Positions 1 through 64,000 of a stretch of DNA of 64,000 bases are shown here, piece after piece (the stretch's first letter is position 1; the number at the start of each line of letters is the position of its first letter). The position numbers were made by a program, and so were the translations under genes. The stretch spans positions 110,934 to 174,933 of the forward strand of contig JAOTOM010003662.1 of the NCBI GenBank assembly GCA_034440615.1, given 5' to 3'. A model generated the notes under the pieces. The model searched no databases. It was not told the origin of the DNA and saw nothing but the letters and a program-made list of their open reading frames with translations. Source of the stretch: Ashinkailepas kermadecensis (lineage: Eukaryota > Arthropoda > Thecostraca > Neolepadidae).

Positions 1-364
1 CTTGAAGTTGGGTAATTACTAATATACCTTAAAAGGTAATGTTCACAATAACAAAAGAAGATGGGGCATAGCCAGCTTCACCTCCCGTAACCTTCCATGC
101 ATGACATATTTTTTTTTTTTTTAAATCCAAACAATTTTGTTTCTCAAATTTCAAAAGGAAAGACCCAACATATGATAGCCTGAAATGTTTTTGAAGAAAA
201 AAATAACCTTTTTTAAACAAATTTGCCTACATTTTTATCAAACCTATCAAAGCCTAACCTAACATAACCTAACCAAACTGTACCCATTCTCTGTATGCTT
301 CACGGAGGTAAAATATGTAAATTTGTGTTTTAAGGTGTTTTATGAAATCTCGGCATTTTCATTG

Positions 365-410
365 AAATGCTTACTTTTCAGATTGTGAGCAAAATAACAC
401 CAAGAATGGG
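365..410 (+). repeat. Dispersed repeat fragment, copy 1
   Basis: Shares the block AAATGCTTACTTTTCAG followed by a GTGAGCAAAATAA-like tail with 962-1000 (same strand) and 43255-43291 (reverse complement). This is seen directly; the full element is not recognised. Confidence 0.55.
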
Positions 411-961
411 CTATGAGTTATGTAGCATAGCATAAAAATAAATGTTTAAAAAATAAAATATGCAACATAACCTAACATAACCTCCCCTTGGAAAAAAAAA
501 ATATAAAAAAGAAAACTGCAAAGAAATTTGTTCTTTGAAAAATTTCACAATTTAAAAACCTAACCAAACCTAACCTGACCTAACATTAGCTGCTTTTGAA
601 GGAAAAAAATAACTTCAATTCTTAAAAGAATCCAAAAATTTTCCAACTTCAACAACTGAACTAACCTAACCTAACAAAACCTAACTCATTTGCTTCCTTC
701 ATGGAGGAAAATGTGTATAAAAACTTGTCTTGTTGCCACCTTAAAGCATAATAATACGAGTAAAATGTGTATAAAACTTGCCTTGTTGTTAGTTTATACT
801 GCAATAATACCCAAACTTCTCAGCTATGCTGTCGACAAATCTTGCCAAGATTCTTGGCACTGCTGCTAACAGCACCACAGCAAAATTATGGGCTGGTAGG
901 TTTTTTGGAGTACCATGTTTATGAAGGTGACTTAGATGATGGAACCACTTGTTTTCTGTGC

Positions 962-1000
962 AAATGCTTACTTTTCAGGTTGTGAGCAAAATAATGCCCA
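962..1000 (+). repeat. Dispersed repeat fragment, copy 2
   Basis: Same block as at 365-410 with only a few differences, followed by a NNGCCCAAAAGGCAAC-type tail. Flanking sequence is not shared, so this is a dispersed fragment and not a tandem duplication. Confidence 0.5.
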
Positions 1001-1649
1001 AAAGGCAACATAGTATAAAATAATTGGAGGGTGTTTTATTCTTCATCCCAGGAAACATCCACTCAATTTTAGGAAATGCGTACTCTCCACTACCTAGTGT
1101 TTCTAGGGTATCCACCATATTTTGGTAAATCCCAAAATTATACCCTCCATTATTTGGTGCTTCTCAAGGTTATACACTCCATATTTTGGCTAGCCCAAAA
1201 ATTATACACTGAGTCCAAGACTGAGAAGTGAAAATCCAACACTGCCCATATCCCTCGAACAGCTAGCAAAAATTGTCATGTACATGAGAAGCATAGATGC
1301 TTGCGGACCCGAAGGGATCTGTATTAAGGTTATCAAATTTCTGTTCTTTTTTATCGGAGAAGTTCTGCTCAACATTATACATTATAAACACATGCCTGAC
1401 TACAGCTGATATCCTCCCACCCCACTTCGAAACAGTCAATAGTAACTCCCATTTACAAATCAGGACATCTTTCGGATCCCTCTAATTTTGGGCCCATCTC
1501 ATTGGTTCCGATTATCGCCAAAATCACAGAGATGGTAGTGCAGAAACAACTTTATCACTATCTGAGCTCAAACCACCTACTGGTCTAAACTCAGCACGAT
1601 TTCAGACCACACCACTCTACGGAAACCGCCCTCATCTCAGTCACGGACA

Positions 1650-1816
1650 GGGGGACGAGTGGTCTAGGGGTAAGATTCTCGTCTCGCAATCGAAAGATTG
1701 TGGGTTCGAATCTCACCTGTCGCTACTCTTCGCCCGCAACCAATCGGCGTGAGCGATTGGCGACGCGATATGACTCAACGGTTGACGTGTCGTAAAACCA
1801 ATAACCATCCAACCAA
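1650..1816 (+). mobile_element. tRNA-derived SINE with 13-bp target-site duplication
   Basis: A 167-bp insertion splits the reverse transcriptase. The flanks are perfect direct repeats TCAGTCACGGACA at 1637-1649 and 1817-1829. The head has a Pol III A box (TGGTCTAGGGG, about 1660), a T-arm GTGGG/CTCAC and a B box (GGTTCGAATCT, about 1703). The 3' tail ends in a CGTAAAACCAATAACC-like motif shared with three other fragments in this window. Removing the insert plus one target copy restores the reading frame across ISVTD, which confirms insertion into an older element. Confidence 0.9.
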
Positions 1817-2685
1817 TCAGTCACGGACAAAATACTAGCAGCAATGGACCGATCGGAAGTAGCTCTCTTTTGCATTCTGGACCTCAGTAAATCCTTGGAC
1901 GTAATAGACCACACCAAACTGCTCACTAAACTAGAACTCCATGGAATCGATACTGACTGGTTTAGGGCATATATTGGGAAGTAACACGCAGGCTGTTAGC
2001 ATTTCAGATAAACCCAGAAACAGGCATCTCTCCTCCTTTCTCCCTAAAAACATACGTGTTTTTCAAGGCTCATCACTATGTCCACTCCTCTATTGCATCT
2101 TTTCGAACGACCTCAGCTTGTACGTCCCGGTAGCACACGTCACTCAGTTGGCAGACGACACCCAGGTCCTCATGTCCGGTCCGAAATCTGATCTCCCACG
2201 TCTGATGTCAGATGGAGACCTGTCTGAGCCAACTCTACGACAACTTCCTGGATAACGGTTTGAAGGTAAACCCGACACAAACTCAGCTTCTCACGTTCGG
2301 ATCGCGTCAAAATCTTCGCAATATTACCCCGATACGAGGGTGCTTTAGGGACGCCGTGATAGATGAGAGCCATTCGTGTAGGAACCTTGGGGTGACATTT
2401 GATCGCCACATGTCGTGGGATTCCCATGTAGCTGTTGTGGTCCGCAAGTGCAATGGATTACTTCTGGCCCTGAGCCATCTGCGTCACCATCTGCCCACCA
2501 GTACCCCCTTCACTATAGTAAATAGCCTAGTTACATTCAATATCCGCTACTGCATATCTGTTTACGGGAACGGGTCAGCAGCCAACATCCACATACTAGA
2601 CATGATAATTAACTTCGCCACTAGAGTCGTGTCAGGTCTACGGATATATGATTGTAGCCGCCAAGTGAACGGCTGGTTGGATTGG

Positions 2686-3160
2686 TGTGTGTAAGAGACC
2701 TTGACCCCTCTAAGTAGCTTGGACTAAGTAGATCGACCGCCGCGCCACGTGATGTTCATGTCTAGTGCTGAACTATATTTTGTGTTACTCCGCGCGCAAC
2801 AATACTGAGTTGACGACAAGGACAGTTTTGAAGGCGTGTGTTAGTTTGCAATGGAGGCTCCGTGGGTGCAGTGATTGGTGAGGTGTGGAGCGGCAGAACC
2901 TCGGTAGGTATTCTCGCGCAGCGCGCCATGTTCACATGTGTTAGTATAGTTATATGATAATGCAGAAGACATGGACTGCACATACATGTTCGCGTGGTTG
3001 TACTTGTTTATCTTTGTTCCGTAGGCTGTTAGGCTGATTGATTGTGGTCGGTGGTGTTTTAATGTGACACGTTTTCCGGAAACCGCATCAAAACCGTGCA
3101 AACAATAAAGCATAAGCATGCGAGTTACGAATCTGCAGCCAAGGCATGGGCATCGAGATC
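2686..3160. mobile_element. Unclassified insertion inside the jockey-like element, possibly a solo LTR
   Basis: The reverse transcriptase reading stops matching after a GWLDW-like motif near 2685 and resumes near 3180-3200. The intervening sequence begins TGTGTGTAAGAGACC, resembling an LTR start, and contains an AATAAA at about 3106 near its end. I found no convincing target-site duplication and no primer-binding site, so the solo LTR reading is an inference. The exact ends are uncertain. Confidence 0.4.
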
Positions 3161-3499
3161 ACGCGACTACAATGATTGTACTTCTGATGCCCGTAACGGG
3201 TCTCCTCACCGCAGCTGATCTGCATCTATTTCGCAGCTTTACTTTGCTCCACAAGATCATTCTGATGGATGAGCCACCGCACATTGCCCGTCAAATCACT
3301 GAAAACTCTGCCATGCGAAACCGTCATACACGTGCAGACGACCACCTGCACCTGCCAGCCATACACAGAGGCGGGCCGCAGGAGATTTCACTACTCGTCT
3401 GTCTTCCACTACATATAACAAACTTCCTACTGAAACAAACACATCGAGGCTGTCTAACTTCAAGAAACATGCACTAGCTTATCTCCACGAACAACACTA

Positions 3500-5360
3500 G
3501 TCACACAAAAACTTACACAATGGATGTGTGTACACAATGAACTCACCTTTAGGCCATCGCTTTCCTATCACTTCTATAAACTACTCGCGAACATGAGGTT
3601 GAAAACTCCTTGGCACTGTCACTTTCTTGTCAGCTCCTACAACCGAACGTTAGGTATGCCAAGTATAAAAAATAATTATTTATTTAAAAAAAAAAATTTG
3701 ATGGGGAAAATGTCATTCGATGCAGAATGACCTTTCACATACATTAAGCTGTTGTTCATACCCAAAAATCATAGGCATTTCAGGGGGATGAATAAGGGAG
3801 AAATGCACCAACATGTCCCCCAAAATGACTGCCTGGACACTTCTTCGGTACACCCAAAATTTTCAAAATGGTCTCAAAATGTGTACAATGAATATTTAGG
3901 GAAATTTAGAAAGTTCCAGCTCAATAGCTCTCAGAATTTGGCAATGGCACACAAAACACACTTCAGGGGGCTTCTGAAGCCTTGATCTGAAGATCTTGAT
4001 ATGATATTTTTTTAGATATTCCTTCCAACATCATCTAATTATTGTTTTTAGGTTTGTTCGAGAAATTGTTTCATCATTGCAAAATAAATCAATGCAGAAA
4101 AGGTTTTCTTAATGAAGAAACCATTTTTTGTGTAAAGGTAATACAAGCCGATAAATACAATGGCTCTACCTACCAACTTGGTGAGAGCTCAGGGCAATTT
4201 CCTACCAGAATTTGGCCTGGTAGATCCAGTACTAGCACATTTGTATAACTGAACTGAAGGTACAAATCCTTTAACCTTATTTACCAGACTCGCCTCCAAT
4301 TTCCCATGCCTGTCTCCACCTTCCTCCAACACCGAATGAATCATTGCGGATTTGATATGGCTCTTTAACCCATGGATGCTTTGATACACAGTGCCGCTTC
4401 AGGTTTCTTCTTTCACCACTGAATTTACACACACCACCATCCTTGGATTTTTCACCACACTGGACAATCTGCCTTGAGAGCCAGTTTGAAGTTGAAGGCC
4501 TTGCTCTCTTTGCTGGCTTTTTATCCCCATGCTTTCTTGTCGAGGCTCATCTGGATCTGAGCCCACGCCAGTAGATCCAGGCATATTTGGCATGCCTAGT
4601 CTTCTCTCAGGATTATATCTCTGCAAAAATCGGCTCCTGAACGGATAGTTTAATCACCTACTACCACCTAGGTAGGTATCTGTTGCAGGAACTTGATAGG
4701 CAACTGTTACCGTGACGAGACAGACGAGACCAAACAGAACGCGTCCTTCGAAGCAAAACTCAAGCACCCAATGCGCTCGATTCTCATTGGCTCAGCAGAG
4801 AGCTTCCATCTCCGCCGGCGCTACCAAATTTGGGCCAGCAGCACATTTGCCAAGCTCACGACCAAAATTCGACAACATTCCTGAGTGTCTCATTTTGTCA
4901 CCGGTGAGACACCGGCGGTCCGGGAGACGCCGCATGCTAACGCAATGGCGCGTCGGTTTGGACGGTAAGCGTAACGTTCGCCAAGATCCTTGTCCTAATT
5001 TCCGCCAACATTCAGGCGACAAAAAGGACAAGGTGCACAAGTTTTTTTGTTCTTTTTTACTTGTTTTGCTAATTTTTATCACTTTTATAAGTGCTTTCTG
5101 AGTGAGGCGAGAGAATGAGAGTAGGTGCATAGGTAGGCATATTAACAGTGCCAGCACTGGCTTTTGTGTCTCCTCTGGGCCTCTTTCAGTTAGCAATTGT
5201 GTCACCGGAGTAAACGGCAGAACGATGACTTTTTTTACCTCTGCCCAGACTGTCCATAACAGCCACGGTATGTGGAGGGCATGTCTAGTAAAATGAATAA
5301 ATAAATAAATGTTGTCGCAAAGATAGTAAATCTCGCTCACAGGTCGGTGTCAATCCTCCT
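3500..5360. other. Intergenic DNA, no supportable gene
   Basis: No ORF here carries a recognisable domain. The longest are overlapping frames at 4712-5101 (+) and 4792-5340 (-), which have no motif and oppose each other. Around 4880-5030 the block is richer in GC and has a GACAAAAAGGACAAGG motif. A short AAATAAATAAATAAAT run lies near 5295. Confidence 0.5.
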
Positions 5361-5409
5361 GTGGATCATGCACATTATGTAAGTGGGGCCAGTTCGATAA
5401 ATCTGCCAC

Positions 5410-5624
5410 CTTCAGTTGGGAAGTTCTGGTTTGAAGGTAAGCTGAAGGTTGGCTCAGTTGTTCTCATCCGTGAGGATAACGCCCCGCGGATCAAGTGGAT
5501 CGCTTGTGTAGTCACCAAGATCTATCCTGGCAGAGACTGTACGTTAAGATCGGCGGAAGTGCGAACTTCCAAGGACCTGAGGAGGCACGCTATCCAGCAA
5601 CTGTGTGACCTTAAGGTGGTGTGA
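5410..5624 (+). mobile_element. BEL/Pao retrotransposon integrase C-terminal fragment (DUF5641-like)
   Basis: Translation gives FWFEGKLKVGSVVLIREDN, then PRIKW, ACVVTKIYPGRD and LRSAEVRTS, ending LCDLKVV and stop. The sequence K(V/I)G-VVL-REDN-PR--W followed by hPGRDG--R-h-V-T is the hallmark of the domain at the integrase C-terminus of BEL/Pao LTR retrotransposons. Only this last part of the polyprotein is present. Neither upstream integrase nor reverse transcriptase was found, so the copy is 5' truncated. No flanking LTR pair was identified. Confidence 0.8.
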
Positions 5625-6201
5625 TAGTGTGACATGGAAACACTGATATAGTGATCTAGACAGTGACACCTTGTCTTTGAGTGTCCTCATTCTTACCGTT
5701 ACCTTTCTCGCATCAGCAGTAGAAGCGTTTGTGTTTGAAGTAGATGCCTTCACTTCAAAAAGGCGAGAGAATATTGGAGATTAATTGAGGTGAGTTGTGG
5801 GTTGCATGGTGCTGCCCTCTATTGTACAAGGTATCTCAAAATGCATGGAACCCATGTCACTGCTAATTACTCTGCCAATATTAATGTTCTTGTTCGGCTT
5901 TCAGATTTGTTGAAGAGAGGAGACCATAACAACTAATAATGATCCACCAAGGAGCCACCAAGCAACGCTCCACAACGACGCCACTGGATCTTTGACCCGT
6001 CAGATGGTGAGCAGGCGAGCGCTGCTGTATGTAGTCGTCGTGGAGTCTGACTCTGAGCAAGATAGCTAACCACTGGCACACGTGGTGTCGGAAAGCCATA
6101 CGGCGCCAACGCTTACCCATTTCTTTGGTCAGCTCAGCCGGGACCTGACCGAAGAAACTGACAAAAAGATGGCTCCGCCACGGATGGTGTCGGGCTGAAG
6201 C
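5625..6201. other. Intergenic DNA, possible BEL/Pao 3' flank
   Basis: Follows directly on the integrase tail and may include its 3' LTR, but I cannot define LTR ends. No domain-bearing ORF is visible. Confidence 0.35.
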
Positions 6202-6744
6202 TTGCTACTCCTTCACGCCATGGCTCCATGCTTCTGTCGCACGACGGTGCGTAGGTACCTGACAGACTGCTGGACCACAGTAAGTACGAGAGAAACCGGC
6301 ACTCGACCAATCATAAGCCTGTGTGGGGCGCACATTTCGCACAGGCTGGCGATCGCCCTCGAAGAAAGTGGTGCGAAGCGGGAGGTGCGAGCCACGTACA
6401 TGTGGCTGTTTGGCAAAATGCAAAAGGCCACCCACCTGGAACAGCTCGACGAGCGATTCATCCAGGTGTGCCGGCTGGCTCTATCCCCGATTCCTGAGGC
6501 CCAATACACCGAGGGCTTGCCTAACGTGTGCGACAACGCTACGAGGCGACCAACTGCAGCCTCTGGGCCAACCAAGCGACCTGCCGTCTCATCACCGTCA
6601 ACCGGGCGGCCTGCCGTCTCGGCACCAACCAAGCGACCCATCGTCTCAGCGCTAACCAAGCGACCCGCCATTCTAGCGCCAATCAAGCGACGGCCACACC
6701 CGTCTATGGTGGAAAATAGTTCCAGAAGACAATACACAAGGTAA
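6202..6744 (+). pseudogene. Fragment of a transposon-type protein with a 9-aa repeat tail
   Basis: A 180-codon frame with no ATG at its start. The first 100 residues contain LLLHAMAP, YLTDCW, then IISLCGAHISHRLA and a WLFGKMQ block about 30 residues later. This HA...YL..CW...I.LC.AHI.H pattern resembles the central region of uncharacterised proteins that are multicopy in many invertebrates and probably transposase-derived; I recall the pattern but cannot name the family. From about residue 120 the frame runs into a 27-bp minisatellite that encodes TKRPAVSAP-like units and then stops. A GTAAGT donor-like site lies at about 6280. The whole is best read as a broken mobile-element gene; function is unknown. 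Confidence 0.45.
6567..6692 (+). repeat. 27-bp minisatellite, about 4.5 units
   Basis: Units read CCAACCAAGCGACCCGCCGT plus CTCAGCG with variants. The length is a multiple of three, so it stays open in several frames on both strands. Confidence 0.8.
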
Positions 6745-7095
6745 CAATATTCGCAATATATCACTGTAAGTGGCCATGAAATTGACGTCTAAACGCAATC
6801 TAACTTTCATAAATGCACCTTGCATCATATTTTATAGAGGCAGAGTGTCATAAATTGTAACTATATTATCCGCGCACACACTAGTGAGCATCCGGGCGCG
6901 CTTGTCGCGGGCGCACATTTCAGAGTTCTTGAACGACATCATGAACTTACCTGTTTTCTCTATTTACTGGAGATGCCCCCGATGTCCCCACGAAAATTGC
7001 GTCTGACGCATAACGCACTAGCCACGTCTGCATCAGTAGGTTAATGGCGGGTATAGATGACAGAAAATGTAAGTTCAAAGAGGCATTTAAAAAGG
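6745..7095. other. Intergenic DNA
   Basis: No gene or clear repeat recognised. The word TTGCGTCTGACGCATAACG near 6998 recurs as TTGCGTCTGACGCCTAACG near 28942, suggesting a shared dispersed fragment. Confidence 0.4.
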
Positions 7096-7189
7096 TTGCG
7101 TGTAAAGAAAGCATACGACCTTCAATATACCAGGAGGTGCTGAGTTGACATCAAAAGTAACGTTAAGGATTATACTTTATTGCTCAACG

Positions 7190-7212
7190 TTTCGGCCAGG
7201 GGCCATCGTCAG
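7190..7212 (-). ncRNA. Hammerhead-ribozyme-like core, inverted Penelope end
   Basis: On the minus strand CTGACGA (7212-7206) is followed by T, GGCC, a loop AGG/CCT, GGCC and GAAA (7193-7190). These are the invariant hammerhead boxes around a 4-bp helix II. It is the mirror image of 7951-7973. Confidence 0.6.
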
Positions 7213-7275
7213 GAGTGATATAAAAATGTCAAGTTTAGCAATTGAAAAAAAAACACGCGAGAAAAAAAGCGTGCA

Positions 7276-7342
7276 CGTTGATACAGGTGTGGCACGTTCT
7301 TCTACCAGCAGGGCAGTAGGGCGTGCCACACCTGTATCAACG
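7276..7342. repeat. Perfect 21-bp inverted repeat (hairpin)
   Basis: CGTTGATACAGGTGTGGCAC plus G at 7276-7296 is exactly complementary to 7322-7342, with a 25-nt loop. It lies inside the Penelope-like element just after the inverted terminal copy. Confidence 0.9.
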
Positions 7343-7412
7343 GGCTCAAAGGTAGATGCACGCGAAAAAACTTAGTTTATAAAATAACGTGCAACCGCTG
7401 TCTTGGAATATT

Positions 7413-7680
7413 TTAGGTCGGTGAAACCAAACGTAGTATCAGGGATAGGTACAATGAGCACTTGGGAGATGCCAGACTTCGAAGAGCATACACACCTTCA
7501 GGCGAACACATGATCGACAAACATTCCAACATGGAACACAGCGACACTAACACAAACTTCAAAGTAGAAATTCTAGCAACAGCCAGGGACAACGCTGATC
7601 TAAAGGTCCTCGAATCTCTACACATACGTAATCTACGGCCGCAACTAAACACGCAAACGACGTCTTGGTGTATCACTTAA
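7413..7680 (+). pseudogene. GIY-YIG endonuclease C-terminal fragment of Penelope-like element
   Basis: The readable part (about 7437-7680) gives RYNEHLGDAR, SGEHMIDKHSN, then FKVEILATARD and LKVLESLHIRNLRPQLN before the stop. An R..EH box, a later H, a V-IL box and a final K--E-LHI--L-P-LN box are the conserved second half of the Penelope GIY-YIG nuclease; the final Glu is the catalytic metal ligand in this family. The N-terminal GIY and YIG strands and the reverse transcriptase are absent. Confidence 0.85.
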
Positions 7681-7950
7681 ATTACATAAACATAAAATAT
7701 ATTTTATGTATTACGCGTTATATTGTTCTATGTCTGTATATGTGCGTGAGTGTATGTATCGATATGTATGTGGACCATCGGCTCGGGCTTCCTCAGAGGA
7801 TTCTATCTTGACATAGTTTGTTTCTGGTTTGGAGTTTCTTTAAGTGTCTGCACCACTGAGGAGGCTTTTCTGCATTCCACGTGTCTTTTGCACGCTTTTT
7901 TTCTAGCGTGCTTTTTTTCAATTGCTAAACTTGACATTTTTATATCACTC

Positions 7951-7973
7951 CTGACGATGGCCCCTGGCCGAAA
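7951..7973 (+). ncRNA. Hammerhead-ribozyme-like core at Penelope 3' end
   Basis: CTGACGA (7951-7957), T, GGCC (7959-7962), loop CCT, GGCC (7966-7969), GAAA (7970-7973). This matches the CUGANGA/helix II/GAAA core known in Penelope-like retroelements. Helix III and the cleavage site are not obvious in a single copy; such minimal motifs are thought to work best as dimers. Confidence 0.65.
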
Positions 7974-8070
7974 CGTTGAGCAATAAAGTATAATCCTTAA
8001 CGTTACTTTTGATGTCAACTCAGCACCTCCTGGTATATTGAAGGTCGTATGCTTTCTTTACACGCAATGT

Positions 8071-8425
8071 CTAAAACCCAGGAGCATCTAAGAGCCATTC
8101 TTCGTTGTATTTAAAAAGGTTCCCAGAGTTAACAATGTCAGACTCATCCCTTAATACTTCCCGCAGCGAGACAAAGGAACGTCCAAAGTGACGTCTCCGT
8201 TCGTTGACAAGCCGTGGACATGAGACTAAAATGTGTCTCACCGATATTGGTGCGGTGCACCCGGGGCAAAGCGGCGTCTCGTCACCACTCAGGAGATAAC
8301 GGTGTATCGCATAGGTACTCCTCAATAGCAGGCGACACAGACACCTCGTGGCCTTTGTTTCAGTGTGAGGATGAAACCCACTCACCAATACAGAGTTTTA
8401 CACTTTTCAAACTATTGTTTGTTAA
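8071..8425 (-). pseudogene. C-terminal zinc-knuckle end of a non-LTR retrotransposon ORF2
   Basis: Minus-strand reading: EWVSSSHTETKATRCLCRLL, YAIHRYLLSG, LCPGCTAPISVRHILVSCP, then LREVLRDE and a stop at 8071. The CxxC...HxxxxC knuckle with RHIL--CP is typical for the region after RNase H in I/jockey-type non-LTR elements. It continues the RNase H fragment at 9256-9720. The two parts are separated by an 830-bp TTAA-flanked insertion. Confidence 0.85.
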
Positions 8426-9255
8426 CTCGAGCAGTCTCGGGGGGGGGGGTTGTTAAGCACCCCCCCCCCCTAAGGTTTTCCGCGGATAGTGAAAGAACGG
8501 CGCGCTGCCGCGCGCCGAAGTTTGGCATTCCTTTTCCCACATCAATTTGGCATGTCGTTTCAAAATTGTTAGGTCAAATCATCTAGAGGCAACGAGTTAG
8601 CGAAGTTCATGTGCGGTCACCTCCAAAAACGTTCAACCAGTCGTCACGCTTCAACGGATAAATATATTTTAATGAAACTTTCAACGTGTGCTTATCTTAA
8701 GGTACACAAGAAAACGCACCCGAGGAATTTTGTATTTTTTTCCGTTTTTTATTACTTATTAGACTTGCATATTTGCCCATTAGAGTTAAAATCGAAGATT
8801 CTAGCAAAAGTAAGCATTTTGTATTAGTACAGGTTGATTTCGAACACAGTTTTTCGGTCCGCTCTTCCCATTAGAAACATAAAAATTAAAGAAAACTTTA
8901 AAACTCAAAACTTTGCAATTTCAAAAAATACAATTTTGATTTTTGGGTGGCCTAAAAATGTATGGCCCTGGGCAATTTCGTCTTCCTTTTCTGAATCCAA
9001 ATAATTTTGGTTTCTGAAATCTCTCCCAAAATAAACTCTTCAGAGGCAAAAACATGATTTAAATCGTGAAAATATAGGCCCCCATAGTGACGTCACTTTT
9101 TGGAATGGGCATTTGGCGGTGGTGTCGGGCCCTACTCGTCAAGCGCTTTCCGATGACACCTCTTTCGTTTTCGTGCGACGCTTAGTTTTGAGATTAGAGG
9201 GGGTTTTATCCCCCCCACCCCGAGACGGGGTGTGAGGATCTGACCGGAGAGAAGG
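8426..9255 (+). mobile_element. 830-bp TTAA-flanked nonautonomous element, copy 1
   Basis: Flanked by TTAA at 8422-8425 and 9256-9259. It interrupts the RNase H to zinc-knuckle reading of a minus-strand retroelement, and excision of element plus one TTAA rejoins the two parts. Near its ends are GTCTCGGGG and CCCCGAGACGGGG blocks with long G or C runs. The interior is noncoding and shares blocks with copies at 12530-13352, 25900-26480, 55730-56310 and, reversed, 61957-62783, for example CCGCGGA, GGTCACCTCCAAAAA-GTT and GATTCTAGC. TTAA duplication is characteristic of the piggyBac group; no transposase is encoded. Confidence 0.85.
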
Positions 9256-9720
9256 TTAATGAGTCCCATCTTACCTGCAACTTCCTCAAAATAAACCTTT
9301 GACAGCCAAGTAGAAGTCCCTAGCAGGAGGCAAAAGGGAACGTGTGCACGGAGCCCGTGCACCTTGCTTTGCCGCAGCATCTGCGACTTCGTTCCCACAG
9401 ATTCACACATGATTCGGAATCCAAATTAGGACAACCGTTTTCCCAGCGCAAGTCAGGGATGTAAGCCTATGTAAAATATCTTATACAAATTGGTTCGACG
9501 GATAAACCGCATTCAGAATCTTAATACTACTGAGGGAATCGGTGGAAATAATATGCAGCGTGCCATCACATGTCTCTTTAAAACTCAGTGCTTTGTCTAA
9601 GGCAACCAACTCAGATGTATAGACAGATGAGTTGCCGGAAGGGAAAACGTCCTGAGCACTGTGCCCATTACAAACGCACACCCAACACCACCCCGGTCTT
9701 GGAAAAGTCGCTTGAAGTTT
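9256..9720 (-). pseudogene. RNase H domain of a non-LTR retrotransposon
   Basis: Minus-strand reading contains NSSVYTSELVALDKAL (9630-9580), STDSLSSIKIL (9540-9510) and, after a frame change, VLIWIPNHV-ICGNEVADAAA (about 9435-9370), where the expected Gly codon of the W-P-H-GI-GNE-AD motif has become TGA. The ELxA, DS and HxxxxGNxxAD boxes are the conserved RNase H motifs in I/jockey-type elements. Frameshifts and the stop make it nonfunctional. The zinc-knuckle tail lies at 8071-8425 beyond the inserted TTAA element. Confidence 0.88.
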
Positions 9721-10199
9721 GGATTCAACTGATTATGAGAGCAATGTCAGTCAAAGGGGTCGAGGTCAGCGAAAGAAGAGGCCCAGGAGACTTTGGGATT
9801 TTGAACCCGAAGCTGTTGGGCAGCCTCAGTTAGTGGTAGGCATGGTAGCACTCAGTTCAGTATCTCGGCTGATAGTTAGTATCTCTGAAGAGCAACTTTT
9901 AAATGCACTTCCATAAGTTTGACCAGTGTCTTGCAATTCTTAAATATGTGTGAAGACCTAATGACAATTATTTGACAAGTGATCCCGAAGGCCATGGAGC
10001 CCGTTCCTCTGCTATTTTTACTTATCTTCTGCATTAGTGATTACTATTTGTAAGTCGCCCCGATTTGTCGCCTATTTGCGAAGGTGAACGGGAAACATAT
10101 TGCCCCCCGCCCGGCCAGTCACTCGCGTTCCACCCGGTACACCAGCGACTGTCAAGTTAATATAGTCTGACACTGGATTGTCTCTTTCATGTTACCAGA
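9721..10199. other. Intergenic DNA
   Basis: No gene supported. A short basic frame at 9719-9833 (GRGQRKKRPRRLWDFEPEA) is too short and isolated to call. Confidence 0.4.
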
Positions 10200-11141
10200 A
10201 TGACGCGGAGCCAGGTAGATGCTCTGGACCCGGAGGATTTTGTGAAAACTCTCAAGCACATGATGTCGGAGCGTAGGGCTCGGCCTTCAAACCCTCCTAC
10301 GTTAGCCGAACCCCTAACCGAGCCCTGCCCGATAGTGGCTACAACCTTGGATACATTTAAGAACAGTGTGTGTCCACCTCTCGACGATATCCTCACCGAC
10401 CACACCGACTGCATCCATGGATTTCTCTTTGAGTCCGGGGAAGCTCGCTGCCCGTTCCCTGAAAGGGAATACGTGACAATGCCTGCCGAGCGGAAAGATC
10501 TGGACGAAGCCGCGAAGAAGTGGATTCTCGGCTTCGCGGTCCCTTTCTCCCACCTGAAGTCGACCTTCGCGGTACCTTTCTCCCACCTGAAGGCGACCTC
10601 ACCCGCCGTCTGAGATGGGTGTTCTCTCGGGAGCGCGGCGGCCTACTACGTGGCTAGGCGTGGCAGTCTGGGGCATAAGGGTCCGTTCGAAACGCCGGAC
10701 AAGCCGACCCTGTCCGCGGCGAAAACCCACCTTCGGAAGCACCCATGCTTCCCGTGCGGACTCGTGAAGGTGGCGCTAGTGACAGAAGGATCAGGGTTCG
10801 ACGTGGAAGTTGACTACGTAATGCTGCGCAACTTGTTCTTTGTCATGGCCCTCAGTGTGTCGCACGGCCAGACAATCACACGCGAGAGGATCTAGAAATT
10901 CCGGGATGCAACAAACGAGGGTATACAGATAGAAACCTGCCTGATAGAGCCGGAGACGATGCGAGATTTCTGGAGTGGACTACAGAACGGGGGTGCCACG
11001 ACGAAGAAACCCTTCTCCAAGATCGCGGCGATGGCCTGGCGCCACTCCAAAAACATACCAGCTATGAGCATGCTAGTCCCCCAAGCATGCCTGCGGGGCC
11101 TCACCACACCGACTTTTGTGGCACGTCTCCACATTGAATAG
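10200..11141 (+). pseudogene. Unidentified decayed ORF, about 313 codons with two in-frame stops
   Basis: One reading frame stays open from ATG 10200 to the stop at 11139-11141 except for TGA at 10611 and TAG at 10893. Codon use is GC-rich and protein-like throughout. The N-terminus reads MTRSQVDALDPEDFVKTLKH; later blocks include FETPDKPTLSAAKTHLRK and MRNLFF-like and FWSGLQNGGATTKKPF. A 33-bp tandem duplication (10533-10565 and 10566-10598) repeats FAVPFSHLK. I recognise no domain. It could be a retroelement gag-like protein or an old viral nucleoprotein-like insertion; neither can be shown from sequence alone. Sequence upstream (10140-10199) has no clear promoter. Confidence 0.55.
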
Positions 11142-11875
11142 CCTGCGGCGGATCTCTGGTGATTCTGGACGATCGACGGCATGTCGGAGTTTACGGCTCT
11201 CGGGGACGCGTTAGGCGCGATCAGTCGGGTCGCCTTTCATGGCGATGTTCGAGTCCATGACGCGCGTGTCATCTGAAAACTGCCGCACGTCGGCGCGCAT
11301 GGACGTGGAGTTTTTCAAGGCGCGCGGAGATGCCAGGGCGATTGAGTTCTAAGAGGGGAGATGGGCGAGGATGACCATGACTCCGATCATGTCGCAGTGG
11401 GTGGTTGACAACGGCCACGTCTCCCGAGGAGGGACACCTCATAGAGCCATGGCCACTTATAGCTTCTGGCAGCATGAATGGCCGGACTGGTAAAGGCATC
11501 AGATAAAATATTGGCATGACCACCATCATACAATCAACAAATATGATGTCAAATATCTCATCAATAGGCATTATCCATATACATTTGCACCTGTTTGAAC
11601 ATTAGTTGGCTCTTTTGACATCACCCCCACTCACTATCAGTGTGGAATTTGTATTCTCAGTCTTGGATCCAGAGTGTATAATCCTTGAGTTCATGCAATT
11701 ATGGATTATATATTGTTTGTCAAACATGGGGTCCATGCATTTCACCAAGATTATGGAATACATATATATTGACTCCAAAATATTTATATATATACATATA
11801 TATATAGATCTGATATATCTGACATTTGCGTCAATTTAGTCATGCTGTACTAAATGCATACTATTGCTTCCCCAG

Positions 11876-12010
11876 GTGTCATCAGTGACCCTACTGTGAT
11901 GGAGTATATGCTGGAGTTTGGTTACGACCTTGGTGGCAAATACGCAATCCGGACTTCGTATCTGAATGATATGTGGTTGCTGCCATCTGCATGTTTACAT
12001 TGCTGGCCAG
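11876..12010 (+). other. Candidate isolated internal exon
   Basis: An open block bounded by an acceptor-like TTGCTTCCCCAG and a donor-like CCAG|GTATGT encodes VISDPTVMEYMLEFGYDLGG and continues to HCWPG. Splice signals and open frame agree, but there are no neighbouring exons in reach and no recognised domain, so this may be coincidence or a transposon fragment. Confidence 0.25.
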
Positions 12011-12151
12011 GTATGTCAGTCTTCATTTTTCGACACCTAAATGCTACCGATCTACCGATATGATGCCAAAAGCTCAATAGCGCAGGCAGTAGCTAAGCGA
12101 CACCCCAGCAACTGATTGCTATTGCCTAGGGCTGGGGGAAACAAGAGTTCA

Positions 12152-12190
12152 CAGGGACGATGAAGATTCACAGTCGAAACGTCGGGAATT
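12152..12190 (+). ncRNA. Degenerate Penelope/hammerhead-like motif
   Basis: GGGACGATGAAGATTCACAG followed by TCGAAACGTCGGG recalls the CTGANGA...GAAAC Penelope terminus, but the first box is imperfect and helix II is weak. Possible remnant only. Confidence 0.25.
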
Positions 12191-12529
12191 GTCTTTGCAT
12201 TCGTGATCAAAGTAATCATTTCTCACTCAATTGATATATATATATATATTGTAGTGTTTATCGTCCTACTGTCGTCCAAAGAACACTGGCAGTTCAGTTT
12301 TTGCAGGCTACCACTGGACTCATGTCGGAAAGCAGCAATTGCCCGCTGTGGATATTGGACTTCGTCAACACATAATGGGATGGCAAGGCTGGAAGGAGCT
12401 CGGTTGTAAACGAAGTAGAGAAAGGTGTTGAGATGATTATGGTTGCAATGAAACAATTCCTTTACCCCGAAAAATGATTTACGTTTTGTTATCATTGAAT
12501 TACGATTAATGATCTTTTACACCTTTATC

Positions 12530-13352
12530 CCGTCCCCTCTCGTGGGGTTCTGTTTACGCCCCGCCCCCTTGAGGACTTCCGCTGATACGGAAAAATGGTG
12601 CCGAAATTTTTCATACCTACCTTTCTCCACATAAATGTGGCATGTTGTGTCAAAATTTTGGTATCAGGTATTCTACGGTCAACAAGTTATTGAAGGTAAA
12701 GTCAAGTGAGGTCACCTCCAAAAACGTTCAACCAGTCGTCACGCTTTGACGGATAAAGATATTTGAATGATACTTCAAGCGTTTGTTTATCTTTAGGGAT
12801 GCAACGAAACGCACTGGAGGAATTTGTGATTTTTTTGGGGGTTGACGTATTAATATTTTACATGTTTGCCCCTTAGGCCTAAAATGGAAGATTCTAGCTG
12901 AAGTAAGCATTTTTTTAGGAGAGCGAGTTAACTTCAAACAACGTCCTGCCATCTGCTCTACCAATTAGAACTCCCCACCCCAAAAACAAAATGTATATTC
13001 AACATTTTTAAAAGTTATAAAACAAATCATTTTGACTTTTGGGCAGGAAAACATTTGACGGCCATAGTCGATTTGGCCTTCATTTTCTGATCCATTTTTT
13101 TAAAGTAACCCCTAAAATAAACTCACCAGAACCAAAAACATGATGACCACCAGTGACGTCACTATATAGATCACCCAGTGACGTCACTTTTGGGGATACA
13201 ATTTTGGAGGTCGTATTGGACCCTACTCGTCGTGCGCTTTCCGATGATACCTCTTTCGATTTCGTGCGACGCTTGGTTTGGAGATTAGACGGTGGCATTT
13301 ATCGACCATCCCCCCCCCCAACGAGACGGGGTGTGAGGATCTGACCGGAAAG
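12530..13352 (+). mobile_element. TTAA-type nonautonomous element, copy 2 (diverged)
   Basis: Shares with copy 1 the GGTCACCTCCAAAAACGTTC block (12709), the TCGTCACGCTT block, ATTCTAGCT, the GTCGATTTGGCCTTC-like block and the right end GAGACGGGGTGTGAGGATCT (about 13323). Length is close to the 827-830 bp full copies. The terminal TTAA could not be assigned on both sides. Confidence 0.75.
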
Positions 13353-13589
13353 ACACTTGATTCGAATTCTTGCTGAGATGACTTTATGGACCAGGATGTT
13401 ATTACTAAGTAGAACTTGTTGCGTGAACCCTCGCCGCACGCACCATCCGAGCCATGAATTCCAGTGATACGGTAGACATTTCACCGCACGCTGAACGTGC
13501 CGTTGATGCACCTACACGGCCATCCCGGTACCTCGTTTTACACCTTATACAGGCCAACTGCCAACTGACGCTCCCAGCCGGGGGTAACT
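13353..13589. other. Intergenic DNA
   Basis: Short unassigned interval between the TTAA-type copy and a tRNA-like segment. No gene seen. Confidence 0.4.
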
Positions 13590-13599
13590 CCGAACGCGT

Positions 13600-13680
13600 G
13601 AGGCGTCTCGGATGCTATCTTGTCAGGGCAGGGGATCCCCGTGCAGGCCAGCGCTCTAACCAATTACTGAGCTGACGGGG
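13600..13680 (-). mobile_element. tRNA-like SINE head or tRNA pseudogene
   Basis: On the minus strand GTCAGCTCAGTAATTGGTTA followed by GAGCGCTGGCCTGCA is close to the 5' half of an Ala/Val-type tRNA with an A box. No canonical B box follows at the right distance, so it is not a functional tRNA. Confidence 0.5.
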
Positions 13681-16090
13681 TGGAAAATCCCGGGGCAGCA
13701 CTTGCTCGCTTGGTTCAGATTGATTCACAATTCGATTAATTTCTGCATTAACTTACACCTATTGAGAATCCTGAATTCTTCTGCGTACGTCGTATGTTTG
13801 ATGGCATATTATTGCATCATTGTATGTATTGTGCACTGCATAGCAAGCGACATACCCATATTTCTGTGCATTTCGACACATTTCGGTGCATGTCGGAGCC
13901 AAGCATGGAGGTCGGACGGGCACGTTTTCTGGGCATGGGTGGCCTGTGTGGATCCGCCTGTGCCGTCCGGCCTGTCGGTGATCTTGGAGAGGTCACGGCG
14001 GCCGGCCACAGCCGCGCGGGATGCCCGCCGGCCGGCAGCAGTCGGTGGTGTCACGTGGGTGCCGGCCCGGCGCTGGACGGGCCGGGCTTTCCGGGCGGCC
14101 TGCTCAATTCGAGCGTGGCTGCTCAACGGTTGAGTGGCTGCCGGGTCGGCTACTCCTCGCGGCAGTGGAATTCGTTGTGGAGATGGGGTTGTCTTGTGTG
14201 GTGTTGGCGATTGGTGTAAGTTTGCTGAGGCTACCAGGCCCTGAATCCCGTCAGCATGTGTCGGGGTGGAAGTGGTGTACCCAAGAGGGGTAGGGGGGTA
14301 CCACTGGCCGCCGGGGCTTAAGTTCTGGTGCAGGGGAGATGCCTTGACGGTCCATCGGGTCTGGGGGTGGGAGACGCCGGTCGTGGCCATGCCGGCGCAA
14401 AGTTATTTTCCCTTTCGCCAAACCGGAGAGATAGTTGATGTGGTCAGGTGGTCGGATGTATGGCAGCTAAGGAAGTGGGCTGGATTGGAGCAAGTGGAGT
14501 GATGATGGGTGGCTCTCCGCACTTTGGGAATCAGACTGATTGGCGACATGTTTTACCGCGTTGACCGAAGCGCTGACAATGAAAAACGCATCGCAGTGGA
14601 TTTTGTAATTGGACTTGGTAATGGAGGTACCGGCGAGGACCATCTTTGAGAGAGTTGTAAGATAAAGGCAAGGACTAGGAGACTCGTGCCACGTTTCTGG
14701 CCATCTTTGAAGGATGTGATGCGGCGGATGTGGGCCACCCCTGCAGCCTGAGCTCCACTTGGATATCTACTTCAAACATGAATCGGAGCTCCAGTAAGAG
14801 AATGCTTGGTGTTGTTGGTGCTGCAGTTGCAGTGGAGAGTGATCGTGACAGATTTACAACAGAATGTGGTGGTGCGGAAGAGGCCTTTGAGTTCTGATAA
14901 TTAGGCTGCCGTTGGGAGAGGTTTCGACGTCAGGATTGACTAAGGCGCAAATGGCGTGGAGTTGCTTAGTTGGCCAAAAACTTGAACACGACGGAAGAGA
15001 ACGTCTTCGTCGAAGGGCTTGACGACTACGTACGAAGTACCGTCGAAGTAGGGTTCGGTGGGTTGGACTTGGGTTACATTGGCAGTGCGGGGTCCGGTTC
15101 GAGCATGAGTTAGCGCCATTGAGTTCTGGTCTGCTCCGGATTGTGGGCCGTGGTCTTGGTCTTGGGACTAGTAGGGTTCGGCGAAACACAAAGGGTTTCC
15201 ATGGCGTTGTCCGAAGGAAACGTGCGGCGTGGTTCATCGACGGTGGTGTCCATAGATAAAGCATCAGTGGCATGGTCCGGGGTGTCTTGCGATAGTCATC
15301 AGAATGTTTTGTAAACAAATATAATATTAACTGCATAGCGGATACATCAGCGACCGAGTGAAAGGGACCCATAATTCTGCTCCAAACATGTATGCATGCC
15401 TGTGATATGGCTTGCGGTTTGGATCGATTGCATGCAATTTTGCAATTCCCATTAAGCATCACACTTTCGTTGCCACAATGGACATCGCAATGTACAACTT
15501 GATTCTGACTGGCATCATTGTTGCTATGCTTATATTTGCCAAGCATAAAACATTCAGTATGGAGTTTTTGTGCCAAGATAAGCTGGGTATCTAAATGTAA
15601 GGCAACTTCTACTGGCATTTGCTTTCGTGGCAATGCCCTGGCATTTTATAGGTACCATGGAAACATGCTCAATAACAATTATTTTTCACATCACTTTTTC
15701 ACATCACTTTTTCGCTGCTAATGCACTGCTATCTTAAAACCTGGGCATGGTTTATCACGTAAACATCACCTATAAATCACCGCCGATATCAGAACGCATG
15801 AATCACCGTTATTTAAACGAAAACAATGCTTTAGATTGCCCACTCAACCAAGTCGAAAGCGAGTTCCTGGATATTCCCGCTCTTCCGGCACCACCCAGGC
15901 CTGTCGCAGATCCGTATTCGATGATGCCATCCGTGAAAAACTGCCTTTACCGGAAAGCCACTAACGTAAAGATGTTTTGCTCCACCTACGGTGCAGAACT
16001 TCTGATTCTGTAGTCAAGCCCCATTGTCTTCGCTAAACAACAGCACGATCCGGAAAACCCACAGCCGCCTGAGCCTACTAGCCGAACCTT
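13681..16090. other. Unassigned region with a GC-rich block
   Basis: 13900-14390 is GC-rich and open in several overlapping frames on both strands (13702-14133 +, 13794-14219 +, 13809-14390 -), which is a composition effect. A 259-codon minus-strand frame occupies 14854-15633 without recognisable domains. Nothing here can be called as a gene with confidence. Confidence 0.4.
14854..15633 (-). CDS. Hypothetical ORF, 259 aa, no recognised domain
   Basis: Longest nonrepetitive frame of the region. It begins MPRKQMPVEVALHLD and has an Arg/Pro-rich middle (PRPRPRPTIRSRPE). No signal peptide, no domain, no splice context and no neighbour evidence. Its length in moderately GC-rich DNA could occur by chance. 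Confidence 0.15.
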   Translation of the reverse strand: MPRKQMPVEVALHLDTQLILAQKLHTECFMLGKYKHSNNDASQNQVVHCDVHCGNESVMLNGNCKIACNRSKPQAISQACIHVWSRIMGPFHSVADVSAMQLILYLFTKHSDDYRKTPRTMPLMLYLWTPPSMNHAARFLRTTPWKPFVFRRTLLVPRPRPRPTIRSRPELNGANSCSNRTPHCQCNPSPTHRTLLRRYFVRSRQALRRRRSLPSCSSFWPTKQLHAICALVNPDVETSPNGSLIIRTQRPLPHHHILL

Positions 16091-16098
16091 GGGCATGG

Positions 16099-16106
16099 TA
16101 TATATT
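16099..16106 (+). promoter_or_regulatory. TATA box of peptide gene 1
   Basis: TATATATT lies 104 bp upstream of the ATG. The same box at the same distance precedes gene 3 (32396), which supports a real promoter with a start site near 16130. Confidence 0.75.
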
Positions 16107-16202
16107 GGAAGGCATCGTCACCTCTGTCCAGAGCCAAGCCGTAGCTGAACCATAGCCCACCGGCAGCCTTGTCACAGTCCGCGTGCTACCTGACCACCAG
16201 CG

Positions 16203-16469
16203 ATGCGTACCCTCCTCCTTCTCACGCTGGCGCTGTGCGCACTAGTCATCGTTCAGGCCGATAACGACTGCAGAGATGATTGCGACGACGGGGACGATGA
16301 CCCGAGCTGCTGCACAATACCCACGTGTCCTGGTGGTGGCTGGTGCTGGGACGGAGATGACGATGATCGTGATGACTGCGACGACGATGACGATGACGGA
16401 TGCGGTGGTGGACGCCAGTGCTGCTACGATACGTGCACCAACTCCTACGTCTGCAGGTATCTGTGGTGA
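16203..16469 (+). CDS. Asp/Cys-rich secreted mini-protein 1 (88 aa)
   Basis: A single-exon reading frame starting MRTLLLLTLALCALVIVQA, a clear signal peptide (about residues 1-19/20). The mature part of about 68 residues is exceptionally acidic: runs CDDGDDD, WDGDDDDRDDCDDDDDDGC, and 12 Cys counting paired CC at about residues 36-37 and 72-73. It ends CRYLW. Compared with genes 3 and 4 it has an extra Cys-containing TIPTCPGGG insertion and a changed C-terminus. A TATA box sits 104 bp upstream. The codons before the stop contain CAG|GTATCT, a donor-like site kept in all copies, so the transcript might be spliced past this stop. I know no family with this pattern. Secreted Ca-binding, mineral-associated or defence peptide are all possible; none is shown. 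Confidence 0.8.
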   Translation: MRTLLLLTLALCALVIVQADNDCRDDCDDGDDDPSCCTIPTCPGGGWCWDGDDDDRDDCDDDDDDGCGGGRQCCYDTCTNSYVCRYLW

Positions 16470-17121
16470 GTTTAGCAAACAGGCGCTGTAGTGGTGATTT
16501 CTACAAACAGCCGCTATGGAAGTGATGTTTGTGAACAGTCGTTGGGGAGATGAGGTCTGCAAACAGCCGGCGTGAAGGTGAGGTATGCAAGCAGCCGGCG
16601 TGAAGGTGATTGCTATTGCAGCTTTTTCGATCGGCTTTTTCTGGAGGTAGCATAGGCTGCTTGAGGAGAAACGTTTGCACTGCAATGCATTGCAAAATAT
16701 CCCCATACTCAGTTCCAAAAAATGCTTTCTTAATGAATAGCTGAATTAGTGGAATTCTTAATTCATACATTTCCTCTTTATCTCCTTCAACTTCAATGAT
16801 GGCGTAACACATGGACATGTGCGGTGTTTCTTTACGACGTTTCTTTTTCTGGCTGCTGAGGCCATACCATAAGCTTTGCTACAACATTGGTGATGTCAAT
16901 TGCCGCAGTGCCATATACCAAGACAAGCTGCTTGACCATATCAATTCCGCTACAGAAAAAAATCAGGTGACACACATCCTCAAATGTCGCCGGCGGTCAA
17001 GTCTTCCGCAACGTGTAACAATCTGTTCTTGTTTTATCTTGTGCTTGATGGTGCTCCTAGTATTATTATGCCGTACCCATATCATCTCTTTGCATCACCA
17101 CACTGTTCGGACGTAGTTCTG

Positions 17122-17265
17122 ACCGCACTAGATTGTTTTCAGCGTGCCTGTAACGTCATAATGTTGCTCTGATTATCTGTATGACGTCCGTGAGCTGTTC
17201 CAACATTGTCTCCGACGTCAGTATGCTGCTCCAACTCTGCCTCTGTCGTCATTGCACTGTGTTCT
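17122..17265 (+). promoter_or_regulatory. 31-bp phased TGACGT array, module A left arm
   Basis: ACGTCA-type cores (reverse strand TGACGT) begin at 17153, 17184, 17215 and, degenerate (TCGTCA), at 17246: exact 31-bp steps. Each unit also carries a GCTGTTCCAAC-like word. Seen directly; role as CRE/ATF-type regulatory array is inference, and it may simply be a decayed minisatellite. Confidence 0.6.
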
Positions 17266-17716
17266 GAAATCAGTGGCTTCTCTGATGCTGCTTCTGATGT
17301 GAACAAAGTGTTCCAGTACTGTCTCTGACTCACTACAGATGACTGTCCTGACACTGTCTCTAACATCATACTCTTTCTTCCTCTCTCTATGGCAGGGACG
17401 ACTAGTTCTGAGTATGATCAGCTGATCTGGGAAGGACCCCGAAGGGCCCGGCATCACTCGTCGTCCCGTCTGCCCTCGGAGTGTTCGGCTGTGTTGGCGG
17501 CTGCACGATGCCCCGTCAATGACGTCACATCGCACTGAACTATAAACATAGCGTCCACGACCGCGAGCGTATGTGGCGGGAAATGAAGTGAGAGTATCCA
17601 AAAATGGCCATGCGTGCCGCGGTTACCACTTAGGACTTCGCCGATCTTTTACACTGCATGTAAACCTTCTGGTCGCTCTACACCTTGTATTCCATTGGTT
17701 TGTACACAATACACGA

Positions 17717-17768
17717 GTACCGACTACACGTGCACCGACCACACGTGCACCGACCACACGTGCACGAT
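17717..17768 (+). repeat. 15-bp E-box minisatellite, about 3 units (module A)
   Basis: Units CACACGTGCACCGAC each hold a CACGTG hexamer. The homologous array has about ten units at 34181-34325, about five (reversed) at 46150-46225 and about one at 48520-48545. Confidence 0.85.
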
Positions 17769-17769
17769 A

Positions 17770-19690
17770 GTGTACGATCATTGGGAAACAGAAGCAACGA
17801 GATCATCACAGTGAACGCACAATAAGCTAATATAATGATGATTTCACTTCACAGACCAAGTTGGGCACTTATCGACTTTCCGTCCCTGTCACACACCAGC
17901 ACCACCGCGAGGAACCAACCCGATCAACAACACATACATGTCACAATTATCTCGATACGAACAAAGCACCGGCAGGGATCTGCGATCAGGAAGACAACAA
18001 GGTTGCGCTCAGATACCGGGGTGAAACATGAGCATTGAATAAGAACGCATCAATGCAGCGGTAAATTTCCCGATTAACATACAGTTGAACATGATGGTTT
18101 GCACGTGACAGACTGTGTCAGCCGACCGTGGCGGGCTGTCACCCACCACAGGAGCCGCTCCGGCCCGATAATGAGCGTGGGTCACGGGAGGGGGTCGAAA
18201 CAGCTGTAGTGTCTTATGTTCGATGCCGGCAGTGGAACATCATGCTGTCAGTGATTGACGGAGTGTTAGGTCAGTTGTGGATGACGTCATCCAGTTGTGG
18301 ATGACGTCATGGTAGGTATGACGTCGGATGTGGACGTAGAAGTGTTGCGTGTGGGAGAGGTTGTTAGGTCGGCACTTAAACGGCGCTCCGGCCGTCTGTG
18401 GTGTTTCGCTCCGGCCGTCCGTGGCAAACGAGCTTTACCGCGCTTTTCATGAAACGAAACCGCTGAGTTGGGAGGGGCAAGGGTCAAAGTTGCACTTGGA
18501 CATACTGACTGACATTCACCTCAAAGGCCTTTTCTCCTGAAAGTGGCGTTCTTGGCTGAAAGAAGTTGAGCGATGGGAGGGGTTTACTGAACGCATACTG
18601 AATGGGCGACTTCCACTGGCGGATCTAGGCCACCGGTTTGGGGGGGGCCAACTTTCGGTTTTCGGCGTCAGCCCCTCCCCTCCCCTCCCCAAGTGGCGTA
18701 CGTAGGAATTGCGTCAGGGGTGGGGTCGAACGGATTTGAAGGGTGCCTATTCTCCCACTATTTTTGGTTAAAAGCACCGGATTTCGACCACTATTTGGCA
18801 AAGAGGAGCATTAAAAAAAACAAAAAAAAACAAAAACAAACACAAATTGACAACATAATTGCCTGTGTAGAGGCCCCAGCCTACCTCCACCGTTTCTATG
18901 TTACCGGATTTTTTTTCTTGTTTACCAAAACGTTCACGTTCACGTTCAACGTCTTGTACCACGTCAACGTTCGTGCACGTATACACACTGGCGGATCCGA
19001 TTTTGTCAACTCTTGCTGTAAGCAGAACTTGAGCAGCATGGAACCTTCGATGTGTGTCAGAATCTGGATCCGCCAGTGTACCTCCTCTTGCTATTCTTCT
19101 TGAGAAAAAATTCAGTCAATGTAGCCTGTCTTCATCTTAGCAACCCCAACACCAACATACGAAACATGCTGCTCAACTGGGCTCAACTGGTCACTCGCAC
19201 AAAACATCCTGTTCAAATGCCGCTTTCGAAATCTGGCTCACTGGGTCCGCTTGCCCGTTACTGGCTAAACAAACTTCATGAACCTATCTGACGAAGGAAT
19301 AAGGAAACTGCTGATTTCGTCATCTCTTGCTGTAAGCAGAACTTCAACAGCATAGAACCCTCGATGTGTCAGAATCTACTATCCTACCATATTGTGCTTC
19401 CAAACAATTATAACAAAATACCTTTAAAATTGGAGATTATTTCACCAGGAGCGCTATTTTTTTAACTCAGCAAAGGTTACTGCATTTTAATTCCGTTTAC
19501 TTTTGTTGATTTGGGGGGGGGAGCCAAAAGACACTATGGCCCCCTTTGAAGCGCTTGGGGGGGGACCATGGCCGGAATGCCCCCCCTGGATCCGCCAGTG
19601 GCGACTTGCACGTCCGGACTGGCGCCACCTTTTGATGGCGGGTGTGGGGACATGCTCTAATGCCCCCTGTATCCGCCCCTGTCCTGGTTA
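17770..19690. other. Module A interior, noncoding, part 1
   Basis: No gene. Contains tandem GATGACGTCAT sites at about 18283 and 18301 in an 18-bp duplication absent from module B, paired GCTCCGGCCGTC words near 18385-18420 and G/C runs near 18640. It is nearly identical to 48550-49390. Confidence 0.6.
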
Positions 19691-20090
19691 AGGAGCTCCT
19701 CTGGTCAAAGGGTCCCATCACTGGTCCGGAGGCATCGTCACTGGCTAGAGCCGTTCCGGTTAGGAGCCCGCTTGGACAGAGGTCGACTTGGAGGCTCCAC
19801 TGGCCTGTGGCCATGGTCGATTGTGAAGGGCCACTTGGTCAAGAACTCTTCTGACAAGTGACCCGTTTGGTCAGAGATTCCATTCTGACTAGGGTGCTCC
19901 ATTGGTCAGGGGTTCCTCCGGTCAGGGGCCTTTTGTCTGGGGCCCTTCTTGTCTGGAGTCCCGTATCAAGGGACTGTTCTGGTCATGGGTCCTTTGATCA
20001 GATAGCCGCACTTGCTGGGGAGCTTCGCTGGTCAGGAATCCCGCTGGGCAATGGTACTTTTGGTCAAATGGTACATCTGGCTAGGAGAAC
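19690..20090. repeat. Degenerate GGTCA-word array (module A)
   Basis: Irregular 20-28 bp repeats of the form CTGGTCANGGGNCCC. Same array at 27550-27980 and 49740-50140. No coding potential is retained in all three. Confidence 0.6.
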
Positions 20091-20172
20091 CTCGTGTGTC
20101 TTATTTTTATTGAATATTGTGCGATCCGCCTTTGAAGAACGTCTGCTTGAAAAATTGTAGGAAAATATGTGT

Positions 20173-20307
<135 letters not shown>

Positions 20308-20345
20308 CACCCATACGAACCTCCCGTGCGACCCTAATTGCGAGC

Positions 20346-20618
20346 ATGTTTGTTCACCATAAAACTGAGCTGGTGGCACAACAAAACAGATGGCAGCACT
20401 TGCGCTTCGCCAGGGGGCAGTACCTTCTACGGTTGTACCGCACAATGTACTCAGAGACTCTCGAGCATTATAAAGCAAAATAGAACACTGAAAAAAACGA
20501 TTTGAGAATATGTTCGTTAGGTTGCACACGAAAGGACAGTTATCGGACTCCGGTCTTGAATGAGTGCAGATTTTGGGCAGTGAGAGCCTATATTTTGCGG
20601 ATATATGTCATGGACCAA
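20346..20618 (+). pseudogene. Decayed exon-like block, module A copy
   Basis: A 91-codon frame reads MFVHHKTELVAQQNR, then LRFARGQYLLRLYRT, one TAG at 20481, then continues in frame to RAYILRIYVMDQ and a donor AA|GTAAGT at 20618/20619. Homologous blocks lie at 28103-28375 and 50267-50543. No known domain. The lesions differ between copies (see the A' copy), so the ancestral frame was open. Confidence 0.4.
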
Positions 20619-20619
20619 G

Positions 20620-23600
20620 TAAGTTTCTCAAGATTCATGCGTAATTATATCAAGGCATCGTGAGAAATAATGCAGGTCTCAAGATTTATCAAGTTGCAGC
20701 TACCATAAGAATGGATGCTGGACTCATCGTCCATTTTTTCCAACGGCGTCCGGCCGCCATTGCTGTGCAATCTTTCTGGAGTTACCCAGCTATAGCTTCA
20801 CAGTGACTGCGGTCCGAAGTTTGCTGATAATTATGGAGAACAATGGTAAGTCGAATTGCATGACATGATATTCTTTTTAAAATCGTATACAGCTGCTTAC
20901 TATGCTTCCCTGCATCATAGATATCGTGAACTGCAGGGCGGAAATTTCGAAAACGTAACAAAATGTTACGCCTTTAACAGCTACTAATAACTTTTGCAAC
21001 GACAGCTACAGTGAAGCCTTGTCATTTTGTGCAATCATGTTTTATTGCGCTCAAATGTATTAAACACCCTCTTCATTCGGGGTATAAACGTCTTCGGCAA
21101 ACAACACAGGAAATTTTCCGTCTGTACCCCGAACCGAAAAGCGGTATTCGGAATACGGCACGTATACCTGCGCCTGTTAAAGCTAGTGAAGTGTGTGTTG
21201 AATTCCGAACACGGGCTTAATAAACATTTTGAGCCCGCATGGTTGCACTCTGGAAGGGCGGATCCAGGAATTACCATTGGGGAAGGGGCGCATTTCCTCG
21301 GAGAGGTGCCTTCGGTGGACAAATTCGCTAAATGAGGGAGGGCACACTGAAGTTTACTGAACGGGTGCCGATCCAACCCAAAGGTGTGCATTTTCTCCTG
21401 CGCCGGTTCCCCAATGATTATTACTGAATACACTCTTGCCAAGTGCAGCCTGTGGGCTTAAAATGCTTAAGTTCGCATTCAGAATTCAACACACGCTTCA
21501 CTTGTTTTAACAGGTGCAGATACACGTGCGGTATTCCGAACACCGCTGTTCGGTTCGGGGAACACATGCAAAATCGGCTGTGCTATTTGCTGAGCAATTT
21601 TATACCCAAATAAAGACGGTGTTTAATACATTTCAGCGCAATAAAGCACGATTGCACAAAATACAACGCTTCACTGTAGCTCTTGTTGCACAAGTCAAAG
21701 TAGCCACTAAAGGCGTGACATTTTGATCATTCGAAATTGCTGCCATGCAGTTGACCAAATATATAATTCAAGAAAGCATATTAATCAGCTGTAGACAATT
21801 TGTAAAGGACTATAATGCCACGCGATTTAACTTACCATTGTTCTCCGTAATCATTTGGACACGTCGCACTGCAATCACTGTGAAGCTACGTCCCACTGTT
21901 GAATTATTAGGTGTCTTCCCCAAACCGCACATTAGCTGGGACTCTTACTGTCTTACATTTCTCGCACATTCTCACTGAACTATCTCCAGCTGCCGATTGG
22001 CACTATCCGACATTCCCGTCACGGTTGAAGACGGTTGGCGGTGGCGGAGACCATACATGTGGCAGTTTCTCCTCCGTTCCCCATGGGCTGTTCCAACATA
22101 TCTGTTTAGGGATAAAGGAGGCCCAGAGCGCGGCGTGGAGAACAATGGGCGAAGAAGTTGCGTTCTACCTGAGCTTGCTTTCGGCGTAAGTCATTGGTGC
22201 TCCCGGTGTCTCCTTTATGCCTGGGCAGGTGAACAGTATGCCCAAGCATATGTCGAAGTCCAGTATTGTTGTCTGCGAGTGACGTAGCGAATATGCAACC
22301 GGCGATGATATGTGATGCAATGACATGCCTGTTTCAATGGTACATTTTTGGAATATATTGAGCAAATAAGTAGAATGTTGTGATGCTCACAGCTCCTCTT
22401 CAATGACTTCAATGACATCGTCAGGATATTATCTTCTGAGGCAGCAATGAGCGGCATGTGTGGCATATGACGCCGGCGATAAGTGTGCTGCAATCTAGAG
22501 CTGTACATTAATAGTATGACATGTGATATTGGGAAAAGGCAACTGTTCATCTGTCCTATTTTAGCTGCGATGCCAATTTCAAACGTGCATTTAAACCTGG
22601 AGTAAATTTCATATGAGAACAGCAAGGGACATTTATGCCAATAACCACGCTCAGTTGAGGCATGCATTGCTGAAATGAAATCTGAAACTAGTCCTATTTG
22701 AGTAATAGCTTCGAATGTTGAAACCAATAGCTATTATCAAGTGAACTGGATTCAGGGAGAAAAAACCTGTTTGTTGAGAATTTGAAGTGGTTTTACACCA
22801 GTACATTTGCGACCCGCGAAGAGTCAGAGTGACAATTTGGACTGGTCTCAATTGAGGATGGCTGATAAAACTGAGACCAATTGCTATTCTCAGTCTCGCT
22901 AGTTTTATTTGAGACGAAAAATATTATCCTTCCTGAGTCTTGAAAGTGGTTTTGAATATATTTGTCACTTGATCTTGGTAATATTCATTTGTGATCATTT
23001 GTCACTTGATCTGTCACTTGGTCACTTGAATACATTTGTAAGTCTCAACGCACTGGAATTCTCGTCTGAGAATGGTGTTCTCAGCATATCACGGGCAGAC
23101 TGCTCGTTGTGTGTGGTTTGATTTGAATATGGAAAATGAGAACGTCTTCTAGTCTCAGAGATTATATAAGCTTCTCACATATTTATCAGTTAATATAATG
23201 TTTATAAATATACTGCGTCACTGTTTGCTGCTACCATTGACCTTTTTATACCACTGAATAAACGAAATAGCCGCATGTCGAACGTAATAGCCATCACGCC
23301 GAAATATAATTGCTGCAAGTCGATTGTAGTAGGCTCTAACTGTACGTCCCATTTCATGATTTGGTGCAGAGCCACCGCAAAAGTTTCAAAACAAATATCC
23401 GAAGAACACCAAAAAGAAATATGGTGTTCTGTGAGTTTCTTAGTGTTCTCTTGAGTGCCCCGAACTTCACCGGGGGATCCCACAAGGCCCTTGCCAAGGG
23501 CACAGCCTGTTGCTTCAGGTTGAAGAGGTTCCTAATAAGGATGCTGCAAGAGAAGCAACGCAATGACAGGACACGCGCGATAACATCGCCGGCCCAGCGC

Positions 23601-23960
23601 ATGCAGCCACCGTCCTGATGCTGACAACATGCAAGGTGCTGTGATCAAGAGATGCTCAAATCAAAATGCTCAAAATGCTGACAAGACAACGAAAACACTT
23701 TGTGCAGCAAAACATTGAGCTCTGATATTTCTATATGACAGCGCAAGGATCGGTCCCGAGCTCCTTCTCCAACTGCCAACGTCTCCCGGCCACCGCACAC
23801 CGCTTCCGCTATTCTGCCAGCTTGGTGTTGACCACTCGCTTGTTAAGATGCATGGAAAAGCACAACTTTGAAACCACAAGACTATGCAAAAGCACCACCT
23901 GCACGTTTCGGAACATTGGCAAATTCCACTCGTGCGCTCAAGCCACTGGAATTGACCAAA
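20620..23960. other. Module A interior, noncoding, part 2
   Basis: Nearly identical to 50544-53790. Overlapping short frames exist on both strands but none has a domain. Contains imperfect inverted words around GGTATTCGGAATACGGCACG (21141) and GTGCGGTATTCCGAACACCG (21526), which form a large inverted repeat of about 170 bp arms (21010-21215 versus 21480-21690). Confidence 0.55.
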
Positions 23961-24378
23961 AGTTTTCAAAGAAGTGTTACAGGTCAGCTAACTCTTAAAT
24001 GGAAACAACGTCACGAATGGGCCATCTATGGAGGCTTCTCACATCGTGTCCTGCCACATACCCCCGAAGCCGTCGACGGAACGTTTATTGGTCAGTGCGA
24101 TGTGACGTCATTCACGTGGTATCGTGCAGCAGCCAACACAGCCGACCATTCCGGGGATGGACGAGACGACGGTGATGCCGGACCCATCTGGGTCCTCCCA
24201 GATCAGCTGATTATCTTCGGAACTAATCGTCCCTGTCATAGAGAGAGGAACAGAAAGAATGAGTATGGTAGAGACAGCTTCAGGACACCCCTCTGGTGTG
24301 CGTCAGAGACAGTGCTGGAACACTTTGTTGGCATCGGAAGCAGCATCAGAAAAGCCCACCGATTTTATAAGAGTCCGA

Positions 24379-24570
24379 TGACGTCAGAAGCAAAGATGGA
24401 GCCGCACACTGACGTAGGACACACAGTCGGAACAGCTCACTGACGTCCGAAGGAGAGTCGGAACAGCTCACTAACGTCATACACAGAATCAAAGCAGTTG
24501 TATGACGTTACAGGCTCCGTCAGAGCAATCCAGTGCGGTAAGAACTATGTTAGAGCAGTGTAGTGATGCA
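24379..24570 (-). promoter_or_regulatory. 31-bp phased TGACGT array, module A right arm
   Basis: TGACGT or one-base variants begin at 24379, 24410, 24441, 24472 (TAACGT) and 24503, exact 31-bp steps. Positions 24534 and 24564 hold more degenerate versions. Intervening words GGAACAGCTCAC recur. The array lies downstream of the pseudogene copy, mirroring gene 1. Confidence 0.65.
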
Positions 24571-25240
24571 AATAGATGACAGGAGAGCGGCTGAATAATC
24601 TTAAGAGCACCATCAGAACACACGAATAATACCAAACTGGGCGTTAGACGCAGAGGAAACCGTGGCCAGTCGGGGACATTTGAGGATGTGTGTCGGCTGT
24701 TTTTCCTGTAGCACATGTGATGTAGTCACGGCATGTCCTAGTATATGGCACTACGGCAATTGGCTTCATAAATCACATAACAAAGCTTAATATTCGGCAT
24801 AAGCAGCGAGGAAAAAACGTCATAACTAAAAGTGAATAAAGGAAAATTCTGAAGCGGCAGAGGTACATGTGCTACGCCATAATTGAAGTTGATAGGGATA
24901 CAGAAGAAATGCTATGAATTAATAAAGTAGTTTATCATTTATTCAATGTGAAAGCTTCTTTTTAGCTGAGTAAGGGGTATTTTGCATTCAATGCAGTGCA
25001 GACATTTCCTTTTCGGCAGCCTCTGTCACCTTAAGAACCAGCTTACCGGAAGTACTGCAGCAGCACTCACCTTCACACCGGCTGCTTGCAAGCCTCACCT
25101 TCACGATGGCTTTTTACAGACCTCATCTCCACACCGGCTGTTCACAAACATCACTTCAATAGCGGCTATTTGTAGAACTTACCACTCCAGCGGCTGCTTG
25201 TAGAACTCAACACTCCAGCGGCCGTTTGCACAACTCAACA

Positions 25241-25482
25241 TTACCTGCAGGCGTAGGAGCTGGAGCAACTATCGTAGGAGCACTGACGTCCACCACCGCA
25301 TCCGTCATCGTCATCGTCGTCACAGTCCTCACGGTCATCGTCATCTCCGTCCCAGCACCAGGGTTGTTGGCAGCAGTTCGAGTCGTCGTCCCCATCGTCG
25401 CAATCGTCGCAGTCGTCATCGGCATGCACGATGACTACAGCGCACATCCCAGCGCCAACGTGAGAAGCAGCAGGGTACGCAT
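25241..25482 (-). pseudogene. Asp/Cys-rich mini-protein 2, frameshifted copy
   Basis: The gene starts at 25482 (ATGCGTACC) like its paralogues. In the signal-peptide region it has one base fewer than gene 4 (CTGGGATGTGC instead of CTGGTGATGTGC), which shifts the frame into a stop after about 15 codons. The mature region remains open and nearly identical to gene 4 (DDDCDDCDDGDDDSNCCQQ, then WDGDDDDREDCDDDDDDGC). The last codons also differ: the CRYC end has become CR followed by TAA. Its TATA box is changed to TATGTATT (25608-25601). A longer frame from 25516 runs through but lacks a signal peptide. Confidence 0.85.
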
Positions 25483-25619
25483 GGTCAGTGGTCAGGTAGC
25501 ACGCGGACTGTGACAAGGCTGCCGGTGGGCTATGGTTCGGGTACCGCTTGGCTCTGGACGGAGGTGGCGATTGGTTCTGCTACTGTTGGCTGCTGTCTTC
25601 AATACATACCTTTGTCGAG

Positions 25620-26630
25620 GCCTGTCTAGTACGTCTAGGCGGCGGCGGTTTTCGGGGCCACGGTGCAATGTCACTGAAGACAATGAGACTCTACTGCAGA
25701 TTGAAAAGGGAAAGGCGGAACATTTTCCTCATGATGGGCAGGATACAATGTTTCACTCGTGATATCCGCAAAGCTAATTATGTACTGCCAAGGAATCAAA
25801 TAAAAAAGGTAGTGAGAACAGCTGTATAATTAAATTTGACAAGTCCGAACCTGTTGGCCTGGAAGTTGTTCTCAACATGTTACATAATAAAAGTGTTTGC
25901 TATATTAGACCGCCATGTCTCGGGATTCTTTCCACCCACCCTAAAGGCTTTCCGCGGACAGTGCAAAAAAAAACGGCACACCCAGAAATCTAGCATACCT
26001 GTTTCCACATCCATTGACATCTGTGAAGACGTTGAGTTCAGGTCATCAGGTCATCCACGGCCACCGAGTTAGTCAAAGTCAAATGAGGGCACCTCCAAAA
26101 AAGTTCAACCAGTCGTTTGGCGTTCGCGGATGAAGGTAATTGAATGAAACTTGCAACGTTTACTTATCATTATGAACGCACCAAACAGCATCGGAGGAAT
26201 TGTTTAATTTTGTGTGTTTTTGTGTCTTATTTGTGTTGGATATTTGCCAATTAGGGGTGAAAATCCCAGATTCTAGCTAACTTAAGCTCTTTTATGGGGG
26301 AACGTATATTTAAAACAATGCTATTCGTTACGCTCTTCCAATTAGAAAAAAAAAACGAAAACTCTAAATTTAGAAAACTGAAAACAAAGATTCTTTTCTT
26401 TTTGGGTGAGCATACATTTTCAGACCATGGTCGATTTCGCCTTCCTGTTTGATTCCAAATAAATTTGTGTTTAATATCTGAGCCGGAAAAACATCGCACT
26501 CGGGCCCGACAAATTCACGCCAGAGACTCGAAATACATGCGTCGTGGCTTACAAAGTTTTCTCGGGACTCGAACAAATTCAAGCCTCTTAAAAATGCAAT
26601 ACATTCAAGCCTGCGTCTTACCTTGGCGCC
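25620..26630. other. Module A right flank with a partial TTAA-type element
   Basis: 25900-26480 holds a third, truncated copy of the TTAA-type element: CTTTCCGCGGACAG, GGTCACC-like GGGCACCTCCAAAAAAGTTC, GATTCTAGCTAAC and CATGGTCGATTTCGCC. The matching copy in module B is 55730-56310. No gene seen. Confidence 0.6.
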
Positions 26631-27107
26631 GTAACATCTGACGAACCCCCCGGTGTGTCAATGAACCCAGTGGTGACCCAATAATTGACCACAAAAAACC
26701 ATGCGTTATTCGAGATGAAGGACACCTGGTCTGCATTAGCCAATGGTGACATAGCAAACAAAACCCTGACGCGATATAGCAAGTTCAAAATGAAAAGATA
26801 AATAATGGCGAAAATGTAAAATGAGTCGTCGGTGAAAAGACCGTTCGGTGGCCAATGCGCAGTTGGCGATGGTGGTCGCTGGGAAATAGCGAGCTCATGA
26901 CGTCACAGTTCACGAAGCGCCAACAGACTCGCGGCACAGCTGCACGGACGTGGCCCTGAGTAACTGCGCGCCGGGGTGTGTCAGTGCACGGCACGGCTGT
27001 GGTTCGTGACTCAGACGCCCCACCGAGCGCCTCCCCCCCCCCCCACCTGCCCCCTCGAGTCAGCTGACGCCGGACACGAGGATAAACAATATATCTGACC
27101 GGATGCG
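26631..27107. other. Right end of module A
   Basis: Same sequence as 56450-56935 up to the word ATATATCTGACCGGATGCG, where the two copies diverge: module A joins a new partial module, module B joins the upstream region of the secreted acidic protein gene. A CGAGTCAGCTGACG and a TATA-like CAATATAT lie just before the breakpoint. Confidence 0.7.
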
Positions 27108-28938
27108 AAAACATACATACCACAATTATCTCGATACGAACAAAACACCGGCCTGGATCTGTGATCAAGATGCAACGGTACTGCACTGCACAGCAAACGG
27201 CGCTCGGGCCGTCTGCTGTGCAGCACGCTGTCGTCCGTCGTGCCTCGCTCCGGCCGTCTCTGGTTACTCGCCGCGGCCGTCCGTGGTTATTCGCTCCGGC
27301 TGTCTGTGGAAAACTAGCTTTACTGCGTTTTTCATGAAACAAAAACCGCCGAGTGCAGAGGTGTAATGATCGAATGTGCACTCGCACATGACTGGCATTT
27401 CGTCTCAAAACGCCTTTTCCTCTGAAAGTGTCGTTCTTGGCTGAAAATAAGTTGAACGAAGCGAGGGGTGCACTGAACGCATACTGAAGGAGGGACTTCC
27501 AGTGCGGACGGGCGCCACCTTCCGATGGCGGGTGTAGGGACATGCTCTAGTGCCCCCTGTATCCGACCCTGTCCCTGGTTAAGGAGCCCCTCTGGTCAAA
27601 GGGTCCCGTCTCTGGTCATGATACCTCGTCACTGGCTAGAGCCGTTCTGGATAGGAGTCTGTTTGGACAGAGATCGACTAGGTGGTTCCACTGGCCAGTG
27701 GCCCGGTCGATTGTGAGAGGCCACTTGGTCAATAACTCTTCAGACAAGTGACCCGTTTGGTCAGATATTCCATTCTGACTATGGTGCCCCATTGGTCAAG
27801 GGTTCCTCCGGTCAGGGGCCTTTTTGTCTGGGGCCTTTTTTGTCTGAAGTCCCGTACCAAGGGACTGTTCTGGTCATGGATCCTTTGATCAGATAGCCGC
27901 ACTTGCTGGGGAGCTTCGCTTGTCAGGGATCCCGCTGGGCACTGGTACTTTTGGGCAAATGGTACATCTGGCTAGGGGAACCTCGTGTGTCTTATTTTTA
28001 TTGAATATTGCGCGATCCGCCTTTGAAGAACGTCTGCTTGAAAAATTGTAGGAAAATATGTGCCTTCACCCATACGAACCTTCCGTGCGACCTAATTGCG
28101 AGCATGTTTGTTCACCATAAAACTGCGCTGGTGGCACAATAAAACAGATGGCAGCACTTGCGCTTCGCCAGGGGGCAGTACCTTCTACGGTTGGACCACA
28201 CAATGTACTTAGAGACTCTCGAGCACTATAAAGCCAAATACGACACTGAAAAAAACTGTTTGAGAATATGTTCGTTAGGTTGCTCACGAAGGACAGTTAT
28301 CGGACTCCGGTCTTGAATGAGTGCAGATTTTTGGCAGTGAGAGCATACATTTTGCAGATGTATGGCATGGACCAAGTAAGTCTCTCAAGATTCATGCGTA
28401 ATTATATCAAGGCATCGGCATAAATAATGCAGGTCTCAAGATTTATCAAGTTGCAGCTACCATGAGAATAGATGCTGGACTCATCGTCCAATTGTTCCAA
28501 CGGCGTCCGGCCGCTATTGCTGTGCAATCTTTCTGGAGTTACCCAGTTACAGCTCAACAGTGACTGCGGTCCGAAGTGTGCCGATAATTATGGAGAACAA
28601 TGGTAAGTCGAATTGCACGACATGATATTCTTTTTTAAATTGTATACAGCTGCTTACTATGCTTCCCTGCATCATAGATATGGTGAACTGCAGGGCGGAA
28701 ATTTCGAAAACATAAAATGTTACGCCTTTAACGGCTACTAATAACTTGTGCAACGACAGCTACAGTGAAGCCTTGTCATTTTGTGCAATCCTGTTTCATT
28801 GGGCTCAAATGTATTAAACACCGTCTTCATTCGGTGTAAAAACGGCTTTGGCAAACAACACAACGATTTTCCGTCTGTTCCCCAAACCGAAAAGCGGTAT
28901 TCGGTATACGGCACGTATATCTGCGCCTGTTAACATTG
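27108..28938 (+). repeat. Partial direct module copy A'
   Basis: Matches 17935-18005 and then about 18360-21170 with deletions, and lacks the poly(A) tract. Includes an exon-like block (28103-28375) in which the TAG stop of the other copies is TAC but one base is deleted (CACGAAGGACA versus CACGAAAGGACA). Homology stops after GCGCCTGTTAA at about 28938. Confidence 0.8.
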
Positions 28939-29834
28939 CGTCTGACGCCTAACGAAGTGTGCTGTTTCCCGAACACTTTAATAATGTTGTATATCCCCCA
29001 CATAAATGTTAAATTTCACGACGAAGGCTCATTTTTAGTTTCGGGGCAACTTTTCTGATTACAAGCCTTGGCAAATTTATTGTTGAACGGCTGTGTATTA
29101 GCTGCAGGTGTTCACAGCTCTATAAGTAGATCTTATCGGAATTGAGATATGTCTGGTATTTTAATACATCCAAGACATGAGGGGGTATCCGGGGAGGGGT
29201 ATGTGAAGTTGGGGTCTCCGAACACATCAGGCATCATTCAATGAATGGCTGTTCTGTTTACTTAGAATGGTCTAATTAGTAATTATACGGTGTTTACAGA
29301 ATGCAAAAATGAACAATCTATCAATATTTAAACAGTTTATTTTAAGGAAAATGTTGTAACGGTTCACAAATAACAAGTTTAAAACGGACAATTATTTCGT
29401 ACTGATGTTGTGTATTCCCAACGCGAAAATGTGAACGTGCTGGATTACCAACACTAATTGTGCTGTTTCCCGCACATTTGAAAGCATGTTCTATATCCCC
29501 CACAGGAATGTCTTATTTCATGACGAAGTCTCATTTTTTAGGGTTGTGGCAACTTTTCTGATCACATGCCTTGGCAAATTTCTTTTTTGAACGGCAGTAT
29601 ATGACTATGAGAGACGCCGATATAGAAAGTACACTTGATGTCCAATTGTCTATATTTCGTTTTTTTGTTTTCTTATTGAAGAAGGTGCACCAGATCTGAC
29701 AGAATAGTCAGGATGATCGTTTAATGTGTAGTTGTCAGTCAGGCAAGTCTTGGAACAGGATCCCCAGTAGAAAATTGCTATTGGGGGCAGGGGGATCCAA
29801 AAATTTCAGGGTGGGCATTCGTCTGAAGGGAATC
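28939..29834. other. Unassigned region with a direct repeat
   Basis: 28963-29097 and 29459-29593 are diverged direct copies about 496 bp apart (shared words GTGCTGTTTCCCG, TATATCCCCCACA, GGCAACTTTTCTGAT, CCTTGGCAAATTT). No gene. Confidence 0.6.
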
Positions 29835-29838
29835 TTAA

Positions 29839-30850
29839 TCCGCGCACGTCCGGGGGGGGGGGCAGATATCTGCCCCCCCACTGCGGTTTTTCCTACTTTG
29901 CCGCCATACTAATCGGGTTAGCAAAGCCAAACCTCACATGGCTGCTCATTGGTCTTTTCCGCATGTCCTCAGAAATGTTTGACCCTGGGTCATCTCAAGT
30001 CAGGTCACCAGGTCAGGCGAAGTGACCTAACGTCCCTCCGAGTTCTAGGTGGCATCACTCCCACAATAATTGGGCGATAGATTTCAAACTTATATCCCGT
30101 CATGACCTTATCAGGGTCTATAATATGTATATCACGGTTTTTTTCGTAGCGTTGACCTGAGGTCAGGTTGTGGCCATGGCTCACCCATTATAGGCCTATG
30201 GAAAAATATACAAATGTTTCCTGGTTATATATTTGCTCTCGGAATGACCTCCAACCGTTATGGTGTGTAGTTGGAAGCTATTCGCAATGTTATCGTTGAC
30301 ATTTTTGCTCAGTGGCCCCACCAAGGTCAGCTGAGGTCACCTGAAATCACTAGCACATTTATGCGCATTATATCGCAATGCATTGAGCTAGAAGGCTGAA
30401 ATTACCGTCATTGTGCTTGTATCGCCAAGACGTCGATTGATATATTACATGACCTCCCTACTCTACCCCATGACCTTGACCTGAGGTCATTGTTTCGGTG
30501 ACCCATCTGTTGACCTGACCTTAAATTACACAGCGTATGTCGATAGCACATTTCAAGGGCTGTCGAATAGCATTTGCAGTTTGTTTCTATCTGTTACAGG
30601 TCCTGAGATATGTGCCAATATCTGAGGGTCCCACCCGATCTGGTCGAATTTGACATATGATGACTCAGTGACCTAAATATTGACCAGAGCGAGAAAATAA
30701 CCGAAATACTTTCGATAGAGCTTGTCACCAGCTATCTAAAGCCGTTTTCCGTTTGTCGCTACCTAGCATAGTTCTCGAGATCTTAGGGGGGGCAGACATC
30801 TGCCCCCCCCGGACATGCGAAGTTGGCGCGGACCGCCGGACGTGCGAGTG
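29839..30850 (+). mobile_element. 1.0-kb TTAA-flanked element with G-rich palindromic ends
   Basis: Flanked by TTAA at 29835-29838 and 30851-30854. Ends TCCGCGCACGTCCGG and (reverse complement) CACTCGCACGTCCGG share an 11-bp inverted core. Next to each end is a G-run/C-run palindrome around GCAGATATCTGC or GCAGACATCTGC. The interior is noncoding and unusually rich in AGGTCA half-sites, including two exact TGACCTGAGGTCA words near 30150 and 30478. A truncated copy lies at 35983-36231. Confidence 0.8.
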
Positions 30851-30854
30851 TTAA

Positions 30855-31306
30855 GAGAGTTCCTTCGGCTGAACGAAAAATCATTGAGCAGGGGGGGGAG
30901 TCACTCTCGCACTCCAGCTCACTTTTGTCTCAAAAGGAAGCCTTTTCCTTTTAAAGGAGTGATATTTGCTGATTAAGAAAAATTCGTTCGGCGGGGTGGG
31001 GGGGGGGGAGGTGGAAGGCGTGTACCCGAGCGTTCCAGGAAGGCCTTAACCGGCTGGATGGGCGGCACCTTTCCATGGGAGCAGGTGCATGCCTCCAATG
31101 CCCCCCTCCTCCTCTGTATCCGCCCTGTTTTATTCACGAGCAAGGCCCGCAAATCCTCTGGCACGCTGGGGATGCCCGTCTCCGCGCGAGAACCCGGCGA
31201 CGATGATCGGTGAAGGCGGCACCGTCTGCAGCGAGCGATGGGCGCAACCATTCCGACATTTCTGCTCAAGTCAACATCGACACACAAATGCTAAGCAACT
31301 AAGTCT
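30855..31306. other. Intergenic DNA
   Basis: G-rich runs near 30889 and 31000; no gene. A CCTGTTTTATTCACGAG word near 31124. The segment leads into the long palindrome. Confidence 0.4.
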
Positions 31307-31460
31307 GAAGAAGCTGCCACAGACATCGTGTGTGAGGCATGTGCTGGTGCTGTGCCTGCTTAGTGTTAGTTACTAGTTAGTGTTCACTAACTAGTAACTA
31401 ACACTAAGCAGGCACAGCACCAGCACATGCCTCACACACGATGTCTGTGACAGCTTCTTC
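31307..31460. repeat. 76-bp near-perfect palindrome with 2-nt spacer
   Basis: Left arm 31307-31382 and right arm 31385-31460 are reverse complements with one mismatch (C/T in GAAGAAGCTG[C/T]CACAG); the spacer is TT. The centre reads TTAGTG TT CACTAA. Flanks are unrelated. Confidence 0.95.
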
Positions 31461-32290
31461 ATCATCACCATAGTCGTCCAGCAGATGGGCATAGCATTGC
31501 GGCTTTTCATCAATGTAGCATGAAGTCTGAATGAAGTCTGAAAGTCTGAAAGTCGGAAGTTTGAACGTCTGAATGACTGAAGTCCAAAAGTCTGAAGACT
31601 GAAAGTATGAAGTATGAATGCAGCTGTGAACTTTGGGCTATGCTTGCTAACGGTGGCGCAACCAGGATATTTTTAAGAGAGTCGGGGATGACCCAGAAAA
31701 AATGTTAGTACAGACCGCTTTCGGCGCACTTGGCGCGACGAAAGCTTTCGGTTTTAGGTGCCGAAATTCTAAGAATGCATTGTTTCAACTAGCGAATTTT
31801 GGGTTGCTAAGGGCGGGGGCAGGGGCGGACCCCACCACTTGGCTGTGCTTTGCTTACTAAGTCAGTGTTAATTTACTAATGTATGCCTAGTTGCACTGCA
31901 AGTACCGACTTCAGCAACGAATAGAATGCTAGTATAGAAATCTCATTTATCTTAGTGAATCAACTACCAAGCTAGTTTTTGGCTAATAACTCATATGTTT
32001 AGTACAAGGACCTTGGTAAGCTGACAAGTTAATCTTAGTTTTCCTACACACTGGCTAGTTATATCCTAGTTAACTAACAAGGAAAGGGCTCGTTAAATAA
32101 CCAGTGGCAGTAGGAAAAATAAGCAGCTAGTAGATACTATAGGCTTACCCGTGTGCAGAACGAAGCATAGCCTATGCAAATATGCATTGACTAGGTATGT
32201 ACAAGCCAAGGATTAGTCGATCTGGTTTACAGTGCATGCAAAAGCTGTCGTCACTGACAAGCTACGAGCGTACACATTGTGTGTTACAGA
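31461..32290. other. Intergenic DNA with an AGTCTGAA microsatellite
   Basis: 31515-31620 is an irregular tandem of AGTCTGAA/AGTATGAA words. 31880-32110 has scattered CTAGTTA words. No gene. Confidence 0.5.
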
Positions 32291-32395
32291 CACGGCGAGG
32301 AACTTCCAGAGTAGTCCCATTGTCTTTCATGAAAATACAGCACGATCTGGAAAACCCACTGCCGCCTGAGCCTACTAGTCGAACCTTGGGCACAG

Positions 32396-32403
32396 TATAT
32401 ATT
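32396..32403 (+). promoter_or_regulatory. TATA box of peptide gene 3
   Basis: TATATATT 104 bp upstream of the ATG, in the same context as gene 1 (ACCTTGGGCA upstream, ATTGGAAG-CATCGTCACC downstream). Confidence 0.75.
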
Positions 32404-32499
32404 GGAAGCCATCGTCACCTCCGTCCAGAGTCAAGCGGTAGCTGAACCATAGCCCACCGGCAGCCTTGTCACAGTCCGCGTGCTACCTGACCACTGACC

Positions 32500-32754
32500 A
32501 TGCGTACCCTGCTGCTTCTCACGCTGGCGCTGGTGATGTGCGCCGTAGTCATCGTGCATGCCGATGACGACTGCGACGATTGCGACGATGGGGACGACGA
32601 CTCAAGGTGCTGCCAAAAACCCTCGGGCTGGTGCTGGGACGGAGATGACGATGACCGTGAGGACTGCGACGACGATGACGATGACGGATGCGGTCGTAAA
32701 CGCTGGTGCTGCTACGACAGTTGCTCCCGCTCCTACGCCTGCAGGTATTGTTGA
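32500..32754 (+). CDS. Asp/Cys-rich secreted mini-protein 3 (84 aa)
   Basis: Starts MRTLLLLTLALVMCAVVIVHA (signal peptide, about 21 residues), then a 63-residue mature part with 23 Asp and 12 Cys by count: CDDCDDGDDDSRCC, WCWDGDDDDREDCDDDDDDGC, then WCCYDSC and a final CRYC. Ala before the acidic start fits signal-peptidase cleavage. In place of GGGRQC of genes 2 and 4 it has GRKRWCC, a small basic patch. TATA box 104 bp upstream. The end TGCAGGTATTGTTGA retains a donor-like CAG|GTA. The leader is nearly identical to gene 4 while the mature part differs, a pattern seen in secreted peptide families. Function unknown. Confidence 0.82.
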   Translation: MRTLLLLTLALVMCAVVIVHADDDCDDCDDGDDDSRCCQKPSGWCWDGDDDDREDCDDDDDDGCGRKRWCCYDSCSRSYACRYC

Positions 32755-33010
32755 GTTGTGCAAACAGCCGCTGGAGTGGTGAGTTCCAGAAACAGCCGCT
32801 GGAGTGGTGCGTTCTACAAACAACCGCTGCAGTGGTGAGTTCTACAAACAGCCGATGGAGTGTTGAGTTCTACAAACAACCGCTGCAGTGGTGAGTTCTA
32901 CAAACAGCCGATGGAGTGGTGAGTTCTACACACAGCCGCTGCAGGGGTGAGTTCTACAAACAGCTGCTGCAGGGGTGAGTTCTACAAACAGCCGCTATTG
33001 AAGTGATGTT
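32755..33010 (+). repeat. GAGTTCTACAAACAGCCGCTG tandem array downstream of gene 3
   Basis: About nine units of roughly 30-34 bp (GTGAGTTCTACAAACAGCCG with CTGGAGTG or CTGCAGGG). Other arms have only two or three units (16490-16530, 25180-25240 reversed, 55000-55060 reversed). Each unit contains GGTGAGTTC, resembling a splice donor. Confidence 0.8.
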
Positions 33011-33589
33011 TGTGAACAGCCGGTGTGGAGATGAGGTCTGTAAAAGGGAGCGAAAAGGTGATGCTTGCAAGCAGCAGGTGAGAAGGTGAGTGCTATTGCA
33101 ACTCTTTTGATCAGCTGGTTCTGGAGGTGAAAGAGGCTGCTACCTGAAGAGAAATGATAGCACTGCAATGCGTTGCAAAAATAATCCGTTACTCAGTTAC
33201 AAATAAGTCATGGCATCGTAAGGAATAAGTGAATATGCTACCTTCTTCATTCCTAAATTTCTTCTGTATCCCTCTCAACCGCAATGATAACGTAGCCCAT
33301 GGCCATCTGCCGCCTTTTTCACAATTTTCCATTATTAATTCTTAGTTGCGACTTATTCTCTGGCTGCTAATGCCGTACCGTGATATTTGCTATCCTAAGG
33401 AAAACGCCTGACACACATCGTCAAATGTCGCCGACTGACCACGGTTTCCACATCGTCTAACGCTCTGTCGGTCTTATTCGTGTGTTCTGATAGCGCTCTT
33501 CGAATCATTATGCTGTTCCGATGTCATGTCTTTCCACCATCACACTGTTCTTGCGTAGTTCTGACCGCACTGGGTTGCTTTGACGGTGC

Positions 33590-33730
33590 TTGTAACGTCA
33601 TAAGTCTGCTCTGATTCCCTGTATGACTTTAGTGAGCTGTTCCGACCCTATTTCGAAAGTCAGTGATCTGTTCCGATTGTGTCCCTGACGTCGGTGTGCT
33701 GCTCTAACTCTGCCTCTGACGTCATTGGAC
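33590..33730 (+). promoter_or_regulatory. 31-bp phased TGACGT array, gene 3 arm
   Basis: ACGTCA-type cores begin at 33595, 33626 (ACTTTA, degenerate), 33657 (AAGTCA), 33688 (ACGTCG) and 33719: exact 31-bp steps, as in the other arms despite their sequence divergence. Confidence 0.65.
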
Positions 33731-34180
33731 TGTTCCGAAATCGGTATGCTTTTGTGATGCTGCTTCCGATGCCAACAAAGTGTTCCAGCACTTTCTCTGA
33801 CGCACGCCAGACGGCCGTCCTGACGCTGTATCTAACATACTCTTTCTTTCCCTCTCTTTGACAGGGACGATTAGTTCTGAAGATTATCAGCTGATCTGGG
33901 GAGGAACCCGATGGGCCTGTCATCGCCCGACGTCTCGTCTGAATGCTCGGCTGTGTTCGCGGTTGTATGATCTCGTGAATGACGTTACATTGCACTCACG
34001 AATAAACGTTGCGTTAACGGTCGAAGGTGTATGTGGGGGGAACGAAGTGATCAGCCTCAAAAGATGACTATGAATGCAGCGGTTTGTAGCGGTGTGTGCA
34101 TTCAGGTGTTTGCTGATATTTTACCCTGCATCTATAGCTTCTGGTCACCGATGCACCTTTCATTCCAGGCTTGTGCAGAG

Positions 34181-34325
34181 CACAAGTGCACCGACCACAC
34201 GTGCACGAACTACACGTGCACCGACCACACGTGCACCGACCACACGTGCACCGACCACTCGTGCACCGACCACACGTGCACCGACCACACGTGCACCGAC
34301 CACATGTGCACCGACCACACGTACA
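34181..34325 (+). repeat. 15-bp E-box minisatellite, about ten units (gene 3 arm)
   Basis: Units CACGTGCACCGACCA, most holding CACGTG. Being a multiple of three it gives false reading frames (CTDHT in one frame). Longest version of the array in the window. Confidence 0.92.
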
Positions 34326-34400
34326 CGATAGTGTATCATCATTGGGAAACATCAGCAACGAGATCATTACAGACAACTCATCAGAAGCTAACCCTATGAG

Positions 34401-34880
34401 GTTCATCATCTACTGCCTGTCAACAACTGCACAACTCAGGACCAGCAACTCAACTCATCTCCAGTCATCTCTACTGGTCTGCTATCTTCAAGGCCCTATT
34501 CAACTTTCGCTTCCCGCCTGTCCTCTTCAAGCCAACTCTACCATTCCCCTAACATTCCCTTCCGTCTCTATCCTCGCATCGCTATAACCCCTTGTTCTAC
34601 CTTGTTCTACCACTCAACCTTCCACATCCACACATCCATCATAGACCACAAAACAACACGAACGATTACTCGGCATAACTCGCAGCAACAGCCGATATCA
34701 CCAACACGGCGGCAGGCGGTTCAAACCCACAACAACAAGAATGAGGCCGAAAGCGACCCAGGTGAGGACAACAAGTTCATTGAATGAATTCAAGCTTCTT
34801 GGATCATTCTTGTTTAGCCCGCTTGACAGTCAGCGAAACAGTGTGGAGTTAAAAACTCTTTTCCACGTTAATGAAATTAC
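34401..34880. other. Intergenic DNA
   Basis: CT-rich leader near 34480-34620, no gene supported. Confidence 0.4.
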
Positions 34881-34884
34881 TCAT

Positions 34885-35480
34885 TTTATTGTGGTCGGGA
34901 GGCGGGAAGCTACCACGGGAAATGACTCATTTTACCGTGGTGGGGATGCGGGAAGCTACCACGGGAAATGACTCATTTTACCGTGGTGGGGAGGCGGGAA
35001 GCTACCACAGAAAATGTCTCATTTTACCGTGGTGGGGATGCGGGAAGCTACCATGGGAAATGTCTCATTTTACCGTCGTGGGGAGGCGGGAAGCTACCAC
35101 GGGAAATGTCTCATTTTACCGTTGTGGGTATGCGGGAAGCTACCACAGGAATTGACTCATTTTACCGTGGTGGGGATACGGGAAGCTACCACAGGAAATG
35201 TCTCATTTTACCGTGGTGGGGAGGCGGGAAGCTACCACAGGAAATGTCTCATTTTACCGTGGTGGGGAGGCGGGAAGCTACCACGGGAAATGTCTCAATT
35301 TACCGTGGTTGGCAGGCGGGAAGCTACCACAGGAAATGTCTCATTTTACCTTTGTTGGGGAGGCGGGAAGCTACCACAGGAAATGTCTCATTTTACCGTG
35401 GTGGGGAGGCGGGAAGTCACCACGGGAAATGTCCCATTTTACCGTCGTGGGGAGGCGGGAAGCTACCACGGAAAATGTCT
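34885..35480 (+). repeat. 46-bp minisatellite, about 13 units
   Basis: Unit: AAATGTCTCATTTTACCGTG then GTGGGGAGGCGGGAAGCTAC then CACGGG. 46 is not a multiple of three, so the frame rotates each unit. The unit lacks stops in all three forward frames, which explains three long overlapping ORFs (34968-35522 and others). No protein is inferred. Confidence 0.95.
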
Positions 35481-35978
35481 CCAAGGGTTAAACAAAATGG
35501 CAGAAATGTCTCCAAATTGTAGTAGTAGATGTTATATGAGTTATTCCTTACCATATATTACAAGGAGAGAGACGCATCCACAACATAGCAATCACATTCC
35601 GACAGCCGAGAAACCACTCGCATAACCATTTATTGTCTCGCGAAAATAAAAATCTGCGAATGTAGTGAAATATCAGGAAGGGCACAAACAAGGGATTGCA
35701 CCATGTTTGGGTGCCCAGTGCTCACTGCTCACTCTCGCTGAACGTGCTGCCTGTGAAGCGAGGAAATTTGTGAGGGTGTCGGACGAAGTCAAGGTGAAAG
35801 TATAGCTAATTTATGAGTCGGACCAGATCAGCTGGATGTGTCTCCGCAAGACGAATCGTGTCATGGTGCGACGGATTGTGGAACCAAAAGTACAGTTCAG
35901 AAAAGGCTTGTTTTGGGAAGTTTGTGTGATATATATGATGCATACAAGCAGAACTCTGAAAACCCTGGCACCAGCTTC
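35481..35978. other. Intergenic DNA
   Basis: No gene or repeat recognised. Confidence 0.4.
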
Positions 35979-35982
35979 TTAA

Positions 35983-36231
35983 CCCGCGCACGTCCGGGGT
36001 GGGGAGCAGATATCTGCCCGCCCCTGCGGTTTTTCCTACTTTGCCGCCATACTAATGGGGTTAGCAAGGCCAAAACTCGCATGGCTGCTCAATGGTCTTT
36101 TTTGCATATCCTCAGAAATGTTTGACCCTGGGTCATCTCAAGTCAGGTCACCAGGTCAGGCGAAGTGACCCAACATCCCTCCGAGTTCTACGTGGCAACA
36201 CTCCCACAATAATTGGGCGGTTGATTTCAAA
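35983..36231 (+). mobile_element. Truncated G-rich TTAA element, second copy
   Basis: Begins after TTAA (35979-35982) with CCCGCGCACGTCCGGGG and GCAGATATCTGC and follows the first 250 bp of 29839-30850. It is cut at TTTCAAACTTA where the CR1-like element's 3' end begins, so that element probably inserted here or recombined. Confidence 0.8.
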
Positions 36232-37630
36232 CTTAGACATAAAGACATAAAAGATCAGTGCAACTATGAGCCACAAGGGCCCTTCTTGGTTGCACTCTGT
36301 ACACTGAACCAGTTGTCCATCAAATGTGTTGATCAACTCTCCCTGGAATACAGAAAAACAAGCCCCCTATTCTTATAATGATTGTCTATGCTGTTCTTAA
36401 AGATGTTCAGTGTGTTGCTACTGACAATGGTTTATGGCAGCTGGTTCCAGTGTTCTACTACCCTGTTGGTGAAGAAGGACTGTCTTAACCTTGTCCTGCT
36501 GTGATTAACTTTAATTTTGAATGGATGACCTCTAATTGCATCATTTCTGTTAAATTCAAACAGTTCCCTGAGATAACCCTGTTCCTGACCATGAACAAAT
36601 TTAAAGATCTCGACGAGATCTCCCCTCAGCCTTCTATATCTAAGTGAAAACATATTCGATTTCTTCAATCTTTCCTCATATGCCAGGTTGCCCATACCAT
36701 TCACCATTTGTGTTGCCCTCTTTTGCACTCTCTCTAAAAGCCAACAATCTTTTTCATAACTAGGGGACCAAGCTTGGACACAATATTCCAGATGTTGCCT
36801 GACATATGTACAATAAAGCTTCCTGATGACTTCCTCACTTTTGTATGATACATTCCTATTTATTGCCCCAAGCATTCTTAGTGCCTTCTTCCTGGCTGCT
36901 TTCGTCTGTTCTGATGCCCCCAATTTCGTGTTAAAAATAACACCTAAGTCCTTCTCCTGCTGAGTCACAGATAGTACTTGGCCACCCATCAAGTATGGAG
37001 CCTTGATATGCTGCCTACCTACATGCATGATTTTGCACTTATCAAAATTAAATTTCATTTGCCATTTTTCGGACCACTTCACAAGCTCGTCTAAGTCTTT
37101 CTGCAGCAAGACCTGCTCATTGTGCCCTGTTATTGCCCTAAAGACCTTCAAATCATGTGTAAATTTCAAAACCTTACTGCTTAGGCCACTTTCAATGTTA
37201 TTTACAAACAAAATGAACAATAGTGGTCCCAGTACTGACCCTTGGGGGACTCCACTAAGAACATTTTGCCATGATGATTTTGTACCATTTAGCATCACTC
37301 TCTGCTGTCTATCTGAAAGCCACAACCCTATCCATTTTAGGATGTTACCCACAATACCATGGGCCTGAAGCTGCATCATTAACCGTTTATGAGGTACCTT
37401 GTCAAAAGCCTTGCTAAAGTCAAGATATGCTACATCAACCTGATTTCCCTTATCAAATTGTTCTGTAGCAAAATTAAAAAAGTCCAAGAGATTTGTAAGA
37501 CACGATCGCCCTTTTCTAAACCCATGTTGAGTATCTTGAATCACTCTGTTTCCTTCCAGAAAACAAACTATTTTATCCGTGATAATTGATTCAAGTACCT
37601 TGCAGACTAGTGATGTGAGGCTTACTGCTG
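36232..37630 (-). mobile_element. CR1/L2-like non-LTR retrotransposon, 5'-truncated, inactive
   Basis: A 370-codon minus-strand frame (37544-36432), open upstream to about 37625 (SLTSLVCKVLES), carries reverse transcriptase motifs in order: QHGFRKGRSC, motif A YLDFSKAFDKVPH, motif B SGVPQGSVLGPLLF, then NFDKCK and LGVIF. At motif C the expected F/YADD is FTHD, so a catalytic aspartate is lost. A stop follows WNQLP, but family-like peptide continues to about 36300. The 3' end has two TTTATGTC octamers (36231-36248), typical of CR1/L2-type ends. A piece of the same 3' end is at 43620-43692. Confidence 0.92.
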
Positions 37631-37925
37631 TATCTCTGACGGTGTATCGTATGCTTTCCTCTTTGGTTTAGACTGTTTCTACTAGTGTACAGCGATGCGT
37701 GCTCTTCCACTGTTTGTACCTAATCTCATTAATCGTGTTATCATCTGGGGTTAAATCACCTTCACTTTCTCCTCCTGATTTGTCCGCGATTGTAATCCTC
37801 AGAAAGTTCTTCACCCCGTCTTCACCAGGGTAGTCCTCACAGTTGTGCATCATGCTGTATCGTCAGAGCTGTATCGTCAATGCTGTATCGTCAGAGATAC
37901 AGCTACTGCTGTATCTCTGACGGCA
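37631..37925. repeat. CTGTATCGTCAGAG repeats and short palindrome
   Basis: The word GCTGTATC(T/G)TC(A/T)GA occurs at about 37627, 37852, 37868, 37881 and 37908. GTCAGAGATACAGC (37890-37903) and GCTGTATCTCTGAC (37908-37921) are perfect inverted copies around TACT. Confidence 0.75.
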
Positions 37926-37934
37926 CAAAGCACA

Positions 37935-38459
37935 ACACCAACATGGTGTATGCATTCCTGCAACGACTTATCCCAGAAATTCTAACCGCAGTACCTGACC
38001 TAAAAAAATATGTATGTCACATACGGCAGTATACGAATGAGCATAAATTCCTCAATATGTGTCAAAATCGGACAGATTTTAGGGTATCCTCTCAGTGGCT
38101 TTTTTGTGACATCTCATGGCAAGGGCGCTTGCATTGGCATCGGGGGCACAGCTAAACGTGCCGCGACTCAAGAGAGCCTCAAGCGCCCGCTAAACAACCA
38201 GATACTGACGGCGGAGGACATGTTTGAGTATTTGTCGCACAAGCTATTCAGCTGCATGAAGTTCATATTTGTATCAAAGCAGGAGGAAACGGACGTCACG
38301 ACCCAACTCAGCGATTGCTTCCCGAAAGCCATCAGGGTGAAGGTAACACATGTGTACTACAAGTTCGCACCAGTGACCCACAACACTGTTATAGATCATG
38401 AACTGCTTACCGGTGCGGGGCGTGTGTTAATTGCAGTTGAGTTAAGTGAGACGTGTTAG
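37935..38459 (+). pseudogene. Frameshifted transposon-type gene fragment (TSHGKG...GGT..R family)
   Basis: First frame: MVYAFLQRLIPEIL, YTNEHKFLNMCQ, DFRVSSQW. A one-base shift at about 38100 then gives FFVTSHGKGACIGIGGTAKR, followed by LKRPLNNQILTAEDMFEYL, and the frame ends at 38459. The block F-ATSHGKG-CDGIGGT-KR-A-RASLQRP followed by QIMT/LTA-F is a recurrent feature of uncharacterised multicopy proteins in many invertebrate genomes, probably mobile-element derived; here the Asp of CDGIGG is Ile. I cannot name the family with certainty. The frameshift and missing upstream part make it a pseudogene. Confidence 0.7.
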
Positions 38460-38984
38460 TGTGCGCGCTGATACAGATTGTGTTGATTAGTATTATCGTA
38501 GAGACAGATAATCAGTCTGAACTGGAATTCTGACAAGGTATGGGATAATCTGCATATCTGTAGATCATTACATTGCATTGCAATATAATACTGTACTGCA
38601 ACACATTATCGTATTGCATTGTATTGTGTAATTATGTTACTATACTTTATTACACCAATGTATACTGCTCATGATCCAGTGCGATTCATTTCAAGCTAAG
38701 CATGTGTTAATGGATGCGTCCGCACCAAATTTGATCTCAAGCAGTTCAGGATGGATGCGATTACTCACTCAATGAGGTTCATCTTTTCGTGTCCAGAATG
38801 TGGGGCTTGAAACCCCAGAAGGTTGATATTACAGTGGCAGGCGGTGATAAAAAACCCCTGGGTGTTGTCGGTAAAATATGATCGTACATTTGTGATATGC
38901 TTACATTGAGGAAGAAATATATTACATAGGGTTAAAACATTTCTATAATTTGTTTCTTTGCAACTGACGATCTAGAACATTACA
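38460..38984. other. Intergenic DNA
   Basis: Contains TATTGCATTG-type simple repeats near 38565-38650. No gene. Confidence 0.45.
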
Positions 38985-40070
38985 AATCATCCTTCGTCGC
39001 TTCAGAATTTCCAAAATAGCATTGTGACTGTCTCGAAGGTCAAACTAGGTCACGTTATCATACGTCACAAGCTCACGATAAAAAAAAACGCGTGAACCAA
39101 AAAATCGAAATTGACACAAGATGCAGTGGATCATGACGAGTTCAGTGATTTATAGCTTCGTACAATTCGTGTTATTCTTCATTGAGTTCCAGGTGTCCAA
39201 AAACTTAGGTGACCTCTCAAAAATGTCCGATGCTATAACTCTTTAACAATTGCTCCGATCTTTCCCAAAATTGCACAGATGGATAATAGACACAGACTAA
39301 CCATATATAAATATTTTCATTGAGATATAAAGAGTAATTTTACCCCTTCATTTGTCGATTTTTCGTGGAATGGGCCACCTACCACAATTGTGAGACATTT
39401 GTGCCATTTGTTTAACCCTTGACCACACAACGAGGTAGAACACTTGTGCAAGACAACACTCAAGATCAGATGACTAACATCCTTATCCCATCACATGCCA
39501 CGAACATAAAAAGGCTTGTATTTCAGTCATATACTGTTCTAAACAAGTATTAAAACATGCCACGATACATTTGCGCAAAAACAACCAGGCATGCCTAACT
39601 TTTAAAATATAAGTAGATTTTTATGAGCAAAACCATAATTTTTTTTTAGTTTTTGCTTCTAGAGATAAGATATCGAAATTCCTTTCTGCACTTTTTCAAA
39701 TCGCATTGTGACTTTCTCTATAGTTAAAGTAGGTCAGGTGTCCTTAGGTCACGATGTCACGATATCAATTAATCCGTAAACGAAAATTTCGAAAGAGCCA
39801 AAAGACGCAGTGGGTCATTGTGAGTTCACCGATAAATACTTTTGCACAATTCAGATTGTTCTTCATTGCGTTTAATGCCTCAAAAAGATACCCTTGTTTG
39901 GTGACATCTCAGAAATTCCCGAGACTATAACTCCTTGATCGTTGATCCGATCTTTCTCAACATGGCACAGCTGGATTCGGCGAATCAGATAACCCCACAC
40001 AAATATTTTAATCAAAACATAAAATATTGGGTGTTATGCCCCTGTCGATTTGTCGTGGAATGGGCCAGAA
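38985..40070. repeat. Two diverged direct copies of a 390-410 bp noncoding segment
   Basis: 38985-39375 and about 39660-40070 share, in order, CATTGTGACT-TCTC, GGTCACG, CGAAA, GCAGTGG-TCAT, GAGTTCA, TTCTTCATTG, ATAACTC, CCGATCTTTC, CACA and CGATTT-TCGTGGAATGGGCCA. Both contain short tracts resembling the AGGTCA words of the TTAA-type repeats. Likely tandem remnants of one dispersed repeat. Confidence 0.75.
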
Positions 40071-40600
40071 TGTCGCAACCACTTTGCACAAGGAAGCATA
40101 ATTCTGAGATGGCCGTGCTATTGCACAATGGTTTAACTGTTCATTGGCGAAAGCCGATTGTTGGTGTCTTTGTTCATCGATTTGTTTTTCTTCTTCTCTA
40201 CACCCTTCATTTCGCTGGAAGGTGGTGGGAGGTGACGTCAATATGACGTCACTCACGCCAGACCCACAGTGAACTGGAATGACAATGTTTTCCAATATCG
40301 GTGGAATTGATGTGCAATAACCTACTGTCGGTTTCAAGTTGACATTCCCTCTCGTTTTTGAATGATTAAAATTAATTACCCAGGGAGAGGGGGAGATTCT
40401 ACACTGTGGGGTGAGAGTTAATGCAATTTGTGGGAAAATAATCTACAGTTGTACGGAGGCTACCCGCAATTGACAACCGAATGTGTTTTTGGCGCCAGTG
40501 AAAGACACCAAGCGTCAGTGCACTGAGACGGTCATCAGGATTACCAATGCTTAATCCAGGATAATCAGTCCCAGGTTAGTTATTACCCTCATAGGTACGT
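40071..40600. other. Intergenic DNA
   Basis: A TGACGTCAATATGACGTCA tandem CRE-like pair at 40232-40251 is the only notable site. No gene. Confidence 0.5.
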
Positions 40601-40821
40601 GAGCTCCACGTTGTGCACGTTGTCCACGAGAACCATGAGGTCCAGGAGATGCATGAGGTCCAGGAGCATGTAGTTGACCAGTAGCCAGGGCCTCATCAGT
40701 CGCCGACTGTTTAATTTCGTTCCTAGTGCATGCGTTTCAGCTGAAAGCGCAAACAATATCGGAAAGTTGGCTGCAAAAGTTTCGAACAGTTCTGCGTCTA
40801 TAAAAGCAGACAAACGTTTGG

Positions 40822-40905
40822 CTGGACGAGCTGGACGAGATGGACGAGCTGGACGAGCTAGACGAGCGGTTGTTGCACGTGTGGCTGGACGAGCTGGACG
40901 AGCTT
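40822..40905 (+). repeat. 9-bp GCTGGACGA minisatellite
   Basis: Units GCTGGACGA/GATGGACGA/GCTAGACGA occur in two clusters (40822-40863 and 40881-40902). They yield LDELDE-like and, reversed, SSSSSS-like false peptides. Confidence 0.85.
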
Positions 40906-41214
40906 GCAGGAATGGGAGTCGGCTGCAGAGAAAAGTGTTCTGGCGTTGACCGCGTCTCCGCAACTGGGAGACCGCGATCGCCTGTAACCACCCTGCGGTA
41001 CCGTCACAGCTTCACGTGCCTACCCCGTCTGCTGTGGTTCGGTCGTTGGCAGCGATTCTGCGCAGCAGGTGATAATGGCGGTGCAAGGCTGCAGCCGGGA
41101 ATGGCGGGTAACCCCACGGCCTCTCCCGTCTCGCCTGCGACCGCGCTCGTCATCGTCAGGGGTCCGAACCGGTCACACAGGTGTCAGACGGTCCATCACA
41201 TAGGTAGTAGACCG

Positions 41215-41342
41215 TCTATCACACAGATGACGGACAGTCTGTCACACAGATGACTGACAGTCTATCACACTGATGACGGACAGTCGGTCACACAGATGAC
41301 GGACAGTCTGTCACACAGTTGACAGTCGGTCCGTCACACAAG
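41215..41342 (+). repeat. 23-bp CACACAGATGACGGACAGTC minisatellite
   Basis: About 5.5 units of CACACAGATGACGGACAGTC plus TGT, with substitutions. Earlier, more diverged units extend back to about 41170. Confidence 0.85.
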
Positions 41343-41480
41343 TGACAGCCCATCTACCGGATACTGGGTCAGATTAGATATATATTGTCAGATATAGTCT
41401 GACTGTAGCCACTATACCGGCCCAACGTCCATTCAACCCAATGCCGACCTATCACCACCTCCCGACGCCAATTTCCCCCC

Positions 41481-41564
<84 letters not shown>
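41481..41564. repeat. (CT)n microsatellite
   Basis: About 40 uninterrupted CT dinucleotides after CTATCTCT. Opposing ORFs through it are artefacts. Confidence 0.98.
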
Positions 41565-41567
<3 letters not shown>

Positions 41568-42900
41568 CCACTTACGACCAGTGCCAACATAGCATCCGCT
41601 TCTGCAACCACTGCAGACCTGGCTCTCCTTACCGATAGTGTCGATCCAACAATCGCCATGCATTCACTGTCAATCTACCACCACTTTCCCCCAGTGTGGA
41701 TCTAACACCCCGTCCCCATACGTCCACTGCCGACCTAGCACCCAACTCTACAGCCACTGTCGCCCTAGCTTCACTTTCCCCCACTGTCGATCTAGTACAC
41801 TGTGCCCCCCCCCCCCCATACACCCACTGCCGATCCACATCCCATTGTCAATATAAATCGCCTCCCACACCCACTGCAGACTTAATGCGGTTCCAAACTC
41901 AGGAACGAGCTAACACTACATCCCCCACCGACAGACCTGTCCTCTATTGACCGTTCAAGGCGAAAGGGTTACCACCTGTCGGCAGACACGTTGAACTACT
42001 GTGGGGCAGATAAAAGTGTGACAAATCTGGCTCTCTACCAGAAACAATTTAGAAACAAGAATGCTAACAAATCAGAGTGGCATGCATGGAAATGGCTAGC
42101 ACTGAGGCTACACATCCTATTTCGGGTCTTTGAAGTTTGAGTGTGAGGGGTCTTGCAAAGTTGTGAACATAATGGATCAAGTGTATAAGGTGAGCAAGTC
42201 CAATACGTATTGTTGTGTTCCACAATGCAAATCACTACACATACACAATTTCTATTGTATAGTTGCAAACAAAAATCAATATAACTGGGTGGGGCACCCA
42301 ACTCAGTCTAGTATATTTTCAGAAACTGTCTGCCATGATTTGCAGTCTGTCTGGAAGGTAGGTTTTGATCAGCCAGCCCAATGATGGAGCTGCTCTACTG
42401 GAGAACACCTGTGATGAACTTGAAAAGAACATCAATAACCTAACCCATGATGATGGGGCTGGAAGCTCATGTACTTTTGGTATTGCTAGTACAACACCAA
42501 CCAAAAGAAGCAATGCTATGCAACACCAATATTTTGATTGACCTGCTAATGGTCACCCAACACTGGTATCCACCATTATAATTTGCATGCACTATCAAGC
42601 TCCTTTTAAGGTAAGAGAGAAATGTGACTATATATTTCAGATACTTGTATTTTAATTCAGATAAGGCATTTCAAGAGAAAAAAAAATTTTAAGAGCACAC
42701 TTCTTAAAATGACTAAGATGATGTGACCACTCAATTCTGGTTCAAATGCATACTTTTCAGTTCGTAAGGGAGATGATATCAAAAGGGGGTTGCAGGTGAA
42801 TTTATTCCGCAGAAAAGGCATGATGGATTTTTAAAGGAAGTATTATGCTACTACATGGTATTAACAAGACAAGTTTTCCACACATTTGCCTACATGAAGC
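41565..42900. other. Intergenic DNA
   Basis: CCACTGCCGAC/CCACTGTCGAT words repeat irregularly between 41620 and 41880, and a C12 run lies near 41805. No gene supported. Confidence 0.5.
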
Positions 42901-43250
42901 AGACAAAGGGTGTTGTAGCGTTGGCTAGGTTAGGCTAGGTCAGTCTTTTTAGTTCATAAAAATTGTTTTATTGAAATACTTTTTTAAAATCGACTTCTTT
43001 CCCAAAAACAGGCTTGGATGGGTTATGTTGGTTTGGTTTTTAACTTGAAAAATAGTGAAAAAATGTTTAGCGCATTTAATTTTTTTTCAATTTGTTTGTC
43101 CCATATATTGGAGTTAGGTTAGGTTACTTTATATTATTTTCTTAACTTAAACTTTTGCTATGTGACCTAATTATTGTTTGTTTATTGGGGTTAGCGCCGC
43201 ATTGACTGCAGTGGTCATGCAGCTATGTTACCTAATCCAAAGTCCCTTTG
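42901..43250. repeat. TTAGG-like tracts and SINE-tail fragment
   Basis: GGTTAGGCTAGGTC (42926) and GTTAGGTTAGGTT (43112) mirror the AACCT tracts at the window start. 43175-43235 (minus strand) ends GGCGCTAACCCCAATAAACA, matching the 3' tail of the SINE at 1650. Confidence 0.55.
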
Positions 43251-43254
43251 TTGG

Positions 43255-43291
43255 TGTTATTTTGCCTGCAAACTGAAAAGTAAGCATTTGC
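43255..43291 (-). repeat. Dispersed repeat fragment, copy 3
   Basis: Reverse complement gives AAATGCTTACTTTTCAG plus GCAAAATAACACC, as at 365 and 962. Confidence 0.5.
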
Positions 43292-43619
43292 ACAGGAAAT
43301 GGGTGGTCACATCACGTTGATCACAGCCAAAAACATTGCATTGCAAAAGGAAATTTCAAGAATTTATAAAACATCTTAAACACAAATTTACCTTCTTAAA
43401 ACTTATCCTAGCCTAACATTTCAATTTGGGAGAAGAATAGAAATGAATTATTTTCAAACAATTCACAAACATTTCTAAAAATGTGCAAATTAAAATAGAA
43501 GCAACCAAACATAGCATAATCTCCTTTGCTTTATGATGAAAAAAAAAACATTGGATGGATTTATCTTGTATTCAAACTGAACTTCATAACAACATATTTC
43601 AGAGAACATAAAGACATTA

Positions 43620-43692
43620 CTGACATAAAAAGATCAGTGCAACTATGAGCCACAAGGGCCCTTCTTGGTTGTACTCTGGACACTGAACATGT
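43620..43692 (-). mobile_element. 3'-end fragment of the CR1/L2-like element
   Basis: GATCAGTGCAACTATGAGCC and the following 40 bp match 36252-36310 with few differences. It is a short 5'-truncated insertion, as is common for this class. Confidence 0.85.
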
Positions 43693-44265
43693 GGACTGTT
43701 TCATTGAATCAGTTGATTTGAGTTGGTAGGTTCCTGTATATTTAGTGCCATGAATTTAACACCAATAATTCAATGATTTAGCATTCAGAGTAAACAGATC
43801 CATGAAAGCAATGTGGGTGAATCAGATATTCCCAACATCAATAATTCCACAAGGCTTCCACATTTACATGATGCCAGGCATAGATGGAAATTCTGATGTC
43901 ATCAGGGGACAGAACCTACTGGCTTTATGCCTTGCTAAAGCTAATTTGTCATTTCCATATTACATCTGTACGCAGTTATGTCAATCATAATAATAATTCA
44001 ACCCTTCACTTTCCTCACCTGTTTAGGTATAGTTGCAGAGCAATGCAATGCTTGCAGCTTTCTGAGAGGCCAGCCTTGCATGAGCACTGAACCCAGAATC
44101 TCCCACACTCCACCGCAGCATGTAGCTCATAGGGCTTCTCGCGTAGGTGGCTGGATTTTATGCAGAGTGCCTACACCGTAACCTTGCCCGGTTCTTTCCC
44201 AATCGTACCACAAGAAATAATGTGTCCTGCATCTAGTACGGCTTCCCCCTCAATGGCACAACGCT
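43693..44265. other. Intergenic DNA
   Basis: Nothing recognised apart from short frames without domains. Confidence 0.4.
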
Positions 44266-44269
44266 TTTT

Positions 44270-44640
44270 ATCGCCGGTTCGACTGCCTCCCCGGCCCCAT
44301 GCCAGACTAGTTCTCTACTGTCGGTACGATCACTAACTGCCGGTTCGACTGCCTCCCCAGCCCCATGCCAGTCTTGTTCTCTACTGTCGGTACGATCACT
44401 AACTGCCGGTTCGACTGCCTCCCTGGCACCACACCAGACTCGTTCTCTACTGTCGGTACGATCACTAACTGCCGGTTCGACTGCCTCCCGGGCACCACGC
44501 AAGACTCGTTATCTACTGTCGGTACGATCACTAACTGCCGGTTCGACTTCCTCCCCGGCACCACGCCAGACTCATTCACTACTGTCGGTACGATCACTAA
44601 CTGCCGGATCGACTGCCTCCCCAGCCCCACGCCTAGTACT
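44270..44640. repeat. 66-bp minisatellite, about 5.6 units
   Basis: Unit: ACTGCCGGTTCGACTGCCTC, CCCAGCCCCATGCCAG, then ACTCGTTCTCTACTGTCGGT and ACGATCACTA. Because 66 is 22 codons, frames are open on both strands (TVGTITNCRFDCLPGTTPDS; reversed EAVEPAVSDRTDSRE). Treated as noncoding for lack of any start, signal or domain. Confidence 0.92.
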
Positions 44641-44809
44641 GTCACTCCGGCAGCGGTGCAAGCTGTGGATACTTTCCTTATCACTCATCTGTACTTCCCA
44701 ACTATCGCTCTCTGCAGGCTTCCTGATCCTTTGCAAATATTAGCTGATTATCTCGCTATATGGCGAGTCAGTTTTCCTGGCATCAATACCCACGAGTACA
44801 GGGAATAAA

Positions 44810-45035
44810 CACGCGCACTGGACAGGAGGGGTGGGGGGGGGGCGGAATTCGCCCACTCCTCCGACTTTTCGTAAATAACTACCGATTTTACCGGTCGATA
44901 TACGCCATACTTTGTGTGCCTGCTTATAGGATTATAATAGGATAGGATGCTTATAATAGGAGCCGAAATCTTAGGGGCGGAATCCCCCCACCCTCCCCTG
45001 TGCGCGTAATTGTCAGAGACTCTCGAGGGTGCGTG
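44810..45035. mobile_element. 226-bp G-rich terminal-inverted-repeat element
   Basis: Left end CACGCGCACTGGACAGG plus a G run; right end reversed reads CACGCACCCTCGAGAG, with a second inner inverted block (CGCGCACAGGGGAGGGTGGG). Right flank TTAA (45036-45039); left flank TAAA. It resembles a small relative of the element at 29839. Confidence 0.55.
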
Positions 45036-45039
45036 TTAA

Positions 45040-46075
45040 GCACAAGGGTAAGTTAAAACTTTTGGACCGGACTTGAATGCAATGTGTCATCTTCCCTCAC
45101 GGAAAGTATTGGAATCGAACCTTTGATTCTTTAAGTTGAAAATGTCTCCAATCCAGTTCGATTTCTGTTGTTGTTTTCTCAGGATATCTAGCTGTGCTTA
45201 TATCGTGTACACAGGTACCTCAGTCTTCAACAGTGCCCCGCTACAGTCGGCAGTCCTTAGAAACTGCATCAGCGCTGGAAATGTACAATGAGGCATAATA
45301 TTTATGAGATTACGATGATCAATGTATTTTAGTGAGATCAAAAGTGTACATTTTATTGACGGAATGTACACTTTTGTAATGTTGTTGTTTTTTTTCGTAT
45401 TGTTTTCGTTTTCATTTCAGGCAAGTCCTGTTTCATTTTTTCTGTTTTTATCCGATATTTTGTTTTTTCCTCTTCACTGTGAACGTCGGATTCGCGTTTT
45501 CTATTCCTTTTTACGTACATTTTGCATTTTTCATTCATTTCCTGTTTATCACAGTTCATGAGTAATGTGTATAGTTCAGAGCTAAATATCAGTTTGTGAG
45601 GAAAATAACGTCGTTCGCTAAAAACCGGATCGACATGTAGATCATCGCGCTGTGAGTGACAATCCGTATATGATCCGTGCGTCTTCCAACTCATCATTAT
45701 GTGATCTGTGATTACCCAGGGAGGTTTTTGATGATTGTCGCCAGTTTCCAAACTCGTTCTAGAAATCAAGCTCGGGATTTGGATTGGAAAGCGAAACATT
45801 CGGCGCATAGCGTAGTTTAATTTTGCTGCAGCACGTGATACCTTCCTTTTGAAGGCTCAGGTGATCCTTCAAAATTCACCCCGGTAGCGAAGTGCAGTGT
45901 TGTTGCCTTCCTGGTCGCAGATCCCCGCAGGTGATTTCCTCTGATCGAAAAAATGGTGACATGTATGTTTTGTTGAGCGGGTAGGTTTCTCGTAGTGGTA
46001 CTGGTGTGTGTCAGAGATAGAGAGAGAGAGTGAGAGAAGCTCGATAGGTGCTCAGTTTGGTCTGTGAAGTGAATT
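45040..46075. other. Intergenic DNA with one low-confidence ORF
   Basis: A 151-codon minus-strand frame (45808-45353) is Lys/Glu-rich at its end (KRNRKRESDVHSEEEKTKYR), reflecting T-rich plus-strand DNA. No domain, no context. A short GAGAGA tract lies at 46017-46036. Confidence 0.35.
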
Positions 46076-46079
46076 CACC

Positions 46080-47241
46080 ATAAGGTTAGTTTCTTGTGCG
46101 TTCTCTGTGATGATCTCGTTGCTGCTGTTTCCCAATGATGGCACACTATCGTGTATGTGTGGTCGTTGTACGTGTGGTCGGTGCACTTGTGGTCGGTCCA
46201 CGTGTGGTTGGTGCACGTGTGTTCTGCACAAACGAAGAATGAAAGGTGCATCGATGACATGCACCTTTCATGCAGTGTAAAAGATCAGCAAACTCCTGAA
46301 TAGAAACCGCGGAATCCATAATCATCGTTGGAAGCTTATCACTTCTTTTCCCGCCACACACACCTCCGCTCATTAACATAATTTGTATTCGTTAGTACGA
46401 TGTGACGTCATTCACGGGACATCGTACAGCCCCCAGCCCAACCGACCAATCCGAGGACGGACGGGACGACGAGTGATGACAGGCGCATCGGAGTCCTCCC
46501 CGGATCAGCGGATCATACTCAGAACTAATCGTGCCTGTTATTGAGAGAGAAAGAAAGAGTATGTTAGAGACAGCGTCAGATCAGGTTTCTGACATCAGAG
46601 ACAGTGCTATAACAATGTATTGACATCCGAAGCAGCATCAGAAAAGCCCACCGATTGCAGAACAGTCCCATTACATCAGAGGCGGACCTGGAGCAGACAC
46701 TGACGTCGGAGACACAGTCGGAACAGCTCACTGACGCTAGCAGCAGAGTCGAAACAGCTCACTGATGTCATACAGATAATCAGAGCAGTATTATGACGTT
46801 ACAGGCACCGTCAAAGCAATCCAGTGCGGTAAGAACTGCGTCCGAACAGTGTGGTGATGTAAAAAGATGACATCGGAACGACATGATGATATTAAGAGCA
46901 CTGACAGAACACACGAATTAGATCAGACAGAGCGTTAGACGATGCGGAAGCCGTGGCCAGTCAGCGATATTTGACGATGTGTGTCAGCTGGTTTCTCTGC
47001 AGCGTAGGTGATGCAGTATGCCGTTCCGAGCTCGCAATGCGAGCTGCGCCAACATTGCGGTTCAGAGGAATACAGGAAAAATTTAAGAATGATAAAGGTA
47101 ACATGTTCACTTAGTCACTACGATATCATTATACTTATGGAACTGATTGAGGGGATACTTTGCAATGCAATGCAATGCAAACATTTATATTCAGGTAGCC
47201 TCTGCCACCTCCAGAACCTGCTGATCGGAAAAGCTGCAATA
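46080..47241 (-). repeat. Inverted module arm D, gene lost
   Basis: Reverse-complement copy of the arm sequence found at 16620-17800 and 33100-34400: reversed E-box units (46150-46225), the GATGTGACGTCATTCACGG block (46400), the 31-bp TGACGT series (about 46670-46800) and the GCAAAGTATCCCC end. It ends at 47241 where it meets module B head to head; the peptide gene expected beyond GCTATTGCAG is missing. Confidence 0.8.
46150..46225 (-). repeat. 15-bp E-box minisatellite, about five units (arm D)
   Basis: Reverse-orientation units GTGTGGTCGGTGCAC with substitutions; CACGTG is kept in about two. Confidence 0.8.
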
Positions 47242-47959
47242 GCAGGTATCTGTGGTGGGTTTAGCAAACAGGGGCTGTAGTGGTGAGTTCTACAAACAGC
47301 CGCTATGGAAGTGATGTTTGTGAACAGTCGGTGGGGAGGTGAGGTCTGCAAGCAACCAGCGTGAATGTGATACTTGCAAACAGCCGGTGTGAAGGTGTGT
47401 GCTATTGCAGGCTTTCCTCTCGGCTGGGTCCGGAGGTAACAGAGGCTGCCTCAGGAGAAATGTTTGCACTGCATTGCATTGCAAAATATCCCCATACTCA
47501 GTTCCAAAAATGCTTTCTTCATGAATAAATTATGTAGTGGAATTCTTAAGTCAAACGTTTCTTCATTATTCCCTTCAACTTCAATGATGGCGTAACACAT
47601 GGACATCTGCCGTGTTCTTCATAGGTTTCCCTCATTCACCCTAAGTGACGAAGTTTCATTTTCTGGCTGCTAAAGCCGTACCATCAGCTGTGCTATATGA
47701 TTGGTGATGCCAATTGCCGTTGTGCTATATACTAGGACAACCTGCTTGAACACATGAATTGCGCTACTTAAAAAAAACGGCTGACACACATCCTGAAAAG
47801 TCGCCGGCTGGTCAAAGCTTCCGCAACGTGTAACAATGTGTTTGTTTTTTCGTGTGTTTGATGGTCTCCTAATAACATTATGCCGGTCCGATATCTTCTC
47901 TTTGCATCACCACACTGTTCGGGCGTAGTTACGACCGCACTGGGTTGCTTTGAGCGTGC

Positions 47960-48075
47960 CTGTAACGTCATAATGTTGCTCTGATTCTCTGTATGACGTC
48001 CGTGAGCTGTTCCGACATTGTCTCCGACGTCAGTACGCTGCTCCAACTCTGCTTCTGTCGTCATTGTACTGTGTT
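47960..48075 (+). promoter_or_regulatory. 31-bp phased TGACGT array, module B left arm
   Basis: Collinear with 17153-17250: ACGTCA, ACGTCC, ACGTCA, TCGTCA cores at 31-bp steps (starting about 47968). The arm no longer has a gene. Confidence 0.6.
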
Positions 48076-49384
48076 CTGAAATCAGTGGCTTCTCTGATGC
48101 TGCTTCTGATGTAAACAAAGTGTTCCAGTACTGTCTCTGACTCACTCCAGAGGACTGTCCTGACACCGTCTCTAACATCATACTCTTTCTTCCTCTCTCT
48201 ATGACAGGGACGACTAGTTCTGAGTATGATCAGCTGATCTGGGAAGGACACCGATGGGCGCGGCATCACTCGTCGTCCCGTCTGCCCTTGGAGTGGTTGG
48301 CTGTGTTGGCAGCTGCACGATGCCCCGTCAATGACGTCACATCACACTGACCAATAAACAGCGTCGACGACCTCGAGCGTATGTGGCGAGAAATGAAGTG
48401 AAAGCATCCCAAAATGGCCAAGTGTGCCGCGGTTTCCATTTAGGATTCCGCTGATCTTTTACACTGCATGGAAACCTTCTGGTCGCTCTACACCTTGCAT
48501 TCCGTTGGTTTGTACACAATGCACGTGCACCGACCAAACGTGCACGATAGTGTACCATCATTGGGAAACAGAAGCAACGAGATCATCACAGTGAACGCAC
48601 AATAAGCTAATATAATGATGATTTCACTTCACAGACCAAGTTGGGCACCTATCGACTTTCCGTCCCTGACACACACCAGCACCACCGCGAGGAACCAATC
48701 CGATCAACAACACATACATGTCACAATTATCTCGATACGAACAAATCACCGGCAGGGATCTGCGATCAGGAAGACAACAAGTTTGCGCTCAGATACCGGG
48801 GTGAAACATGAGCATTGAAAATGAACGCATCAATGCAGCGGTAAATTTCCCGATTAACATACAGTTGAACATGGTGGTTTGCACGTGACAGACTGTCAGC
48901 CGACCGTGGCGGGCTGTCACCCACCACAGGAGGCGCTCCGGACCGATAATGAGCGTGGGTCCCGGGAGGTGGTCGAAACAGCTGTAGTGTCTTATGTTCG
49001 ATGCCGGCAGTGGAACATCATGCTGTCAGTGATTGACGGAGTGTTAGGTCAGTTGTGGATGGGGTAGGTATGACGTCGGATGTGGATGTAGAAGTGTTGC
49101 GTGTGGGAGAGGGTGTTAGGTCGGCAATTAAACGACGCTCCGGCCGTCTGTGGTGTTTCGCTCCGGCCGTCCGTGGCACACGAGCTTTACCGCGCTTTTC
49201 ACGAAACGAATCCGCTGGGTTGGGAGGGGTAGGGGTCAAGGATGCACTCGAACATATGACTGACATTCGTCTCAAAGGCCTTCCCCCCCCCCCCCTGAAA
49301 GTGGCGTTCTTGGCTGACAGAATTTGAACGAGGGGAGCGGTTTACTGAACGCATACTGAATGCGCGACTTCCACGTCCGGACGG

Positions 49385-49762
49385 GCGCCACCTTTTGATG
49401 GCGGCTGAGGGTGTGGGGACATGCTCTAGTGCCCCCTGTATCCGCCCATGTCCTGGTTAAGGAGCGCCTCTGGTCAAATGGCGCCACCTTTGATGGCGGC
49501 TGAGGGGTGGGGACATGCTCTAGTGTCCCCTGTATCCACCCATGTCCTGGTTAAGGAGCGCCTCTGGTCAAATGGCGCCACCTTTTGATGGCGGCTGAGG
49601 GGGTGGGGACATGCTCTAGTGTCCCCTGTATCCGCCCATGTCCTGGTTAAGGAGCGCCTCTGGTCAAATGGCGCCACCTTTTGATGGCGAGGGTGGGGAC
49701 ATGCTCTAATGCCCCCTGTATCCGCCCCTGTCCTGGTTAAGGAGCCCCTCTGGTCAAAGGGT
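49385..49762 (+). repeat. 96-bp tandem repeat, four units, unique to module B
   Basis: Units start GCGCCACCTTTTGATGGCGG at 49385, 49481, 49575 and 49671 (spacing 96, 94, 96). Modules A (19621) and A' (27510) have a single unit, so the expansion is newer than the segmental duplication. Confidence 0.92.
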
Positions 49763-50266
49763 CCCATCTCTGGTCAGGAGGCATCGTCACTGGCTAGAGC
49801 CGTTCCGGTTAGGAGCCCGCTTGGACAGAGGTCGACTTGGAGGCTCCACTGGCCTGTGGCCATGGTCGATTGTGAAGGGCCACTTGGTCAAGAACTCTTC
49901 TGACAAGTGACCCGTTTGGTCAGAGATTCCATTCTGACTAGGTCAGGGTCTATCCCAATTGGTCAGGATCCCTCCGGTCAGGGGCCTTCTTGTCTGGGCC
50001 CTTCTTGTCTGGAGTCCCGTACCAAGGGGACTGTTCTGGTCATGTGTCCTTTGATCAGATAGCCGCACTTGCTGGGGAGCTTCGCTTGTCAGGGATCCCG
50101 CTGGGCACTGGTACTTTTGGTCAAATGGTACATCTGGCTAGGAGAACCTCGTGTGTCTTATTTTTATTGAATATTGTGCGATCCGCCTTTGAAGAACGTC
50201 TGCTTGAAAAATTGTAGGAAAATATGTGCCTTCACCCATACGAACCTCCCGTGCGACCCTAATTGC

Positions 50267-50543
50267 GAGCATGTTTGTTCACCATAAAACTGAGCTGGTG
50301 GCACAACAAAACAGATGGCAGCACTTGCGCTTCGCCAGGGGGCAGTACCTTCTACGGTTGTACCGCACAATGTACTCAGAGACTCTCGAGCATTATAAAG
50401 CAAAATAGAACACTGAAAAAAACGATTGGAGAATATGTTCGTTAGGGTGCACACGAAAGGACAGTTATCGGACTCCGGTCTTGAATGAGTGCAGATTTTG
50501 GGCAGTGAGAGCCTATATTTTGCGGATATATGTCATGGACCAA
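50267..50543 (+). pseudogene. Decayed exon-like block, module B copy
   Basis: Same block as 20346-20618, with the same TAG and an AA|GTAAGT donor-like end. See module A copy. Confidence 0.4.
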
Positions 50544-53500
50544 GTAAGTTTCTCAAGATTCATGCGTAATTATATCAAGGCATCGTGAGAAATAATGCAG
50601 GTCTCAAGATTTATCAGTTGCAGTACCATAAGAATGGATGCTGGACTCATCGTCCATTTTTCCAACGGCGTCGGCCGCCATTGCTGTGCAATCTTTCTGG
50701 AGTTACCCAGCTATAGCTTCACAGTGACTGCGGTCCGAAGTGTGCTGATAATTATGGAGAACAATGGTAAGTCGAATTGCATGACATGATATTCTTTTTA
50801 AATTCGTATACAGCTGCTTACTATGCTTCCCTGCATCATAGATATCGTGAACTGCAGGGCGGAAATTTCGAAAACGTAACAAAATGTTACGCCTTTAACA
50901 GCTACTAATAACTTGTGCAACGACAGCTACAGTGAAGCCTTGTCATTTTGTGCAATCATGTTTTATTGGGCTCAAATGTATTAAACACCATCTTCATTCG
51001 GGGTATAAACGTCTTCGGCAAACAACACAGGACATTTTCCGTCTGTACCCCGAACCGAAAAGCGGTATTCGGAATACGGCACGCATACCTGCGCCTGTTA
51101 AAGCTAGTGAAGTGTGTGTTGAATTCCGAACACGGGCTTAATAAACATTTTGAGCCCGCATGGTTGCACTCTGGAAGGGCGGATCCAGGAATTATCACTG
51201 GGGAAGGGGCGCATTTCCTCGGAGAGGTGCCTTCGGTGGACAAATTCGCTAAATGAGGGAGGGCACACTGAAGTTTACTGAAGGGGTGCCGATCCAACCC
51301 AAAGGGGTGCATTTTCTACTGCGCCGGTTCCCCAATGATTATTACTGAATCCACTCTTGCCAAGTGCAGCCTGTGGGCTTAACATGCTTAAGTTCGCGTT
51401 CAGAATTCAACACACACTTCACTTGTTTTAACAGGTGCAGATACACGTGCGGTATTCCGAACACCGCTGTTCGGTTCGGGGAACACATGCAAAATCGGCT
51501 GTGCTATTTGCTGAGCAATTTTATACCCAAATAAAGACGGTGTTTAATACATTTCAGCGCAATAAAGCACGATTGCACAAAATACAACGCTTCACTGTAG
51601 CTGTTGTTGCACAAGTCAAAGTAGCCACTAAAGGCGTGACATTTTGATCATTCGAAATTGCTGCCATGCAGTTGACCAAATATATAATTCAAGAAAGCAT
51701 ATTAATCAGCTGTAGACAATTTGTAAAGGACTATAATGCCACGCGATTTAACTTACCATTGTTCTCCGTAATCATTTGGACACGTCGGACTGCAATCACT
51801 GTGAAACTACGTCCCACTGTTGAATTATTAGGTGTCTTCCCCAAACCGCACATTAGCTGGGACTCTTACTGTCTTACATTTCTCGCACATTCTCACTGAA
51901 CTATCTCCAGCTGCCGATTGGCACTATCCGACATTCCCGCCACGGTTGAAGACGGTTGGCGGTGGCGGAGACCATACATGTGGCAGTTTCTCCTCCGTTC
52001 CCCATGGGCTGTTCCAACATATCTGTTTGTGGATAAAGGAGGCCCAGAGCGCGGCGTGGAGAACAATGGGCGAAGAAGTTGCGTTCTACCTGAGCTTGCT
52101 TTCGGCGTAAGTCATTGGTGCTCCCGGTGTCTCCTTTATGCCTGGGCAGGTGAACAGTATGCCCAAGCATATGTCGAAGTCCAGTATTGTTGTCTGCGAG
52201 TGACGTAGCGATTATGCAACCGGCGATGATATGTGATGCAATGACATGCCTGTTTCAATGGTACATTTTTGGAATATATTGAGCAAATAAGTAGAATGTT
52301 GTGATGCTCACAGCTCCTCTTCAATGACTTCGATGGCCATCGTCAAGATATTATCTTCTGAGGCAGCAATGAGCGGCATGTGTGGCATATGACGCCGGCG
52401 ATAAGTGTGCTGCACTCTAGAGCTGTACATTCAAAGTATGACATGTGATACTGGGAAAAGGCAACTGTTCATCTGTCCTATTTTAGCTGCGATGACAATT
52501 TCAAACGTGCATTTAAACCTGGAGTAAATTTCATATGAGAACAGCAAGGGACATTTATGCCAATAACCACTCTCAGTTGAGGAATGCATTACTGAAATGA
52601 AATCTGAAACTAGTCCTATTTGGGTTATTATCAAGTGAACTGGATTCAGGGAGAAAAAACCTGTTTGTTGAGAATTTGAAGTGGTTTTACACCACTACAT
52701 TTGCGACTCACGAAGAGTCAGAGTGACAATTTGGACTGGTCTCAATTGAGGATGGCTGATCAAATTCAGACCAATTGCTATTCTCAGTCTCGCTAGTTTC
52801 ATTTGAGACGAAAAATATTATCCTTCCTGAGTCTTGAAAGTGGTTTCACTTGAATACATTTGTAAGTCTCAACGCACTGGAATTATCGTCTGAGAATGGT
52901 GTTCTCAGCATATCACGGGCAGTCTGCTCGTTGTGTGTGGTTTGATTTGAATATGGAAAATGAGAACGTCTTCTAGTCTCAGAGATTATATAAGCTTCTC
53001 ACATTTGTATCAGTTAATATAATGTTTATAAATATACTGCGTGACTGTTTGCTACTACCATTGACCTTTTTATACCACTGAATAAACGAAATAGCCGCAT
53101 GTCGAACGTAATAGCCATCACGCCGAAATATAATTGCTGCAAGTCGATTGTAGTAGGCTCTAACTGTACGTCCCATTTCATGATTTGGTGCAGAGCCACC
53201 GCAAAAGTTTCAAAACAAATATCCGAAGAACACCAAAAAGAAATTTGGTGTTATGTGAGTTTCTTAGTGTTCTCTTGAGTGCCCCCAACTTCACTTGGGG
53301 ATCCCACAAGGCCCTTGCCAAGGGCACAGCCTGTTGCTTCAGGTTGAAGAGGTTCCTAATAATGATGCTGCAAGAGAAGCAACGCAATGACAGGACACGC
53401 GCGATAACATCGCCAGCCCAGCGCATACAGCCACCGTCCTGATGCTCACAACATGCCAGACGCTGTGATCAAGAGATGCTCAAATCAAAATGCTCAAAAT

Positions 53501-54204
53501 GCTGACAAGACAACAAAAACACTTTGTGCAGCAAGACATTGAGCTCTGATATTTCTATATGACAGCGCAAGGATCGGTCCCGAGCTACTTCTCCAACTGC
53601 CAACGTCGCCCGACCACCGCACACCGCTTCCGCTATTCTGCCAGCTTGGCGTTGACCTCTCGCTTGGTGGGATGCATGGAAAAGCACAACTTTGAAACCA
53701 CAAGACTATGCAAAAGCACCACCTGCACGTTTCGGAACATTGGCAAATTCCACTCGTCCGCTCAAGCCACTGGAATTGACCAAAAGTTTTCAAAGAAGTG
53801 TTACAGGTCAGCTAACTCCTAAATGGAAACAACGTCACGAATGGGCCATCTATGGAGGCTTCCACATCGTGTCCTGCCACATGCCCCCGAAGCCGTCGAC
53901 GGAACGTTTATTGGTCAGTGCGATGTGACGTCATTCACGTGGCATCGCGCAGCAGCCAACACAGCCGACCATTCCGGGGATGGACGAGACGACGGCTGAC
54001 GCCGGACCCATCTGGGTCCTCCCAGATCAGCTGATTATATTCGGAACTAATCGTCCCTGTCATAGAGAGAGGAACAGAAAGAATGAGTATGTTAGAGACA
54101 GCGTCAGTATAGCTCTCTAGTGTGCGTCAGAGACAGTGCTGGAACACTTTGTTGGCATCGGAAGCAGCATCAGAAAAGCCCACCGATTTTATAGGAGTCC
54201 GATG

Positions 54205-54400
54205 ACGTCAGAAGCAAAGATGGAGCCGCACACTGACGTAGGAGGCACAGTCGGAACAGCTCACTGACGTCCGAAGGAGAGTCAGAACAGCTCACTAACG
54301 TCATACACAGAATCAAAGCAGTTGTATGACGTTACAGGCACCGTCAGAGCAATCCACTGCGGTAAGAACTACGTCAGAACAGTGTAGTGATGCAAATAGA
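54205..54400 (-). promoter_or_regulatory. 31-bp phased TGACGT array, module B right arm
   Basis: Collinear with 24379-24570; TGACGT cores at 31-bp steps from GATGACGTCAGAAGC (54203) through TATGACGTTAC (about 54328). Lies downstream of gene 4. Confidence 0.6.
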
Positions 54401-55062
54401 TGACAACCGAATGGCTTAATGATCTTAAAAGCACCATCAGAACACACGAATAAGACCAAACTGGGCGTTAGACGTAGTGGAAACCGTGGCCAGTCGGCGA
54501 CATTTGAGAAGGTGTGTCAGTTGTTTTTCCTGTAGCACATGTGATGCAGTCACGGCAACTTGTCCTAGTATATGGCACTACGGCAATTGGCTTCATCAAT
54601 CACATAACAAAGCTTAAGATACGGCATAAGCAGCGAGGAAAAAACGTCATAACTAAAAGTGAGTAAAGGAAAATTATGAAGCGGCAGAGGTACATGTGCT
54701 ACGCCATAATTGAAGTTGATAGGGATACAGAAGAAATGCTATGAATTAATAATGTAGTTTATCATTTATTCAAAGTGAAAGCATCTTTTTAGCTGAGTAA
54801 GGGGATATTTTGCATTCAATACAGTGCAGACATTTCGTTTTCGGCAGCCTCTGTCACCTTCAGAACCAGCTGACCGGAAGTACTGCAGCAGCACTCACCT
54901 TCACCCCGCCTGCTTGCAAGCCTCACCTTCACGATGGCTTTTTACAGACCTCATCTCCACACCGACTGTTCACAAGCATCACTTCAATAGCGGCTATTTG
55001 TAGAACTTACCACTGCAGCGGCTGTTTGTAGAACTCACCACTCCAGCGGCTGTTTGCACAAC

Positions 55063-55311
55063 TCAACAATACCTGCAGACGTGGGAGTTGGTGCAACTAT
55101 CGTAGGAGCACTGACGTCCACCACCGCATCCGTCATCGTCATCGTCGTCGCAGTCCTCACGGTCATCGTCATCTCCGTCCCAGCACCAGGATTGTTGGCA
55201 GCAGTTCGAGTCGTCGTCCCCATCGTCGCAATCGTCGCAGTCGTCATCGGCATGCACGATGACTACAGCGCACATCACCAGCGCCAGCGTGAGAAGCAAC
55301 AGGGTACGCAT
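55063..55311 (-). CDS. Asp/Cys-rich secreted mini-protein 4 (82 aa)
   Basis: Starts at 55311 with the same 21-residue leader as gene 3 (MRTLLLLTLALVMCAVVIVH). Mature part: CDDCDDGDDDSNCCQQ, WCWDGDDDDREDCDDDDDDGC, GGGRQCSYDSC, final CRYC; 11 Cys because the paired CC near residue 66 of other members is CS. An intact TATATATT is at 55437-55430. It is the undamaged sister of pseudogene 2: frame, terminal CRYC and TATA are all kept, so pseudogenisation in module A came after the duplication or gene 4 was restored by conversion. Function unknown. Confidence 0.82.
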   Translation of the reverse strand: MRTLLLLTLALVMCAVVIVHADDDCDDCDDGDDDSNCCQQSWCWDGDDDDREDCDDDDDDGCGGGRQCSYDSCTNSHVCRYC

Positions 55312-55429
55312 GGTCAGTGGTCAGGTAGCACGCGGACTGTGACAAGGCTGCCGGTGGGCTATGGTTCGGGTACCGCTTGGCTCTGGACGGAGGTGGCGAT
55401 TGCTTCTGCTACTGTTGGCTGCTGTCTTC

Positions 55430-55437
55430 AATATATA
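55430..55437 (-). promoter_or_regulatory. TATA box of peptide gene 4
   Basis: TATATATT on the minus strand about 120 bp upstream of the ATG, spaced about 20 bp further than in genes 1 and 3. The homologous position in module A reads TATGTATT. Confidence 0.7.
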
Positions 55438-55729
55438 CCTTTGTCGAGGCCTGTCTAGTACGTCTAGGCGGTGGCGGTTTTCCGGGCCACGGTGCAATGT
55501 CACTGAAGACAATGAGACTCTACTGCAGATTGAAGAGGGAAAGGTGCTACATTTTCCTCATGATGGGCAGGATAAAATGTTTCACTCGTGATATCCGCAA
55601 AGCTGATTATGTACTGCCAAGGAATCAAATAAAAAAAGGTAGTGAGAACAGCTGTACAATTAAATTTGACAAGTCCGAACCTGTTGGCCTGCAAGTTGTT
55701 GTCAACATGTTACATAATAAAAGTGTTCG

Positions 55730-56310
55730 CTATATTAGACCGCCATGTCACGGGGTGTTCTTTCCACCCAACCCAACGGCTTTCCGCGGACAGTGCAAAA
55801 AAATGGCACACCCAGAAATCTGGCATACCGGTTTCCACATCCATTGACATCTGTGAAGATGTTGAGGTCAGGTCATCTACGGCCACCGAGTTAGTCAAAG
55901 TCAAATGAGGTCACCTCCAAAAAAGTTAAACCAGTCGTTTGGCGTTAGCGGATGAAGGTAATTGAATGAAACTTGCAACGTTTATTTATCATTATGGACG
56001 CACCAAACAGCATTGGAGGAATTGTTTAATTTTTTTGTGTTTTTTGTGTCTTATTTGTGCTGGATATTTGCCAATTAGGGGTGAAAATCCCAGATTCTAG
56101 CTAACTTAAGCACTTTTATGGGGGAACGTATATTTAAAACAATGCTATTCGTTACGCTCTTCCAATTAGAAAAAAGAACGAAAACTCTAAATTTAGAAAA
56201 CTGAAAACAAAGATACTTTTCTTTTTCGGTGGGCATACATTTTCAGACCATGGTCGATTTCGGCTTCCTGTTTGATTCCAAATAAGTTTTGTGTTTAATA
56301 TCTGACCCAG
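55730..56310 (+). mobile_element. TTAA-type element, truncated copy in module B
   Basis: Matches 25900-26480 and, more distantly, the full copies (CTTTCCGCGGACAG, GAGGTCACCTCCAAAAAAG, GATTCTAGC, CATGGTCGATTTCGGCTTCC). Termini are missing. Confidence 0.75.
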
Positions 56311-56969
56311 AAAAATATCGCACTGGGGCCCAACAAATTCACGCCAGAGACTCGAAATACATGCATCGTGGCTTAAAAATGTTTTCTCGGGACTCGAACA
56401 AATTCAAGCCTCTTAAAAATGCAATACATTCAAGCCTGCGTCTTACCATGGCGCCAAACCATCTGACGAGCCCACCGGTGTGTCAATAAACCCATTGCTG
56501 ACCCAATAATTGACCCCAAAAAGCCATGCGTTATTCGAGATGAAGGACACCTGGTCTGCATTAGCCAAAGGTGACATAGCAAACAAAACCCTGACGCGAT
56601 ATAGCAAGTTCAAAATGAAAAGATGACAAATTGCGAACATTTCATATGAGTCGTCGATGAAAAGTTCGTTCGGAGGCGCAATACGAAGTTTGCCATGGTG
56701 GTGGCTGAGAAATAGCGAGCTCATGACGTCACAGTTCACGAAGCGCCGACGGACTGGCGGCACAGCTGCACGGAAGTGGCCCTGAGTAACTGCGCGCCGG
56801 GGTGTGTCCGTGCACGCCACGGCTGTGGTTCGTGACTCAGACGCCCCACCGAGCGCCCCCCCCCACCGCCCCACACGCCCCCTCGAGTCAGCTGACGCCG
56901 GACACGGGGATAAACAATATATCTGACCGGATGCGTCCGGCGCCTGCGGAGACGGTGCTGAGAAGAGCC

Positions 56970-57133
56970 GGACGGGCCAGCCCCAGCTGGTGACGGTGGT
57001 GACAGTGACGGGGACCAAGCCGAGACGACTCGAGCAGACCAGCCCCTGCTGGTGACGGTGGTGACAGTGACGGGGACCAAGCCGAGGCGACTCGAGCAGA
57101 CCAGCCCCTGCTGGTGACGGTGGTGACAGTGAC
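56970..57133 (+). repeat. 62-bp tandem repeat just upstream of the acidic protein gene
   Basis: About 2.6 units: CAGCCCCTGCTGGTGACGGT, GGTGACAGTGACGGGGACCA, AGCCGAGACGACTCGAGCAG. The last unit ends 30-35 bp before the ATG, so the repeat lies in the 5' UTR or core promoter. Confidence 0.85.
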
Positions 57134-57166
57134 GTATCTGCTAGTGACGCGCTGACCGCCCACACC

Positions 57167-57230
57167 ATGCAGTTGTGCTCGCTGACCGCTCTCGGTCTGG
57201 CTGCTCTGTGTCTGAGCTTTGTCGTCACAG
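57167..57230 (+). CDS. Secreted acidic protein, exon 1 (signal peptide)
   Basis: ATG at 57167 encodes MQLCSLTALGLAALCLSFVV then T and the first base of the next codon; the donor is ACAG|GTGAGT. This is a complete hydrophobic signal peptide. The exon ends in phase 1, which matches the exon starting at 60747. A TATA-like CAATATAT (about 56915) lies upstream inside duplicated sequence, and a 62-bp tandem repeat lies between. Joined length with the second exon is 292 codons plus stop. Confidence 0.75.
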
Positions 57231-57985
57231 GTGAGTGTCAACACCGCCGCAGGAGATGTGGGAACACTGCAGGCGTGGTGAGCTCAATCCCGGCCAATTG
57301 CCGGAAGGGTCGGGCGTTGCGTTTTGTTTTGTTCTTGTCTGAAACATGCTTGCATATTTCTAGTGTGTGTGGATGTAAAGCTAACTCGGGGACTTTCACC
57401 TTCAAGAATAATAAACTAACTCGGGTACTTTCACCTTCAAGAATATTTTATATCGTGAGCGGTTATGACGGTTTTATGTTTAACCCTCGCCCCATATCAT
57501 TGTGTCATATTTTTCGGCGCATGGGTTGTTCCGACCGCAATGCCGATGAAGTGAAGCGAACCGTAGCGAAGCGGAGGCCAGGGTATTGCTCGCGTGGCAA
57601 TTGCCGCACGGATTTTATGTTTTTGGTTATTGGCTAGCTTTGCAGGTGCGTGTAGTGGTCCAGGAAATCTCAGGAAATCAAGAAATGAAAAGAATCTCAA
57701 TACAAAATTCAGATAAAATCGGCTACTGTTACATGCCTCCATTGGAACATGCCGGCGAATTTATGAATGATACACACTCAAAGTTTTGTCAGCGGGTTTC
57801 TTCAAATGCCAATGGTCCGAAAAACATATAGCGCATGCGAAATTTGGAGTCACAAGCTACGGCCTAGGCTATGTCACGAAGAATACGTTTCCGATAAATT
57901 ATGCAATTATGTCGTAAAAGCAATATTTGGAAGCGCAGTTGGATGACAAAAGACGTTCATCGACAAAATGAGCTCTAGACGTTAT
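57231..57985. other. Intron, left part
   Basis: No exon convincingly visible. A TTCACCTTCAAGAATA duplication (57398 and 57431) is the only local repeat. Confidence 0.5.
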
Positions 57986-57989
57986 AACA

Positions 57990-58950
57990 AGACACTGCCT
58001 GTACCCTCAGACGTCCTGCCCCTGTGTCTGACACTGCCTGTACCCCAGACATCCTGCCCCTGTGTCTGACACGGCCTGTACCCCCAGACGTCCTGCCCCT
58101 GTGTCTGACACTGCCTGTACCCCCAGACGTCCTGCCCCTGTGTCTGACACTCCCTGTACCCCCAGACGTCCTGTCCCTGTGTCCGACACTGCCTGTACCC
58201 CCAGACGTCCTGCCCCTGTGTCTGACACTGCCTGTACCCCCAGACGTCCTGCCCCTGTGTCTGACACTCCCTGTACCATCGACGTCCTGCCCCTGTGTCT
58301 GACACCCTGTCCCCCAGACGTCCTGCCCTGTGTCTGACACTGCCTGTACCCAAGACGTCCTGCCCCTGTGTCTGACACGGCCTGTACCCCCAGACGTCCT
58401 GCCCCTGTGTCTGGCACTCCCTGTACCCCAGACGTCCTGCCCCTGTGTCTGACACTCCCTGTACCCCCAGACGTCCTGCCTCTGTGTCTGACACTGCCTG
58501 TACCCCCAGACGTCCTGCCCCTGTGTCTGACACTCTCTGTACCCCCAGACGTCCTGCCCCTGTGTCTGACACTCCCTGTACCCCCAGACGTCCTGCCCCT
58601 GTGTCTGACACTCCCTGTACCCCCAGACGTCCTGCCCCTTGTGTCTGACACTCCCTGTCCCCCAGACGTCCTGCCCCAGTGTCTGCCTCCTGTACCCCCA
58701 GACGTCCTGCTCTTGTGTCTGCTGCCTGTACCCCGTCCTTCCTCTGTGTCTGACACTCCTGTCCCCAGACGTCCTGCCCCTGTGTCTGACACTCCCTGTC
58801 CAACGTCCTGCCCTGTGTTCTCCCTGTGCGACGTCCTCCCTTGTCTGACACTCCCTTACCCCGACGTCCTGCCCCTGTGTCTCACACTCCCTGTACCCCC
58901 AGACGTCCTGCCCCTGTGTCTGACACTCCCTGTACCCCAGACACACTGCA
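57990..58950 (+). repeat. 39-bp minisatellite, about 24 units, inside the intron
   Basis: Unit: CTGACACTGCCTGTACCCCC then AGACGTCCTGCCCCTGTGT. 39 bp is 13 codons, so several frames are open on both strands; the 523-codon minus and 465-codon plus ORFs here are products of this. Each unit presents a pyrimidine-rich stretch ending CCCCCAG, in the sense of the host gene. Confidence 0.95.
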
Positions 58951-59184
58951 GCCGCGACGTCGCTACGACCATCACAGCCGTGGGATCGAGCCGTCCTGGC
59001 GAGTCGCTCCCGCCCGACAGTGGCGCCACCTTGGCGGCCAGGTGGCAGCAGCGTCGGCGGCCAGGCGGGCGCCGCGGCATCGGCCCGGTAGCCGTGGCGT
59101 CGGCGGGCCGCCACAGGAGCGGGCTCGCCTACGGACAATGGCACGGGCCCTGGGAGCATGGGCAACGGCACGGGCAACGGCACG

Positions 59185-59375
59185 TGTCCTGGAGCGGGCC
59201 CGTGCCGGGACTCCAGCAGAAGCTCGGGCCCTGGAGCCGGCGCGTGCCGGAGCTCCAGCAGAAGCTCGGGCCCTGGAGCCGGCGCGTGCCGGAGCTCCAG
59301 CAGGAGCTCGGGCCATGGAGCGGGCCCGTGCCCGGGCTCCAGCAGGAGCTCGGGCCCTGGAGCGGGCGCGGGAAC
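59185..59375 (+). repeat. 42-bp GC-rich minisatellite, about 4.5 units, inside the intron
   Basis: Unit: GGAGCCGGCGCGTGCCGGAG then CTCCAGCAGAAGCTCGGGCC then CT. One frame reads ACRSSSRSSGPG repeats, another PELQQKLGPWSRRV. A donor-like CC|GTGAGT at 59508/59509 has a frame phase that would fit between the two exons, so a cassette exon is possible but not shown. Confidence 0.85.
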
Positions 59376-59519
59376 AGGCCCGGGCGTGGCCATGCACGGG
59401 CCTCGGCAGGACGCCGGTTCGTTTGGCCGATCAGCTCGCCCGGACGCCGTGGCGTCGCCGTCGCCGGTGCCGACCCGCTCGCGGTCCATCACTTCCAACA
59501 CTACCACCGTGAGTTTGCG

Positions 59520-60740
59520 TGGTACAATTGCGGCCGATGCATGCATCTAGTATGCTCAGACTGGACGCGCCAACGGTTGAAACTGCATGTCTTCATGCGC
59601 GCTGGGGTGGGAGGGTTAGATTGCAGCCCCCCCCCTCCCCTGTGGTTTTCCAAGCACAGTAGGAATATGGCACAGCGCAGCGTCACGAAAGTTTGCACAC
59701 CTATAGACAATTTATTGGTCTATTGTTGGTCATTGTTTGATCTTAGTATCACTAAAGGTCAGTGAGCTAGATTATGTCAAATTCAAGTCATTGTTTATGG
59801 AAGGTGCAATCTTTTCCAAGTGTTTTCAAGGTCCAAATCCAACCAATGGCTATGTATTCAGTAGAGGATCGCTATTGCATGCTTTAATCATCATATTGTC
59901 AGGTGCTACACGTAATGCATCATGCATTTAACTTTGTCACGGTCACTAACCTCAGTTAACGGTGCTCAGTTGACTGGTGGACCCACGATTGAGGAGATGT
60001 TGGTACGTGCCACTTGTCATGTGGACGACAGAGGAGAGAGATGGTTCGAGCCATAACATTCAGGGGCTTCGGAGTGCGTGCATGCTTCCACATACCGTCA
60101 CATACATGGGCTGTGTCGTGCCTGTGTGTACCCATCTCCTTGCACCAACTTGACGGAGCCCCACTTGCACCCACTTGACGGAGCCCCAATTGCACCCACT
60201 TGACGGAGCCCCACTTGCACCCACTTGAGGGAGCCCCACTTGCACCCACTTGCACCCGCTCGGAACGCTTTCTGCCTGCACCAGTCATACTCGACAGCTC
60301 GACTCGGCGCGGGCTCCGCTTGTAATGATGAGCACAGAGCATGCTCCGCAATCAGCCCTGCCATGCTGCGGAATTTCAGTGCTGCAACCATACATCTGCA
60401 CTTGTTGTATAACTGAAATGCGAAATCGCTTGTCGGGTGGCACGGGCAACAGGCGAGCCGAAGCATGTCTGCTGGTGGCCGCTACGTGAATGTCGGTGCC
60501 CAGGGGAGCACCCGGTCACATGTCAGCATACGAAGGTTTGATTGATTGATTAGTTGGGTTTATGAGCGCATCAACTGCTAATGGTTATGTAGCGCCCATC
60601 CAGCACACGAAGATAAAATGCAGAGTGCAGGTGTTGCACGCACGGAAGTACTAGCCGTTTAGGTCAGCTCGAGAATCGCCCAGTGCGGTGATGTCAGGCA
60701 AGGCTGAAAGGCGAACCGGTAATGGATCGTCTGCGTCTGT
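59520..60740. other. Intron, right part
   Basis: Holds the 25-bp repeat (60140-60262), a SINE-tail fragment (60540-60600, minus strand, GGTTATGTAGCGCC word) and otherwise no recognised feature. Confidence 0.5.
60140..60262 (+). repeat. 25-bp minisatellite, about 4.5 units
   Basis: Unit CTTGCACCCACTTGACGGAG plus CCCCA. Confidence 0.92.
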
Positions 60741-60746
60741 TCGCAG

Positions 60747-61561
60747 GGGGACACGGCCTGTGCCGGAAAGAACACCACCACACGCCTCACCACTTCCCGA
60801 CCAACAGCCGTCCCTGGGTGCCAGTTGCCCGGCCTCAGAGACCGGTCGGCTGGCCGTGGATGCCGCAGAGACCGACCGAGTCCACAGAAGACTCGGAGGA
60901 GTCTGGGGAAGACTCGGAGGAGTCCGGGGAAGACTCGGAGGAGTCCGGGGAAGACTCGGAGGAGTCCGGGGAAGACTCTGAGGAGTCCGGGGAAGACTCG
61001 GAAGTGTCCGTGGAAGACTCGGAGGAGTCCAGGGAAGACTCGGAGGAGTCCGTGGAAGACTCGAAGGAGTCCGGGGAAGGCACAGAGGGGTCCGGGGAAG
61101 ACTCCCCGGCGTATGACGGCGGCACCGCCCAGTCGCCGGTGGCTTCAGCAGACCCGGCGCAGGAGCGGAGCCGAGAGTCGTACAATCCCGCAGTTGACCC
61201 GACTGCCGATGAAGAAGAGGGCCTCTCGGCGGCGGCCGCCCCGACGCAGCCAACTGACCAGTTCGGAGAGCCTGGCGGCCGTGAAGAGGACAGTACCGAG
61301 CGCGACACCGAGTCAACACAGCACTCAAGCGAATCTGCCGAATCTGGGGACGGGGCAGAAGGGGGTACGGACACTTCCGGTGGTCGGCCAAAGGTGTTGG
61401 TCGAGCCCACGGCGACTCAGGTCGGTACTTCCACCGAGAAGGAAGGCGACTGCATTGAGGGAGCCGTGTTTCTGGACGGAAGGTGCGTTTGCCGGGACCC
61501 GACTCTGTTCCAGGACACGATCCTCGGTCGCTGTGTGGCTTCTCAGGTTGTTATTTACTAG
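60747..61561 (+). CDS. Secreted acidic Asp/Ser/Glu-repeat protein, last exon
   Basis: An acceptor CTGCGTCTGTTCGCAG ends at 60746 and two bases complete the codon split at exon 1. The mature protein begins GHGLCRKEHHHTPHHFP, a His-rich N-terminus, followed by a Trp/Pro stretch (RPVGWPWMPQRP). Then come about ten copies of a 7-residue unit EDSEESG (60889-61102), a Ser/Glu/Pro-rich linker, and a C-terminus with four Cys spaced C-x10-C-x-C-x13-C (DCIEGAVFLDGRCVC, then LGRCVAS), like a half EB/EGF-type module. The repeats offer many S-x-E sites, the Fam20C-type secretory kinase motif, so a phosphorylated, Ca-binding matrix or adhesive protein is plausible. Stop at 61559-61561; AATAAA at 61694. Alternative cassette exons in the intron are possible. 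Confidence 0.72.
60889..61102 (+). repeat. 21-bp coding minisatellite (EDSEESG)
   Basis: About ten units of GAAGACTCGGAGGAGTCCGG plus G, preserving the seven-residue acidic repeat; variants replace Gly by Val or Arg and Glu by Lys or Val. The opposite strand gives a false Pro/Ser/Leu repeat. Confidence 0.9.
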
Positions 61562-61693
61562 CTAGGTCCTGTAAGTAATGCTAGACTGTTCACATCCTCT
61601 CGTTTAAAAGGGGGCTGGGTGCGGTGTTTGCATCCCGAGTTAGCCATTCAAAGCAACACCAATTTATCAATTAGCATCGTGGGGAGCTTGGAC

Positions 61694-61699
61694 AATAAA
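61694..61699 (+). terminator. Poly(A) signal of the acidic protein gene
   Basis: AATAAA 133 bp after the stop codon, with no competing signal in between. Confidence 0.6.
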
Positions 61700-61956
61700 A
61701 CGGCCCACAAATACTGAAGACGACAGATGGAGTGTTGAAAATGAAACTTTGCAAGTTCATTTTCCAAGTGTTCTTCTTCGGGTGTCATATCGCTGTGTAC
61801 TCCTATTGGCTTAGTGTATCCCAGCCTGTGAACGCTGCATATACTATGTTGTTCCGATGCCAGCTAGGGTACCCGCTGTTCGCGGATAGGCCTACACGTG
61901 GACACTTCTGACAGGCGGAGGACGAATACATTTACTCGCTGCTGTCGCGTCTTTAA

Positions 61957-62783
61957 CCCCGTCTCTACGGTCAGATCCTCACTCCCCGTCTCGGGGGGAT
62001 AAACACCCCCCCCCCCTCTAATCTCCAAACTAAGCGTCGCACGAAAACGAAGGAGGTGTCATCGGAAAGCGCTCAACGAGTAGGGCCAGACACCATCCCG
62101 ATTTTTTTCCCCGAAAAGTGACGTCACTAGTGGGCCTAGATTTTCAGGACTTACATCATGTTTTTGGCTCTGGGGAGTTCATGTCGGGGGAGATTTGAAG
62201 ACAAAAACAAAAATTATTTGGAATCAGAAAAAGAAGACGAAATTGTCCAGGGCCATACATTTTTTGCCCACCAAGAAATGAACATTTTATTTTTTAGTAT
62301 GTTCAAAATTTTGAGTTTTAAAGTTTTCTTTAATTTGTATTTTTATAATGGGTAGAGCGGACCGAAAAACGATGTTCGAAGTCAACTTGCTCTAATACAA
62401 AATGCTTACTTTAGCCAGAATCTTCGATTTAACTCTAATAGGCATATATGCAAAACTAATAAGTAATAAAAAACGAAAAAAATCCTCGGATGCGTTTTGG
62501 TGTGTCCCTAATGATAAGCAAACGTTGAAAGTTTCATTAAAACATCTTTATCCGAGAAAGCGTGACGACTGGTTGAACTTTTTTCGAGGTGACCTCACTT
62601 GACCTTCACTAACTCGTTGACCCTAGATGACCTGACCTCAAAATCTTGACACAACATGCCAAATTGATATGGGAAAGGTATGGCAAATTTCGGCGCGCTG
62701 CCACGCGCCGGACTTTCACTTTCCGCGGAAAACTTAGGAGGGGGGTGGGGTGGATAACCGCCCTCCCCCCGAGACGGCACGGG
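61957..62783 (-). mobile_element. 827-bp TTAA-flanked nonautonomous element, full copy in reverse
   Basis: TTAA at 61953-61956 and 62784-62787. Ends CCCCGTCTC and, reversed, CCCGTGCCGTCTC; next to them CGGTCAGATCCTCACTCCCC and a G/C run. All internal blocks of 8426-9255 appear in reverse-complement order. Length 827 versus 830 bp for copy 1. Terminal CCC after TTAA is piggyBac-like. No coding sequence. Confidence 0.88.
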
Positions 62784-62787
62784 TTAA

Positions 62788-63490
62788 CAACAGTCAACCG
62801 GATAGGTTAACCACATGTGGCAGATTTGCCCGATATTGTGCACGGCAATGACTCATCAGACATTACTTCTATCCAGCGATAACAGATTTATCGCACTCAG
62901 CCTTCCAGGTAGTTCCATAATCAGACTTCTTTTTTCATCGCCGTACACAGGTGAACTTACTCGCTGCACTAGTGTGCTATATCCCATCCAACTTGTTGCA
63001 TGTCCGTTTGTAACTGATTAGCATATGGTTCGTTTTTTGCAAACAAAATGTCCTCCAGCGGTTACATAGCCGTTCGCATTGGGTCCGTATGTCGATAATC
63101 TTACATAAAAATCACTTTGTGAACGTTATGCACGTATGCAGAAAATAGCTGTATGTGTTTCCGACAACGTGCTCTAGTCTAGCATGCTAATTGGGGGGGG
63201 CAAAGTACATTTCTGGGTGTTCATTCTTTAACAACAGTGTGCAACGGAAGCAAGTTCTGCCTTCTATAAACATTTCCAGGGATTTAAGTATATATTCGTA
63301 TATTGACAGACAGGAAATTAGGGGACGAGTGTTTTGAAAAGCCATCCCCCTCCCATCCCCGTTTGCGAGTGTAGATTTACCGGCCCGGTCCGGCGTGGGT
63401 TAATAATAATATCGACAATGTGACTGTTATATTGGTATAAATATGCGTAAAATATGTTCCTAGATGATAACGATTCATGCATACAGCTTC
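62788..63490. other. Intergenic DNA
   Basis: No gene; G-run at 63193 and a C-rich stretch at 63345. Confidence 0.4.
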
Positions 63491-63496
63491 TGGTTC

Positions 63497-63672
63497 TTGT
63501 TCATTGGGTGGTTTACGACGCACTTTATGCACGATCATGGCTAATGGCGCCGCCCATACTGTTTCGCTGGCGGGCCGCGGGATTCGGAAGTTTCCCGGTT
63601 GTTGCGAGTGTTGAACCAGGGACCTTGGTATCCAGAACTCAACACATTAACCACTCGGCCACCTCCACCCCA
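63497..63672 (-). mobile_element. tRNA-derived SINE (Leu/Ser-like head)
   Basis: Minus strand: GGTGGAGGTGGCCGAGTGGT, with A box TGGCCGAGTGG, then B-box-like GGTTCAACACTC about 45 bp on, a body, and a 3' tail GCGTCGTAAACCACCCAATG. The tail matches that of the SINE at 1650. The B box is degenerate, so this is not a working tRNA. Confidence 0.65.
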
Positions 63673-64000
63673 GCGTACAGTTTCTAATAAACAGCAATGT
63701 ACCTACTTCCCACCATGTCTACATTTTCGAAGTCAAAATAGGTTAATCGCCTATGAACTTCATCGGTTCGATGGCGGATCTTTGTCACATTGAATCAGAT
63801 GTGGATTACAATCGTGTATCCAAAGGCGTATTTAAGGGATACTCAACATGGATATCGATCTTGGAGATCTAGCTTAACACGTCTACTGGAGTGCATGGAG
63901 TATGCAGCTAGAGAAGTAGACAATCAAAGCATGATAGATACTGTGCACTTATATTTCAGTACAGCTTCTGATAAACTTCCAAACACGCGTTTAATTAATC
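63673..64000. other. Intergenic DNA
   Basis: No feature recognised up to the window end. Confidence 0.4.

Follow-up and report, generated by a model that had tools for sequence, protein, structure and literature searches.

A crustin-like cysteine framework with aspartate-filled loops in a duplicated family of putative secreted mini-proteins from Ashinkailepas kermadecensis

The cysteine arrangement of type I crustins has been published as CX2-3CX7-13CC, a Cys-rich region, plus the eight-Cys WAP formula CX5-9CX6-31CX5CX5-7CCX3-4CX3-6C (PMC7401287). Within the WAP core C1 and C6 are predicted disulfide partners (PMC11678330, PMC8877177), and C2 and C7 form another pair, for which mutation has been published in three shrimp crustins (PMC7401287). 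WAP proteins have also been linked to mineral. Specifically, the WAP protein perlwapin acts as an inhibitor of CaCO3 growth, and a role in calcium deposition has been proposed for molt-regulated crustins (both as given in PMC4519255 and PMC7401287). In one barnacle shell proteome an Asp-rich protein occurs alongside a protein of five WAP domains (PMC4519255). When open-licence titles and abstract openings were searched for crustin, WAP or four-disulfide core combined with Asp-rich or acidic, none of the matches listed named an Asp-filled crustin.

The window analysed here is the whole 64,000-nucleotide stretch from Ashinkailepas kermadecensis. The earlier note had reported three intact open reading frames and one broken copy, and all four were found where it had placed them, in duplicated units:

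16203-16469, plus strand: gene 1, intact open reading frame of 88 residues, 12 Cys in the mature part, the only copy with the WAP-type C1
16260-16466, plus strand: mature part of gene 1, 69 residues, 33% Asp, signal-peptide boundary placed by eye
25241-25482, minus strand: broken copy, one base missing from the signal-peptide part and a TAA two residues early
32500-32754, plus strand: gene 2, intact open reading frame of 84 residues, 12 Cys in the mature part, a GRKR basic patch, lacking C1, with an additional C-terminal Cys
55063-55311, minus strand: gene 3, intact open reading frame of 82 residues, 11 Cys in the mature part, lacking C1 and C6 (CC to CS), with an additional C-terminal Cys

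The mature parts of genes 2 and 3, with boundaries likewise set by eye, are 63 and 61 residues long. Each of the three mature parts carries 23 Asp (33-38%), and together with Cys counts of 12, 12 and 11, an odd number in gene 3, this agrees with the earlier description of about one-third Asp and 11-12 Cys. The Asp clusters are C-DDGDDD-xx-C, WDGDDDD and C-DDDDDDG-C. The N-termini of genes 1 to 3, as judged by eye, show a basic residue, a hydrophobic run and a V-x-A end, and the view of these products as secreted-type, Asp/Cys-rich, duplicated and diversified is upheld, with secretion being predicted. The basic patch that had been assigned to the 55063 gene belongs instead to the 32500 gene; the 55063 gene has instead a change of CC to CS, and in the broken copy as well a Ser replaces one Cys of this pair. 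A donor-like CAG/GTA lies at the C-terminal Cys-Arg of all four copies, and the final residues may therefore arise by splicing. When the literature was searched for the structure of crustin genes, none of the matches listed concerned crustin genes by title.

Gene 3 and the broken copy belong to a duplication that is recent and spans about 6.7 kb, and the DNA downstream of gene 1 also has a second copy, in which similarity starts in the last codons of gene 1 and the gene itself is absent. These flanking features are:

20304-27107: segmental duplication block with the broken copy, 95-97% to 50229-56935, in two pieces
50229-56935: segmental duplication block with gene 3, partner of 20304-27107
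47242-49374, plus strand: copy of the DNA downstream of gene 1, 87.6% to 16453-18616
16099-16105, plus strand: TATATAT, putative promoter element 104 bp upstream of the gene 1 ATG
32396-32402, plus strand: TATATAT, putative promoter element 104 bp upstream of the gene 2 ATG
55431-55437, minus strand: TATATAT, putative promoter element 126 bp upstream of the gene 3 ATG
25602-25608, minus strand: TATGTAT, the equivalent site upstream of the broken copy

The window also contains a LINE reverse transcriptase at 36435-37667, matched at E<=1e-10 by 7290 of 7976 scored proteins; the nearest of the matches listed stand at 88% and 86%, and the organisms named among them are mostly birds and turtles, together with one isopod record flagged as contaminant and one record with a bacterial label, which gives the window no taxonomic placement.

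Comparison of the three intact copies suggests that they are maintained as coding sequence. All five distinct coding indels keep the frame (6, 3, 12, 3 and 6 nt, the 12-nt one being 18 against gene 3), whereas only 10 of 51 indels do so in the downstream DNA of the same three pairs. Coding identity likewise exceeds downstream identity in every pair (219/252 vs 839/1117 for genes 1 and 2, 219/246 vs 926/1197 for genes 1 and 3, and 225/246 vs 917/1169 for genes 2 and 3; Fisher p 3e-5 to 8e-7). Moreover, 22 of the 23 Asp are invariant among the intact copies. Asp codons were replaced in 2/24, 2/24 and 0/23 cases in the three pairs as compared with 12/27, 7/25 and 10/26 for other non-Cys codons (p 0.005, 0.14 and 0.0008). 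Because the indels stay in frame, conservation is higher in the coding sequence than downstream of it and Asp is almost invariant, genes 1 to 3 look like real genes as judged from their sequences. The dN/dS comparison proposed in the earlier note gave 0.125/0.273, 0.104/0.257 and 0.085/0.114, and the resulting ratios of about 0.46, 0.40 and 0.75 indicate that constraint is only mild; a test for an excess of third-position changes was not significant in any of the three intact pairs.

We compared the copies with 100 crustin-type proteins, mostly from shrimp and mantis shrimp, 96 of which have the 12-Cys layout. The Cys intervals of gene 1 (3,8,0,4,5,10,7,5,0,3,5) satisfy nine of the ten intervals fixed by the published crustin formula, the link joining its two parts being free, and 12 Cys placed at random would do so with at most one miss at a probability of <=5.4e-6. 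Gene 1 also has both the 3,8,0 start seen in 93 of the 96 crustin signatures and the 5,0,3,5 end seen in all 96. Its Cys-rich region reads C-x3-C-x8-CC and that of genes 2 and 3 reads C-x2-C-x8-CC, all of which fit CX2-3CX7-13CC. The WAP part departs from the formula in every copy: gene 1 has the eight Cys but a C3-C4 interval of 7, where the formula and 96/96 signatures have 5; gene 2 lacks C1; and gene 3 lacks exactly both partners of one WAP disulfide, C1 and C6. The C1-C2 interval of gene 1 also differs from the signatures, being 5 as compared with 6 in 96/96.

Profile comparison points in the same direction for the C-terminal stretch. An hhalign comparison of the three-copy profile with the crustins aligned 23 C-terminal columns at a probability of 80% (E 1.4e-5, 52% identity), and a repeat gave 87%, with its score reached by none of 200 column shuffles and none of 200 Cys-fixed shuffles. 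By BLASTP, gene 1 shares 12 of 25 residues with a crustin-like peptide of Penaeus indicus. Against a crustin profile, Cys-fixed shuffles reached the observed score in 6/1000 cases for gene 1, 107/1000 for gene 2 and 0/1000 for gene 3; gene 2 alone thus gives no crustin support. The N-terminal part scored only 1-2.5 bits. Pfam WAP (PF00095) was not found in any copy at E<=10, whether whole, Asp-masked or in pieces, as compared with 24.4 and 26.8 bits for two crustin controls. Since the WAP domain goes undetected, the C3-C4 loop is two residues too long, gene 2 is unsupportive and a knottin alternative exists, the copies are better called crustin-like than proven crustins.

No Pfam family reached the cut-off for the three proteins, and the matches far under it (the best being, for gene 3, CD20-like at E 0.052 and Madanin, a thrombin inhibitor of ticks, at E 0.13; Madanin at 1.4 for gene 2; Cwf15 at 3.8 for gene 1), as well as a mucin domain at 4.9 in one piece of a copy, are taken as reflecting hydrophobic and acidic composition. 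NCBIfam had no match for the copies and is uninformative here, as the two crustin controls were also unmatched. No PDB chain matches the copies, and none of 56 pattern matches in viral contigs was confirmed.

We put at about 50% the probability that genes 1 to 3 encode a crustin-derived scaffold whose loops have become filled with Asp and which would act as a binder of calcium or other divalent cations. By this mechanism Asp would occupy the loops of a crustin-type scaffold, the disulfides are predicted to hold the Asp clusters as rigid carboxylate patches, and these patches are predicted to bind ions such as Ca2+. Mineral or calcium control at a cuticle or shell surface would be the likeliest use, with metal-dependent defence as second choice. 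More tentatively, the product may be a crustin rebuilt as a poly-aspartate calcium cage, that is, a rigid mineral-control mini-protein of about 65 residues in which the disulfide core is retained, most loops are Asp, and the chemistries of the WAP core and of poly-Asp mineral proteins are joined. The novelty lies in this chemistry, with Asp filling the loops of a crustin-like framework. If the proposal is true, an immune scaffold was co-opted for metal or mineral chemistry through one residue filling its loops, the link between crustin or WAP proteins and calcification, as suggested in the contexts of shrimp molting and of barnacle shell, becomes testable on peptides small enough for synthesis, and nature offers a template for compact cation binders locked by disulfides.

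A defence use of the same crustin-like scaffold, in which an anionic peptide takes up zinc, calcium or copper through its Asp clusters and either attacks microbes itself or deprives them of metal, is somewhat unlikely in our estimate. Crustins are antibacterial, and a cluster of duplicating copies with one broken would suit an immune gene array. The surfactant-associated anionic peptides (SAAP) bind Zn and require it for activity against one bacterium, but they were inactive on the other microbes tested and did not disrupt membranes (PMC8267837). Also against this use, crustins are generally described as cationic (PMC11678330, PMC8877177).

We consider it unlikely that the copies form an Asp/Cys-rich family of independent origin, without a known parent, whose likeness to crustins arose by convergence of a short Cys segment. 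This reading is favored by the search of 5.8 billion proteins with the three-copy profile, where none of 1619 scored candidates matched at E<=10, by the absent Pfam WAP domain, by gene 2, which alone has no similarity beyond its Cys, and by the span of the profile match, which is only 23 columns. However, convergence has to account for a framework fit with a chance of about 5e-6 and for a profile score that no Cys-fixed shuffle attained. The earlier proposal of an undescribed family is upheld in part: no close sequence relative was found in these searches, but the Cys framework does have a parallel, in type I crustins.

Knottins follow a broad spacing rule, C-C-CC-C-C, and both halves of gene 1 fit it. 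The copies could accordingly be double knottins, with two tandem cystine knots, no kinship with crustins and Asp loops as later additions, which we regard as doubtful. The rule is loose: its chance fit is 5.8e-4, and the spacing combinations it admits outnumber those of the relaxed crustin formula about 400-fold. In addition, the first half is one Cys short in both gene 2 and gene 3, the Cys lost in gene 3 would leave an unpaired knot partner, and a knottin origin leaves the crustin-like residues in the C-terminal stretch unexplained. Structure prediction gave low confidence and no fold match, which also counts against the crustin-derived scaffold: AlphaFold2, run once with the three copies and once with 17 of the 100 crustins included as well, gave mean pLDDT values of 48.2 and 48.8. 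Both low-confidence models have a hairpin at 52-57/62-67, and Foldseek found no fold match better than E = 1.0; the best match of one model was a spider knottin at that non-significant value.

Kinship with LDL-receptor class A modules, in which Asp between disulfides cages calcium, is rejected as very improbable: C-DDGDDD-xx-C shares an 8-residue spacing with the generic module consensus, but Pfam Ldl_recept_a is not reported for the copies as compared with 61.7 bits for a consensus control, and Cys-fixed shuffles reach the score in 100/500 (gene 1), 31/500 (gene 2) and 23/500 (gene 3) cases, which makes the likeness mostly compositional.

Returning to the Asp-filled, crustin-derived scaffold, the copies share with type I crustins a signal-peptide-like start as judged by eye, the Cys-rich C-x3-C-x8-CC of gene 1 and the C-terminal C-x5-CC-[YF]D-x-C-x5-C-[KR], and the 4-residue link from CC to C1 in gene 1 recurs in the Penaeus indicus peptide P0092. 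They differ in having 33-38% Asp, where none of the 96 crustin signatures exceeds 10.5%, in having runs of 6 Asp, where the longest in those signatures is 2, and in having a C3-C4 loop of 7 rather than 5 in gene 1, and the missing C1 (genes 2 and 3) and C6 (gene 3). They are also strongly acidic, with a computed pI of 4.05, the floor of the program, unlike the generally cationic crustins (PMC11678330, PMC8877177). Note that cationic charge is not strictly defining for crustins, because the published pI range for shrimp crustins is 4.15-9.69. The parallel with perlwapin and the five-WAP protein of barnacle shell lies in WAP cores for which an effect on mineral has been proposed or shown (PMC4519255, PMC7401287); these two proteins differ in having three or five WAP domains, and Asp-filled loops are not among the features described for them. 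Runs such as DDDDDD between Cys pairs had been described as not known from any peptide family, but Asp runs do occur elsewhere. They are present in Aspein and Asprich of bivalve shell and in the Asp-rich protein of barnacle shell, with no Cys framework among the features described for these, and Aspein differs further in being 57.6% Asp, nearly all in poly-Asp blocks (PMC4519255). SAAP, which are 7-residue, Asp-only peptides from sheep lung without cysteine, bind Zn and Cu through runs of the DDDDDD type (PMC8267837).

In the sequence we confirmed the coordinates that the earlier note had assigned to three intact open reading frames for small Asp/Cys-rich proteins (g1, g2 and g3) and to one broken copy (psi). 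Relative to g1, the mature part is 76% identical in g2 and 82% in g3. The window is repeat-rich: besides a LINE reverse transcriptase and tandem arrays it contains segmental copies, in which the genes lie.

Features of the window
16203-16469, + strand: g1, intact (ORF reading)
32500-32754, + strand: g2, intact (ORF reading)
55063-55311, - strand: g3, intact (ORF reading)
25241-25482, - strand: psi, broken copy (sequence reading)
20304-27107 and 50229-56935: blocks with psi and g3, respectively, ~6.7 kb, 95-97% match in two main pieces
47242-49374: duplicate of the DNA downstream of g1, without the gene (sequence match)
36435-37667, - strand: LINE reverse transcriptase ORF (Pfam RVT_1, 103.5 bits)
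60692-61558, + strand: ORF with acidic GEDSEES repeat and Cys-containing C-terminal end (no Pfam family)
57167-57634, + strand: ORF with signal-peptide-like start, then Arg/Cys-rich segment (no Pfam family)
57991-58942: 39-bp tandem array, 25.6 copies, long open frames on both strands
34873-35481: 46-bp tandem array, 13.2 copies
1651-1726, + strand: tRNA-Ala (CGC) (ARAGORN; Rfam tRNA, 34.5 bits at 1658-1718)

The two ~6.7 kb blocks are a recent segmental duplication. The first block directly follows a 122-base poly-A tract (20182-20303), and a 28-bp tandem array of 8.8 copies (32752-32996) lies at the g2 stop codon, with shorter 28-bp arrays also behind the other gene copies. Among the matches listed, the proteins nearest to the LINE reverse transcriptase are 88% and 86% identical. 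The open frames of the 39-bp array likely represent no gene, and the tRNA-Ala call may mark either a true gene or a repeat derived from a tRNA.

Of four tests of gene status for the intact copies, three agree and the fourth is neutral. Indels among their coding sequences (6, 3, 12 or 18, 3 and 6 nt) are all multiples of three, versus 10/51 3' of the stop codon in the same three pairs, with coding and downstream parts taken from separate alignments. Coding sequence is also more conserved than downstream DNA in all three intact pairs (p 3e-5 to 8e-7), a difference that is absent between psi and g3 (265/276 coding versus 1195/1252 downstream). A TATATAT motif lies 104-126 bp upstream of every intact ATG, and its psi counterpart reads TATGTAT. 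The dN/dS comparison proposed in the earlier note gave ~0.46, 0.40 and 0.75 and counts as the neutral test; with these ratios and a third-position excess between copies that is not significant, selection on the protein as a whole is mild. Selection is clearer on Asp, where 22/23 Asp per copy stand in columns that are Asp in all three copies. Asp codons were replaced in 2/24 (g1-g2), 2/24 (g1-g3) and 0/23 (g2-g3) cases versus 12/27, 7/25 and 10/26 for other non-Cys codons (p 0.005, 0.14 and 0.0008). The pairwise comparisons overlap in the sequences used, and they are not independent. A donor-like CAG/GTA was read at the end of the coding sequence, so the last residues of the proteins are uncertain.

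In type I crustins, a WAP four-disulfide core comes after a region rich in Cys. The g1 pattern is C-x3-C-x8-CC-x4-C-x5-C-x10-C-x7-C-x5-CC-x3-C-x5-C, and the formula published for 34 genes of the Pacific white shrimp runs CX2-3CX7-13CC, followed by CX5-9CX6-31CX5CX5-7CCX3-4CX3-6C (PMC7401287). The formula sets no length for the linker joining its two parts, which was therefore not counted, and g1 satisfies 9/10 fixed intervals, missing only C3-C4 (numbered by WAP-core cysteine); with 12 Cys placed randomly in 69 residues, one miss or fewer has a probability of at most 5.4e-6. The 12-Cys layout occurs in 96/100 crustin-type proteins fetched with a generic query; since that query was shrimp-type, most of the set comes from decapods and mantis shrimp. 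These 96 signatures share with g1 the 3,8,0 start (93/96) and the 5,0,3,5 end (96/96), but all 96 have a C1-C2 interval of 6 rather than 5 and a C3-C4 interval of 5 rather than 7. Nearest to g1 in layout among the 96 is a Penaeus indicus crustin-like peptide (P0092), with the same 4-residue CC-to-C1 link. Thus cysteine order and spacing point towards type I crustins.

A three-copy profile search found no relative among proteins or PDB chains, and g1-g3 singly reached no Pfam family cut-off. The C-terminal segment of g1 has 12/25 identities to P0092 (BLASTP), and in a profile-profile comparison 23 columns from the C-terminal part of the three-copy profile aligned to 24 of the crustins (probability 80%, E 1.4e-5, 52% identity); repeated with the 96 signatures, its score was reached by 0/200 column shuffles and 0/200 Cys-fixed shuffles. 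Against a crustin profile, single g1, g2 and g3 scores were reached by 6, 107 and 0 of 1000 Cys-fixed shuffles with bias correction (12, 234 and 1 without) and by 0, 1 and 0 of 1000 full shuffles (0, 11 and 0 without). Therefore g2 alone is without support beyond Cys, and the signal sits in the C-terminal stretch. The Pfam WAP model, which detects two crustin controls, was not reported for the window proteins, be it for full sequences, for versions in which most Asp were masked or for fragments. We therefore name g1-g3 crustin-like rather than crustins.

The lost cysteines bear on the knottin fold as a rival, in which the g1 halves would form two knottin-type patterns. C1, predicted to pair with C6 in the WAP core (PMC11678330, PMC8877177), is absent from g2, g3 and psi, and C6 is Ser in g3 and psi; loss of both partners is what the WAP scheme would lead one to expect once C1 is gone, a hint in its favor, and under a knottin scheme the cysteines lost here would strand an unpaired partner. 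Another pair, C2 and C7, is mutated in three published shrimp crustins (PMC7401287). Against the WAP-pair reading, g2 retains C6 despite lacking C1; both g2 and g3 also carry an additional C-terminal Cys, which leaves g3 with an odd number. Both g1 halves do fit a broad knottin rule (chance 5.8e-4), but the spacing combinations that this rule allows outnumber those of the relaxed crustin formula ~400-fold, so it predicts much less. AlphaFold2 models were poor (mean pLDDT 48.2 and 48.8); these low-confidence models contain a C-terminal hairpin (52-57/62-67) from either alignment, and the best PDB match was a spider knottin at E = 1.0. An LDLa relation, prompted by C-DDGDDD-xx-C, is mostly composition, its score being reached by 100/500, 31/500 and 23/500 Cys-fixed shuffles.

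As to function, our first choice, from composition, near-invariant Asp and two known chemistries, is that a disulfide-braced carboxylate patch would bind Ca2+ or similar ions. Defence through metal is a second choice: Asp-only SAAP peptides bind Zn and require it against one bacterium, but were ineffective against the other microbes tested (PMC8267837). For cation binding, the first chemistry is that of WAP proteins acting on calcium carbonate, such as perlwapin (PMC4519255, PMC7401287), and the second that of the poly-Asp shell proteins Aspein and Asprich (PMC4519255). An Asp-rich protein and a 5-WAP protein occur together in one barnacle shell proteome (PMC4519255), and calcium deposition has been proposed for molt-regulated shrimp crustins (PMC7401287). 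Among the papers listed, titles and abstract openings in the open-licence literature name no crustin with Asp-filled loops. Acidity as such is already known in crustins, since published shrimp pI values run from 4.15 to 9.69. In g1-g3, Asp makes up 33-38% of the mature part, with runs of 6; among the 96 crustin signatures its share is at most 10.5% and no run exceeds 2.
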